A stretch of DNA of 64,000 bases, from NCBI RefSeq assembly GCF_965363235.1, contig NC_134842.1:31682958-31746957 (forward strand). The letters are read 5' to 3'. This DNA comes from Mytilus galloprovincialis (Eukaryota > Mollusca > Bivalvia > Mytilida > Mytilidae). The notes below the pieces were generated by a model. That model did no database searches and had not been told where the DNA came from. It saw only the letters and a list, made by a program, of their open reading frames with translations. Shown here in pieces: positions 1 to 64,000 of the stretch (position 1 is its first letter; each line of letters begins with the position of its first letter). The translations under genes and the position numbers were made by a program.

Positions 1-719
1 TGCTGAGTCACTAAATTTTAATAGATTAGTGGTTCGGAGTAATACGTGGTTCAGAGTCCTGTAGATATATAGTGAAATTAACTACCCAATTCTTCTTTCA
101 TGCATATAAATTACAAACTCTTTCTGGTCTATATATACTATATTTAAAAAATGGACCTCACTCAATCAGTACACTATGAATACCGCATCTCAATCTAAAT
201 AAGTTGTATTTTAAATCAAAAGGTAAATACAGTTTAGTGAATTTCAATATAGAATTTAAAACACTCTGTAAGTACAATAAAACAATAATATTCAAATTGG
301 ATTACCTCCCCTTTATCAGTAAAGTTGCAACAGAGTAATCATTATAACTGTTATAAATTGTCGACAAATTACAAGATTAATATGTTTTCCAAAAATTGTA
401 AAAGCAATAAGTTTGGGTCGATCCTCGCATCATCGTTATATACATTGGAAACAAGAACAGCTTAAAAAGGTCGTATGATTAATTTAATATAAATAGCAGT
501 CAACGAACATTTTACGATAATACTTAAAGTGTGTGCATATTTTTATTTATTCTTTGGACAAATGTCTAATTAGTTTTTATAAACGTATGTTAGTAGGCTA
601 TTATACTAAACAAATCCAGACATCCTGGTCTAAGTTATTTAAAATTTAAGTGTTATTTTGGGGTGCATAAAATAGTATAAAAAAAGAGTTAATGCTGATG
701 ACTTGACCCTAAACATTTT
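1..719. other. Gene-free AT-rich stretch
   Basis: No open frame with recognisable coding character and no repeat that I can name. The sequence is AT-rich with short homopolymer runs. Confidence 0.5.
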
Positions 720-910
720 AGACATTTCTTTAACATTGCTTGTTTGTTGTTTTCTCCTTTTTCTAATATTTTTAACTATGTATTCGTCAACTTCGTACTT
801 TATTTGGCCTTTTAACTTTTTTGGATTCGAGCGTCACTGATGAGTCTTTTGTAGACTAAACGCGCGTCTGGCGTATATACTAGATTTAATCCTGGTATCT
901 ATGATGAGTT
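720..910 (+). repeat. Family F interspersed repeat
   Basis: The stretch contains an AACTTCGTACTTTATTTGG block followed by CGAGCGTCACTGATGAGTC, then ACGCGCGTCTGGCG and a TAATCCTGGTA block. I recall this order from many mussel loci. Related pieces occur near 16065-16140, 52802-52850, and on both sides of the large element at 53939-57904. Its class (SINE tail, LINE tail or other) cannot be decided here. Confidence 0.6.
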
Positions 911-1384
911 TATTTTTCAAATTTATTTTTCTGTCTTAAGTGTTAACGTTTGATTGAGTGGTGAATGTGAGATGGAATTCGGTCAACCCTTGAATTTTAC
1001 CTCTGATACATGATTTTTTTTCTTGAAAAACATGTATTCCCGAAAATAAGTTAAAAGACATTCACGAAATTTTGGGAAGGTCAAACCATATAAGTGTTGG
1101 GGCATCATTTATTCATTCTTCTTTTTACAAAAGACTAATAGTTAAAGTGTGTACTCCCAATCCTTATCGTTTTTGTTGTATTTATATGAAAAATACATTA
1201 AGACCTCTATTCCACTTGGAGACATTGGTATTACCAATGCACTTTCTTTTAAACTGACCTGGTGAAGATTACGTTTCAATTTGCATAAGGACAGTCTATT
1301 CGAAGATGTACATGTGGTAAGGATGATTGCAATTATAACTGTTTTTAATGATTACTAATCACCTATCAGTGACATCAAACATAT
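911..1384. other. Gene-free stretch
   Basis: Nothing that I can name. A 61-codon open frame at 1072-1257 has no recognisable domain and is probably chance. Confidence 0.45.
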
Positions 1385-1911
1385 CAACACGGAGCCTTGG
1401 CTAACAGCTCACATCAAGCTATAAAGGGCCCTTAAAATGACCAGAGAGCCGTGGTATAGTGGTTAGTGCATCGGACTACTAACACAAAGGTTCCTGGTTC
1501 GATTCCCATCTGGGATGAAAATTTCAGGAACTGAATTTTCGGCTCTCCCTTGACACCATTTGCGAGTATGGTCCGAAACGATGATAGTCCGTCGGAAGGG
1601 GACGATAAATGGCTGACCCGTGTTAAGAGAGAGCTATACATTGTATCTCTTGCACGTTAAAGACACCCTTGCAGATTTCAAAAAAGAGCAGGTCAATGCA
1701 GCTACAAGACAGCACTCGCGACTGCAAAGTGGAAAGGGATTAATTTTAAGTTGCAAAACTTGTTTCCCAGTCCACTATAAATAAATATGTTTAAACTAAA
1801 TAACTGTGTTAAACCATTCAAACGGGAACACCAACGGTCTATTCTATCTTAGAAACGAAAAAACAGTTCTGAACCACATCAACAAACGACAACTACTGAA
1901 CATCAGCTAGC
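1385..1911 (+). repeat. Family B repeat, 5'-truncated, split by a SINE
   Basis: The left piece has ACACGGAGCCTTGGCT and AAGCTATAAAGGGCCC. The right piece resumes at about 1805 with AAACCATTCAAACGGGAA, ACCAACGGTCTA and ATCAACAAACGACAACTAC. Other family B copies or fragments lie at 6540-6650, 12867-12985, 25316-25527, 36473-36585 and 58760-59073. The copy is interrupted by the tRNA-derived SINE at 1442-1797, so it is older than that insertion. Confidence 0.7.
1442..1797 (+). mobile_element. tRNA-derived SINE with a Meta-like central domain
   Basis: The 5' part is tRNA-like, with an RNA polymerase III A-box-like TGGTATAGTGG (1452-1462) and a perfect-looking B box GGTTCGATTCC (1496-1506). The middle part (GTCCGTCGG, GGGGACGATAAATGG, ACGTTAAAGACACCC) resembles the conserved central domain of metazoan Meta-type SINEs; this is from memory. 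The 3' end is AT-rich (TAAATAAATATG). Flanking AAATGAC (1435-1441) and AAATAAC (1798-1804) look like a slightly decayed target duplication. It sits inside a family B repeat and is too long and poorly folded to be a working tRNA gene. Confidence 0.75.
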
Positions 1912-2624
1912 ATGAATATGTGCTTACTTATACGTGATTTCTCTCTTAGAATAGTTGTCTCATTGACAATAATACCAAGTCTTTTCTTTATTTTTATAGT
2001 GTACAGTTACATTACAAATTGGAATTTCAATATCTATCGGTAGAAATTTAGATACAGAAATGTAGATTACCTTATTTATAAGATACTTTCGAAAACCAGG
2101 GACCGAAAGGTACATGTACTTAAATTTCTTGCAGAATCTAACTGGATTGTGCTGGATTGCATGTGAAACTTTGGTACGTGTTAAAATGATTTATTTATAT
2201 TAATACATGCAGTTGACCAATTTTATTGTTTATGGCATTTAAATAAGCAAACAGATTTTGGTTTGACAAGACGAACAGCAAATATTGTGCTCAAATTTAC
2301 ACGATTATCTTACAGCGTACATGTATAAACCAGAAAGTTATTAAAACTTGGTGCAATTCAATATAAAAGAGTCTGTATATAATTTACTTTAAAAACGAAC
2401 AATTTACATATCTCATATAAACATAGCTTAAAAAATGTTATGTGTTCACACTTCAAAAAGTTATTAAAGGTTATATAATTGCTACTGAAGAAAAAAATCT
2501 CAAAATGACACATTTTTTCACTGAGACCAACGCTAGTGCGATCGCCGAATTTATAACTAGATTTGTGATGTTTTAAATCTGATTACTACATACGGAAAAG
2601 CTTTCGGGGTGGCAGTACATTTCC
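1912..2624. other. Gene-free stretch
   Basis: AT-rich, with no coding frame or repeat that I can name. Confidence 0.45.
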
Positions 2625-5065
2625 TGCATGTACATGTATGTTCTGCAATAAAAACCGTGAGAGGATTTTCCGGTTGTGCTTGAGTGGAGCAATTGTCACC
2701 GCTTCAAAAGGTATGTGCATTTCTAAATCTCAAATTTCTAATTCAACTGATCAAAAAATTGAAAATCGGAGAATGCTATGCTGTGGTGAATACTTTAACG
2801 AAGAGATACATGTACAATGTATCATTTACTATTGTGCATGGAGCTAAACTCCTACAAAATTAGTTGTCCCACAAGAAATTGGCGAAAAAGATGACATTTC
2901 AATTTTGAAATGGTTATATTAACAGACATAAAAAGGTTAAATTTAAGACTTTGTTTCTGTCAATAGGTATAAATGTTGTTTTGGGTGGAGTGTATGCTGT
3001 CCGAAGTTGATAGACATTTTAATAAATCAAAAACTACAAATTTTCATTATTTTATGCGTGAGGGGATCGGTTAGGATTGGGGACATCGTCAATGCGTGAG
3101 GGGACGTGAAATCATATTATCTTTTTATCCAAGCTATGAGTCGTTGAAAGTTGCCTAAATTTGTTTAAATTGTTCATGAAAAAACATATTTGTATGCATA
3201 ACAAATCGATTAGATAGAATTTTGAAATAAATTTCGGAAGATACGTACACGTTTTATTATATGTTTTAAGAAAAATAAAAATAAAAGTGGTGTCAACAAT
3301 TTTGTTTTCTTGCTACAAGTTAAAATAAAAAAAAAATCCTATTCAGTCCAGTATATATTTTTTTTTACCAAAAGAGTTATCTTCTCTTAAAAGGCTTATT
3401 TAAAGAGAAAAAAAAAAAACACAAAATTTGTCCAAAATTGCAGATTTAGGCAAATAATCGGTCTAGTTATTTGCCCAAATCTGCAAATTTGGAGACATAT
3501 TGGCAATATTTTGGTTAAACTGTTTATTTATATAAGGAAATATTGGCGATTTATTGTATAAATCAATATTTTTAGACAAATATCAAATTTTGTGATTTTA
3601 GAATTTTTCTTCCCACGATTAATTTCAAAATTCTATCTCGTAGTTTGGTATACGCCCGTCGTCAACATGTCGGACATTGATTCAAATATGCTATAACCAA
3701 TATACATGAAACTTTGGTGAATTGTTTATATCTATTGACGTGAGCTCCCTTTTTCTTTTATATAAATTTCGGATCAGTGAGTTTTTGAGTTTTATTCATT
3801 AAAAAAGGGGGGGTTTTCAGACATAACTCAAAAATAATTTCTTAAGCTTGCAATAAATTTTGGTGATTTTTTTTTATTCTGTCGACATGAGCGCCCTTTT
3901 GATTTTTATAAATTTTAGACTATACGTTTCCGATTAATGGGGTTTTATTCATTACAAAAAGGAGGGGGGGTCTTCTTGTTTTTGACAGCAGTTTTTATAA
4001 AGTTTTATAAATTGTATATATCTATTGTTGTAAGCTCCCTTTTGATTTAAGATTTTACTATTCCGAGTTGTAAGCTTTTATTCATAAAAAAGGGGTGATT
4101 TTAAGTTTTTAGTGCTTAGAGAAGTTTTCATTAAACTCTGATGACTGATTAATATCTAGATAACCTCCTTTTAGTTTATTTGATAAATTTCTGATATATC
4201 ATTAAGAAGTTATTGAACTTTATTTGACCATATTACTAAGTAGTGTGCAACAGCACAGTGTATTTATTGCACTGGCAAGAAATCTTTAATTGAATATATT
4301 ATATTCAATTTATATATAACCAATTTCAAGTTCTTTGACTACATTTTTTCAGAACCTATGATTCGTGCCAAATATTCAATTACAATCCAAATTCAGACCT
4401 GTATAAAGCTTAAATATTGTGTCCATTTCTGTTCCAACTGTTTAGGGTTGGACCTCTGCGGGCGTATCTAGAGTGTTTATTTTTATACACTCAAATGTGT
4501 TTTTCATGAACACATTAAACAAATTTAGACAATTTCAACGACTCAAAGCTTGGATAAAAAGATAATATGATTTCACATCCCCTATCGCATTCACGATGTC
4601 CTCAATCAGAATCGATCCCCTCAAGCATAAATAATGAAAATTTGTAGTTTTAAATTTTTTTAAGATGTGTATCAACTTCGGACAGCGTACATGTCACCCA
4701 AAACACCATTTATACCCATTGACAGAAAAAAAAAATCAAATTGAAACGTGTATGTCTGTTAATATAACCATTTCAAAATTTAAAAGTCACTTTTTTCGCC
4801 AATTTTTCGTGGGACAACTAATTTTGTAGAAGTTTAGCTTCATTTCATGCACAATAGTAAATGATACATGTATCTATTTGTTAAAGTATTCACCACATCA
4901 TAGCATTCTCCGATTTTCAATGTTTTGATCAGTTGAATTAGAAAATTGCGATTGAGAAATGCACATACCTTTTGAAGCGGTGACAATTGCTCCACTCAAG
5001 CACAACCGGAAAATCCTCTCACGGTTTTTTGTTGCAGAACCAATTGTTCTGCATGTGTAGATTAC
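2625..5065. repeat. Large inverted repeat (foldback) with about 580-base arms
   Basis: The left arm (about 2625-3205) and right arm (about 4485-5065) are reverse complements with moderate divergence. Matching landmarks are AACCGTGAGAGGATTTTCCGG on the left against the same block reversed near 5010-5030, GACAATTGCTCCACTC near 4982, and the ACAAAATTAGTTGTCCCAC block at 2855-2875 against 4812-4830. The inner ends match too (AATCATATTATCTTTTTATCC, near 3110 and 4555). The loop of about 1.28 kb holds four degenerate tandem units. I found no target duplication at the outer ends, so this may be an inverted duplication and not a transposon. Confidence 0.75.
3690..4240 (+). repeat. Four degenerate tandem units of about 130-147 bases
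   Basis: Each unit has a GAGCTCCCTTTT-like block (near 3742, 3889, 4032, 4162) followed by TATAAATTT and then TTTTATTCATTAAAAAAGGGG or a decayed form. Spacing of the anchor block is about 147, 143 and 130 bases. They lie in the loop of the surrounding inverted repeat and show no open frame through the set. Confidence 0.6.
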
Positions 5066-6252
5066 CAGCCGTGATTAAGATTCAATATATTTTGAAGAAC
5101 TTAAGGACCTGGGGCCAGGGGTGGTGTTCTCGAAGCTATCTTAGGGCTAGGACGTGTCCTAAGTCCATCTTATGACATGTATTTATCCTAAGTCGTGTTC
5201 TCGAAGCGCTCTTAATTCATGATATATCGCAGTTTTCGTCCTAATTTTAGGACACCTAATTAGGTGTCTTAGGATCATCCTATCTTTATCCTAACATAAT
5301 AACGTTTGGATTTCGCTTTTTGTTCATTTTTTTACCTGAAGGTTAACATGAAAAGAAACGCATCATCGGTTTTGAACTTCGTTTTTACGATAACACGTCT
5401 ACCAATTCAATTCTCATTTCAAAACAAATTGTTTTCCAGTTTAAATTACAATCCTTTTTGATATAATCTTAGTATTACATTTAAAATCATGGATTTATTT
5501 CTGAACATGTAGTTAAATTCGCAAACAATTTTATTTATTGGTTTCGTCATTAATAAATGTTTTATCAAAAAATTACTTTGACGATTTTAAATTTCGACTT
5601 AGGATATGTTTATGACGTCCTAACATAAGATACGTCTGAGATAGCTACGAGACACAACTTAAGAGTGTCCTAAATCGATCCTAAGTCCATCCTAAAATTG
5701 GTCTTAGCTATCATGACTTAGGACGAATCTTAGGATACTTTCGAGAACTACGGAAGCGTATTAGTACGGAAGCGTATTAGCGCCACACATTTTTTTTTTT
5801 TATTTTTCTTCCTATGTTATAACGCAAACATCTTTATTTCAATTATTCATTAAGTTTTGTATATATGTCCGTCTGTCATTCATTTCGGATGTGATTTACT
5901 AGTAGATAAAAAAAGAAACATACAAGGCCAAATCATTATAATAAATATGCATAGGAATAATGGAATAATTGAAGTGCAATTATACATAAATTAAGACTGA
6001 TTTGTGCATCAGAAAAGTATATAATTTAACAAGAAAATAGATATAGTATATAGTCATATTAAAATTGAAAGATCAAAAATAATGTCATACAATTGTGAAA
6101 CCTCCAAGTCAAATAGACAAAATAATCTTTTTGCTTTAAAATGAATTATTAATAAGGAAACATTTTTTTTTAAATCTCAGAATATGATCAAGATTCTTTG
6201 ATAGAAAGTCATTGAATTTTCATTTCAATATAATGAAGTATTTTTAAGATGC

Positions 6253-6537
6253 TTGGGTAGCAATTTGAATAGAGAGAACATAATTTTATTAATAAAACAT
6301 CTTCATTCTATACATTTATTGCCAAAGGGTAGCTTGTTTGAATGTAACCTACTTTACACAGTTCTCAAACGAGAGCTTACTTTGGAAGTATATTTATATT
6401 CGGCTATAGCTATATTAGCAGGGTTGATTTTTTTCTTAGGTATAACCTCAATTTACTCAATTTTCTTTGTAATATATATACTAGTAGTAACTTGGATATC
6501 GTTTTTGAGGACCTTTATAGTTTGTTGTTTAGTGTGA
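6253..6537 (+). other. 94-codon open frame in the element core, probably not a gene
   Basis: The frame opens only with TTG, has hydrophobic stretches (for example LAGLIFFLGITSIYSIFF) and recurs at 36188-36472 in copy 2. By eye, all four differences between the copies within it change an amino acid (L/I, A/V, I/M, R/G) and none is silent. That gives no sign of purifying selection. I regard it as a chance frame in AT-rich element sequence. Confidence 0.35.
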
Positions 6538-6803
6538 GCCAATGCTCCGTGTTGAAGACCGTAATTCGGCCTATGATGGTTTACTTTTACGAATAGTGAC
6601 TTAGATGGAGAGTTTTCTTATTGGCACTCATACCACATCTTCTTATATTATTCTGCTCATTATTAGTCATTGATATGATCTAATTATTCAAGCAGTTTAC
6701 TTTGCAATTACTACAAAGGTGATAAATTTTATTATACACAGCCTCCTCCATTAATAACTACTGTTTCCTTTGAATCTTAAATAAGAAATAAGATAAAACA
6801 AAG

Positions 6804-7143
6804 TTTGCGTTATAACGCAAAGGTTTGCGTTATATCGCAAATGTTTGCGTTATAACGCAAAGGTTTGCGTTGTAACGTAAATGTTTGCGTTTAACGCAAA
6901 GGTTTTCGTTGTAACGCAAAGGTTTGCGTTATAACGCAAAAGGTTTGCGTTATAACGCAAAGGTTTGCGTTGTAACGCAAAGGTTTGCGTTATATCGCAA
7001 AGGTTTGCGTTATAACGCAAAAGGTTTGCGTTAAACGCAAAGGTTTGCGTTATAACGCTAACCTTTGTGTTATATCGCAAAGGTTTGCGTTAAACGCAAA
7101 GGTTTGCGTTATATCGCAAAGGTTTGCGTTACAACGCAAACAT
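6804..7143 (+). repeat. Tandem array of about 20-base units, right end of element copy 1
   Basis: About 17 units of GCGTTATAACGCAAAGGTTT with variants (ATATCGC, TGTAACGC, TTAAACGC). Each unit contains the small palindrome GCGTTATAACGC. Open frames read through the array in several frames because of its periodicity; they are not genes. Confidence 0.9.
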
Positions 7144-8164
7144 AAGAAGAAAAATAAAAAAAAAAAATGTGTGGCGCTAATACGCTTCCGTAGAGAACAC
7201 CACCCCTGGTTTTCGAAAGTATCTTATGACTAAGACATGTCTTATGATGGTCTTAGGACATGTCATAGTCGTAAGATATGTTTTCGAAAGTGTCCCAAGT
7301 TACGATTTGTCATAACTTATGTCGTAAACTTAAGACCCCTTGCGACATGACTTATGATGGTCTTATGATTGTCAACTAAAATTTTAATTACTTTTCATGT
7401 ATAATTTCATGTTAATTGCAATAAAAAATATATGTTGTGTTTCTCAGTTAGCTAATCAGTAAAGATCTGATTGTTCTTAGTCACCTACGTAAATTAAAAT
7501 TTGAATCTCCTGCCTGCGACATACAATATTGAATTCTTTTCTTACTCATGGTTTTGTATAATAAATATACATATTATTTCGTTCCTAGTATATTTAATAG
7601 TACTTTATTAGTGATGTGCACGGGCATTTCGTTAAGCGGGTACTCGATGTACCGAATCTTAAAGTATTCACAGTTAAATAACAATGCATGTATGGTAATA
7701 CACGAAAGCGAAGTTCAAGATTTATTATATATTACAAACTAAATTTAAACAAGTTATCCACTCATATTTCAATTCCTTTTTGTATAAAATTTCATGTTCA
7801 TTATAACGAAAAAAATAAAATATTCGTAAATATTAAGAATGGTAAATAATTAATATGTTCATACTTTTCATTTTCATTTTTATATTTATCACTTTTTAAT
7901 AATTATTTTAAATAATAGAAAATAATGTTCACTTATGACAGTCATAAGAGCATCATAGCTATGACTCTCTTAAGACAACTTTGATTTACATCCTATGACA
8001 TATCATATGATAGTCATAAGATGATCACAAAATATGTCCTAAGATATATCTTATGACATATCTTATACTTTCGAAAACCAGGCCCCTGCATGCTCCTGTC
8101 TGTGCTGTGGGTTGTTTTATTAAAATAATCATAGCTGTATATTATTATATTAACATAATATTAA

Positions 8165-8405
8165 AAGAAAAAGAAAAAAGGATAATAAAAGAGGGACGAA
8201 AGATATCAGATGCACAGTCAAACTCAAAAATCGAAAATAAACTGACAACGCTATGGCTGAAAATGAAAAAGACAAACAGACAAACAATAGTACACATGAC
8301 ACAACATAGAAAACTAAAGAATATGTAACACGAACCCCACCAAAAACTAGGGTTGATCTTAGGTGCTCCGGAAGGTTAAGCAGATCCTGATGACATTGTC
8401 AAATC
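8165..8405 (+). repeat. Family C interspersed repeat
   Basis: Landmarks are ACAGTCAAACTCAAAAATCG, ACTGACAACGCTATGG, GACAAACAGACAAACAATAG, CCACCAAAAACTAGG and GGAAGGTTAAGCAGATCCTG. An inverted copy lies at 61620-61835, a fragment at 43450-43650, and a possible fragment at 11640-11810. I recognise this as an abundant mussel repeat; its class is undecided. Confidence 0.65.
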
Positions 8406-8409
8406 GAGA

Positions 8410-8975
8410 CAAAGTAGTAGGTCCAGTAAAAGACCCTTTTTGGCCCCAAAATATAGCAGTTTTTCAAAATTGTTAAAATTTAAACTTTTAATTATTTATT
8501 GGACAGAAGAATGCTTATGCTACAAAAATATGGGCTGTTTTTGACAATACCATGCACATATATCGACTAGTAGCACCATGGAGTCATGGTAAATTACTGA
8601 AATCTTCACAATTCTAGCATTTTAGTTAAATTTTAGACGGTTTCCGTGTAAAACGAAAGTGGCCGCATTCGTGTTCATCCTTAATATTGAAATGTAAGTT
8701 GTATTTGATGATAAAACATAACAAATATAAAGGTTGAGGATGAACACGGATGCGGATACTTTCATTTTTGACAAAAAACATCTGAAAAGTGACATTTTTC
8801 GTCATATTTGGTAGATTTTTTTTTAAATTTGAGCTTGAATCGGATCGTTTTTAATGACTAAATCAGTTAAAATCTTTCACATAAACTAATTGAATCAAAT
8901 GAAATAGACACTTAAGTGTTTAAAAAGTGGTCAAAATCTTTCGTCTGATGAACCTGAAATATCGGACCTTTAAAT
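8410..8975. repeat. Palindromic non-coding element, ends uncertain
   Basis: The strongest symmetry is CGAAAGTGGCCGCATTCG and GTTCATCCTT (about 8654-8682) against AGGATGAACACGGATGCGG (about 8738-8756). Near the outside, AGGTCC (8419) faces GGACCT (8966). Arms are diverged and no target duplication is visible. A decayed MITE is the likeliest reading. Confidence 0.4.
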
Positions 8976-11639
8976 AAATGTATACCAACCAATACTTGAA
9001 GCAAAATTGTGTACCTTGTATAATAAAACGCATAGGTATTCTTTGTGTTTAATAAATCATAGATGTTATTTGCAGCACATTTTTAGTTATATATCAATAC
9101 GTTTGGATTTAGTTTTTAATTAGATGGTTTGAACATATTTTATTGCGAAATGCACAAAATGATCAGCCACAAGTATTACAGCTTACAAAAGTCTTCTACA
9201 GTTAATAAACAAACATAATAATACACATGCATTAACATTATTTTTTTTTAAATACAATCAAAATCAAATGTATGAAATAAAAAGAATATGAACATTTTAA
9301 CTGCGTGATGCATTTGTCTAAGTAAATTTCAAAACAAAAGGAAATTTACAACAAAAAAATTTAAAAAAAGATCAACACAGAATAAATTACAGGATAGTAG
9401 AAAACAAATTAAAAATAAAATGTATTTTGTAGATATTTCCACTGAATATTTATTATTTTTCTTTTGGTGTACAATTGAATTGGCATATTTTAGTTCAAGT
9501 TTGTTTCTTTCATACATTTTTGCACACAGTGATGGGAGACGGAAGTTGAGACTTCGACTGATACAATGTTCATAAATTAGCAAAATGCGTCTGGTAAAAA
9601 TTTACTGTTCCACATATCTTGCCCGTTGATAATTTGTTTTTCAAGAGAAATTTAACGTACATTTTGACAAAACTTATTTCCAATGATAATAAATGTTCTC
9701 CCACTTCTGAATATTTCATATACTTTGTACTTTGTTAATTCAGTCTAACGAAAATCCTCGTTCAGTATATAAAAAGGATTTATGATCATACATATTATGT
9801 GTGTTACAGTAACAAGAAAACAGAGGTTTTTACACGTAAAGAGGGTTCATCTGATTAATGTATATAAATTGTTGTTCGCTTTGTCAGTTTTACATTAATC
9901 TTACAATGTAATGGCCACTGGCTAATCATACAATCTGGATGTGCAACACTGCATTGAAAATAAGTAAAAATTACGTTTTCATGTCTGAAAGAAATACTTA
10001 TCTTATATAAACTTAATTATAAGTATGTAATATCATGAGAAAGCATAGGATAATATTACAATAGATTTGATTTATAAGACAGACTTTTCTCCTGAAAATT
10101 TAGTCATCTTATTCCGGACAAAAGCGTATGTGGAGGAAATTAGCATAGTGATAATACCATATAGCTGCTGAAAACTACTGAAATCATTGCTGGTAAGCTG
10201 TTTTTCATTTCATTTCTGTAAATGGGATATGTTATATATCATAGCCTGTCTTTCGTACTCAAGAATTGTCATGTTTATCTAGATCTACGAAGAAAGACAC
10301 AAAAAGTTATACTGCAACTAGATCACTTCTCAACTAGAACACTTCCTGTAATCTTTATCTAACTAACAAAGGATTAAAATATTATATACAATATATGCAC
10401 ATTGTCCGTAAATATAGCATTTATTAGTTATGAGCTTTAGAAACAGGACAAAAAGCGAAGCAAATACATTTTATAATTTCCGACAATGTACGTTTATTTT
10501 TTTTCATCCTGAAATTTACACTTGAAACTTTAGTTATTTTAAAAAAAAAATCTAAATCATTGTCTTCAATTATTAAAACAAATCGACATAGTTTAAACGC
10601 GAACCGCAAAAAAAAACCCTAAAATGAACTTGACTTAACACAAAAACAGTATTGACATTATACCGCTTGCTCCACATTAAAGCGGGACAACAAGGAACTT
10701 TTTAAGTACAAAGAAAACAAAATCTGTTATTTGTACAATAGTTGGCTGATTGCATGATAAAGCTGATTTCGTGCTATGTATAGTTAAAGTCCATCTTCGC
10801 TATCCAAGGATGACTTACGACCTAGTCACTTTCTTCACAATTTGGGGTTCGTTAAGGGATGAAACATCCCTTTTAATTTTATACTTGGAACGAAACAGTA
10901 AAAGAGCTCGGCCTTCACCAGTTGAAAACATTGATTTTTGGCTGTTGTCTTCCATATGAGGATTAAACTAATCTTCAAACTTTTTGGAATTAGAATAAGA
11001 CAAATCTGCATAAACTACTAAATTCGCCTCTTTTTGAGATTCTATTAAAACATGGATTAAGATTTTACCCTAAAAGCATGTTGCTTTATGGTGTATGTTA
11101 ATCATAGATGTATCACAGTGTAGAGTCCAATACTTTAATCATTGTAGTGACAGCTAACAACTGTTTTTTGTAATTTTGTTACTTTTCCATCAGTTTTAGT
11201 TTTTATTATGTACATAAACCTTTTTGATAGAGTTCAGGTTTTTTTTGTTTTTTTTTTTGGTGGTGGGGGGGGGGGGGGGGAGGGGGGGATTTTCCATGAT
11301 TCTAATGTAAGCTTTTGTTAACTTTTAATTGATCCATTAATCAGTATCCCAATATAATTATGTATCTCGACTGCATGTTCATGTGCCTGGCTATTGTCCG
11401 GAAATGTGTCAATAGTTGTCTTTTTTTACATGTATGTCATAGTGGTTTTTGTCTTTTTCAGAATTTGGTATTGATATTTTGTCTTTTGAGAATTTGGTGT
11501 TGATTTTTGTATCTTTGATATCTCTTTAACATTTATTTACTAGGGGAAACTTTGAGTTTTTATACATAGAAAGTAAATTTGAAACACACTTCAGTTTTAA
11601 TATAGATATAATCCAAAATAAACATCTGTCCAGGATAGA
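8976..11639. other. Gene-free stretch
   Basis: AT-rich, with no gene that I can support. It contains a decayed MITE fragment (10397-10493) and a T-tract next to a G-tract (about 11238-11288). Short open frames here have no domain. Confidence 0.5.
10397..10493. repeat. Decayed MITE related to 26705-26855
   Basis: The outer CATTGTCCG and CGACAATGTACG are inverted. The middle TGAGCTTTAGAAACAGGAC and AAAAAGCGAAG match the copy at 26705-26855, where the same blocks occur as CTCGCTTTTCGTCC and GTTTCTAAAGCTC. Two copies with the same interior make this a real family. Confidence 0.55.
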
Positions 11640-11810
11640 AACAAGAGAAGGTGTAAAGGATGCCATCACAAAGTCAAATAAAAACAAGACAACATGGAGA
11701 AAAAAATAAAAACCACAAAGGCACAATTGGAACGAGCAACACCAACGCGTTACACAGGACACTAAAGTGTGAGCAACACTTACTCAACAAGAACTCAATT
11801 GCAGGCGATG
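11640..11810 (+). repeat. Possible family C fragment
   Basis: A polypurine run with AAGTCAAATAAAAACAAGAC, GACACTAAAGTGTGAGCAAC and CAACAAGAACTC resembles diverged family C sequence. The match is weak. Confidence 0.3.
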
Positions 11811-12866
11811 CAGACTTAACTGCATGTATTGTATCATTTATTTTACTGGGACAGTAGTACACATAGTAAGACTCCATTGCATTGTTCATTTAAAGTACAT
11901 CATCATGCAATAAAGAAGAAAGGAAAGATATAGAGGATAATGTTGCATTTTTTGCGTTTGTCTTTAAAAGCTCCTACATAAAGTCATTATGCATACTAAA
12001 AAGGTGTTCATTCCTGCTGGATGATCTTTTAGACAACAGAAAAACATGGGCGAACATCAGGTTTTTTTTTTAGTTTTTTTTTTTTCAGCTTAAGTGTGGT
12101 TGGCTATTTTTTTGTTGTTGTTGCTAGTATTGACTCCCTACTAACACTCTCTTTCGAATCAATGTAGTTTCCTGCATTTTGTTTCGGTTTTGAAATCTAC
12201 ATTGTATATGCATTCACAGACATAATAATACATGTAATATTATATGACATTGGCATTGATTTGTTTCACATTTTTCATACTGGATTCGCATAGCTTTATA
12301 TTATATTATTGTTGGTGTCGTACGTGGCCTACATGTACATTTGTACGTTCCGTGTACGTCCTTGCCCTTTTTGTACTTGTCTGAGTTTTTATTGACAGTC
12401 ATGTCGTATACGTCATAATCTTTACAGTCAATTTCCAGCATGTCAGATTATACGCTTTACTTTTTTTTAAAAGTGCTTTTTCATTAATAAATACTGACAA
12501 GTTGGCACCTGTGCCATAAGTTTATAGTTATATATGAGAGTTGTATATTATATATATGTCCACGTCTCCGTCTGTTTCATGTAACTCGACTTTTAGTCTT
12601 CTCACTGTTACGTAACGTTTATCGAATGTGAGTGATAGCAATTTGCACTATGTGAAATATCAGATGATTATTTACAAAATTTATGAAATTATTATCATTT
12701 GCATTTGCATCTGGGCAAATATCCTTTATACACTTGGTTTTTGTCATGTTTTTGTTTAACAATCATATAAACTAGAGCTTTTAAATTTCATTAAAATGGT
12801 GTAATAAGTTTTTGAATTCGCTACTGAATTTTTGCAATGAATATAATTATATTTAAATATTTATAA
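11811..12866. other. Gene-free stretch
   Basis: No gene or nameable repeat. Short T-tracts near 12060-12090. Confidence 0.45.
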
Positions 12867-12985
12867 GGTGCCAATAAGACAACTCTCTGTACGCGTCCAA
12901 GTCTCAATTAATACAAGTAAACCATTATAGGTCAAAGAACGGTCTTCAACGCCTCAGAGTTCAACACGGAGCCTTGATCTGTTTC
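12867..12985 (+). repeat. Family B repeat fragment
   Basis: GTGCCAATAAGACAACTCTC, AAGTAAACCATTATAGGTC, ACGGTCTTCAACG and CACGGAGCCTTG occur in family B order. The 3' half is missing. Confidence 0.65.
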
Positions 12986-13683
12986 TAAATTGTTATATGC
13001 AGCGTTAGAGACTTAACCCAAACTTTGAAAGAACCGAATCATAAGCTGTCCTGAACAGTCCTGTCATTGTTCACAAACATATATGTTGTTGTTTTTGGGT
13101 GAAAAACAAAACAAACAAAATATAAATGTAACCTTGAATGTCAAAGGTCAGCGGTCAAAACTCGCTGTATGGTCTTGAATTGTTGCACACATTTCCTGAA
13201 CATGCTGAATATCAGTCGCCTATATGAAGAAATAAACTTAAAAAAAAAGAATACGTAAATTAGTTCATGACATGAATATGTCCTTAAATCCGTTATTGTG
13301 ACCTTGAGTTCAAAAGTCTGACGAATCTTTCAACTATTTGCAACACGATATCCTATGGTAATACACAGTCATCATGCTTATGAATAAGAATAATCTAAGG
13401 AGAGTCTTACAAACTGTCTGTACACGTACATCAAAGCTATCTTTAGCGGATTATCAAATCGATGTCCTAAGTGTTGTTTGCAATCTTAAGTATGATAATG
13501 ATGACAATAATTACAATAATAGTGATAAATAATAATGATTGCATCTGGTAGTGACATGAATGTTGACTATATATTTGAATCTCTGTGGATCGCAACTTTA
13601 ATAATAGTAAAGTCAGCTTCCCCTACATTTGTTTCAATCCTACTCGGTTAAAACCAACATTTTCGACAAAGGCAAACACAATG

Positions 13684-13807
13684 TAGGGGGGGGGGGGGGG
13701 GTTCTAACTATATGCTCCAATTCAAATGCATTGATCGGTCAAAATAAAGGGGGTTCCAACCCCCGGAACAACACCCCCCCCCCCCCCCCCCCCCGTATCC
13801 GCCACTG
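13684..13807. mobile_element. hAT-like MITE with poly-G and poly-C tracts
   Basis: A G-run at 13685-13701 and a C-run near 13774-13794 flank CTAACTATATGCTCC and ATGCATTGATCGGTC. The right end is ATCCGCCACTG (to 13807), the reverse of the hAT-type end CAGTGGCGGAT. The left tip is missing. A second, partial copy with the same interior lies at 39211-39330. Confidence 0.5.
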
Positions 13808-16306
13808 GTTGTTATCCGTTCGTTTCATATATTTGTAATTAAGCTCTTGATTTTGCCATTTACTTAGGGACTTTCCCTTTAGAATTTTCCTCGAAGCTCG
13901 GTATTTCTGTTTTTACTTTTCACTCACAGAATCGAAATTGACAAGTTTTGCATCGAACGCCATCGCTGACCAATATAAATTGATTTATACCTGAAAGATA
14001 ATATTTCACTTCTATCATAGTTATGGTTTTCGTTATCGATATCTTTGATCGGACTTTTTTTTGGGGATAAAATTGATACTCAAATTTGCCACAATTTCCC
14101 AAAATTGCGGTTATTGGCTTTATGAAAATGGCCAATGATATGGAATAAAATTTAGAACAAATAGGTTCAAGTTCAAAGTTTCTGTAGTGTAACTACTTCT
14201 ATAACCGTAAAATAGAATACACTCTTACGCTAATAAGAGCAATACCCTAATCAAAAGCTACAAACTCTGTGATGAAATGGGAAAGCGCAAATATCTAAAA
14301 CAAAGTGAGGACCTTCGAAAAATACCCTCATAAGACATTTTAATTAGCGACATAGAACAAATTCAAAGATTTATCATAAATTGAGAATGTTTGTTAGACT
14401 TACTCAGGAACAAGATATGTCATATACGTATACATTGGATTAGCAGAATAAATATTTAAACGTTCTTTGTTGTTTTTTGCAGAAATTGAATGATTATGTA
14501 AGAGCAAAATACAAGTATATGCGCCTGCCTACTTAATTATACTAATTCAACGTGTCTGTTTTTAAAACTGCATTTTATTTGAACATCAGTTGATATAAGT
14601 ATAAAAGCGATTATATAATTTCTTTCAACTCTAATATACATGTATACATATCAGAGACACGTAGGTTAGGCAAATAATTATAAATAGTACAGAAATATTT
14701 CAGTCGGTAAAGTAATTCTAAATTAAAAAATTGTAATAAAATCTTAGTTAGCTGTTGTTTCTATAATAAGATAAATTAGATAGGTAATGAAGTTTATCTC
14801 TTAAAAGTTCGGTATTTTTTTTTTTTATCTTTTACCTCTTGTATTACTTCAATATTATATATGATAGCATTTATTTCATAATGCTTCTATCTCTGGAAAC
14901 TTATGTTTAGTTTAAGGTTCTACATTTTTGTAATATAAAAAAACAAAGCAGAATGTAATACACGTTTACAAACTGTTTAAATGGTTTCAGTTACATTTTT
15001 TGTCCTTTTAATCTAATTCGTAACACACCTATAGAAAAGTAATATCAATGAAGTTTTGTAAATAAACATGAACAGTTAGAAAAGGTTCATTAAAAGTGTA
15101 GAAGCAAGGGTTGATTTGGGAAGACTTCCTCTGGAACTTTATACTAGTATTAAATTTCCATCTATATAGTATCAAATAAGATTATATTCTGGTGACATTC
15201 ATGCTTTTGTCGAAGAATCCTTTGTTTGGTCTCAACATCTTGGATCTGTGATTGTATTCCTTGGTTTTCATATGTAAAACATGTGTTAGACATGTTAGAC
15301 GGACACATTGAAGTAATATTCCTCACTTACGACTACAAGAGAGAGAATAAAAAAGATAACAGATTTTATTAAAAGAAAAGGAAAAAATATATCTAAAAAT
15401 GCCAAGAGAAGAAAGATTATGTAAAAACTGAAAGATGATTTTTTTTTTTCATTGTGATATTAAAAGTGATAATTTTTTTATAAGTGTATTTTGATCTTTT
15501 GTTTAATGAGAACGCACACTTTGTTTATAGATTTACTTTCATAATGTATATTAATGATGTTTGTTTTTGTTTGCTATATAATGTGCCTTTTGTGAACACT
15601 TTGGAAATATTATCGTTTCAAACTTTAATTTAGTTCAGGGTTTTAGGATAAGAGGATGTACCAGAAAAAGGGCGGTATTAATATTATATAATCACCATAA
15701 CTGACGTATCAAAGGCGTTCAAAAAGATTAGCAGGATGGGAGCCCTACTGGATCAGGAACTTATTTACGTTTATACCTTGGTTTTTCTTTTAAAAAAAGG
15801 GGGGGGGCTACTCATTTTTTAGGATAAGGGGATGGTCTATTTTGAAAGTTTTAATTTAGGTTATATGTTCCTATATGTGTTTTTTTTTTTTTTTTTTTGC
15901 TTTTTTTTTTGTCGAGAAAGAGCAATGATAATGACTTTAAAAGTTACTTAGAAAAATATTCTTTAATTAAGATGTTTTTGACTAATCATTTCGACATTTT
16001 GGGTTTTTATATGCGCTTCATTTCAGTACTATATTAGGCATTTTAACTTATTTTTTTTTAATTATTTGAGCGTCACTGATGAATATTTTGTGCGTTTTTG
16101 CGTACAAAATTATGGGACTGGTATTTATTGATGAGGTTTGTTTTCTTCTTCTTATATTTGTAATCTAAAACTGTTTCTTGCACTCATTTCCAATTTAAAG
16201 AAAATTCTTTTAAGAAAAATAATTGTTCCATTATACAAAGCGCCTTAATCTATACTTAGTACAAATACATTCATCTTCAGTTAACGAGAGTTGATAGCAG
16301 CATATT
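13808..16306. other. Gene-free stretch
   Basis: No gene that I can support. A family F fragment (GAGCGTCACTGATGAA, near 16068) and T-tracts around 15880-15910 are the only features noted. Confidence 0.45.
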
Positions 16307-17033
16307 TAGTGCGGTGACTGAAGGCAGATTTTTTGGAATTTAATCTCCCCACCGAACACACACCTACATAATATATCATTGGAAAGAAGAAATCGTGTAC
16401 TATAATAATATGCCTGTCGTCAGGGACTTGATATGGTCACATTTTTTTTAAATTGAGGTCAAAAGTCATATGTAAAAATCTGTGAAAGTTTGGGAGGGTT
16501 TCAATTTTGACATTTTTTTTCTATTTCTAAACTCTACTTAATATATACAAATGATACTGTTTTGGCTTTAGTAATGTTTGTTTTTATACATAAACCTTAA
16601 TCATTGAGATTTTTTTATAAAAAAAAATCCTAAAACGACGTTTTATAAACAAAACTTCAAAAATCAAGTTTTCAACCTATAAAATGTTTAAAGCACCTTA
16701 ACCTTATGAAAAATATCAATTTCAGGTAAAAATCAAGTGTCATGCAGGACAATACTTTAAAATTATTTTTTAAACTATCATAGTGGGTGAGTCATCAAAC
16801 CAAAGCCATAGAACACTACAGTCAAATATGACCTCAAATTGAATTTGCGGATACTTCAGTTTTGTTTTATAGACTACTCGTTGGTTTTGTTTTTTTTCAC
16901 AATTATTACTGCTCCCATAGTATTATCTTTTGTTGTGTATTTAACTCTGGTTAATATCTATTACATTATAGGTTTTGTAACTATATCCCCCTTTTTTCCC
17001 TTGCAACGTACCCCAAACTTCAAAAGTATTCCA

Positions 17034-17390
17034 TATAAAAAAAGAAGATGTGATATGATTGCAAATGAGATAACTCTCCAAATGAGACATAAAACAATTA
17101 TAGGTCCCGTACGGGCTTCAACAATGAGTAAAATTCATACTGCATAGTCTTCAATTCCCGAAATGAATAATGTAAAACAAACAAAAAATCTAACGACCTG
17201 ATTAATGTACAAAATAAATAAGAAAGAAAAAAATATAGTATATAGATAAAAACGACAAACACTGCATTACCGTCTCGTGACTTGAAACAGACACATACAG
17301 ATAATGGCGGGGTTTAACTTTTTTAAGGGCACGCCAACACTCCCCTAACCTCGGGACTGGAACCGTGTGTACCAGTGCAACAAGCTTTAT
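17034..17390 (+). repeat. Family A repeat, near full length
   Basis: GAAGATGTGATATGATTGC, ATAACTCTCCAAATGAGACA, TAGGTCCCGTACGGGC, CAACAATGAGTAAA, then a 3' part with CGACAAACACTGCATTACCG, ATAATGGCGGGGTTTAAC and CACTCCCCTAACC. Diverged from the other family A copies. It is inserted inside the large element at 16307-19856. Confidence 0.65.
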
Positions 17391-17639
17391 ACCAAATCAA
17401 CCGTTATCTCCATCATCTTTATTTTCATCAACTGTCACAAGACCTGTTTTAATATTTCTACACATTTCACTCATGGCCACAGGTCTGCACATGAAAGGTT
17501 CTGCTCAAAGCAAACACGTTATTTTGAGTACAGACAAGGTATTGTAGGAAGTCCGAAGACATTTGTTCCTAAAAAAATACCAGCTTCAAACCATCCCTAT
17601 CAATCCAAGATTTTAAAGGAGATCTAAAAGGGGGTTTAG

Positions 17640-18990
17640 GAAGGTGTGATGACATCCATATGCTTGTCAGCAAAGATGCTGGGGAAACATTATACGAGAC
17701 GTACACACTATCTTGAATTCGCTCAATTTCATGGTTGGCAACGCATTAGATAGCGTCGCACTTTACCTTAAGTAGCATAAAATCCATTGGCATTCAATGT
17801 TTCAACAAGTTGTTTTGAACCAAACTCATGGTACATTTGTAAAGCCAATCCTAAATGAAAAGGAGTAAAACAAAAACGATTGCATCAACAATTGCTTAGC
17901 ATTTCCACAATTTCTCTGGTGCCATTTCCTGAGAATAGTCTTGGCTGTATGCATTTTCATTGAGTAACCATAGAATGAATTGCAATAAATACGAAGGCAT
18001 TGGCTGAATTCAGAAGGAAGAGACAATTCATCCGAAGTTGGGTAGTCTTCTTTAGAGTTTCGATGTCTTTTCTAAGTAAACTTGCAGCGGAATGAAATAT
18101 CTGTCCGTTATTTGTGTCTATTTCAGTAGACATTGAGATTTTGAGGTCAGTTTTCAATTGACTAGAAGCTTATATGGCATCTTAAATAGTTATTTTGCTA
18201 CTAAATATTATGTTATATTTGCCTTGAACTTGTTGAAGTTGTTTGACAACTGAATTTCTATAGAAATAAATTAGTTTAGACTGCATTTTACATGTAGAAT
18301 ATTTTAAATTAGAATCAGCCGGAAGAAATGATCTATAGTTATCGAGTAACGGTGTCATGAGGAATGACCATTAAATCGTTGTCAATAGCCAAAATAAAAT
18401 TACTAAAAGCAGTATCGTGTTTTGAGATATCTGCTTCCACGGGTTTGGATTTTTTTTACGTTTTTAGCAAATAATTTGTAATGCAACCAAATTGACAGAG
18501 TGATTGAAGTTTAAAAGATGGACGGGAAACTATTTCAGCTTTAACTTTATCTGACACGGATAAAACATTTTTAATACGCTCATCTGATTCAAACTTGAGT
18601 ATTTTTTTTTATCTTTCTAAAATGTTTTGTTGCAACAAAATATACAAGCGCTCCAGTTGAACGACTGCATTCTAGAACGTGTACAAATACCCGAAACTGA
18701 GGGACAACAGTCAGATAATTGTATGTCGTCATTAAATATTAGACTAGAAGCTTCCTCGCTCTAAAAGGGGGAACAAATATGTTTACTTGTGTAAGTTTTG
18801 TAGCATGAACGATGATAAACTGCCTGCACGGAGTTCTTCTTTAAATTAACAGCTATTGCATGAAACAGCTTGATGTTCACCTCATTCAATCTTTTATGCA
18901 ATGAAGATACAAAAATCGACTTCCCTAAACTGGTAAATTGACTCAAAATTTTAATCGAGGTTTTTTTTTGGCTTATTATGCACTGCATAA
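17640..18990 (-). pseudogene. Decayed gene of an uncharacterised protein family (copy 1)
   Basis: Reading the minus strand from 18988 downward, recognisable blocks appear in order but in different frames: YHRSCYKTYTSK (about 18825-18785), NNGQIFHSAASLLRKDIE (about 18110-18050), LRKWHQRNCGNAKQLL, and GSKQLVETLNANGFYAT (about 17815-17765). From memory these match long, uncharacterised predicted proteins common in cnidarian and bivalve gene sets. The element at 53939-57904 carries other blocks that I place in the same family, also on its minus strand. The frame is broken repeatedly, so this is a dead copy. Its position inside terminal inverted repeats suggests that the protein belongs to a DNA transposon. 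No catalytic motif could be identified, and no function is claimed. Confidence 0.5.
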
Positions 18991-20102
18991 AATGTAACGA
19001 CTTTTGTCTTTTCTTTGAACTAAATAGAGCAAGTTACAAAGGACTTGACATATCACGGAATAGTTACTGAAACTATCCGTCAATTATTTTGATTTTACAG
19101 TAAGACTTTTCTGATAAAGTATATTTGATGTTTTATAACGAAAAAACATAGAATATAAACATATACAAACAAAGTATGTGGCATATATCAGTGCACTTTA
19201 ATAGAAAATATGTGTATATAATAGCGAAAAGGTAGTAATTTCATATATCATTTGAGAGCAAATTATTGACTAATACACAAAATGTGACGGAAGACAAGTG
19301 ATTGAGTTCCGTGAAGAAATTGAAGATTTTTACTCCATTCTTTTTTCATTGATTTCTTAAGGTTTTTTTCATATTTTGGTTTCGAAATTTTTATCACTAA
19401 TTTGTTTTATTAAATATTATATGCTTAAAATATTATGGGATATTTTTTATTACTACTATGAAGAGGGAACTAAAGTTTGAGTCTGAATTTGCAATTAAAA
19501 TTACCTCAATTTTAAATAGTCTAAACTTCGCAAATTTTATAGATTAGAAGAAAATAAAATACTGAATGGAATATTTGACATATAAAAATAGCTTCAGGAA
19601 AAACTATTTCAATTAAATATAAGCAAACATAAACATTTTTTTTTCATTTTGAAAAAGGGGGGTTGAAACTCTCCAATATACTACCAGTCATTAAAACGAC
19701 TTTTTAGAAAAAAGTGACCGTACGAAATTCTGACGACAGGGCAAAAACTAAAAAAGACTTATTTGTCTTTAAGTTAAGACCATTTTTAGCCGTGTGTTAT
19801 TTGGGGAGATTAAACTCGCGATCTAGACGACTTTTTACACTTCTGTCACCGCACTAATTTAGATGAACATGCGTAAATAACGTATTACATAATATACATG
19901 CTTAAAATGCTTTCAATCGACTCCTGTCGCACAGTGTATATAAATTAGATATAATCTCTAACCGGAAACTCTCGTTAAACGTTATTCATCATAAACACTT
20001 GCAATCAGGTAATAAACAGTTATAAGCCTGCTGGTGCCAGAGAAAAGAATCATATTATATAAATTAATAATATGCTAGTTTATTAAAGCTCACGATACTT
20101 CA

Positions 20103-20254
20103 CATGCTTGAAATATGTGCCACTGGTCGTTAAGCAATCAACTATAATTGATTAGTTTATAAATTGATTGGTTGTTGATTGCTTAACGCCCAGTTATTAA
20201 TAAATTGATTGATTGTTGATTGCTTAACGCCCAGTGGCACATATTTCAGGCATG
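20103..20254. mobile_element. Foldback MITE with a duplicated arm segment
   Basis: CATGCTTGAAATATGTGCC and ACTGGTCGTTAAGCAATCAA on the left are matched in reverse by TTGATTGCTTAACG, CCCAGTGGCACATATTTCAG and GCATG on the right. Part of the right arm (AAATTGATTG(G/A)TTGTTGATTGCTTAACG) occurs twice in tandem. No target duplication is certain. Confidence 0.65.
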
Positions 20255-21385
20255 TTAAAGACGAACTTTAAATATAATATGAAGATTCTTATACATTGCA
20301 CGAAATACGTTGAGAAATTTAAAAACAAGGGATCTCTTAAAAATCAATTTGTGATAATTGTTTAGCTAAATATTACGAAGCCTGACATCATGCTCCAACC
20401 TCCTCTCTGCGTCTAGTCAACAGACCCAAGGGCTAAAGATAAGGACGAAATCAACGATCAAGTGTGGTATAAACCCCGTATACTTCTCTCTTTAAACGAT
20501 GGGCTTGTGTAAAAACTGTTTCAGGAAACGGTGTTTTCACAGCTGGCAGCACATTATATACATGTAGGTAACACCAATCAGAAGAATCGCGGTTAAGAGC
20601 ATTTCGAAAATGAAAAGTTTTCTCTTAAATCTTGACTTTTATTGAAACGTGACAATGGTCAGATTGAACATGTTGAAGAGGTTGACCACTAAATATTTGA
20701 ATACAGCATAAGTGAAACTCTATCAGATACCCCAAAAAAAAGAAGACACATTTGCATTGTAAAAAACTTGTTTTAACAATGATTATTCTTAAGCCTGTAC
20801 AGACTGAGGATTGTCGACCATATTTAGTGGGTTTTTTTCAAAAACACATGTTCATGCGAAGAAGGTAATCTATAATTGCCTCGGTAGACGTTACTTTATT
20901 TTGGTTTCGAAATACATGTACTGAGTGACAGTAAATATGCACAATAACAACTGTTAGCTATTTTACTTTTTGTCATTTATTCAGAAATTACATAATTTCG
21001 ACATTTGATATTCTTTAGAAATTTATTGGTTTTGTCATGTTTGCTGCTATGCCAGAAAAATCCGACTGATTTTGTTATCATGTGATTCGAGATACACGCA
21101 CTCCGCCGACTTACCCCCTTCTTACCTTGTTTGTAAATTTCGTGCGATGCCAGCAGATGCTTATTCATTTTGATATTAATTTCAATTTTAGTAGTTAATC
21201 ATTTTAAAACTTGCACGTGTTTATCTCGTAATTCAATCTTGAAATTTCACTCTTATTAAATTATTACATGTACTTTCTACTGGCTTTAAATACATGGAAT
21301 GGTATGTTTATATTTCAATCGTTTAAATTAAACAAGAACATACTGTCATACTTTTAGGAGTTATTGTCCATATATACATGTTGTC

Positions 21386-21389
<4 letters not shown>

Positions 21390-21426
<37 letters not shown>

Positions 21427-21427
21427 A
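21390..21427. repeat. TA dinucleotide microsatellite
   Basis: About 14 uninterrupted TA units followed by a short broken TA tail. Confidence 0.9.
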
Positions 21428-22048
21428 GTACTAGAACACACCTGCGAAATCGCTGGAGTTTAGTGGTCCAAGGACACAGCTATCGTCCTTTGGTTTTCGA
21501 ATATAGTCCCTAGTGTAAACAGTGTATAACTTGCATGTTTTATTTGATACACTTTTCCAATTTATTTCTTGATATTAAATGAATGAAATATTAAGTAGGG
21601 GGATGTTATTACATGTTAAAAAAAATTGGGTACTGAATCTTTACATTAAGTAGTGATTTGGTCCAGTTCAAAAAGGTCAAATTTTTTCACGTCTGAAGCT
21701 GTCAAACTGAATTGTATCAATATTTTGAGTTAGAGCTGGTAGAAGTGTCTACAATTTTAATATTATTTGTCTCACTGGTAGTACACTACGCTGTAAAAAT
21801 CTTTTTGAGAAAGATCTAAGAGCAGGTGCGATTTTTTTAATTTGAATTTATTGTCTAAAAGAAATAACTGTGTTCTCGGGCCTAGTGCGTGATGAAGCAT
21901 ATATATACATTATTGAAGAATGAATTTTCCTAAAGGATTTTTCGACTGGAATTATGACTGCAAGCACGGCATAAAAGTCTTAGCCTGCGGGTACCGTGGA
22001 GACAGGACAATTTTTTAGCCCTCCCCCTTTTTCCAAAATCCGTTATTT

Positions 22049-22130
22049 TTTGTTTTCAGTTTTTCTGTATACTTTTTTGTTTTCAGTTTTTCTGTATACT
22101 TTTTTGTTTTCAGTTTTTCTGTATACTATG
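22049..22130 (+). repeat. Three tandem 27-base units
   Basis: TTTTTGTTTTCAGTTTTTCT plus GTATACT is repeated three times with almost no change, which suggests recent expansion. Confidence 0.85.
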
Positions 22131-23319
22131 AACATGAATATACTAAAAATAAAGTGTATTTGCTGTTTACTACCAATTCACTTTATATATATATGAATAT
22201 ATATGCGATAGGAATGTTAGAAGTCAGAACGGGATCAATCAGAAGTAGAGCGGGACATTTAGATTTCTTTTGGGAAGTTAGGTTATGGTGAATAGTGAAA
22301 GATTTTCCAAATTGAACCGAACGTGGTTGCAAACGAATACGACCCTCATAGCTGAACTTACACGTCGATACTTCATAGCTAAGGTTTTTTCGTTTTTTTT
22401 TTTTTGCGGAAACGGGAGATGTCTAAAGATAACATCACCGTATTTTTCTTTTATATCGCAGTCAATTATTTGGTTGTGTTCATTTTCCTAATAGTGGAGT
22501 GACAAATCGGGAAAAGTCGCTTAGTTAAGGAGTTTAATGGACCGAAATACCTCACGGCTGAAAATTCACATGAAGATAAACATTATACTTTCATTTTAGC
22601 CCTGTCGTAGAGTTTTCCCACGGTGCAGTTTTTTTTGTAAAATCGTGTAAAAGTGAGATTTTCTGATTTTTTTCATTTTCATTTTCAAACACGAGAACGC
22701 TTATAATTAATTCCCGATTGAAGATATCATAAACAAATTTGGTATCATATGAAAGAGTGATGTATCAGCTTTTATTTGACATCAAACTTTAATATCATAT
22801 GAACATATAAATTGAGTGAATTGGGACGATTTTCAAATGTATGTAACATTTTTGTCAATCTTACCGTCTATCAAAGTCTATTACATTTCTTATGTATATT
22901 ACCAATAGTAAATTTTCACAAAATATAGTGAAACAACCAATACTTAAGAAGTTTTGATATATAAAAGTTTGATAGAACATAAAAATCAACTTTTACGAGC
23001 ATTTTTATAAAACTCATCACATAGCAGTATTACTACTCAATTTTCACCTCAATGATTCATGTAACGTTCCCCTTTCCTATTTATCCCTATCATATGAAAT
23101 GCAATGACTTTAATATGCATTTTCCTAAGTTTTATAAAAAAGAATATATATTTGTATCAATAGTTGTGTCGATGTGCTTGAATAGGTACAGATGCTAAGG
23201 TTTAATAACTTTTGAGGTGCTTTTATTCTTGTTTTTCGAAAATACTAATTTTAAACCACATTGAAACACATCCGAACAATTCCGGAAAATTATTGTCGGT
23301 GTTAATTCAATTCAATAGT

Positions 23320-23546
23320 GGGTCTCATTCGGGTCTAAGCGTGACACGGGATTGCGTATTTTAAGTAAGCGTGAAACGTGAAAGTCAAATTATTGTGCCG
23401 TGAAAACGGGAAAGTCTATCGGGACACGGGAATTTACAAACAAAAAGAGAATTGCTTAGAATACGTATATAGTGTAATTAAGCGGGATACAGGAATCTGA
23501 CAAACCAGTAAGCGGGATCCGGGATCAGAACCCCCCAATGAGACCC
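23320..23546. mobile_element. Small MITE with GGGTCTCATT ends
   Basis: GGGTCTCATT (23320-23329) and AATGAGACCC (23537-23546) are inverted ends. The interior is rich in CGGGAT, CGTGAAA and CGGGAA motifs in both senses. No target duplication was recognised. It is inserted in the large element at 22492-26246. Confidence 0.6.
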
Positions 23547-24454
23547 CCTTAATAAGAACAAATAGAGTATCTTAGACCATGTTATTAAGCCTTTACATGT
23601 CCAAGAAGAAAACATGATCATGCATTTGAATTAGTGAGAGAGAAAAACCATGCGTGTAACGATGAATCAACTTTCGTTAAAACACGCTTCATGGCATTAC
23701 AATGACTGGTATAAAATGTCTATTCTGGAGACAAAAGTTATACAACAAGCTAAGCAATTAAGGTATGTTGAGTTATTTGTGTGTGCCAATATTGTTTTAA
23801 ATCAGTGACGCAAATTATCAGGCAGGCCATCTTGTGGTGATTTTACTCGTAATAAATAACTTCAAGGACAAGCCGCTTCAACATTCAGCTTGCACTTATT
23901 TGCAACTATTTGATGAAATAAAAAATCATTTGCTTCTGATGTTTTAAATTAATCGGGACATGATGTTGCTTTTCAAATACTACAGTACAGCATGTCTTCA
24001 TTCATTAAGTCTACAGGATGATTTGTTAGCGAAAGAAAGAAAAAAACATGTTCGTTGTCGTATAGCTTGTGACATTTACATTAATTTTGTTTACAGATAT
24101 TGTATTTTGTGAAAAAAAAATATGTAAAAAGATGTTTATGATCGTTCGAGATTTCAAATCATTTCTATCTTTACAATGAATTCCAACCTCTCTGGTAAAT
24201 ATTTTTTATATTATATTTAATATTTGCCTGGTTAGTAGATGACAATTTTTTCAAATGGATAATAATTACAATGCACTCTTATTTGATACTGAACGGAAAT
24301 GTATGCTCAGGCTGAGTGTGTGATATTCCTTTATGAAGAACTAGTACACCCCTGATCAAAAATATGGTATTGGTACTGTCCAAAGTCTTTATGTAAAATG
24401 GTACAGCAGTAACTGATATTGAGATTTGGCCAATGACTGCTTTAAAACCATAAC

Positions 24455-24692
24455 AAAATGATTGTGGTATGATTGCCAATTCGAAAAATCGCCACAAAAG
24501 ACAAAAAATTACACATATATTTACTACTATAGGTCACCGTACGGCCTTTAACAATAAGCAAAGCCCTTACCGCATAGTCGGCAATAAAGGGCCCGAATTG
24601 ACAAAAATAAAACAATTCAAACGAGAATGTGGCGATGTTGTACATGTCAGCGGGAGCCCACCCCTTTCCTTACATCGGACATTGGTGTATAT
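24455..24692 (+). repeat. Family A repeat
   Basis: TGTGGTATGATTGCCAAT, ACTATAGGTCACCGTACGGC, AACAATAAGCAAAGCCC, CCGCATAGTCGG, then AAACAATTCAAACGAGAA and a GGGAGCCCACCCC tail. It is directly followed by a second copy. Confidence 0.75.
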
Positions 24693-24695
24693 AAA

Positions 24696-24845
24696 AAGCA
24701 GATGTGGTATGATTGCCAATGGAATAACTCTTCACAAGAGATTAAAATGACACAGATATTAACAACTATAGGTTACCGCACGACCTTCAACAATGAGAAT
24801 ATCCCATACCACATAGTCAGCTATTAAAGGCGTCAAAGAGACAAT
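24696..24845 (+). repeat. Family A repeat, 5' part
   Basis: AGCAGATGTGGTATGATTGC, ATGACACAGATATTAACAAC, ATAGGTTACCGCACGACC and CACATAGTCAGCTATTAAAG. It lies in tandem with the previous copy, with only a few bases between. Confidence 0.75.
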
Positions 24846-25315
24846 AAGGTTTATTTCAAATGGTGGTAGGATGTCTGGCACACCAACAGAAACTTGCGGC
24901 GCTCTTACAGAATCTAATACGTCTTCTACAATCGAAATTGGCAAAAGAAGACAATAACAAGGGTGGGGAAAAACATGCATGTATCAACATTTGTCATTCT
25001 AGCTGTTGCTTATATTGACACATATTTTGGAGTGAAAATCACTTCACCGCGGATCAAATGATCCCAGAAGCAATGGTCAATCAGTACATGGTGATCTGAA
25101 TAAACTCATGAGTATTGTCGACGCCATACAAAGACATCCTCTTTTTTCTCTCTAGTATTACGTTACCTTTTCAAATTGATGTGCATATTGATGTCTAGTG
25201 ATAGTGTATTATAATTATACATTGACAGCAACTTCTGAAGCGTAATATCCATGTGAATCTTTATTTACATATATATCGGGCTTTCAAGTCTGCTATACAT
25301 TCCATTGTTTATAGA

Positions 25316-25527
25316 TATAAGAAGAGTATGAGTTCCAATGAGACATCAAGGTCATTTAACCATTAAAGGTCAAAGTACCGTCTTCAAAACGTAGCCTTGG
25401 CTCGTACCGAACAGTAAGGTCTCCAAAAATTGACTAGTGTTAATCCAATGCAATGGTATAATCTATATAAAAACTAGAAACGAGAAACATTTATGAACCA
25501 CATCAACAAACGACAACCTTGTCTGTT
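25316..25527 (+). repeat. Family B repeat
   Basis: TATAAGAAGAGTATGAG, CCATTAAAGGTCAAAGTACC, GTCTTCAAAACGTAGCCTTG, AAACTAGAAACGAGAAAC and CACATCAACAAACGACAACC are in the usual order. Confidence 0.65.
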
Positions 25528-26704
25528 GTTGTTTTATATAAAATTTAAAAAAGGGGGGACACATCTTCTCAATGTGCAATTGGTCTAGTACCGATTTATT
25601 TATTAAAATAAAAACAAACTTCATGTACTATAGTTTCATGAACATGAGGACTCATTTTTATAGTTCTTACATCCTTTTAAGTTTAAATAATCAGAAAAGA
25701 ATTTCATCATTTTTTTTCCATAACACCATGGACAGAGTGTAAACTTTACAGTTCTTATTTCTCCTCTGTTCTTTATGGCATTTTAACAAAACTTTCCCAA
25801 AAATATCTTTATATGTGGCCATATATTATTGCATAGCTAAATCTTAATTATGAATATTTTTGTCGATAATTTCCGTATATAAAGATATTTATTTCATTTT
25901 CGTACATGTTGCAAGCGAGGGTACGTATCACTTATATCTGGTAATCAGACATAAATATGACTAGCTGTATTTGTGGAGCATGCTTAGCGCATGCTTCCAT
26001 CGAAAAAAATCTCAGTTAACATGAGAGACTACCGAGTAATTGTCCAAAATGTCTAAAATTTGCAATTTTTTAAAATCCCCCCTTTTGACCTTTGAACGCA
26101 GTTTTCAAAAATCAGCACCACTTTGGCACTCTACGACATGCCTTAATCAAAGGATAGTATATTTATCTACAAAATAAGACCAAAATCAGCCATGAGGTAT
26201 TTCGGTCCATTAAATTTTCTAAGTTACCTTATTTGTCACCGTACTATAAAAGGGACCCTAGATGCGAGATATGTAAAAAAAAAAATAAAATACAATTATT
26301 TTTTTTGTTCAATTATTAATGAAAGTGAAACAGTGAAATAATATATAGCTTTTAGCAGCACGTATGGTTAAACTTTGTCAAAATAAGCTAAGAATCATCG
26401 ATAATGAATTATTCACTTGCATGCAAGAGATGGATACTCCATGCATTTTGCGTGTTTAGTTATTTAAAGGAAAAGAATGTCGACAACTATAGTACAAATA
26501 ACAGGTATACAAATCAATTTTTGCTTGTACAAATAAAGTCTCCTGTTACCCCACTTTCACGTTGAGCAAGCGCTAACATGAATGTTTCCTAATCAATTCA
26601 TTTTAGGATCCTCTTCGCGGTCCGCGTTTCAACTATGTCGATTTCTTTGAGAAATTAGAGACAATGATAAGTTGGAAATGTTGGGAGTAATTTCAGGATA
26701 AAAA

Positions 26705-26855
26705 ACAATATATGTACATTGTCGGGTAATTTATTTGTACTCGCTACGAAACAGGAGAAAATCTCGGCAGAGCCTCGCTTTTCGTCCTGTTTCTAAAGCT
26801 CATACAAATACATTTTATATAAAAAATATATTTTCCGACAATGTACATATATATT
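26705..26855. mobile_element. MITE with CAATATATGTACATTGTCGG ends
   Basis: Left CAATATATGTACATTGTCGG and right CCGACAATGTACATATATATTG-like ends are inverted. The inner pair ATTTGTACTCGC...GCTCATACAAAT, CGAAACAGGA...TCCTGTTTC forms a long hairpin. A decayed relative lies at 10397-10493. Confidence 0.65.
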
Positions 26856-29212
26856 GTATATAATTTATATCTATATGTATGTGTATATCGCTTGTATTTG
26901 CAATCGTAGGTATTCGGAAGTCAACTCGAAAATTAATTAGATGGCGTATAGACAAACTACACATGAAACGAAGCTACATATTATCGAACCCATGTCCGGT
27001 ATATTGTTTATTTTAGACTTTTTTTGTAATTTGGTTAAATGTTTTATATTGTAATAAATCAAATATGAGAGTTTGAGTCAAATTCGTGAATATGAATTTG
27101 ACAGCTAAATTTAGTGCCCGTTTAACATGTGCACCTTTTTACAGGGAGCCTTGGTATTCTCCAATGTTTCTTTTCGTTTGATTTCCGAACAATGATTTGC
27201 TCTTTGAATCATTGGTCACAGTGATTTAATTAAAAGGTCTGGCTCTCTTGTACTTAGCAACACTAAATTTTGAAACTATTTAAGCGTAATATACGCTTAT
27301 AAAATTTTGGTCAAGTACATATGTCCTGCTTCAATAGTTCATTAGATCAATAACCTGCACACGTGTTTCTACAAAACAATATCACGATGATATAAAACAT
27401 CTCCGGATGTTAAAAAATCTTTAGTAATAAAATACGGTAGTCGTAAAATATCACGAATTCAGTCAATCTTTTCTTGCTTGTTCTGGAAATTCTTCATGCA
27501 TGAACCACATCAATTGCTCCTTAAAATACTTCATAAACTAAGAATAGTGATTCTATATCATATATATCATTAAGAAACACCAACATGCATGCACGTGTTT
27601 GGCTCATTAGATAATGACATGTGTCTGTTTTGAAACTGCGTGTTTACGTTAAAAGTAAATATACTGATATCAGGTAAGAAATCATTTGATTATATACTTT
27701 TGTTTTTAATTGTCAATGAAATATTTATAATCAAAATACTACATAAATGGTATTTTCACATATTTCATATATTTCTTAGAAAGGAAATATAAATAGTTTC
27801 AACGTGTCATATTTGTCATACTCGGAGGTAGAAATTGTTGTAATTAATCCTCAAGTTAATTCAAAAACATATTTGTCAACAAATTCATGAAAATATTTTG
27901 ATCAAACAAAAAATCTATCGTGACAACAAATGAAATTTGCGTTCAATTGCGGCAAAACAATGACATTATTCAGTGTACTAGGTACAATTTTGGTATTCGA
28001 GATAAAAAAATTCAGAGCAGTCCTGATATATAGGATATTGACATAAACATATCGGACGCAGATTTAGTTGGTGTTTTTTTCTTCAAAATCTTCAAATTCC
28101 TAATTTAAAATTAAAACGAGTATGATAATTTACAAGTGTCTGCTGGTTATATTTTTCAAATACGCTATTTCACTTTAAATTCTCAGTCTTTGAAAGAAAC
28201 GAATAATAATGATTCCAGTATGATTTCCCTAGAATATTTTAATCAATGAAAATCTAAATTCAACTGATTAATTAGAATACTATTGACTGATAAAGCTATG
28301 TATTTGTACTCTAGATACGATGTATCACAACCCGCACTCACATTCTCTAAATATTATTCTGTAGTAGACACAGTCATAATTATGGTCACTAAAATATTTC
28401 GGAGATTATCTATTCAATTGGTTTAAAATCATTTCCTGTTCATGCATTCTCCTTATATATTTAACTTCATTAACTTTTAAGATGCAAAAAAAATTAAATA
28501 ACACAAAACGTATATCCAAAGGGAAAAAGTATATGTAAAATAGAAAATTGTATCGCATCAGAATTTAAGAAATGTTTTGTACATGTACAAATTATTCCAC
28601 AAGAGATACATGAAAAATTTGTACATTTTATATATTAAGTTTTCTTCAAGACAAATGTTACACTGAAACCATAGACCATAATATTGTTGGTTTTTTTTTA
28701 TTATTTTTGTTATTGTATATAACTTTATATAAGCTGATAAACAAATTAATGGATATTCAATTTAGATTTTTTCCAATTTTTTAATCTATCTGAAATAAGA
28801 TTTGCTTCTAAATTAAAAATATAATTAATTTAAATATTGGTTCTTTTGTGAATATAAAAGGAGATTTGATATGTTCATTAGTGAGACAGCAACCGAACAA
28901 AACATATATAGAGGGTAACATAATCATTTTTTTTTTAATTCAACACTATATTGCATACTGTCAACAATTTTCTTCACTAGTCCAGCATTCTAGTGAAGGG
29001 TTATACTAAGTTTTAAATCCTCTTGAGTTGGAAAGTTTTGACGAAATTATTCTTTTCAACCAACACATAATTCTTAAACAAAGAAAAAAAAATTAGTTCA
29101 GTCGTAGATAAATGTTTAATAAATCTAAAAATTCATAAAAATGTTAATATCAACAGATTTTAAATCTGTATGACATCGCTATATCAGAGTTTCTGTCGCT
29201 TAATTTATATTT
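26856..29212. other. Gene-free stretch
   Basis: AT-rich, with no coding frame or repeat that I can name. Confidence 0.45.
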
Positions 29213-29515
29213 AATTTAATTTTGGATGTAACGCGTCTTCTGATTGGCTGACGTTATTTTGTTATGAGCACATATACATAATTAAGTCATGTGACCGTGA
29301 CGTCATCAACGTTTTTTCATGGTTTTCTACGGTTTAAAATGGAAGTTAGAATAAATTATAAGAAATGACTGTAATAGTTTTTCTGTCTATTCGAAATAAC
29401 ATAAGAAATGTGGTGAACACTGTTAAATAACCCGCTACGCGCGTTATTCAGTGTGCACCAAATTTTTTATGTTATTTCTTCATAGACAGAAAAAATATTA
29501 CAGTCATTCCTTAAA
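29213..29515. repeat. Palindromic repeat with a CCCGCTACGCGCG centre
   Basis: AATGACTGTAATAGTTTTTC and TCTGTCTATTCGAAATAAC on the left are matched in reverse by GTTATTTCTTCATAGACAGA and AAAAATATTACAGTCATT on the right, around a GGTGAACACTG...CAGTGTGCACC inner stem. The flank ACGCGTCTTCTGATTGGCTG is one I recall next to this palindrome in other mussel loci. Probably a MITE; outer limits are uncertain. Confidence 0.55.
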
Positions 29516-29591
29516 TAATTTGAACACATGTTTTAATATAAAGTGATAATCTTTGATTAGTTCTTTCCAAAAAAAAAAATGAACAATCTAA

Positions 29592-29987
29592 TGCCTCGTT
29601 CACACGTACATTTAATTCGAAATGAATTCGAATCGAATGCGAATCGAATTCGCCGGTCGCGTTCACACACTCCTGTTTTTTAATTCGAATTGATTCGAAT
29701 TGGCTAATTCGAATTATCTAATTCGCATTAGAAATACGCTTTTGTCAATACGAATTAAAAGTTAACGTCGTTTGGACAGTAAAGCGAATTTGACGCGCAT
29801 TGTAATTCGAATAAGAATTAACGTTAGGACGTAAAACATTTCGAATGCGAATTAAACTATATGTTAATGCGAATCGAATTCGAATTACGTGTGAACTCAG
29901 CATAAGACGCAAAACGTTTCGAATGCGAATTAAACTAATTCGAATTAGTTAATGCGAATCGAATTCGAATTACGTGTGAACTTAGCA
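29592..29987. mobile_element. MITE with a 3-base TAA duplication and GTTCACACG ends
   Basis: The left end TGCCTCGTTCACACGTA and the reversed right end TGCTAAGTTCACACGTA are inverted; TAA flanks both (29589-29591, 29988-29990). The interior is built of AATTCGAAT and GCGAATTAA motifs. The right terminal region, about 85 bases, is duplicated in tandem (ends GCATAAG at 29904 and 29991). A 3-base TWA duplication fits PIF/Harbinger, but the end sequence is not decisive. Confidence 0.65.
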
Positions 29988-31316
29988 TAAGTTTCCTCAG
30001 TGCCACTTTGAAGTCTTCCTTTATCCTTAAAGATGAAAAGTTCTGTTCTCTGATGCATTGATCTTTTTCAAGTATTTCATGGAATATTTGTCTGTCTGAT
30101 ATATGATGTATATTAACTCAAATGTCCTTTTTGTCTTTATATTTTTACGTTCTCTAGGTTAATGTTCAAGTTTTTAGTACATTAATATTAATAATTCTTC
30201 ATTCTTACATACATTAGTTTTACATGCTATAATTAAACATGTATATCCAATACCGAAATAAATACATAAATAAGATATAATCGGCAATAATGATGCATAT
30301 AGCTTCATGTCAAAACGTTTTGAACTTAAAACACATCTGTGCGCAGAATGATAAAACGCGCATTACGTTTTTATTGCAAATATTGTTACCCAATATCTTT
30401 ATGGAATCAAAGACTAGATTGACCAGAGGTTTAATTGATAACAACGTCATGTATGAAAAATGTATATAATAAAGTGTATGATGTGGGTAGTTTGATCTTA
30501 CTAATTGATCGCTGTTTGGTTTTTCCAGCATAAACGTGTCTACTATATTATGAAAATGTGTCTTAGCCTTTTTTCATTTAATAATCTTCTCGTGTAGATG
30601 CCAATGACTTTTTGATTGAGATTTTATCTGAGATTAAGTGTTTTCTGTGAACCCTTCTTTGAATTTGTAATGATTTATAGGTACTTAACCAAATTACTTT
30701 GTAACGGTCTATGTGTTATACTGACCCCGTTATACAGAATTAATAATTAAAAAAGTCTGAGCTCTTAACTCTGCACATGCTTTCAGGAATGCAATTGTAT
30801 TAATATAACATTTTTGAAAAAGGGTCAATTTACTCAAAATATCTAAGTTGTCAAATACAATCTAACGTCTCTTTCAATAATTTGATTCATGTATCATTAC
30901 ATTTCAACACCCAAACGGACGACTCGTCAGGCGGAGAAACTGGGAAACACGGAGTACATCGGGTGAAATTCAGGATTAAATTTTATGTTATATGAATTTG
31001 AAACCTTCAGTGAATTTGAAACCTTCAGTGAATTTGAATCTTCTATGAATTAGACCGACACAGATTGGATTTTTAACGTATTAATTTGCAGGGTACTATT
31101 CCGCAGGACAACATGATAACCTATCCGAATACAATTAGTTGGCCTTGAAAAAGACTTAGAGCAATTTGAAATGCAAATTTTACGATGATTTTAATTGACC
31201 AGGTCAAGCATAAAACCATCGAACAACCTGCATTCGAGGGGAACACGCTACAACAAGGCAACCAAATCGTGCGTTAGGCAGATCTTTGATGGTCCATGCT
31301 GCGTTTAATTGTTAAT
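29988..31316. other. Gene-free stretch upstream of the glycosyltransferase
   Basis: No gene. GTGAATTTGAAACCTTCA is repeated in tandem near 31003-31045, two full units and a partial one. Confidence 0.45.
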
Positions 31317-31440
31317 ATAAAAAAAGAAGATGTGGTATGATTGCCAATTAGACAACTCTCCACATAAGACCAAATGACACAGGAATTAACAACTATAGGT
31401 CACCGTACGGCCTTCAACAATGAGCAAAGCCCATACAATT
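31317..31440 (+). repeat. Family A repeat, 5' part
   Basis: AAAGAAGATGTGGTATGATT, TTAGACAACTCTCCACATAA, ATAGGTCACCGTACGGCC and AATGAGCAAAGCCCATAC, ending abruptly. It lies 500 bases upstream of the glycosyltransferase start. Confidence 0.8.
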
Positions 31441-31940
31441 AAGGCTGGTGGCGATTAAAAGTTCTATAGTTGTAGACTGAATGTTCAACTGTAGAATATT
31501 CGTTTTTTTTGGGGTCTTAGGTTGCTGTTTTGTTACAATAATAAATACTTCACATAAATATAATGCAGGTTTTAACAGACAAACAAAATTAATAGTATGT
31601 TTTTAAAGCTAGTATATAAATAACGGTTGTCTTAAAAAAAAATCGGGCAACTCATCAATTAGCCTTGACCAAATATTCATTATAAAGAGTTCTATTTGTT
31701 TATTTTCAGAAGGAAATGGCAATAAGATAACAGATATTATAGCACAGATATGTAAATTAGTCGTGTAATAAATAATTAAAAGGAGTGCTTCGATGAAGCG
31801 TTGGTATGCCAATGAAACCGCAAATGACTTACAGCTGAGCAAAAAAGGGAATACGTGCAAAAACCTATATCATTGTATGAAGACAAAATAAACGTTAGAC
31901 CACTAACCTGAAAATTACATTTTAAAAACGGTCAGAAATT

Positions 31941-33413
31941 ATGTTTTTGTCATCATTGAAGAAACAATTTGATTTTTACAATAAAAACAGGAGGAAGATA
32001 TTGGTTGTGTGTCTATCTTTATCCATATTATTTTGTCTGGTTTTTGGAGGAATAAATCATGCCACATGCTGCATTCAATTTAAAGACCAGATTTCTAAAA
32101 CTTATTTAAGAGGTTTTTATTCAGACATTCAGAAACAAAAAGCCATTGACCCTCCTACAACATGCATTCCTAAACATATAAATTGTATAAAATTAGTGAT
32201 GGGTGAACGTGAGGAGCTTATGAAGGCTTCAGGATACATAAAACATAATAAAACAGGGAATAAATGTCAACTAAGAAACCTAGTAGAAAATTGTAATGCT
32301 TTGAAAATCGCACACAATTATGTAACAGATAATAAAACAATCTTCAAAGAAGAGCTGGAATTTCCCTTGGCGTTTGCTATAAAAATGCACACCAGTCCCG
32401 AACAAGCCGAACAGTTGCTTCGAAATATATACCGACCACATAATGTTTATTGTATTTACGTTGACAAAAAATCAAAAGAAGAAACTTTCAACTTGATACA
32501 GAAAGTGGGAAATTGTTTTGATAACATATTTATTGTTGAAAATCGTATAGAAGTTGTATATTCTAGTATTAATTTAGTCGAAGCTGAAGTTGAATGTATG
32601 AGAATTGTGTCAAAATCAAAGAAAAATTGGAAATATTACATTAATTTAACGGGACAAGAATTTCCATTAAAAACGAATTTAGAAATTGTTAAAATATTGC
32701 AAAGATTGAATGGCGCTAACGATATAGAATCTTATGAGTATCCATTCATTATGCAACAAAGATACACGAAGGAGCACGTGATCAAAGGCAATTCTATACA
32801 CAAAACTAACAATTTAAAACATTCCTTTATCAAACGATTCCAAATGAGCAAAGGCTCAGCTTATGGCGCGTTTTCAAGACCTTTTGTAGATTTTATTTTG
32901 ACCGACAATATCGCAAGAATGTTTTTAAAATGGCTGAACGGAACATACGCCCCTGAAGAAAGCGCCTGGGCAACATTGAACACTCTACCATGGACACCTG
33001 GTGGATTTCACAAAAAAGCAAAAAATCCCACGGCTTCTTTCTTGTCGCGTGCTGTTATTTGGAGTTGGGATAAGTCTAGATGCCGAGGACATTATATAAG
33101 AGGTATTTGCGTGTACGAATCCGGTGATTTACCTTGGCTAGCGCACAGAGAGGAGTTGTTTGCAAACAAATTTGATATCAATCGGGACCATGTTGTGTTG
33201 GACTGTTTAGAAGAGGTTTTACGAAACAGAACAAAAGACAATAAAGTGGAAAATTTGAATTGGGATTTTTATAATACATTGCCACATGCTGAGTATTATG
33301 CTAAATTCAGACAAATGCAATCATCTAACAATTACCTACAACGAAAGAAAGAAATGTGGTTAAAAGATCACAATGTGACGGAAATGTTGGAACCAATATC
33401 TAGTAGGGGATAA
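31941..33413 (+). CDS. Core 2/I-branching beta-1,6-N-acetylglucosaminyltransferase (GT14 family), intronless
   Basis: A 490-residue type II Golgi membrane protein predicted to transfer GlcNAc from UDP-GlcNAc in beta-1,6 linkage onto mucin-type O-glycans or poly-lactosamine. The short basic N terminus (NRRK, 16-19) precedes a membrane anchor at about 20-37. The catalytic domain runs from about 141 to 425: FPLAFAIKMHTSPEQAEQLL and NIYRPHNVYCIYVDKKS, then YYINLTGQEFPLKTNLEIV (232-250), KGSAYGAFSRPFVDFIL (304-320), and TYAPEESAWATL (335-346), whose Glu340 aligns with the catalytic Glu320 of mouse GCNT1, then GICVYESGDLPWL and ELFANKFDIN. Six N-glycosylation sequons are present (NKT, NLT, NGT, NRT, NVT). 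The start is the first ATG after an in-frame stop at 31923. The single-exon layout is common among mollusc GCNT-like genes. The closest human relatives would be GCNT1, GCNT3 or GCNT4; the exact acceptor is unknown. Confidence 0.92.
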   Translation: MFLSSLKKQFDFYNKNRRKILVVCLSLSILFCLVFGGINHATCCIQFKDQISKTYLRGFYSDIQKQKAIDPPTTCIPKHINCIKLVMGEREELMKASGYIKHNKTGNKCQLRNLVENCNALKIAHNYVTDNKTIFKEELEFPLAFAIKMHTSPEQAEQLLRNIYRPHNVYCIYVDKKSKEETFNLIQKVGNCFDNIFIVENRIEVVYSSINLVEAEVECMRIVSKSKKNWKYYINLTGQEFPLKTNLEIVKILQRLNGANDIESYEYPFIMQQRYTKEHVIKGNSIHKTNNLKHSFIKRFQMSKGSAYGAFSRPFVDFILTDNIARMFLKWLNGTYAPEESAWATLNTLPWTPGGFHKKAKNPTASFLSRAVIWSWDKSRCRGHYIRGICVYESGDLPWLAHREELFANKFDINRDHVVLDCLEEVLRNRTKDNKVENLNWDFYNTLPHAEYYAKFRQMQSSNNYLQRKKEMWLKDHNVTEMLEPISSRG

Positions 33414-33450
33414 AAGGAATGAAATAATATTTTTCTGTGTTTGTTTATTA

Positions 33451-33610
33451 AGAAATAAGATTTAGTATTGTTGCCAATGAGACCAATCTACACCATAGAA
33501 AAAAAATGACATGGAAGTTAACAACTATTGGTCACCGTACAGCCTTCAACAATGAGAACATCCCATAAGGCATAGTAATCTATAACAGTCCCCGTAATGA
33601 CAAATGAGTC
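33451..33610 (+). repeat. Family A repeat, diverged
   Basis: GTATTGTTGCCAATGAGACC, ACATGGAAGTTAACAACTA, GGTCACCGTACAGCCTTC and AATGAGAACATCCC. It starts about 40 bases after the glycosyltransferase stop and may lie in its 3' untranslated region. Confidence 0.7.
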
Positions 33611-33617
33611 TCATATA

Positions 33618-33765
33618 TATAAAAAAGATACGATATGATTGCCAATGAGACAACTTTCCACAAGAAACAAAAATGACACAGAAATCAACATCTATAGTTT
33701 ACCGTACATAGTCAGCTATAAAAGGCTTGAAATAGCATGTAAAAGACAAATAAACAACTCACAGG
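33618..33765 (+). repeat. Family A repeat, internally shortened
   Basis: AAAAAAGATACGATATGATT, CCAATGAGACAACTTTCCAC and ATGACACAGAAATCAACATC, then a jump to ACATAGTCAGCTATAAAAGG, so the centre is missing. It lies in tandem with the copy before it. Confidence 0.7.
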
Positions 33766-33831
33766 GTTGAACAAATTGTCACAAACTAAACACTCATTCG
33801 TTCCATTTTTAACTCGTCTTTAGATCTTATT

Positions 33832-34400
33832 GTTTAGTGAAATTGAGAATGGAAGTGGAGAATGTGTCAAAGCGACAACAACCCGACCATAGAGTAGACA
33901 ACAGCCGAAGGCCACCAATAGGTCTTCAATGTAGCGAGAAACTCCCGCACCCGGAGGCTTCTTTCAGCTGGCCCCTAAACAAATATGCATACTATTTCAG
34001 TGATTACGGACGTCATACTTAACTCCGAATTACATGTATACACAAGAAACTAAAATTAAAATTCATACCAGACTAAAAAAAGCCAGAGGCTCCCGCAAAA
34101 TTGCGGCGGTGTTAAACATGTTTTTTGATATCATCCCCCTCCCCCTATACCTCTAGCCAATGTAGAAAAACAAACACACAAAAATACGCACAGTAAAACT
34201 CAGTTTAAGAGAAGTCCGAGTCCGATGTCAGAATATGAAACAAAAAGAACATAAACAAAATGACAATAATACATAAATAACAACAGACTATACCAGCAGT
34301 TACTGACATGCCAGGTCAAGACCTCAATTACTAGTATACTGATTGAAAGATTATGTCTTATTATGTGATTAAGTACTCATTCCTTCCGTTTTTACCTCCG
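33832..34400 (+). repeat. Family E interspersed repeat
   Basis: GAGAATGGAAGTGGAGAATG, GTCAAAGCGACAACAACCCG, GAAACTCCCGCACCCGGAGG, ACCTCTAGCCAATGTAGAAA, AGAAGTCCGAGTCCGATG and TACTGATTGAAAGATTATG. An inverted copy lies at 37225-37590 and a fragment inside 37920-37995. I recall this as an abundant mussel repeat. The 61-codon frame in it is not a gene. Confidence 0.7.
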
Positions 34401-35355
34401 TCTTTAGAACAACTGAAGATACATAAAATGCACAATTGAATTCAAATTAGTATAATCACTCAATTGAATTATATCGGTATTACATAATACTATCACATCA
34501 AAAATGTAACAATTCTATGAATTACCTAGCGTAAGTTGTTTATACATTGTAGGTTTTGTCTCATTCGGTATTTGTTATTTTCTTGTGAAATATTTGATAT
34601 TCTTCCATGTGTAAGAACAAATCTGAGATTTCTAGACACATTTAAATCATTGGTAGGGAAAACAGGACGTATTCTCTATAGATTTCATTCCTGTAAATAT
34701 AGATTCTGCTGCAACTTTTTATAGATAAAACGTTCCAAAATATATACAATTAAAACTGTGTACACTTGGGTTGCTGTCTATGGTGCAAAGTGGACCGACA
34801 TGATGAAGATGCATGAGGATGTGTAGAGTCATACAACAGCAGCTCACCCTTTAAAGAGTTGTTGAAACAGTAACTTGTGGTCTAGGTGTGGTCTGTTGTA
34901 CTTTTTTTCAATGTTTTCGGTATTTCCTCTTGTACAGAGATGGTAGCCCTTTTTTATATATATAAAAGTAATAAAATTTAACGTTCCCGGCCTTTCTTCG
35001 CTCTAACTGTAGGTGGCTTCGAATTTATATATCTTGCATAACAAAAAATAAGTCCTATTTTAGCAGGGGATGTCTTATTGACAGTTGGTATGCACAACGA
35101 ACGCTTCCTACAACCGTGATTTAATTTCAAAGTTTTTTAAATGAAACTCTTATGATATTGTGCACTTTCTATATAAATTATTTCTTTTCAAACAAGGAAC
35201 ACGAAACGTGTGATACTTAGAAATTTAGCATGCTTTTGATTTGCGTATATACATGTACCCTTCATAGTACAGGAGATTACATTGAGACATTTTTTAGAAG
35301 CGCTTTTACCTCCGATAGCATACTTGTCACTAGTTATTTGCGTTATATAATTATG
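34401..35355. other. Gene-free stretch
   Basis: No gene or nameable repeat. Short open frames only. Confidence 0.45.
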
Positions 35356-35409
35356 CTTTAGTACGGAAGCGTATTAGCGCCACACATTTTTTTTTTAATT
35401 TTTCTTCTT

Positions 35410-35755
35410 ATGTTTGCGTTGTAACGCAAACCTTTGCGTTTAACGCAAACCTTTGCGATATAACGCAAACCTTTGCGATATAACGCAAACCTTTGCGTTG
35501 TAACGTAAACCTTTGCGATATAACGCAAACCTTTGCGTTGTAACGCAAACCTTTGCGATATAACGCAAACCTTTGCGTTATAACGCAAACCTTTGCGATA
35601 TAACGCAAACCTTTGCGTTATAACGCAAACATTTGCGTTACAACGCAAACCTTTTGCGTTATAACGCAAACCTTTGCGTTATAACGCAAACCTTTTGCGT
35701 TATATAACACAAACCTTTGCGATATAACGCAAACCTTTCCGTTATAACGAAAACA
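35410..35755 (-). repeat. Tandem array of about 20-base units, left end of element copy 2
   Basis: About 17 units of AAACCTTTGCGTTATAACGC with variants GCGATATAACGC and TGTAACGC, the reverse complement of the array in copy 1. Open frames running through it are a by-product of periodicity. Confidence 0.9.
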
Positions 35756-36187
35756 TCTTTATTTCAATTATTCATTAAGTTTTGTATATATGTCCATCTG
35801 TCATTCATTTCGGATGTGATTTACTAGTAGATAAAAAAAGAAACATAGTACATACAAGGCCAAATCATTATAATAAATATGCATAGGAATAATGGAATAA
35901 TTGAAGTGCAATTATACATAAATTAAGACTGATTTGTGCATCAGAAAAGTATATAATTTAACAAGAAAATAGATATAGTATATATTAGTCATATTAAAAT
36001 TGAAAGATCAAAAATAATGTCATACAATTGTGAAACCTCCAAGTCAAATAGACAAAATGATCTTTCTGCTTTAAAATGAATTATTAATAAGGAAACATTT
36101 TTTTTTAAATCTCAGAATATGATCAAGATTCTTTGATAGAAAGTCATTGAATTTTCATTTCAATATAATGAAGTATTTTTAAGATGC

Positions 36188-36472
36188 TTGGGTAGCAATT
36201 TGAATAGAGAGAACATAATTTTATTAATAAAACATATTCATTCTATACATTTATTGCCAAAGGGTAGCTTGTTTGAATGTAACCTACTTTACACAGTTCT
36301 CAAACGAGAGCTTACTTTGGAAGTATATTTATATTCGGTTATAGCTATGTTAGCAGGGTTGATTTTTTTCTTAGGTATAACCTCAATTTACTCAATTTTC
36401 TTTGTAATATATATACTAGTAGTAACTTGGATATCGTTTTTGGGGACCTTTATAGTTTGTTGTTTAGTGTGA
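36188..36472 (+). other. 94-codon open frame in element core, copy 2
   Basis: The counterpart of 6253-6537, with four amino-acid changes and no silent ones. It opens with TTG. Regarded as a chance frame. Confidence 0.3.
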
Positions 36473-36846
36473 GCCAATGCTCCGTGTTAAAGACCGTAAT
36501 TCGGCCTATGATGGTTTACTTTTACGAATAGTGACTTAGATGGAGAGTTTTCTTATTGGCACTCATACCACATCTTCTTATATTATTCTGCTCATTATTA
36601 GTCATTGATATGATCTAATTATTCAAGCAGTTTACTTTGCAATTACTACAAAGGTGATAAATTTTATTATATCCAGCCTCCTCCATTAATAACTACTGTT
36701 TCCTTTGAATCTTAAATGAGAAATAAGATAAAACAAATGTTCGCGTTATAACGCAAAGGTTTGCGAAGGTTTGCGTTATAACGCAAACATAGGAAGAAAA
36801 ATAAAAAAAAAAAAATGTGTGGCGCTAATACGCTTCCGTACTTTAG

Positions 36847-37224
36847 TCAAGATTGCCTTTAATTTATATATTGCATAAAGAATTTTGTAAAAATCAAATT
36901 ACTGAACATTAATAGAGCACTTTTAAATACAAAAATTCAAAATCAATTATTTGAAAATTTACAAAGCATCGCACCTGCTTACAAATTATTGTTTGACAAG
37001 CTTTTGGCTAGTACATTTATAATGTAATCCAATCCCTGAAGATGAAGGTATGTTGTCTAAATACATCAAATGAGCCACACATAAGTAAACGACTTCTCTA
37101 TTTATTTTTTGTTAATTCAATTATCTATGTCTGATTTCAGAAGCATTTAGTTACATTATACCAGACATTGGGATTATGTAATTGTTTACTTTATACAAAT
37201 AATTAAAATACCAAACATGTTGCT
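36847..37224. other. Gene-free stretch
   Basis: AT-rich, nothing named. Confidence 0.45.
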
Positions 37225-37590
37225 GTGTGTTTGTATTTTCAACACTGGCTAGAGGTATATGAAGAGGGTTGAGATCTCAAAACCATGTTTAACCTCGATG
37301 CATGTTTGCGACTGTCTCAAGTCAGGAGCCTCTGGCCTTTGTTAGTCTTGTATGATTTTTAATTTTAGTTACTTTAAATTATATATTTCGAAGTTTAGTA
37401 TGACGTCCATTATCACTGAACGAGTCCACATTTTTGTTTTGAGGCCAGTTGAAGCACGCCTAACGATGAAGGATTTTCTCGCTGTATTGAAGACTCATTA
37501 GTGGCCTTCGACTGTTTTCCGCTCTTTTGTTGGGATCTTGTTTCTTTGACACATTCACCATTTCCATTCCCAATTTTACTTGAATCATTT
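37225..37590 (-). repeat. Family E repeat, inverted copy
   Basis: CTGGCTAGAGGTATA, GGTTGAGATCTCAAAACC, AGTCAGGAGCCTCTGGCC, TATGACGTCCATTATCACTG and ACACATTCACCATTTCC read as the reverse complement of the copy at 33832-34400. Confidence 0.7.
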
Positions 37591-38019
37591 TGAAAAAAAA
37601 AAAAACCTATTATAATGTTTAAATAATAACTAGAGCGATAGGTAACTAACAATCATAATATCAGATGAAACTGGAAACTTCCCTCCAAAATGCATAGAAT
37701 TGTTTATAATATATTGGAACCGCAATTAATGCTCATACAGTGGAGATCACTTCTAACCTCTCATTAAATCTGTCAGGAGAACTGTTCTAGAACAGTACGT
37801 AGAACTGTCAGCCTGACACCTTTTAGTCAGTTCTAGGTTAGAACTGTTCTAGCTAGAACTGATTTGGTCAGTTCTACCTAGAACTGATTTGGACAGTTCT
37901 ACCTAGAACTGATCCTGACAGTTGTTGGTTTTTATTTGGTCGGGTTGTTGTCTCTTTGACACATTCCCCATTTCCATTCTCAATTTTAGCTAGAACTGAC
38001 CAGATATTTGGTCAGTTCT

Positions 38020-38255
38020 ACGGTTAGAATTGATTTCTAATTCTACGGCTAGAATTGATTTTTATAAATTCTACGGCCAGAATTGATTTATAAATTCTAC
38101 GTCTAAAATTGATTTATAAATTCTACGGCTAAAATCATGTGAAAATTGATTTATAAATTCTACGGCTTAAATTGATTTTTATAAATTTTACGGCCAGAAT
38201 TGATTTATAAATTCTACGGCTAAAATTGATTTATAAATTCTACTGCTAGATTTGA
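38020..38255 (+). repeat. Tandem array of about 28-base units
   Basis: About eight units of AATTGATTTATAAATTCTAC plus GGCTA, with variants, continue out of the left arm of the surrounding foldback element. The units look like decayed forms of the arm module (CTAGAACTGATTT to CTAGAATTGATTT). Confidence 0.75.
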
Positions 38256-38375
38256 TATGTAAGTTTTAAGAACACTTTGCCTTAATATACAGGGTTGGGT
38301 AAAAAGGCGATTTAAATTATATAGAGTTTTGCTATTTTGCCGGTTTTATTTCAGATTTATAATCGGCAAGACTTA

Positions 38376-38720
38376 GGCAGCAACCATTTGATTTTCTGGG
38401 GGGGGGGGGGGGGCTATGGTTTTTTTTTCTGGACAAATTTTTTTCGCGAAAAGTCGAAAACAATTTTTTCTTTCAATTTTAGCATTACATATAGTGGCAG
38501 CTGAGGGTGAAACAAACAATTTTTTTTTCTCAGAATCAAAAACTAATTATTTTTTTCTCCAAAAAAATGGAAACAAACTTTTTTTTCCAAAAAAAACCAT
38601 AGCCCCCCGCTAAAAAAATAGATTGTTCTTTGCCGAAGTCGAAAAAAAAGTTTGTACAGAAAAAAAACCCATAGCCCCCCCCCCCCCCCCCCCCCCCTCG
38701 AAAATCAAATGGTTGCTGCC
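38376..38720. mobile_element. PIF/Harbinger-type MITE with poly-G and poly-C tracts
   Basis: GGCAGCAACCATTTGATTTT (38376-38395) and its reverse complement (to 38720) are near-perfect inverted ends. TTA lies on both sides (38373-38375, 38721-38723), the 3-base duplication typical of PIF/Harbinger. Inside each end is a G-run or C-run next to CTATGG or CCATAG. The open frame at 38416-38613 comes from T-rich and A-rich tracts and is not a gene. Confidence 0.8.
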
Positions 38721-39210
38721 TTAGAGAACATGTTTAACCTGTTAACCCCGCCATATTCTGCATGTATGTGCCTGTTCCAAGTCAGGAGCATGTAATTCAG
38801 TGATTTTCTTTTGTTGATGTGTTACATAAATTTTTGTTTTTCTCTCAATTTGTACATAAATTAGGCCGTTAGTATTAGGGGGGGGGGGGGGCATTATTAT
38901 TTGAATTGTTTTACATTTGTTATTCCGGGAGTCAGGATGGCTCATTATCACATAACAAAATTATCGGACCTCAATAACCAATATAATATCTGTTTACGAG
39001 TAGTTTTCATACCTCGGACGACCTGTTTAACAAAAATCTTTTGACCGCATCAATCTAAACTGCCTTTATTAGCTTTTTCTTTCTGCAAATCTATATAGCT
39101 GCACAGTACTTCAGTTTTAATTTTAGGTCTAGAGGGACTGTAATATACAAGTAACAGCAATTTTGGAAAAAAAATGTAATTGTTCACATCAATTTATAGT
39201 GCCAGCATGC

Positions 39211-39330
39211 AGGGGCAGCTAGATCCAGGCTGGGGGTCCAACTATATGCTCCCATTCATATGCATTGATGTTAAAAAAAAAAGTGGGGTTTCAACCCCTG
39301 GACCCCCTCCCCTTGATCCTCCAATGAGCA
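39211..39330. mobile_element. hAT-like MITE, copy related to 13684-13807
   Basis: AGATCCAGGCTGGGGGTCC, AACTATATGCTCCCATTC, ATGCATTGATG and GGTTTCAACCCCTGGACC match the interior of the 13684-13807 element; both ends are eroded. Confidence 0.5.
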
Positions 39331-39818
39331 TGTCCTTGTTTTATTCAAAATATTGAATCATAAACAAATATCAGTAGTTTTTATACTTCAGACTGAGTAG
39401 TGTAATAAAATCTTTTGACTGCATCAACCAAAACTTACCATATTTGCTTTTTATTATGTAAATCTATATAGCTGCACAGCAATTCAGTTATAATTTTAGT
39501 TCGAGAGGGACTGTAGTATATAAATAACTGCAATATTGGAAATCAATGACCACAAATTTTTTTCTCCATTAATTGAGGGTGCCAGCATTTCCTATTTTTA
39601 TTCAAAAATATGGCATCAGAAACAAATATCAGTAGTTTTCATACCTCAGACTGACTCATGTTACAAAATTATTTGTCTGTATCAATCAAAACTGACCATA
39701 TTTGACAGCATCAACCAAAACTGACCATATTTGACCACATCAACCAAAACTGACCATATTTGCTCTTTTTTATACAACTCTTATAGTCGCATAGTAAATC
39801 TGTAATATTTTTATGTAA

Positions 39819-40057
39819 GGCCAAATAAAAATATATGTGTGGTTCCAGTAACCCTACCGTCCCTACTTTTTCGGCTGAAAAATAGCCTACCCTAAAGATT
39901 TTATTGTCATTTTTCATTAAGCACTGTTAAAGTCAGAATGTTGCTCCCATAGACTCAATGTAAAAAAAAAACATAAAATAAAAAAAAAAATCCCTACCTA
40001 CCTACCCTAACTTTTTTTCAGATGTAACTGGAACCACACATACTTTTTTATTTGGCC
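39819..40057. mobile_element. PIF/Harbinger-type MITE, 239 bases
   Basis: GGCCAAATAAAAATATATGT and GTGGTTCCAG at the left match the reverse of CTGGAACCACACATACTTTT and TTATTTGGCC at the right. TAA flanks both sides (39816-39818, 40058-40060). It interrupts one unit of the surrounding tandem array. Confidence 0.82.
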
Positions 40058-40890
40058 TAAGGATGGAGTGTATAATCATTATAATACAAATGATCTATAT
40101 TCTGATATTATAGGGTTATTGCATGAATATTGGGGAATATTCAATTGTTCCGAGTAGAATTTTATATTTCGCGTGCTTATATTTTTATATCAGGATGGAT
40201 TGTTCAATATAAACATGATAAAGGAAAGCAACATTGGAAAACAAAATTATGCTCGCATCAGTTTAAAGTGCCAGCATGTCCTCTTTTTAATCAAAATTTT
40301 GAATCGTAAACTAATTTCAGTAGTTTTGATATCTCAGACTGACTCATGGATATAACAAAATTATTTGTCTGCATCAACCAAAACCATGAAAACTGACCAT
40401 ATTTGACCGCATCAACCAAAACTGACCATATGTGACAGCATCAACCAAAACTGACCATATTTACACTTTATAATGTAAATCTTAATATATATATATATAT
40501 ATATATATATAGCGGTATAGTAAATCACTTATACATGTAGTTACATATCACGATGGATTGTATAATTCAAATGACAGCAATATTGTAACACATTGGCTAA
40601 AAAAAAAATTTCACATCAATTTAGAGTACCAGCAATTTTCTGCAAGTCCTCTTTTTATTCAAAATATTGAATTGTAAACAAATTTCAGCGGTTTCGATAT
40701 ACATGTATCAGACTGAGTCGTTTTAACAAAATTATTTGACCATATCAACCAAAACTGAACTTATTTACACTTATCATGTAAATATATACTGTATGGCCTC
40801 ATTGTAAACCAATAATATTTCTATGTCAGGACGGATTGTATGATAAAAATGACACCAACTTTGGAACACAATACACCTATATTGCTAATC

Positions 40891-41839
40891 CTGGCTGACC
40901 CGGCCTCTTGAACTTTTGAAGCATACAACAATCACTTTTCCATTGTGGCGTCAGATATTTTGTTTTATGATGTCAAATTTTTACGGGAACCTGTGCGATA
41001 TCCAGTAATGGCAGACAAATAGCGGTAAGGTGTATTTATACCATATCTAAAAATTTAGCGCACCCTTATTTTCTCTCTGTATCCATAATAATGAACCGTC
41101 TAAAGTGACTTTTTAAGTCAGTTAGTTTGTGATGTTTTTTTTTTTAAACAAAACTATTTTACGATATCATCCAACACTCACACGACTGATTCATATACTT
41201 TATTTTAAAATAAAAAGTACATGTATGGGAAGTTCTCTTCTTGGAATAGTATACTGTTAATATAATTTGAAGACAAATGCAAAAAGGCAAAGAAAAATGC
41301 ATGATTTTGTTTGTAGACGAACGTCCAGTGGCAAATGCTTCATTCATGTTCAGATGAGTATATTTTTCTGAGTTTCAGACTCCCAGATATCATTTATAAT
41401 CGTTATGGATAAGTCTGGCTAAATTGACGAGATGGTGCAAATGTATATAGTTTTTTTACGTTATAATACAACACTTTTATCATTAATATCCCATAATTCA
41501 TCCACTGTACAATTTTCGTATGAACATTTGTCAAAACAGAATCTTAAATGAATGTAAATCCAAGGCAAACAAGGTAAATTACGATTAAAATTCCATGAAT
41601 TAAATGCAGAGGTATATTTATGACATGTATGAAGAGACTGTTAAAAACGGGGAACGAAGAAACGTAAACAATGATGTTTCCTATGCAATCTTATAAAAAT
41701 ATTTCTCCGATGAGTTGGATAACCTCCTATTCACTTCGATATTTGTACATGTAACGTATGATCAGAAAGAAATATAGAAAATCTGCTATTATATAGCAAA
41801 GTAATTGGAAGTGATTTATTTCTTCTAAATTCTAAAGTG
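40891..41839. other. Gene-free stretch inside the foldback element
   Basis: No gene or nameable repeat between the tandem array and the right arm. Confidence 0.4.
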
Positions 41840-42151
41840 CCCTTACTGCAGTGACGTCAGTTTAGAACTGTTCTACAGTCCTGACTGATTTAGTCAGTTC
41901 TGCTGACAGTTCTACGGTTAGAACTGATTTGGACAGTTCTACCTAGAACTGATTTAGACAGTTCTACCCTAGAACTGATCCTGACAGTTCTACCTAGAAC
42001 TGATTAGTCAGTTCTACCTAGAACTGATTCTGACAGTTCTACTTCTAGGGTAGAACTGTTCTAGGTAGAACTGTTCTAGGACAGGTTAGAACAGTTCTAT
42101 GACAGTTTTCCTGACAGTTCTAATGAGAGGTTAGAAGTGATCTCCACTGTA

Positions 42152-43371
42152 CATATTGGAAGATTTTTTTTTATCAATTTATTTCATCACATCACTTATA
42201 CATGAACATTCTTGTAAAATGTCGGGAATATAAAATCGTCCATTTTTTTTTATCCATATTGGACAGTAAGAAAGTATTGTAACGAATTCCCACGCGCATG
42301 ATGTCTTCCCATAGGTGGAATAAAGGATTACACATCATGGCGTATACGCCAGTTACATGTAGACAGCAACCCAGCGATGAAAATAACCAAACACCATCCA
42401 GGTAACTCGACAGCAGCCCTGCGATGCAATTATTCACACACCATCTACTTTGCATGGAACCTTTCAAAGAGGTGCCGACTTTGTACACAAGTCATATTTT
42501 CTTCCTTTTAGACAGGGTTCAATTTATCGAAACCTTTAGGCAGATTTCAAGTTATCGAATCTTTATGCAGGTTTAAAGTTTGGATTTGCCAAATTCCTCA
42601 ACAGGGGTTTTCGAACAGTTACAGGCAAAGTAGTATTCATCATAGAGCGACCATTTACCTAAAGGAGGGAGGTATGTTGTTGTTTTTTGGGGGATGATTC
42701 CGACATTTTTTTCCCCGCACAACTGATAGGACAATTTAACAAAACTTAGTAATCTTAAAAATATATATTGTAGGAGTCAGAATTAAACAACTCATACAAT
42801 GTTTAGTATCATGTTTGGTAATGAGATTAAAAGATAATAATTTTTTTCTTTCTTTATTGAAAAACGTAAAACTAGTAAATAAATGAAATACATCACCTGG
42901 TTTGTATTTATTGCAAATGAGGAGAGTGCATGACTGTCATTTCTACACCTTAAATTACAAAGAGCTTTCTTTAAGAGGGTTCATATTACTGAAGGGAGTT
43001 AACTCTTTAAAAATAAGCAAAACGTGTTGATAACATACAATCAGTAGAGCGAAATCAATGGTTTCAATGACCAATATTAGTGTTAGTCAAACTGCTACAA
43101 TAATTCCACTGAAATTATTCCTGTTATCTTGTGTGATTGACAATATACTTGAAATTTATATATTCTAGTCAACACATCAAAGTAAAGATTTAGAGTTGGG
43201 TATCCCTTCAATAGTCTGTTAAGATTCGTATATATATTTTTTTGGAAAAGTATCAATGTGCATGTCACATTATTTCGTTTGGATTATCTCCCATTTACCG
43301 GAAGAAAAAAACTGAATTGCGAAAAAACGCAAAAGCTTCGTAATAAGTTTATAGGCAGTTACAAATGCATT
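42152..43371. other. Gene-free stretch
   Basis: A 98-codon minus-strand frame (42192-42488) contains a palindrome GGCGTATACGCC and no recognisable domain. Nothing else noted. Confidence 0.4.
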
Positions 43372-43735
43372 ATATGTATAAAAATAAGATGCGCATGCTG
43401 TATGATTAACAATGAGAAAACTCTCCAACAGATACCGAATTATTTATAGAAGAGAGCCAAACGATACTAAAGAAAAATTCAAACTCATAAATCGAAAACA
43501 TAATAATAATGCTATGGCAAAAAATCGAGAGAGTAAAAAAAATCGACGAAAAGTCAAACAACAGTAAACAAAGTATATACAACCATAACAGGCAACAAGA
43601 ACCCTACCAAAAGGCGGGGGTGATCTCAAATGATCAGGACCGAATCGAACAAATAAAGTCAAGTCACCGTAAAACCTTCAAAAATGAGCAAAACATATGC
43701 CTCATAGTACATGTACTAGTAAGCTATATCGGGTT
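43372..43735 (+). repeat. Family A repeat split by a family C fragment
   Basis: A 5' piece (AACAATGAGAAAACTCTCC) is followed by family C blocks (ACTCATAAATCGAAAACATA, AACCCTACCAAAAGGCGGG, GTGATCTCAAATGATCAGG). Family A then resumes with GTCACCGTAAAACCTTC and AATGAGCAAAACATATGCC. This gives a relative order: A first, then C. Confidence 0.55.
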
Positions 43736-44647
43736 GGTCCAGTTCATAAGTTTGTAGGAAAAATACTGTCGTATGGACGTCTGCAACTAGTTTTACTATA
43801 AGCTCCTGATATTTGAACTTGAATTTAAATACAAAATGTATAAAGTATATCTTGGTAGTATCTAAGCACTTAAAACAGTGCGCATGGTTCCATCAGAAAT
43901 TAATTATTATGTATCCATTAGCAATTCTATAGTATTAATGTGTATATATAATTTTTTTCGGTAAATCGATTCCCTCACTTTGACACGTCTTTCTGAATAG
44001 TATTGAAATCCTTTGATCTATTCTGAATATCCAGTAAATCTTTGTAAATGTCTGGCAGCTAATAAGGATGTTTATTATTTTCATTTATATTATCAATTTA
44101 ATTGTGAAATTCTATCATGAAGATTATATGACCAAAAGATTCCGAAATTAAGAATTTATTGCCATTAAATAAAACACGGAAGACTTTTAGCTGCACCTCA
44201 AGTAGATATAAAAAATATTGTTAAAAGTTATCAAGTACATTTTGAAGTTTGAGATGATGAAATTTTCGTTAAGTGACTTCCACTATTACCAGTGTTCGAC
44301 ATTGACAGAAGGTGACTGTGTTAATCTACAATTTTTAAAAGGAGAATTAAGAAATAAGGAAAAATTTAAACTTATATAATATATATATACATGTAAATAT
44401 ATATACGCAAATAAGAAAAAAAAACATGTACCAAAAAAGAAGTTGACTACAGAGGCTATTAAATCACGCGAAAGTAGATAGCTGCTTTGTGTTTGAATGC
44501 ATTTGCAGAAACTACATAGCAGATTCGTTTTTTACTTCAAGTTCACATATTGCAACATGCTTTCTTCATAAGATAAATGCATATATAATGATATTAGGAA
44601 TATCCAACACATTTAAGTCAGTACAGCAAACCACACTAACCCACAAC
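43736..44647. other. Gene-free stretch
   Basis: AT-rich; no coding frame or nameable repeat. Confidence 0.45.
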
Positions 44648-44790
44648 CAGAGGCGGATTTAAAGGATGGTGTTGATTCCAAAGGAGCCCTCCCTTTTGTG
44701 GGGAAAATGTAGTAAATTATTAAGCGAATTACTGAAGCATGACTGGAGTGGGTCCCCTCCTAGACCCCCTTCTGAAAAGGTCTGGACTGT
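44648..44790. mobile_element. hAT-like MITE just upstream of C1q gene 1
   Basis: The left end CAGAGGCGGATTTA, interior CCCTTTTGTGGGG, GAATTACTGAAGCATGACTG and GGTCCCCTCCTAGACCCCC are those of a mussel hAT-type MITE that I recall. The right tip is eroded. It ends about 235 bases before the C1q start codon, just outside the conserved promoter. Confidence 0.55.
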
Positions 44791-44869
44791 AAAAATCTGC
44801 TTATGAATCATATACAAGGGAAATCGGTCATTCATTTTTTTTTTTATCTTGTTTATCATTTCTTTTTTT

Positions 44870-45024
44870 GCTTTATGACCTATTAAGAAACTTAGAGGTG
44901 AAGAAATGTCCCGTTAAGTACAATCCCTCTGCTTTGTTATAGTACCGATGTACATGTATTCTTATCTTTGATTGTGAGATAATAACGTTGTTCACTTTAT
45001 ATCAACCATTTCACTTGTTTGACA
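44870..45024 (+). promoter_or_regulatory. Conserved proximal promoter of C1q gene 1
   Basis: Blocks shared in order and spacing with 63025-63173: GACCTATT (44878), GAAGAAATGTCCC, ATCCCTCTG, TATAGTA (44938-44944, 87 bases before the ATG and a TATA-box candidate), CTTATCTTTGATT and CACTTTATATCAACCAT. Because both paralogues keep them, the blocks probably include the core promoter and the 5' untranslated region. Common ancestry alone could also explain it. Confidence 0.6.
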
Positions 45025-48000
45025 ATGCACTTTTTATTTTCTTTGTCAGTATTTATTCCATTGATAAGTGGTCTTGTGCCAGTGCAGAACACAGAAGATG
45101 CTCTTATTCCTTTCCTTGTGCACGAGTTTGAGGATTTGAAAGGTCTTGTCGGAGATTTAAAGTCGAAACTTGAATCCGTAGGGAAGAAGGACAATGACCT
45201 TGCTAACGGATTGACATCAGCTGAAAACATCATCAAGGAACTAACCCAAAGTCATGACGGTAAATTAGTTTGTTTATACGCATACATGTCTGTACATATG
45301 TATACATGTACAATGAGGAAATTATAATTACAGTAATAACTGCATGACATTTTTATTAACAAATAAATGTAACTAACTATACAATTAAAAATCACTCATA
45401 GAAAAATCTAAAACCAAATCATTATTTGACAGCTTTGATTAATGCGTAAAGGGCACTGGTGGTAAGCGGATGGTCGTAACTAAAAGTTACGACCATCTGG
45501 AGATGGGAGACAACTCTAGGGATAAGTTTTTCTTTTCATATTTTTGTGCAGTAATAGGTTCATTTGAGCCAAACCGCTTGTCTTATATACACTTATTGTG
45601 AGTGAGTTGATATTGAAACCAAATTTGATAGACAAAATCATTCCAATTTTCGTAAAATAGTCATTCAAAAGTTGGAGCATGATGGTCGTAACTTTAAATG
45701 TGTGATGGTCGTAAATTCAACTATAATATTTTGGATGATGGTCGTAACTTTGAAAGATGACCGTAACTCGAGTATTTAGACAAACTTTTATTAATGTATT
45801 TTAAAAGTAAAAGTAATAAACTCAGATGTCATATATGATTTGTTACAAACAATATTATTTGTTACTATGATAATGGTATACAGAAATTGAGCTAAGAATT
45901 ATTAAACACACACAGTTCTGATGTATTCAAAACGCTCATCATTTAGGAGCAACAGTGAAAATTTATCAACTCGCATTGAGCCCAAAAAGTATGTTAGGGT
46001 TGAGTATTAATATATTTTTTACTGTACGTTAAGGCATAAAATTATCAAATGAACGTGTGTTCCCTCATATTTTTTTTTTTTCGACTTTTTTTCTGCAATC
46101 ATGTCGGCAGATGAAATTATTAAACGTACAATTCTGAACAATCATCGTTAACTTTTAATCAGCTATTGCAGTTCTTATAAACTATATGCCTTCAAATATT
46201 CGGCTTTTGGTGGTTCATGCGGAAATTAAATCCACAAATACACTTCGGAGTCCTGGGTTGAGTTCCATATCGTAGCAGCTACGTATAGTGCTACGTAGAT
46301 TTTGACTATTGAACGTGTAGCTATAGACAGTTGCTACATAGATATTGATAGCAGCTACGTAGCCGCTACGATATTGAACTCAACCCAGGATTTTTGAACG
46401 TGCTGTCTATTGTTTATCGATTACATAACGATTATATATAGCGGTCACTGCATGAAATGATGCATTTAATATCAAATTAAATGCATATGTTATGCATATT
46501 AAATTTCAAATTACAAAAAGTATTATGCATTTACTTTGCTGGAAAATTTCTAATTTAATATAGATTTAAACTAAATTTAATATTGCAAATAAATTCCCAA
46601 ATTTCAACCTAGTTTAAAGGTATTTTTAAATCTAAATAAATTTCAAATTTATATCATTGATATTAGTTCTAAGTATTGGTACGGAATGAAAACTGAATCC
46701 ATTGTGTCGCAATGAAAATTGTATTTATCTCGAAAGTAGGAATATTGTTGATATATATATATTTTACACTTCCACACGCGCTGACTTTAAGAGTAAAATA
46801 AAATACTAACTTGAAGCCAGGCTTAAGCTTGTAACCAGGATAATATGTCAGAGACTTAGGTAGAACTAAATGTACTGCGGCAACTATCACATACAAACCC
46901 CACGGTATGAAGATTGAACATTATGTGTATGTTATATGTTTATATTGTATGAATGGCTACACGCTACTCATGGACTTCGTAATGGACATAACTGTCCACC
47001 TTATTATCAGCTTGATTTCACCAAATAACAATATGACTTCTAAAAATCCAGGCTAAAAATAAAGCGTATGTTCTTTAACTCAGGTGCGGACCTGCGAATT
47101 CGCGGGAATGTTCTAGTCTAGATAACGACCTTCATAACCTATCAATATTAACTTTTAGATTATTTTGACTCCTTACTAATGCTCTTTCGACTTAATGTAT
47201 CAATCTTAAATTGTAGATTTTAAAAAAAATCAGCTAGTAGGTACATCCTCAAAAAGTTTTTACAATGTTAATCATGTTTATCTTTAACAAAGATGCAAAA
47301 TCTAAACAAGAAAAAAACAACCAGGATACTGTTATTTCATGTGATGTCCATTTACTAAATTGCCTTTCCTTAAAATCATTTATTTTGTAATTAAAAATGA
47401 TTTGATACATTTTGTGCTTTTTATTTCTAACTAAGAATTATCATAACCAAGGCTGTGTTTCTTGTTTTAAAATGAATTCTCCACTTTTGAGAAATTTACA
47501 TTGTTAATGAATTTAATCGCCTATACATTAATTCAACTATTTGCCTCTGGTTAGTTTTATACATTATATTTTCAGTATATATGACTGTCATTTCATTTTG
47601 TATTGTTTCGTTCGATTCGTTCCAATTTTCTTCCGTTTTGCACTTTACAGGTACCCCTCTATTCACCCCACTTTAGATTTTATCATTGGTGAAAACAACT
47701 TCACAATATATAATAATATATTCATATAATAAAAGACACGTTTAAAACTCTTGACTTGCCTTGTTCGGTCCAAAACATTTTAAAAATTTGGAATTTTAAA
47801 CCAATTTGAAACTTTAATCAAAATTCCCCCAAACTAATATTTAAAAACTTTTTTTAGAATTTCAATTGATAAGTGTTACACGGATTGAAATTGCTTTTTT
47901 TTTTTGCGTTGTATGTAAAAATTTAAAAAAATCTTCAGAAATACAACATATAATATATGCATATATTATACCAAAAAACATCAGAACAGGGATACCAAGT

Positions 48001-51000
48001 CTCCATTTACGAACTGTGACCTTGACATTCTATATCAAAATTTCTTGAAATTGGTACGGTAAAAGTTTCTAAAAATTTTTTTTTAGGATGGAACAATATG
48101 TAAAGTTAATTTAAATGTCATTTTTTAATGCTCTGCTAAAATATTCAGTTTTGAACTAGTGAAGATATAAAATTGACAAATTTTGGACTTTTCTCCTTTT
48201 TCTATTATTAGTAACAATAACACAGTTCTAAAAGTAGAATAGCAAAAAAACAATTTATTTTTTATGTTTAATTTTACAAGGTTACATGTAAGGTTCCTTT
48301 TAAAAGATAGATTAGTAAACTATACTATATAGATTTCTTAAAATTACATCCTATTAAAACCCCTTATCTGGCATTTGAGGACAAAAAAGGGGGGGCACTG
48401 TAACCCAGCTCTGCTGTTAACCTCAAATATTTTGCGGATTTTTATTTCATAGTAAGAACTCTTAGACCCCCCTACTTACAATCCTTGATAAAAATGTAAA
48501 TTATTTTGCTTGTTGTATATTGGCTAATTATGGGCCGAATACTTTAAAACTCTTGACTTGCCTTAGTCGGTCTTATTTAAAACAGAGTTACGACCATCAC
48601 ACATTTTCGTTACGACCATCCTCAACATTTTTGTTTTTTTAGTTACGACCATCATGCTCGAATTTTTGAATGAATATTTTACGAAAATTGGAATGTTTTA
48701 ATGCATCAAATTTGGTTTCAATATCTCCGAACCACCGAATAGTATGTATAAGACAAGCGGTTTGACACAAATGAACCTTTTACTGCACGAAAATCGGAAA
48801 GGAAAAACTTATCCCTAGAGTTGTCTCCCATCTCCGGATGGTCGTAACTTTTAGTTACGACCATCCGCTTACCACCAGTGAAAGGGGTGGTGAGCAGATG
48901 TACAATCATTAAGCGCAAGATAGCCTATCATGACAAAAAGATTAGAACGAATCATACCCATAACATTAATCAAAGCACTGACATTGACAACAAAACATTC
49001 AGCAACACAAATATTTCAAAATATAGGGGGCTGGATGTAGTGAGGAGGTGTCGATCTAAGATGCCCTGGATAAGTAGGCATTTTTTTCTCCACCATGGGC
49101 GCACGTAGAAGACTTCATTTTGAAGTAAAATCTGAAAGTCACCTTCCTGGTAATTACAAATGAAATGAAAACAACAGGATTATAACAGCGACAATTGGAA
49201 CATTATCTGAAGCCATCTTAAACAATGTGTATTCGATAAAGATCAAACAAACCCTTCAATCTAACTAAAACATTGATCTCTGATTACGTTATACTGCATA
49301 TGTATAATTACTATAGTATTAATGAATGGGTATTTTTATAATGGCCCTGTTATATGTCCAAGCTAAGGTCTGTAATAATGGTGGAGGAAGTCTGTGAGGG
49401 CCATTACAGACATCCAAGGCCATTATTACTGACCAAGGACATACAACAGGGCCATTATAAAAACACCCATTTCTTAATACATTTATTAACCAACTGAAAA
49501 AAGTGTATGTGTTGCTGCCAAATTGATGTACTCTCTTACTCTTTTAATGACAGTTTAGTTTCAAAAAAAAATAATTTGTACTTCACCATGATCAAGCTTA
49601 AAATATACCAAATATCCAAGATATTAAGTTGAAAGAAGTTATGTGTTGAAAAACAGGATGAACAGTGATCCCTTTATATGGTTCTTTAATGTTTGTTGCT
49701 GGTTACTAAATTAAATAAAAAACAAAAAGGTATTATACTCTTTACAGCTTAATTTTATAACTTTATTAAAAACCCTAACTGGGCTTAATACAGACAAGCT
49801 GGGCATTAATACAGGGCCATTACAGAAAAACAGGGCCATTACAGAAATAACTGGGCCATTACAGAAAGACAGGACCATTACAGTAAAACAGGGCCATTAC
49901 AGAAAAAAACAGGGCCATTACAGAAAAACAGGGCCATTACAGAAAATATGTGATTTTTAATAACCAGTCTTTTTTGGCCATAATGTACTTAGCTGGTTAA
50001 TAATATGTAGTATAACGTATTCAGAGATCAATATTTTTTTTAGATTGACAAACCCTTGTGGTGTAAATATTTACTGCTATCTAAATAGTGACCACCCTAT
50101 CATCCTATACCTGAATTTGCACGTTATTTTTTAAAGACACGGCTTTCAAATAATATGGCAGTAATTCATGATCATGTACAAAATCTGTATTACACCAGTT
50201 TGTAAGCACTCGTGGTTTTTGCTTACATTTTTATTATAGTTTTGTTGCTTTAAAATAATACAACTGTATGCTTACAATTTATAACTTACATATTTACATA
50301 TAATATATACATTAATTCTTTCTTTAGCTCACAGAAGGGCATTCACTGAGGCCCAGGTTGCTTTCTATGCCAAATTGTCTGCCAGTGTTCATGGACTTAG
50401 TCCTCACCAAACCATAATATTCGATGCTGTAAGTAGTTGTGTTTTTGTGCCGTATTATGTCATTTGATTTCTCGACTGTATCGATTCCGGTGCCACTGAA
50501 AAGTCCTATAAAGACGTGATATTGTTTAAAATACTACAATTTAAGCCACTCAATTCACAAAAAATCTTACGATAAATTTAATTATAACTTATACTATATA
50601 TGTATGAGTAACGAGTATTGTTACTCTTATGTTTTTTTGTGATTACATCCCAGCTCCTTTGTTCTAAAAGAGGTGATCTGAACCGGATCACCCCTACTAG
50701 ATCACCCCAGTTTGAGTTTCTTTGTTATGCATGCTTTCCTTTGTTCTGTAACATTTTGGCGGGAATGTCAAATCCACTATAAAACTTATAATTAATTATA
50801 CACGGTAAAGACTATCTATCAAAATTCACGTCGAAAAAAATACAGTGAATATGCTGGGATTCGAACTCAAGACCTTTAGCATATCAAGCCACGACACATA
50901 CCACTACACCAGGATGACTGGATACGAACTAGTAGTAATTTGACATACTTAAAGAAAGCAAGATCTTTTTATGAGTGGGACGAGTTGTCAGACCTTTATT

Positions 51001-52658
51001 CAGTGTGGTTTAAACCTTCTTCGTTAATAAGTCAGTTTTCAGACTGATTGTTCAATTTGAGTTTACACTTTTTCAAAAGTGGGGCCTGTCGATAAACAAG
51101 AGTGGGGCGGTTTTTTTTTTATAAAGTGGCGATATAGTGTGGGCCGACTATTGGCAAGTGGGGCGAGTTGACATTGTTTGATATCTGCTCATTGTGTTTG
51201 GGGGTCATAAAGTATATTGTAATGGTTGAGTGGCGTTCTAAACCAGATTTTATGAATTGTAAATGATTTTTCGTCTAATCTAAAACAACTCGGATGTAAA
51301 ATAGTTATCCCACCCGGACTTGGTGTGTCAGTGTAAGATCACCATCGGGGTGATCTTACACTGACACACCGCGTCCTTGAGGGATAACTATTTAAAAGAG
51401 TCGTGTGTTCTTACCTTTTTGCTTAGTAAAATATTAGTGTAAAAACGGGAAGCGCTAGGATTTAAAAACAACATGACTGTACAAATGATCAAGGTTAATC
51501 TTGAAAATCATTTCGGACGCATGGATTTTATAAATTTTTGTTTTCATTTATTGTAACCGTCTGCAGCAGATTATTGATGTTATGTTGCTGTTGTTTGTTG
51601 TTTCACATCTGCTAATGTTTAAATAACTAATACTGTTTCAGCTTGTAACAACAACACAGACATCACTTTATGATACGACAACTGGTATTTTTACCGCTCC
51701 AGTTTCCGGTATGTACGTCATTTCCTGGACAGCTAACGTCGACCATCATGAGTCACAGACAACAGAGCTAATGATTAATGGTAGATCTAAAGCTTGGAAC
51801 TTTGCTGACACTGCCGGAAGTGAAGACAGAGACTATGGAAGTGCCTCTCAGACCGTTGTCTTGCAGGTAATTATAATATGTCATCTGCAGAATTGCAGTT
51901 AGAACAAAAAAGCTGACACACCAGCATGGCGCTGCTCGCACATTTGTGTGGGATGCATGGAAACAAAGATCAACTGTGTCTGAAGGAAATTCAATGCCAA
52001 CGTTGGTTTAAGCACAATGACAACTTATGAAGAACAAAATCTCATTTAAATAATTTAAGTGGGTACAAGGATGAGGGTACATTGTACTGCTAGACTCGGA
52101 GACTTCGTGTTCATCAGCTACGGTACTGACACCGTGGGAGTAAACACAAATGATTTTATTTACGTCTTATTTAAAATAACCTCCATCAGGTATGATCATA
52201 GTCAAGTCGTTGGGGAGAAAAATATTTTAAACCGCTCAAGTATAAACACCAAAAGAATCTGAATACATGTAGTTAAAAATATCTGTTCTACATAAAGTGA
52301 AATGTGCCTGGGGGACTCATTGTACAAAGTGCATCATGTGAATAATACTAGATCCGATGGACAGGCTACTGGTCGGATAATGCGCGTCTGTACAAATAGT
52401 CCAACAGTAGTACATGTACCAGTATATTTGCTTAAAAGATACAAAACCGTAAAAGACGAATGTAAGACAAGGGCAGTTTATTCATTTTAATGTACATTGT
52501 CTATCACTGGGTATGTTAGTTAATGCCTTGTTGTTGTATTTCAGGTAAACAAAGGTGAGAATGTCTGGGTTCGAACTGGTACCAATGGTAAAGGCGATGT
52601 CAGCGGCCATGATTACAGCACATTCTCAGCATTTTTACTCTTCCCTCATTCTTTGTAG
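45025..52658 (+). CDS. Secreted C1q-domain-containing protein, four coding exons
   Basis: Exons 45025-45259, 50328-50428, 51642-51866 and 52545-52658 join in frame to 224 residues, with GT donors (GGTAAA, GTAAGT, GGTAAT) and AG acceptors after pyrimidine tracts. Residues 1-16 are a signal peptide (MHFLFSLSVFIPLISG). Residues 25-76 are heptad-like and probably form an oligomerising coiled coil. The C1q domain covers about 84-224: VAFYAKLS (89-96), TIIFD, GIFTAPVSGMYVISW (127-141), ELMINGRSKAW, GSASQTVVLQVNKGENVWVR, and the terminal STFSAFLLFP. Such proteins act outside the cell as pattern-recognition or opsonin-like lectins and are greatly expanded in mussels; the ligand here is unknown. Intron 1 is 5 kb because of two mobile elements. 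The first in-frame ATG after the conserved promoter was taken as the start. Confidence 0.9.
45454..48880. mobile_element. Foldback element with 6-base duplication, in intron 1 of C1q gene 1
   Basis: The left end CACTGGTGGTAAGCGGATGG and its reverse complement at the right (to 48880) are near perfect. AAAGGG lies on both sides (45448-45453, 48881-48886). The arms, about 300 bases, carry repeated GTTACGACCATC modules in both senses, plus GAGTTGTCTCCCATCTCC and ACGAAAATTGGAATG. The 2.8 kb centre includes a smaller MITE (46251-46390) and a direct repeat AAAACTCTTGACTTGCCTT (47740 and 48548). No transposase frame is visible. Confidence 0.75.
46251..46390. mobile_element. Small MITE, 140 bases, TCCTGGGTTGAGTTC ends
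   Basis: TCCTGGGTTGAGTTC and ATATCGTAGCAGCTACGTA on the left are matched in reverse by TACGTAGCCGCTACGATAT and GAACTCAACCCAGGA on the right. No target duplication recognised. Nested in the foldback element at 45454-48880. Confidence 0.7.
49257..50047. mobile_element. MULE-like TIR element with 10-base duplication, in intron 1 of C1q gene 1
   Basis: CAATCTAACTAAAACATTGA on the left and TCAATATTTTTTTTAGATTG-like sequence on the right are inverted; inward, TCTCTGATTACGTTATACT matches AGTATAACGTATTCAGAGA. ACAAACCCTT flanks both sides exactly (49247-49256, 50048-50057). A 9-11-base duplication is typical of Mutator-like elements. The interior has a second palindrome (49325-49480, TTTTTATAATGGCCCTGTTA and its reverse) and a tandem array (49800-49943). 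Non-coding, 791 bases. Confidence 0.8.
49800..49943 (+). repeat. Tandem array of about 20-base units
   Basis: Seven or so units of ACAGGGCCATTACAGAAAA with small length changes, inside the MULE-like element. The GGGCCATTA core also occurs in the element's inner palindrome, from which the array probably grew. Confidence 0.85.
51285..51405. repeat. Strong hairpin in intron 2 of C1q gene 1
   Basis: AAATAGTTATCCC, GGTGTGTCAGTGTAAGATC and ACC are followed after four or five bases by a perfect reverse complement, then GGGATAACTATTT. The inner 22-base stem is exact. Probably a very young or gene-converted MITE; the ends and duplication are not clear. Confidence 0.7.
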
Positions 52659-52693
52659 ATATTTGCTTATAAAGTCGGGTATCTTTTGTGTAT

Positions 52694-52699
52694 AATAAA
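52694..52699 (+). terminator. Polyadenylation signal of C1q gene 1
   Basis: AATAAA about 36 bases after the stop codon, in an AT-rich 3' flank. Confidence 0.6.
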
Positions 52700-52857
52700 T
52701 TTGAAAAATATAGCGCTCTTTTGTTGAAATAAATTACCATTGGTATGATTATATTCATACAGTATCTGCTTTTGAATTGTTCGACAAACTATTTTACTTG
52801 AGTTTCGCTGATGGTTCTTTTGGGGAGAAACGCGCGTCTTGCCTACACATCACATAT

Positions 52858-52992
52858 ATAAAAAAAGAAGATGTGGTATGATTGCTAATGAGACAACTGT
52901 CCACAAGAGACCAAAATGACACAGACATTAACAACTATAGGTCACCGTACGGCCTTCAACAATGAGCAAAGCCCATACCGCATAGTCAGCTA
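52858..52992 (+). repeat. Family A repeat, 5' part
   Basis: A clean copy of the 5' half: GAAGATGTGGTATGATTGC, GAGACAACTGTCCACAAGAG, ACTATAGGTCACCGTACGGC and ATACCGCATAGTCAGCTAC. A family F fragment (52802-52850) lies directly before it. Confidence 0.8.
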
Positions 52993-53170
52993 CATGCCTC
53001 TTTGGTGACTTTTTTCAATATTGTATGGTGTTGATATCATTTATAATTATGTTCTGTTTCACGTTAACTAAATGTTTCCATGTTACTTTCTGGCCTTTAA
53101 GTTGAGTACACATTTTTGTTCAATGTGTTAACATTGTCAATACTGAAAATGTACAGCGTCAGCTGTAAAC

Positions 53171-53617
53171 CCCGGTGGTTACTCCCTATATTTCTAGTGG
53201 CTTTGTGTGCCGCAAAACTGGGTCACTTTTTCATGCCCTGATGGTTAGAACAGGTGGTCGCTTTTTCATGTCCTGCTGGTTAATACAGGGTCGCTTTTTC
53301 ATGCCCTGCTGGTGAGAACAGGGTATATATTTTTTTAACAAAGTATTTGTCTAAAACAGTGTCTCTTACTCAACTGTTTAAGATACAGTCTAGAACCGGT
53401 TTTTGAACTGCATATATTTTATACGGTCTAGAACAGGGTATACATATTTTGAGCATGTATAGAACAGGGTATGTTTTTCAATATTTTTTGTTTAGAACAG
53501 GGTATGTTTTTCAATACTTTTTGTTTAGAACATGGTATGTTTTTCAATGTTTTCTTGTTAGAACAGGGTATGATTTCGGCTTAGTTATACCCAAAAGGAT
53601 AATCAGTAACCCCCGGG
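53171..53617. mobile_element. hAT-like MITE with 8-base duplication
   Basis: The left end CCCGGTGGTTACT and reversed right end CCCGGGGGTTACT are inverted. CTGTAAAC flanks both sides exactly (53163-53170, 53618-53625), the 8-base length typical of hAT. The interior is made of AGAACAGGGTATG and GGTCGCTTTTTCATGCCCTG direct repeats. Short open frames in it follow the repeat period. Confidence 0.75.
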
Positions 53618-53899
53618 CTGTAAACATACATGTACATTTGTTATCATGTATATGATTGTAATGTAATAGGTTAATCTTCACTATGTTTCCAACCACTGGG
53701 TCGATGTCAATGTAGATGGAGTTTTTAATCCCCGAGGGTATCACCAGCCAAGTAGTCAGCACTTCTTTGTTGTCACGAATTACCATTGATATGGTCATAA
53801 TTATAAATTAACTATTTACAGAACTTTGATCTTTTTTAAATACTAATGCTTTTCAACCTCAGGAATATAACACTTTAGATAAATTTGGCAAAATTTTTT

Positions 53900-53938
53900 T
53901 GATTTTTTTGTCCTCAGTGCTCTCCAACTTTGTACTTT
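53900..53938 (+). repeat. Family F repeat, left piece, split by element 2
   Basis: CAGTGCTCTCCAACTTTGTAC reads as the left part of family F. The right part (TTTATTTGGCCCTTGTAAC, TTTTTGATTCGAGAGTCAC) resumes at 57905-57950, so element 2 inserted into a family F copy. Confidence 0.6.
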
Positions 53939-55240
53939 TAGTCCAGCGGATATCAGAATAATTGATCACTTTATGGTAAAAGCATGAAACTTGGCATAGT
54001 GAAAGTTGAAGGGGTATAGACGAAATTCAGATATGAAGCCACGAAAACAAATCCAATATGGCGCCAAATTCAAGATGGCCGACATAAGTATAACATCATT
54101 CACTTGATGGAATTTTAATGACTCCACAAGATGTCACAAACTTAAGGAAATACAACTAAGATATGTCAACTATTTTTTTTTAAACTTTATAATACAGAAA
54201 TCATCAAAATGACGTCCAAATTTAAAATGGCTCGTCAAAATGTCTGAATTTGATAGTATTAGTATGTATACACAATAATTTTGTGCTAGAAAGTTATCAA
54301 ATCCGTAAAACTGATCATTTGATATACACATAGGCCTATAATGTATCATTTATACCTGGGTGCATGGATTATATTTTCAAAATAGCGGCTATATTCAAAA
54401 TGGTGCCGATTAACATGTCAAAATTTGATGTTTGTTAAAGTATGGTATGAAATTATTTAAAAAGTTATGGATCATACATTTCTATACAAGTACGTATTAT
54501 ATATATGCAAACATATTATTATTTAATGTAACATGTGACATTAACTATGAAATTAAAATGGCCGATACAACTCAAAATGGCGCCTTTGGCGAGTTCTTAT
54601 TTTTAACAGATACAGGTAATAACCATAGAAAATGCACAATTTGCCTGTTGACAACACTGTTGCCGGAAGGAATGCTCTGTGGGTTTTTGGATTAGTTTTT
54701 GGTAAAAGGAAGCATATCACGCAGTTAAATTAGCAGCCATCATGAATAGTTGGTGTGATCTAAAGCAAAGAATCAAGAGATGCTCTTGGAGAGAGCTTCA
54801 ATATATAATAAAAAGTTAGCCTCACGTATAGACCTTATAAATATTAATATTGTCAATTCAAATTGGAGGGTTATATACTATAATTTAAAATGAGGAGATT
54901 CTTTAGATCGGTCGATCCAAACACAACTCTCCAAATCCTAAGATAACCTCAATACATCTTTGTACTGGCATAACGCCTTTTGCAATAGACGGTAAAGTGT
55001 GCACACCGTAACTTGGTGAGCTCTATGTGTTTTTTGTAACACGAGAAGCCTTTACGAATGAATCAGCTGTACCTGGTGATGTAACATGTACATTTACTAA
55101 AACACTAGCACTCCACTCCACTACCTTCAAGACAACTATCAAGAGCTTTGAAAGCAGCCATTTCAATGTTTAGGCCAATGAACATCATGATAGAGTTTTC
55201 CTCATCATACATTTGAAGCTAGTTTATTGTATTAGTTTTG

Positions 55241-56730
55241 CTACCGTGAAATGGGGTTGATCAAAGCAACAACTGGAGTTTGGCCTGGATTAAGCTTTCT
55301 TACAGCGCTATAAATAATGTTCAATGAATGTTGTATTTTCCCAACTGATTTTGTTTGCTCATGAATTAGAGGTAGAAGGGCAGACACTGCTGGTATTTTT
55401 CCCATCTGGCAGTACTGCAACAGAATAGGCGGATTATGAAATATTTGTACCCACTCTAGCCTTAACACTTGAATTTCCCGAATCATGTTTCAGCCATTTG
55501 AATTCCCCTTTTGATGCACGTGGGAATTAGAACATAATGATTAAAATTTCTCCTTCAACTAATGAGGTATCTGATTCGCTCAATCTTAGAACAGCTGGTG
55601 GAGGATTTGAATAACTCTCTGGTAAAAAGAAACTCTTTTTGACTGGCATTTCAACATAGAATCAGATTGGTCAAATGTTTGAACACACCTTGAACATCAT
55701 CTGAAATATCTTTCAATAAAGAGATGCATGTACCATGGAATTAATCTTTTGACGATATACTGCTTGGATTGTGGTCAATGTTGTCTAATTTAGATGAAGT
55801 AAATACATTTTGTAGTAGGTTAGCAGGGCAAACAATATTGCATTGGCCATAGAAATAGAAATGTCTAACACTCGGTCGTAGGAGACAGGTAGTCCAAGTT
55901 TAAAGATAGTATCTACTAATCACGTTTTCTAGTCTTACAGTGTATGGATCATGATTCCCAAATGAGCACAATCTGGAGGTACATGATATGGACGGTTGGA
56001 TAGTTTCTTTGTACAACTATACATCAGAAGCTGTGCTATTGTTAATGTAGACTAAGAATATGAACGATCCTAAATGTTGGGTCCAAACTGAATCATACTG
56101 ACCAAAAAAAGCATTGACTGGGGTACAGAAGCTTCCTGATATTCCTTTGGAAAGGTTCCTTTAAATTCCGAATTTAATTCGAAAATATCATTACGAACAA
56201 ACGTACAGTAGCTGCTTTTAATATGTTGACCAACTCATTATCAAAGTCTTCTAAAAAGTAAACTAAAAAAAATACTGAACTCCGAGGAAAATTCAAATCG
56301 GAAAGTCCCTAACCAAACGGCAAAATCAAATTATAAAACACATCAAACAAACAGACACCAACTGTCATATTCTTGACTTGGTAAGGCATTCTCAAATGTA
56401 GTAAATAGTGGATTGAACCGACTCTTCAATGAAGGACCAATGTCATCTTTCAAATCAAGAATGTTTTCACGGTCTTGATTGTAAGCATCTAAGTCAGGGA
56501 AAATAGATACACATCTGTCTTTTAGTCGAGAACTATAAACTCAAAATTAAACATCTGCACCTAGACATGTTATTTTTTTCCATATACAGTTTACATAGAT
56601 CTGACAACTTGTAAACACTGATGGTCTCATCGCATGACCTTGTTTCATTTATATAAGAGACTAGTTCTGAAAATGCAATACCATGGATTTGTCTTTCCTT
56701 CTTAGATTCGACAATATCATTTTTCATTTC
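55241..56730 (-). pseudogene. Decayed gene of an uncharacterised protein family (copy 2)
   Basis: On the minus strand, from 56727 downward: HGIAFSELVSYINE and SVYKLSDLCKLYMEK (about 56680-56575), an acidic FKDD-type block near 56440, then from 55486 a conserved stretch with IPAVSALLPLIHEQTKS and YSAVRKLNPGQTPVVAL (about 55390-55260). I recall these blocks, in this order, from long uncharacterised predicted proteins of bivalves and cnidarians. Copy 1 (17640-18990) shows other blocks of what I take to be the same family, largely complementary to these. The frame is broken and a family D repeat sits in the middle. No catalytic residues can be assigned. Confidence 0.5.
56263..56415 (+). repeat. 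Family D interspersed repeat
   Basis: AACTCCGAGGAAAATTCAAA, CGGAAAGTCCCTAACC, GGCAAAATCAAATTATAAAA, CACCAACTGTCATATTC and TTGACTTGGTAAGGCATT. Other copies: 61104-61225, 63450-63650, and a 3' fragment at 58313-58420. Inserted inside the decayed gene of element 2. Confidence 0.7.
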
Positions 56731-57159
56731 AATTCGAGATGCTCGTTTATATAAGGAAACTAAACATTTAGAGTGGTGTGGTACTTTGCTTCCTGTGCAA
56801 TTAAATCACTAGCGCTTTACTTTGCAAGTAACAACGTGTCATTTAATTTAGTGGTCATTCTCTTAGACGTGTATCTTGACCAAATGTTGAGGACTAATGA
56901 AAGACTTCTTGTTCATTTTCATTACAGAAGAACCAAACAGACTGGTTATTGGGAACTAAACGGAAAAGCTATATCTAGTTTTCTTTTTAGATGAGGTTGC
57001 TTTATCATCTATTCTCTCATGTGAGGTTTGTTTTTCAGCTCTATTCAACTTTGTTTTGTTGAGTTTTAAGTTGCAATATTTGTGCCACCATACTTTGTGG
57101 TCAATGAAAGACTGTGCTATTCCAGATCTCTCATTTTAGTTTTCAATGCACACATAAAT

Positions 57160-57890
57160 GCCTTTAGGCATCAATCGTAATTCATGAAACTTCTTAATAT
57201 TGTCAGCTGGACTATATAAAGTGATCAATTATATCAATTTTTTGGACTCTTCTTTTCGAATTTTGGCGGCCATTTTGAATTTGTTGGCCATTATGGAATT
57301 ATTTTTGATTGTTCCGTATTGAGAAAAGAATAATAAGCATCATAACTAGCAATCTGTTAAGTTTTGTGCTTTTATATTCAATTGATCAATTAAACCATTT
57401 TTGTGGACTCTGCCTCATCACTGTTGGCGGCCATTGTAAAGTTGGTGGCCATTTTGGATTTTCTATTTATAACTCCATACCCCAAAATCTTAACTTCATG
57501 TAACACTGTGCAACGTTTCATGCTTTTACCATGAAATGATCAATTCTAATAATTTTTTGGACTATATAGTATGATTTTTGTCGGCCATTTTGAATTTGTC
57601 GGCCATTATGGAATTATTTTTGATTGTTCCATATTCGGAAAAGATTAATTAGCATTATAAGTACATGTAGCTATATGTAAAGTTTTGTGCCTTTATATCG
57701 AAATGACCAATTAAACCATTTTTTGGACTCTGCCTCATGACTGTTGGCGGCCATTCTGAAATTGGCGGCTGTTGTGGATTTTTTTTCTGATGGCTCTTTA
57801 TCCAAGATTGTTAATAAGCATCATAGCTAACACTGTGCAAAGTTTCATGCTTTTACCATAAAAAGACCAATTGTCCCAAAATATAAGACC
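57160..57890 (+). repeat. Subterminal tandem units of about 165 bases in element 2
   Basis: Four units start with TTTTTGGACT (57238, 57402, 57556, 57720), followed by GGCGGCCATT, a GTTCC or TCCAT block, and TTTTGTGC or TTTCATGC with TTTTA(C/T)A. Alternating units are more alike, giving a higher-order period of about 320 bases. The left arm has related sequence in inverse sense (AAGATGGCCGAC, AAAATGGCGCC). Confidence 0.65.
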
Positions 57891-58312
57891 TAGTTGCTGG
57901 ACTATTTATTTGGCCCTTGTAACCTTTTTGATTCGAGAGTCACAGATTGTACTGGCCGGACCAGTGAGTGTAACCAAGATGACTGGGTTTAAGTAAGGAT
58001 AAAACAATCAGGAGCTGACTTTTATTTTACTACCAATCCAAATGGGGGAAAACTGAAAATACAAATATAAATACAATTTTACAATGTGTTCAATGATAAT
58101 TAAAGTCCATTAAAAATACGGATAAACAGTTCGTAGATATATAAAGCTATTAATGTTCTTTATAATAACAAATGGATGAATATTCTTGTAATACAGTTAA
58201 TATTTCAGTATATGCGTCGAGTATAAATATAACTTATCGGCTTACGTTTATAGCAAACATTTTCAATTCTGTTTTGTTATGACCATATGAAGTTTAAAAT
58301 GACAATTACACC

Positions 58313-58420
58313 AATCCCCAACGAAAATTCAAAACGAAAAAACAAACACCTCACTTGTAATACAACCGCAAAGAATTCCGTTATATTGACAATAACAAAA
58401 TGAATAATGTCTTAGCAAAA
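58313..58420 (+). repeat. Possible family D 3' fragment
   Basis: CACCTCACTTGTAATACAAC, AAGAATTCCGTTATATTGAC and AATAACAAAATGAATAATG resemble the family D 3' end. Weak. Confidence 0.35.
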
Positions 58421-58759
58421 TAGACAGGCTTTATTTCCGTTCTCCGTTACTCTATCAAAAAAAAATTCTTTTAACTGTGCAAATTATTTTATTTGGCGTC
58501 ATTTTGTCCTAGGTTTATATTGTCATATCATGTACATGGCGGCATTTTGTTCAAAGATATGGTTGACTTTCTGAAATTTTTTATTGATTTTGTATTTACA
58601 TTGTTTCATAGATCAAATTTATTCGCTCAGTGTATATTCACTTGTTTGTTTTCATATGTCTTTTGATTGAGTTAAGCTATTTCAATTGATATCTTATAGT
58701 GTGTCTTTCTTTGTTGTGATGTTATTCTATTGTTTCAGTTAAGGGTGAAGATTGATACC

Positions 58760-59073
58760 TCTTAATATTTGTGAACCCGCTGTATTTGTTTGCACTTTTC
58801 CGAAGTCAGGAACTAGATATTCTGTGGTTGACGTTTGTTAATGTGGTCCAATGATTCTCGTTTCTCGTTTTTTTTTTAAATAGATTAAACCGTTGGTTTT
58901 CTCGTTTGAATGGTTTACACTAATCATTTTTTAGTTCCCTAATTAGCTTGCTGTTCGGTGTGAGCCAAGGCTCCTTGTTAAATACCGTATTTTTACCTAT
59001 AATGGTTTACTTTTACAACGATGACTTGAATTGAAAGTTGTCTCATTGGCACTCATACCACATCTTCTTATAT
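58760..59073 (-). repeat. Family B repeat, inverted, near full length
   Basis: Reading the minus strand: AAGAAGATGTGGTATGAG, GTGCCAATGAGACAACTTTC, AAAAGTAAACCATTATAGGT, AACAAGGAGCCTTGGCTCAC, ACCGAACAGCAAGC and CGAGAAACGAGAATCATTGG. Confidence 0.75.
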
Positions 59074-59694
59074 CTATCATATTGTACTGTTATCTAAGTA
59101 ATATTCTATAATTTGATGTTATATACCGTCTTCCTTGTTAAGCGTGATAAACTTAGTTACTTTGTTTTCTGCCTGAGAAATTGCATTTTTTTTCAAAATC
59201 TATATCAGATATGCTCTGTTTAAATCCTCTTTCTGAAATAAGATATAAATATTATCAAGATACTAAGGTTGTAACTCCCTAAGGCAAAGTTAATGTCAGA
59301 TCAATCTGGATATTCTTTTTATTTCTTTTTTCTTTGTTATCTCCTAACTCTTCTGCATATGTATACTTACCGGTCTTTCGAATATTAATGTTTGAGCGTT
59401 ACTGCTGTAGGTTACTTCAAAACATTATGTCGAAAGCAAAACAATGAAATGTTATTTTCAAATATTCAATTAACAAATGAAATAGCCTCCAGCCTAGTAT
59501 TGAAACAGTTTCTGTGAGCACGACACGTGTTTTTGAATAGTATGTCATGCATGCAGGTGGACTTTGGTCTAGTTTGAATATCCATTGAAGCTTTGTTCTT
59601 TTTTTATTTTATTTTCCTGGTACAGGTAGGACATTGGCTCGAATTATGCAGAAAAACCCTCTCATATCATTATAATGAGAAGAGAAATATAAGT
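59074..59694. other. Gene-free stretch
   Basis: No gene or nameable repeat. Confidence 0.45.
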
Positions 59695-59725
59695 TACATA
59701 GTGTGCTAGTGACCTAATACGGTAA

Positions 59726-60417
59726 CATTTTGATAGGTCACTAGTCTAAATTTCACACGTTGAGATAGTCGGTAAGATTAATTCGTTACATAGTGTGCTA
59801 GTGACGTAATACGGTATATATGGGGTCAGTAAATTCCATATGGGACAATATCCCTAATGCGCCTCCGATTGAGGAACACAAAAGTTGTTTGTAAACAAAA
59901 AATCTCTGTGTAGTGATATTGAACATGTTTCAATTTTAACAAGTGACTGAGCTTAACTATTTGTGTTGATCTGGAAAGTATAGGACCTTAGAATAAATGT
60001 GTAAAAACTATGGAGTTATTATATGTATTCAAAGTATTAAATTTTCAAAGAAATTATTGTGTGAAAAAACAGAGCCGCATCACGAAAGGATTTTCGGGGT
60101 ATGCTAATTTACGGAAAAATGAATCACACTTCGTACCCCGAAAATTTAACCACATATGTGAAAATGTCTCAGCTTCGAAACAAGCCATCATACATATACA
60201 AGTTTACGATATGGGCTGAGCTAGAGAAGAAAACGTTACCATTACGGCCTATGGAGAAACAATTGCGCATATTGCCCCATATGGGGCTTCGCTCTCACCC
60301 AATATGGAATTAACTGACCCCATATATACCGTATTACGTCACTAGCACACAATGTAACGAATTTATCTAACCGACTATCTCAACGTGTGAAATTTAGACT
60401 AGTGACCTATCAAAATG
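59726..60417. mobile_element. TIR element with about 118-base inverted ends
   Basis: CATTTTGATAGGTCACTAGT and TTTCACACGTTGAGATAGTC at the left match the right arm in reverse with few differences, through GACGTAATACGGTATATATG and GGGTCAGT. Just outside the left end, CATAGTGTGCTAGTGAC and CTAATACGGTA (59698-59724) repeat a block of the arm, so it may have landed in or duplicated part of another copy. No exact target duplication. Open frames of about 70 codons inside have no domain. Confidence 0.65.
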
Positions 60418-61103
60418 ACCAAGTCTTCAATACCGGTAGCGTTAAGAAACTACTTCCATTGATCCCACAAAAACAGATGCCAACAATAACAACTTGATAG
60501 GTTTAAATGTGTTTTATGAATTTATTTCCATCTTAATCATCAATTTCTTCGTCTGTTGAAACTTTTCAGATTTGTTCTCAGTACCGTTTTGTTTTTACAA
60601 AGGGACGTAACACTACTACTAACCGTGTATGAAATAAGTCCCGCCTCCTTACTAACCTAATATGAAATATACACAGTCTCCACGCGGACACTTTTAACCA
60701 ATCATATACCTAGAAATGTATCGGAGGTAAGATAAAGTACTATGAAAAGTGTTTAACCAATCCACATGTTTATTTTCTTTGTCTAGGTGGGTTATTTTTT
60801 TATATCTTTGTGTATTTTTAGCAGTATGCTGAGTCTCGCTTGATTTTTTTAAACAATTTTTACATTTATATGCCTTTTATATAGCTTACTTTACTGTATG
60901 GGTACTGTTCATTGTTTAAAGTCAAATTGTAACATGTATTCGTTTAATTCTACGTCTTTGGTTGCTGATGGCTCATTTGTAATCATACAACATCTTCCTA
61001 TATTTATACCATTGTACCTTATTGGTTCTTTCTCACGTCTGGGTCATCTCTGTACATTTTTTTGTGTGTGTGTTGGGGGAGGGGGTTGGGTGCTTTAAAA
61101 GTA
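60418..61103. other. Gene-free stretch
   Basis: No gene; a short G-rich tract near 61074-61090. Confidence 0.45.
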
Positions 61104-61225
61104 AAAATAACAACAAAAATACAAACTCCGAGGAAAATGCTTAACGGAAATGTATGTTAATGGCAAAATCAAAAGCTTAAAAACATTAAACAAATGTATA
61201 AAAAATATCATATTCCTGACGTATA
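61104..61225 (+). repeat. Family D repeat, 5' part
   Basis: CAAACTCCGAGGAAAATGC, TTAATGGCAAAATCAAAAGC and AAATATCATATTCCTGACG; diverged. Confidence 0.6.
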
Positions 61226-61619
61226 CATCATTAAGAGATGATTTTAGCTTCCCAATTATGAACTTTCCCTTTCTATAAGCAACATTACAGTAGCGCCTGC
61301 ATACGGAGTATATATCTCCCAATTGATACGATATTCCCGGGCTTGTATTTCATTTCATGGCTTCATTGATTGAAGATTGATGTTCACAAGGAAGCTATTA
61401 AACCAAGAGTTCCAAATTGTGAAGTTGAAAGCATCCATTCCTATATTTTACGGACGCTATCACGAGTTGGTTGACCGTTATTGAATAACCGTTTCACAGA
61501 TGATATCGGATATGTTCCTTATGTCGTAACTACAATCCCCTCCCCTTTTCACGAATGTGACCTACCGAATTTGACTATTTATCGGATTTGTAATAACATA
61601 AGCAACACGATAGGTGCCA

Positions 61620-61835
61620 AATGTTGAGCAGGATTTGCTTACCCTTCCAGTGCACCTGAGATCACCCCCAGTTTTTGGTGGGTTTCGTGTTGCTAAGTCT
61701 TAAGTTTTCTATGTTGTGTCTTCTGTACTATTATTTGTCTGTTTGTCTTTTTATTTTTAGCCATGGCGTTGTCAATTTATTTTCAATCTATGAGTTTTAC
61801 TGTCCCTCTGGTATCTTTCGTACTTCTTTCATTAA
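61620..61835 (-). repeat. Family C repeat, inverted
   Basis: AGCAGGATTTGCTTACCCTT, GCACCTGAGATCACCCCCAG, TTTTTGGTGGGTTTCGTG, TTATTTGTCTGTTTGTC and GAGTTTTACTGTCCCTCTGG read as the reverse of the copy at 8165-8405. Short open frames here are repeat-derived. Confidence 0.7.
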
Positions 61836-63024
61836 AAGTTCCCAACATGATTCTTAATCTATTTAAGTCGGAACTAGATACACGTCATTGGATTTTCAAG
61901 TTTAAAAACCAAGTGTATTCAAAAGAACCCAGACCTTATGTTGTCCGTATCTATTATTGCACCGACGATGATAAGCGTATTATCTGAGTTGAAATAATAG
62001 ATATGTACTAACAATAAAAGTAAACTAGCACATATATTCACCCTACAAAACCGAATGAGCTTTTTTATGATAGAAGTGAATCATGTGAATGCAACTTATT
62101 CGATAGATGTGTGCTTTATAACTTGACATTTGATACAAACATTCGCCAATTATTGAAGCGTTTCTGTATAGTGAATTCGTTGTGTGTTTACCATTTTCAC
62201 TTGCTAAAACATTTCTCCGGTTATAGATGGAGTCGACATTTGACCTAGTCTGAATAATTTAAATAACACATTCAAAGAATGCTTATATCTATGCATTACT
62301 AGTAATGCATATCTATTTTTATGTATATTATTTTTAACTTCTCTATAACCTTTGTACTTGCATGGTTTTATGAGAATAAACTATATATCTATCTATATAC
62401 AAATGACATCCTTCCTTTTCCCCGACTTCACGGACTCAAAAACGATACATGTACATGTTTATAGGCATTATGGTCCAGGCGGCGGTGGCGTCATCAATGT
62501 ATCAGTTTAAATCGGGTTAGATTATGAGGAACCGCTAGTGGTAGGTCAAGAATGTTTCTTATTTTTGTATGAACATTGGCACATTATATTTCCATTTAGA
62601 TTAGTCCTGGTCTAATGACCTTCGAACGTTTGCTTGGTTCACATGTATTAGTTTCTTATTAGGTCAGATTATATGGAACCAATAATGAAAAGTCGATGTT
62701 CGTATTATCATTACCACATCTAATTTCCCTGGAGATTATTTGATCCCGTCCCCTTAGTCATTGTTCATTGACTTTGAATATTTTGCATAACGTACATGCT
62801 ATATTGCTATTTTGATTTCAACATTTATTTTTTACTATCAAAATAACAATAAAGGCGAGACATTTCTCTGTATCAATAGTTTGTTTCTAACACATGACTA
62901 CTTAATTGGATTCACTGAGACTAAAAAAGGGACATATGAGATTGAGACTATAGTTTAGAGTCAGCATCGTAGTCGACATCATTTTTGGAGTAATTGTTCA
63001 CAAATGACATCTAGTTTTATCACT
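61836..63024. other. Gene-free stretch upstream of C1q gene 2
   Basis: AT-rich; no gene or nameable repeat. Confidence 0.45.
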
Positions 63025-63173
63025 TTCTTTGTGACCTATTTAGAAAAACCGAGGTTAAGAAACGTCCCAGAACGTACTATCCCTCTGATCTGTATAGTAT
63101 ATATGTCTGATATCTTCTTATCTTGATTTTGAGACAATTACTTTGTGACTTTATATCAATCATCTGTGTAACC
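63025..63173 (+). promoter_or_regulatory. Conserved proximal promoter of C1q gene 2
   Basis: GACCTATT (63033), GTTAAGAAACGTCCC, ATCCCTCTG, TATAGTA (63093-63099, 81 bases before the ATG), CTTATCTTGATT and GACTTTATATCAATCAT are in the same order and nearly the same spacing as upstream of gene 1. Confidence 0.6.
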
Positions 63174-63408
63174 ATGTATTTTGGATTTTGTTTGCTAGTT
63201 TTAATTCCGTTGATAAGTGCTCTTTTGCCAGTGAAGAACAACGAAGATGCTGTAATCAATTTCTTTGAGCACAAGTATGAGGAATTGAAAGCTCTAGTAG
63301 GCGATTTAGAGTCTAAATTGGAATCCACAGAGGGAATGAACATTGAATATGCCGACAGGTTAACTTCTGCTGAAAAACTTATCAAGGAGCTAAGCGATAG
63401 CCATGATG
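63174..63408 (+). CDS. C1q-domain-containing protein, first coding exon (partial gene)
   Basis: This exon is a paralogue of exon 1 of C1q gene 1. Both are 235 bases long, both encode 78 residues and end in phase 1, and both end in SHD before a GT donor (here GGTAAGT). By hand count about 46 of 78 residues are identical. Residues 1-16 are a signal peptide (MYFGFCLLVLIPLISA). About 25-76 is a coiled-coil stretch with LVGDLESKLES and LTSAEKLIKEL. The C1q domain exons are not in the remaining 590 bases and must lie beyond the window, as expected from the long first intron of gene 1. The same strand and shared promoter point to tandem duplication. Confidence 0.85.
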
Positions 63409-63449
63409 GTAAGTTAACACTGTTAGTAGTTCAGCGAAATGGAAAATAA

Positions 63450-63650
63450 CAAACACAAAAAAAAAAACGAACTCCGAGGGAAATCCAAAACGGAACGTCC
63501 GTAATCAAAGGGCAAAATCAAACGCTCAAACCCATTAAAATCATGGATAACAACTGTTATATTCCTAACTTGGTACAAACATTCTCTAGTGCAATGGTGG
63601 ATTAAACCTGGTTTGATAGGTAGCTAAACCTCTCATTTGTAATTACCCAG
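63450..63650 (+). repeat. Family D repeat, in intron 1 of C1q gene 2
   Basis: ACGAACTCCGAGGGAAATCC, AAACGGAACGTCCGTAATC, GGCAAAATCAAACGCTC, TATTCCTAACTTGGTAC and GGTGGATTAAACCTGG, ending with AGCTAAACCTCTCATTTG. Confidence 0.75.
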
Positions 63651-64000
63651 CATCCACTGCATAACAGAAACTACTAAGATTCCTCGTTTGAATATAGCTT
63701 ACTATATATTTACAAATTTAAAAATTAACTCGTAATAGAAGACAGTAATCGCTCAACAATGCTTCTTCAAAAAAATCGCAACAGTATCACCAGCATAAAC
63801 AAAGGTGACAGTAGTTTACTAAATTCGTATAATCAATTAGGAAAACACATCTTGTTTCATGTAAAAAAAGAAAATTAGGGAATCGCATAAAATTTCAAAG
63901 GAGCGAGACCATGTATGCCCGTTTGGATAATTGTCTTTTGATATCTATCATCTTTCATTCCAATTAACACTCAGTCGCAATCGGGAATACGACACAATCG

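Follow-up and report, generated by a model that had tools for sequence, protein, structure and literature searches.

The window analysed here, a stretch of 64,000 nucleotides from Mytilus galloprovincialis, contains three large intervals which begin with TAGT, end with ACTA and are each flanked by a duplication of three bases (Table 1). These ends and duplications had been described in an earlier note on this DNA, and for all three intervals (3/3) they are confirmed as exact, at base-exact coordinates. The three elements, referred to as e1, e2 and e3, all carry the relic of a long protein gene.

Table 1. Elements, flanking duplications and gene relics in the window
Feature	Position	Strand	Basis
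Element 1 (e1), 3550 bp; non-autonomous, internally deleted, probably Academ-like DNA transposon	16307..19856	- (strand of the relic gene)	ends, ATT/ATT, dispersed copies
e1 left target duplication, ATT	16304..16306	.	read from sequence
e1 right target duplication, ATT	19857..19859	.	read from sequence
e1 relic, N-terminal part of the putative transposase, including YHRSCYKTYTSK and NNGQIFHSAASLL	17747..18946	-	tblastn of C13 protein (L087)
e1 relic, C-terminal part of the protein	17527..17676	-	tblastn of L089
Element 2 (e2), 3755 bp; decayed, shortened, lineage of the C13 element	22492..26246	+	ends, TAA/TAA, copies, C13 end type
e2 left target duplication, TAA	22489..22491	.	read from sequence
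e2 right target duplication, TAA	26247..26249	.	read from sequence
e2 relic, N-terminal part of the putative transposase	23556..24413 (23556-23702, 23714-23893, 24168-24413)	+	tblastn
e2 short C-terminal relic, 16 aa, weak	25060..25107	+	E 0.005
Element 3 (e3), 3966 bp; decayed, second lineage	53939..57904	-	ends, TTT/TTT, protein near e3-type termini
e3 left target duplication, TTT	53936..53938	.	read from sequence
e3 right target duplication, TTT	57905..57907	.	read from sequence
e3 putative transposase relic, beginning in the N-terminal Cys/His part and stopping just short of HEQNN, including KLSDLCKLY and VRKLNPGQTPVV	54644..57213	-	tblastn, L044/L045/P0002 proteins

Taken by itself, the window is weak evidence that these intervals are elements. 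Over the first 12 bases, the inverted ends agree at 12/12 positions in e1 and at 9/12 in both e2 and e3. Nine pairs of TAGT..ACTA in the window are spaced by 2-8 kb, match in inverted orientation at 9/12 positions or more and have equal flanking 3-mers; each of 10 dinucleotide shuffles contains 3 to 13 such pairs. Since such pairs are no commoner there than by chance, proof from the window alone was dropped, and the observation was settled by dispersed copies in the genome.

Copies were sought in the genome from which the window comes (1.385 Gb in 331 contigs; the contigs met are C1 to C14, of 73-133 Mb). With the first 600 bases of e1 as query, 576 first-look candidates were obtained, and the 40 that were scored are all 95-100% identical. 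Both ends are present in 19 of 20 fetched copies, while the remaining one (L019) has no right end within the fetched stretch. An exact 3-bp duplication flanks 16/19 copies, with words that differ between sites, although base composition gives a single 3-bp match a chance of only about 0.022; the three copies lacking an exact duplication are L014, L015 and L022. This excess argues against chance as the source of the 3-base matches, a possibility which the earlier note had raised. The same holds for the other two elements. The start of e2 yielded 362 candidates; seven copies were probed, three of which have both ends, and all three (3/3; on C9, C2 and C8) are flanked by a duplication. The start of e3 yielded 350 candidates, and duplications are found in 5/5 other copies for which both ends were in hand (C1, C3, C2 at 91 Mb, C2 at 97 Mb and C6). 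For 15 of 40 listed left ends of the e2 type, a partner right end is listed as well, 2048 to 4782 bp away. No empty sites were seen, which counts against the reading of the intervals as mobile elements.

Fifteen e1 copies, including that of the window, fall in a length class of 3400-3700 bp and differ from their majority sequence by 1.3-3.8%. The longest open stretch of this majority sequence is about 100 codons, compared with 1625 in a relative on C13. Such close similarity among copies with a broken gene suggests that e1 spread after the gene had been broken, and its spread would have required a transposase supplied in trans. Three further copies (L083-L085) represent an older e1 subfamily with about 90% identity to e1. 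Of these, L083 and L085 have both termini and are flanked by 3-bp duplications; the left end of L084 lies outside the stretch. The gene of this subfamily is broken too, and the subfamily was ruled out as a better-preserved source. The right ends of L083 and L084, which are of the e1 type, resemble the subterminal sequence of e2 (72-73% over about 124 columns, E 0.004).

Better-kept relatives reveal what lies between such ends. A 98-aa probe used genome-wide matched proteins of the e3 lineage (E 1.6e-14) as well as a locus on C13 with an open frame of 1625 codons. The match to this frame, at C13:16126948, lies 2.07 kb inward of a left end of the e2 type at C13:16124878. Because a right end was found at C13:16131658, the element can be delimited as C13:16124878-16131658, 6781 bp with e2-type ends and a TAA/TAA duplication. 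Another example is found at C4:41788789-41794609, where an element of 5821 bp has the ends TAGTGGAAGATATTA...TAATATCTCCCACTA, a TAA/TAA duplication and an open frame of 1280 codons; the N-terminal 211 codons of its gene lie upstream in another frame. On C1, e3-type ends stand 4423 bp apart between TGT/TGT and enclose a gene with an open stretch of 683 codons which is broken further on. The earlier note had suggested looking for members of the protein family between such ends with 3-base duplications, and these three loci are instances of that arrangement. A pair of 772-codon frames was also observed on C14; no left end was found for it, and the two frames represent one insertion because their flank is common to both.

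The association extends beyond single loci. When a single block of e3 was used as query, 94 matches were obtained in the genome, several of them within long open frames. Comparison of 61 of these 94 protein matches with 40 of the 41 listed e3-type termini places a family protein within 9 kb of 27 of the 40 termini (the window's own included), always on the inner side, although at least two pairs of places among these termini look like duplicated regions. For the other 13 termini, none of the 61 matches compared lies nearby. Among 150 scored of 360 candidates, a match to the core of the protein lies within 9 kb of only 4 of 40 e2-type left ends. Termini lacking a protein are expected if most copies are deleted, an expectation rather than a proof. 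The central idea of the earlier note, that long uncharacterised proteins of one family are the gene products of a group of DNA transposons, is supported in its main point both by these termini and by the long frames on C13, C4 and C1.

The relics in the window belong to the same protein superfamily. For the C13 protein, comparisons used 483 N-terminal (L087) and 399 C-terminal (L089) residues, both from open stretches. In tblastn searches the N-terminal part aligns with the minus strand of e1 in 428 columns, 30% of them identical (E 3e-39), and the C-terminal part matches at 48% over 52 aa (E 3.6e-8). The two relic pieces are only 70 bases apart and no match to the catalytic core lies between them; e1 is therefore without this core. 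The proteins L044, L045 and P0002 match e3 with E down to 1e-86 when run against the window. Past the match to P0002, however, the next region of the protein yielded no more than a 16-aa match, and tblastn did not find the C-terminal part of the gene in e3. Relics had been claimed in the first and third elements, and both stand; the restriction to these two does not, since e2 carries a relic as well, whose best N-terminal piece scores 38.1 bits in tblastn, whereas 200 dinucleotide shuffles of e2 reach 29.3 bits at most.

By sequence, e1 and e2 belong to one lineage and e3 to another, distant one, within a single protein superfamily. Direct comparison of e1 with e3 is weak: tblastn gave nothing significant, HMM searches reached E 0.06 at best over all frames and E 8e-5 when confined to 9 pieces, and the hhalign probability was 7%. 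For this reason the link is drawn through the C13 protein, which, in a search of just 9 short records, matches proteins of the e3 lineage with E from 1e-11 to 8e-8. Proteins of the two lineages can be aligned with each other in the first and in the last part of the gene. In an alignment of six C-terminal parts, identity to the C13 protein is 29-31%, the motifs EEADTR, DTDV, GCD and GKK are invariant, and a Cys-rich tail is present in 5/6 rows. Thus, the proposal that the relics of e1 and e3 come from one family holds at the level of a superfamily, but they are not close relatives.

The proteins share a common order of motifs: Cys/His-rich N-terminal modules are followed by DNxD ... DQPL ... 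HEQNN, then by EEADTR ... DTDV ... GCD, and finally by a CXC-like Cys-rich tail. In 10 loci chosen for their long open frames, some of which are close relatives of each other, the putative core motifs are present in 10/10 (DNxD), 10/10 (DQPL) and 9/10 (HEQNN), and EEADTR, DTDV and GCD are found in 10/10 loci spanning them. The D...D...E of the DNxD, DQPL and HEQNN motifs may represent the catalytic triad of a DDE core. In FEN/XPG nucleases, the acidic residues occur in the same order as in the C-terminal part of these proteins, which suggests that this part may be a nuclease. However, it does not rise above shuffles when scored with a profile of host XPG/FEN1/EXO1-like exons (in a pool of 800 shuffles plus 9 real targets, the best real sequences come 13th and 15th), and hhalign against a host XPG-type profile gives a probability of 0.6%. 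The Cys-rich tail resembles the LIN54-type CXC domain in its pattern, with a weak match only (E 0.07).

Profile searches contribute little to the identification of the family. In Pfam, at E up to 10, no family was found for the 1280-aa protein (P0002) or for the two C13 pieces, and no helicase model was matched in P0002 or in the N- and C-terminal C13 pieces. Comparison with known transposases, which the earlier note had proposed, was uninformative: searches for a DDE core or an XPG fold in Pfam, NCBIfam and PDB sequences returned only weak, chance-level rows. PHROGs and viral contigs likewise gave no informative match.

The elements can be assigned with fair confidence to the Academ superfamily and, within it, to the AcademX branch; the name is probable rather than proven, because the elements were matched to published descriptions and not to any named Academ sequence. 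Academ is a little-studied superfamily which, together with its AcademX branch, reportedly goes back to Kapitonov and Jurka in 2010 and Kojima in 2020. AcademX elements are characterised by a DDD/E transposase of the RNase H fold and an XPG-type nuclease domain. According to one study, AcademX has duplications of 3 or 4 bp and AcademH of 9 or 10 bp, a difference related to nuclease and helicase, and the additional nuclease domain of Academ is suspected of determining how long the duplications are (PMC10045372, excerpt). The 3-bp duplications found here, in the e1, e2 and e3 copies as well as around the C13 and C4 elements, agree with those of AcademX, as do the long transposase gene, the nuclease-like C-terminal motifs (in motif order only) and the lack of any matched helicase model. 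AcademH, in contrast, encodes a helicase and makes the longer duplications (PMC10045372, excerpt); it would share the transposase core if the Academ name is right. Elements of 5.8-6.8 kb in a bivalve host are also in keeping with Academ, for which a bivalve-specific amplification with 100 curated sequences of mean length 5565 bp has been reported (PMC10294476, excerpt), and Academ-1 is listed in a clam genome (PMC8905726, excerpt). No statement that TAGT...ACTA ends are typical of Academ was found in the excerpts of the literature searched.

It is improbable, though likelier than the other alternatives, that the elements form a separate, unnamed DDE superfamily resembling Academ only in the length of its duplications and of its gene. 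This would be a large eukaryotic superfamily outside Pfam, with TAGT...ACTA ends, 3-bp duplications and a single protein of 1500-1600 aa that combines a DDE-type core, an XPG-like nuclease and a CXC-type DNA-binding tail; it would be the source of many of the 'uncharacterised proteins' annotated in bivalves and cnidarians, to which we take this family to belong. Such a reading accords with the absence of any Pfam family, with a relation to XPG at the level of motifs only, and with a likeness to Academ judged from descriptions, not from an Academ reference sequence. Against it, duplication length, nuclease-like motifs, the lack of a matched helicase model, length and abundance in bivalves all fit what is described for AcademX (PMC10045372, PMC10294476, excerpts). 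Among other superfamilies with 3-bp duplications, no Pfam family pointed to a PIF/Harbinger or Zator transposase at E up to 10, which is still compatible with a distant member. Members of both groups have a transposase domain that is recognisable in Pfam.

EnSpm/CACTA elements were considered because e1 reads TAGTG...CACTA. They share the 3-bp length of the duplications, and CACTA reads outward at both ends of e1 and at the left end of e2. However, the duplications fix the outermost base as the T of TAGT, so that the elements start with TAGT and not with CACTA; e3 starts with TAGTCC, and no CACTA transposase domain was matched in Pfam. Published EnSpm termini are 5'-CAC..GTG-3' (PMC12730594, excerpt), and relative to CACTA the termini here are inverted. 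An EnSpm/CACTA identity is refuted by these boundaries and retains very little probability. Even less can be given to the view that the family consists of host genes which captured terminal-like repeats by chance, the three intervals being unrelated. The chance-level frequency of matching ends and equal 3-mers in the window alone would suit it, but the numerous copies scattered through the genome with these ends and duplications, together with the family genes inside such ends on C13, C4 and C1, refute it.

The three intervals are thus very probably cut-and-paste DNA transposons, now decayed or internally deleted, that all come from a single superfamily, in all likelihood the AcademX branch of Academ. 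With constant ends, 3-bp duplications and insertions at many scattered sites, they are consistent with an element of the DDE type. The best-kept relatives, of 5.8 kb (C4) and 6.8 kb (C13), have TAGT...ACTA ends and encode a protein of about 1500-1600 aa. In the mechanism we propose, this enzyme would bind the inverted ends, excise the element and join it to a staggered cut of 3 bp, often at T/A-rich sites, while e1 would be mobilised in trans by a transposase encoded elsewhere. The elements are probably a new member of a superfamily already known. A long protein family without a Pfam model becomes the probable transposase of elements with defined ends and well-kept copies, and such proteins should therefore not be counted as host genes. 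For Academ, if the probable name is right, the elements supply termini and genes that can be tested. The target sites themselves lean towards T-N-A: among 31 duplications, with L014, L015 and L022 not counted, 23 have A as their third base and 20 have T as their first.

Of 846 first-look candidates 150 were scored, and many of these are decayed copies of the core, the putative DDE part of the transposase family (L069 to L071 included), with about 40–47% identity, frames near 150 codons and several stops. Their abundance in this scored set suggests an additional high-copy, dead lineage behind them. On the minus strand at locus L069, a collagen-like Gly-X-Y open frame of 273 codons lies near a decayed family copy.

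Two other family copies, L052 (C14:63.05 Mb) and L053 (C14:64.84 Mb), both contain a 772-codon frame. The two loci have their flanking DNA in common, which points to a duplicated region rather than two insertions.

The Academ-like elements e1 and e2 both contain one repeat, presumably a common interspersed mussel repeat from its appearance, with units 74–78% alike. Outside e2, about 365 bases away, a 27-base tandem unit is present in three perfect copies (window 22046-22127).

Units of the repeat common to e1 and e2
Element	Window position	Spacing between the two e2 units
e1	17049-17156	
e2	24463-24586	~240 bases
e2	24703-24825	~240 bases
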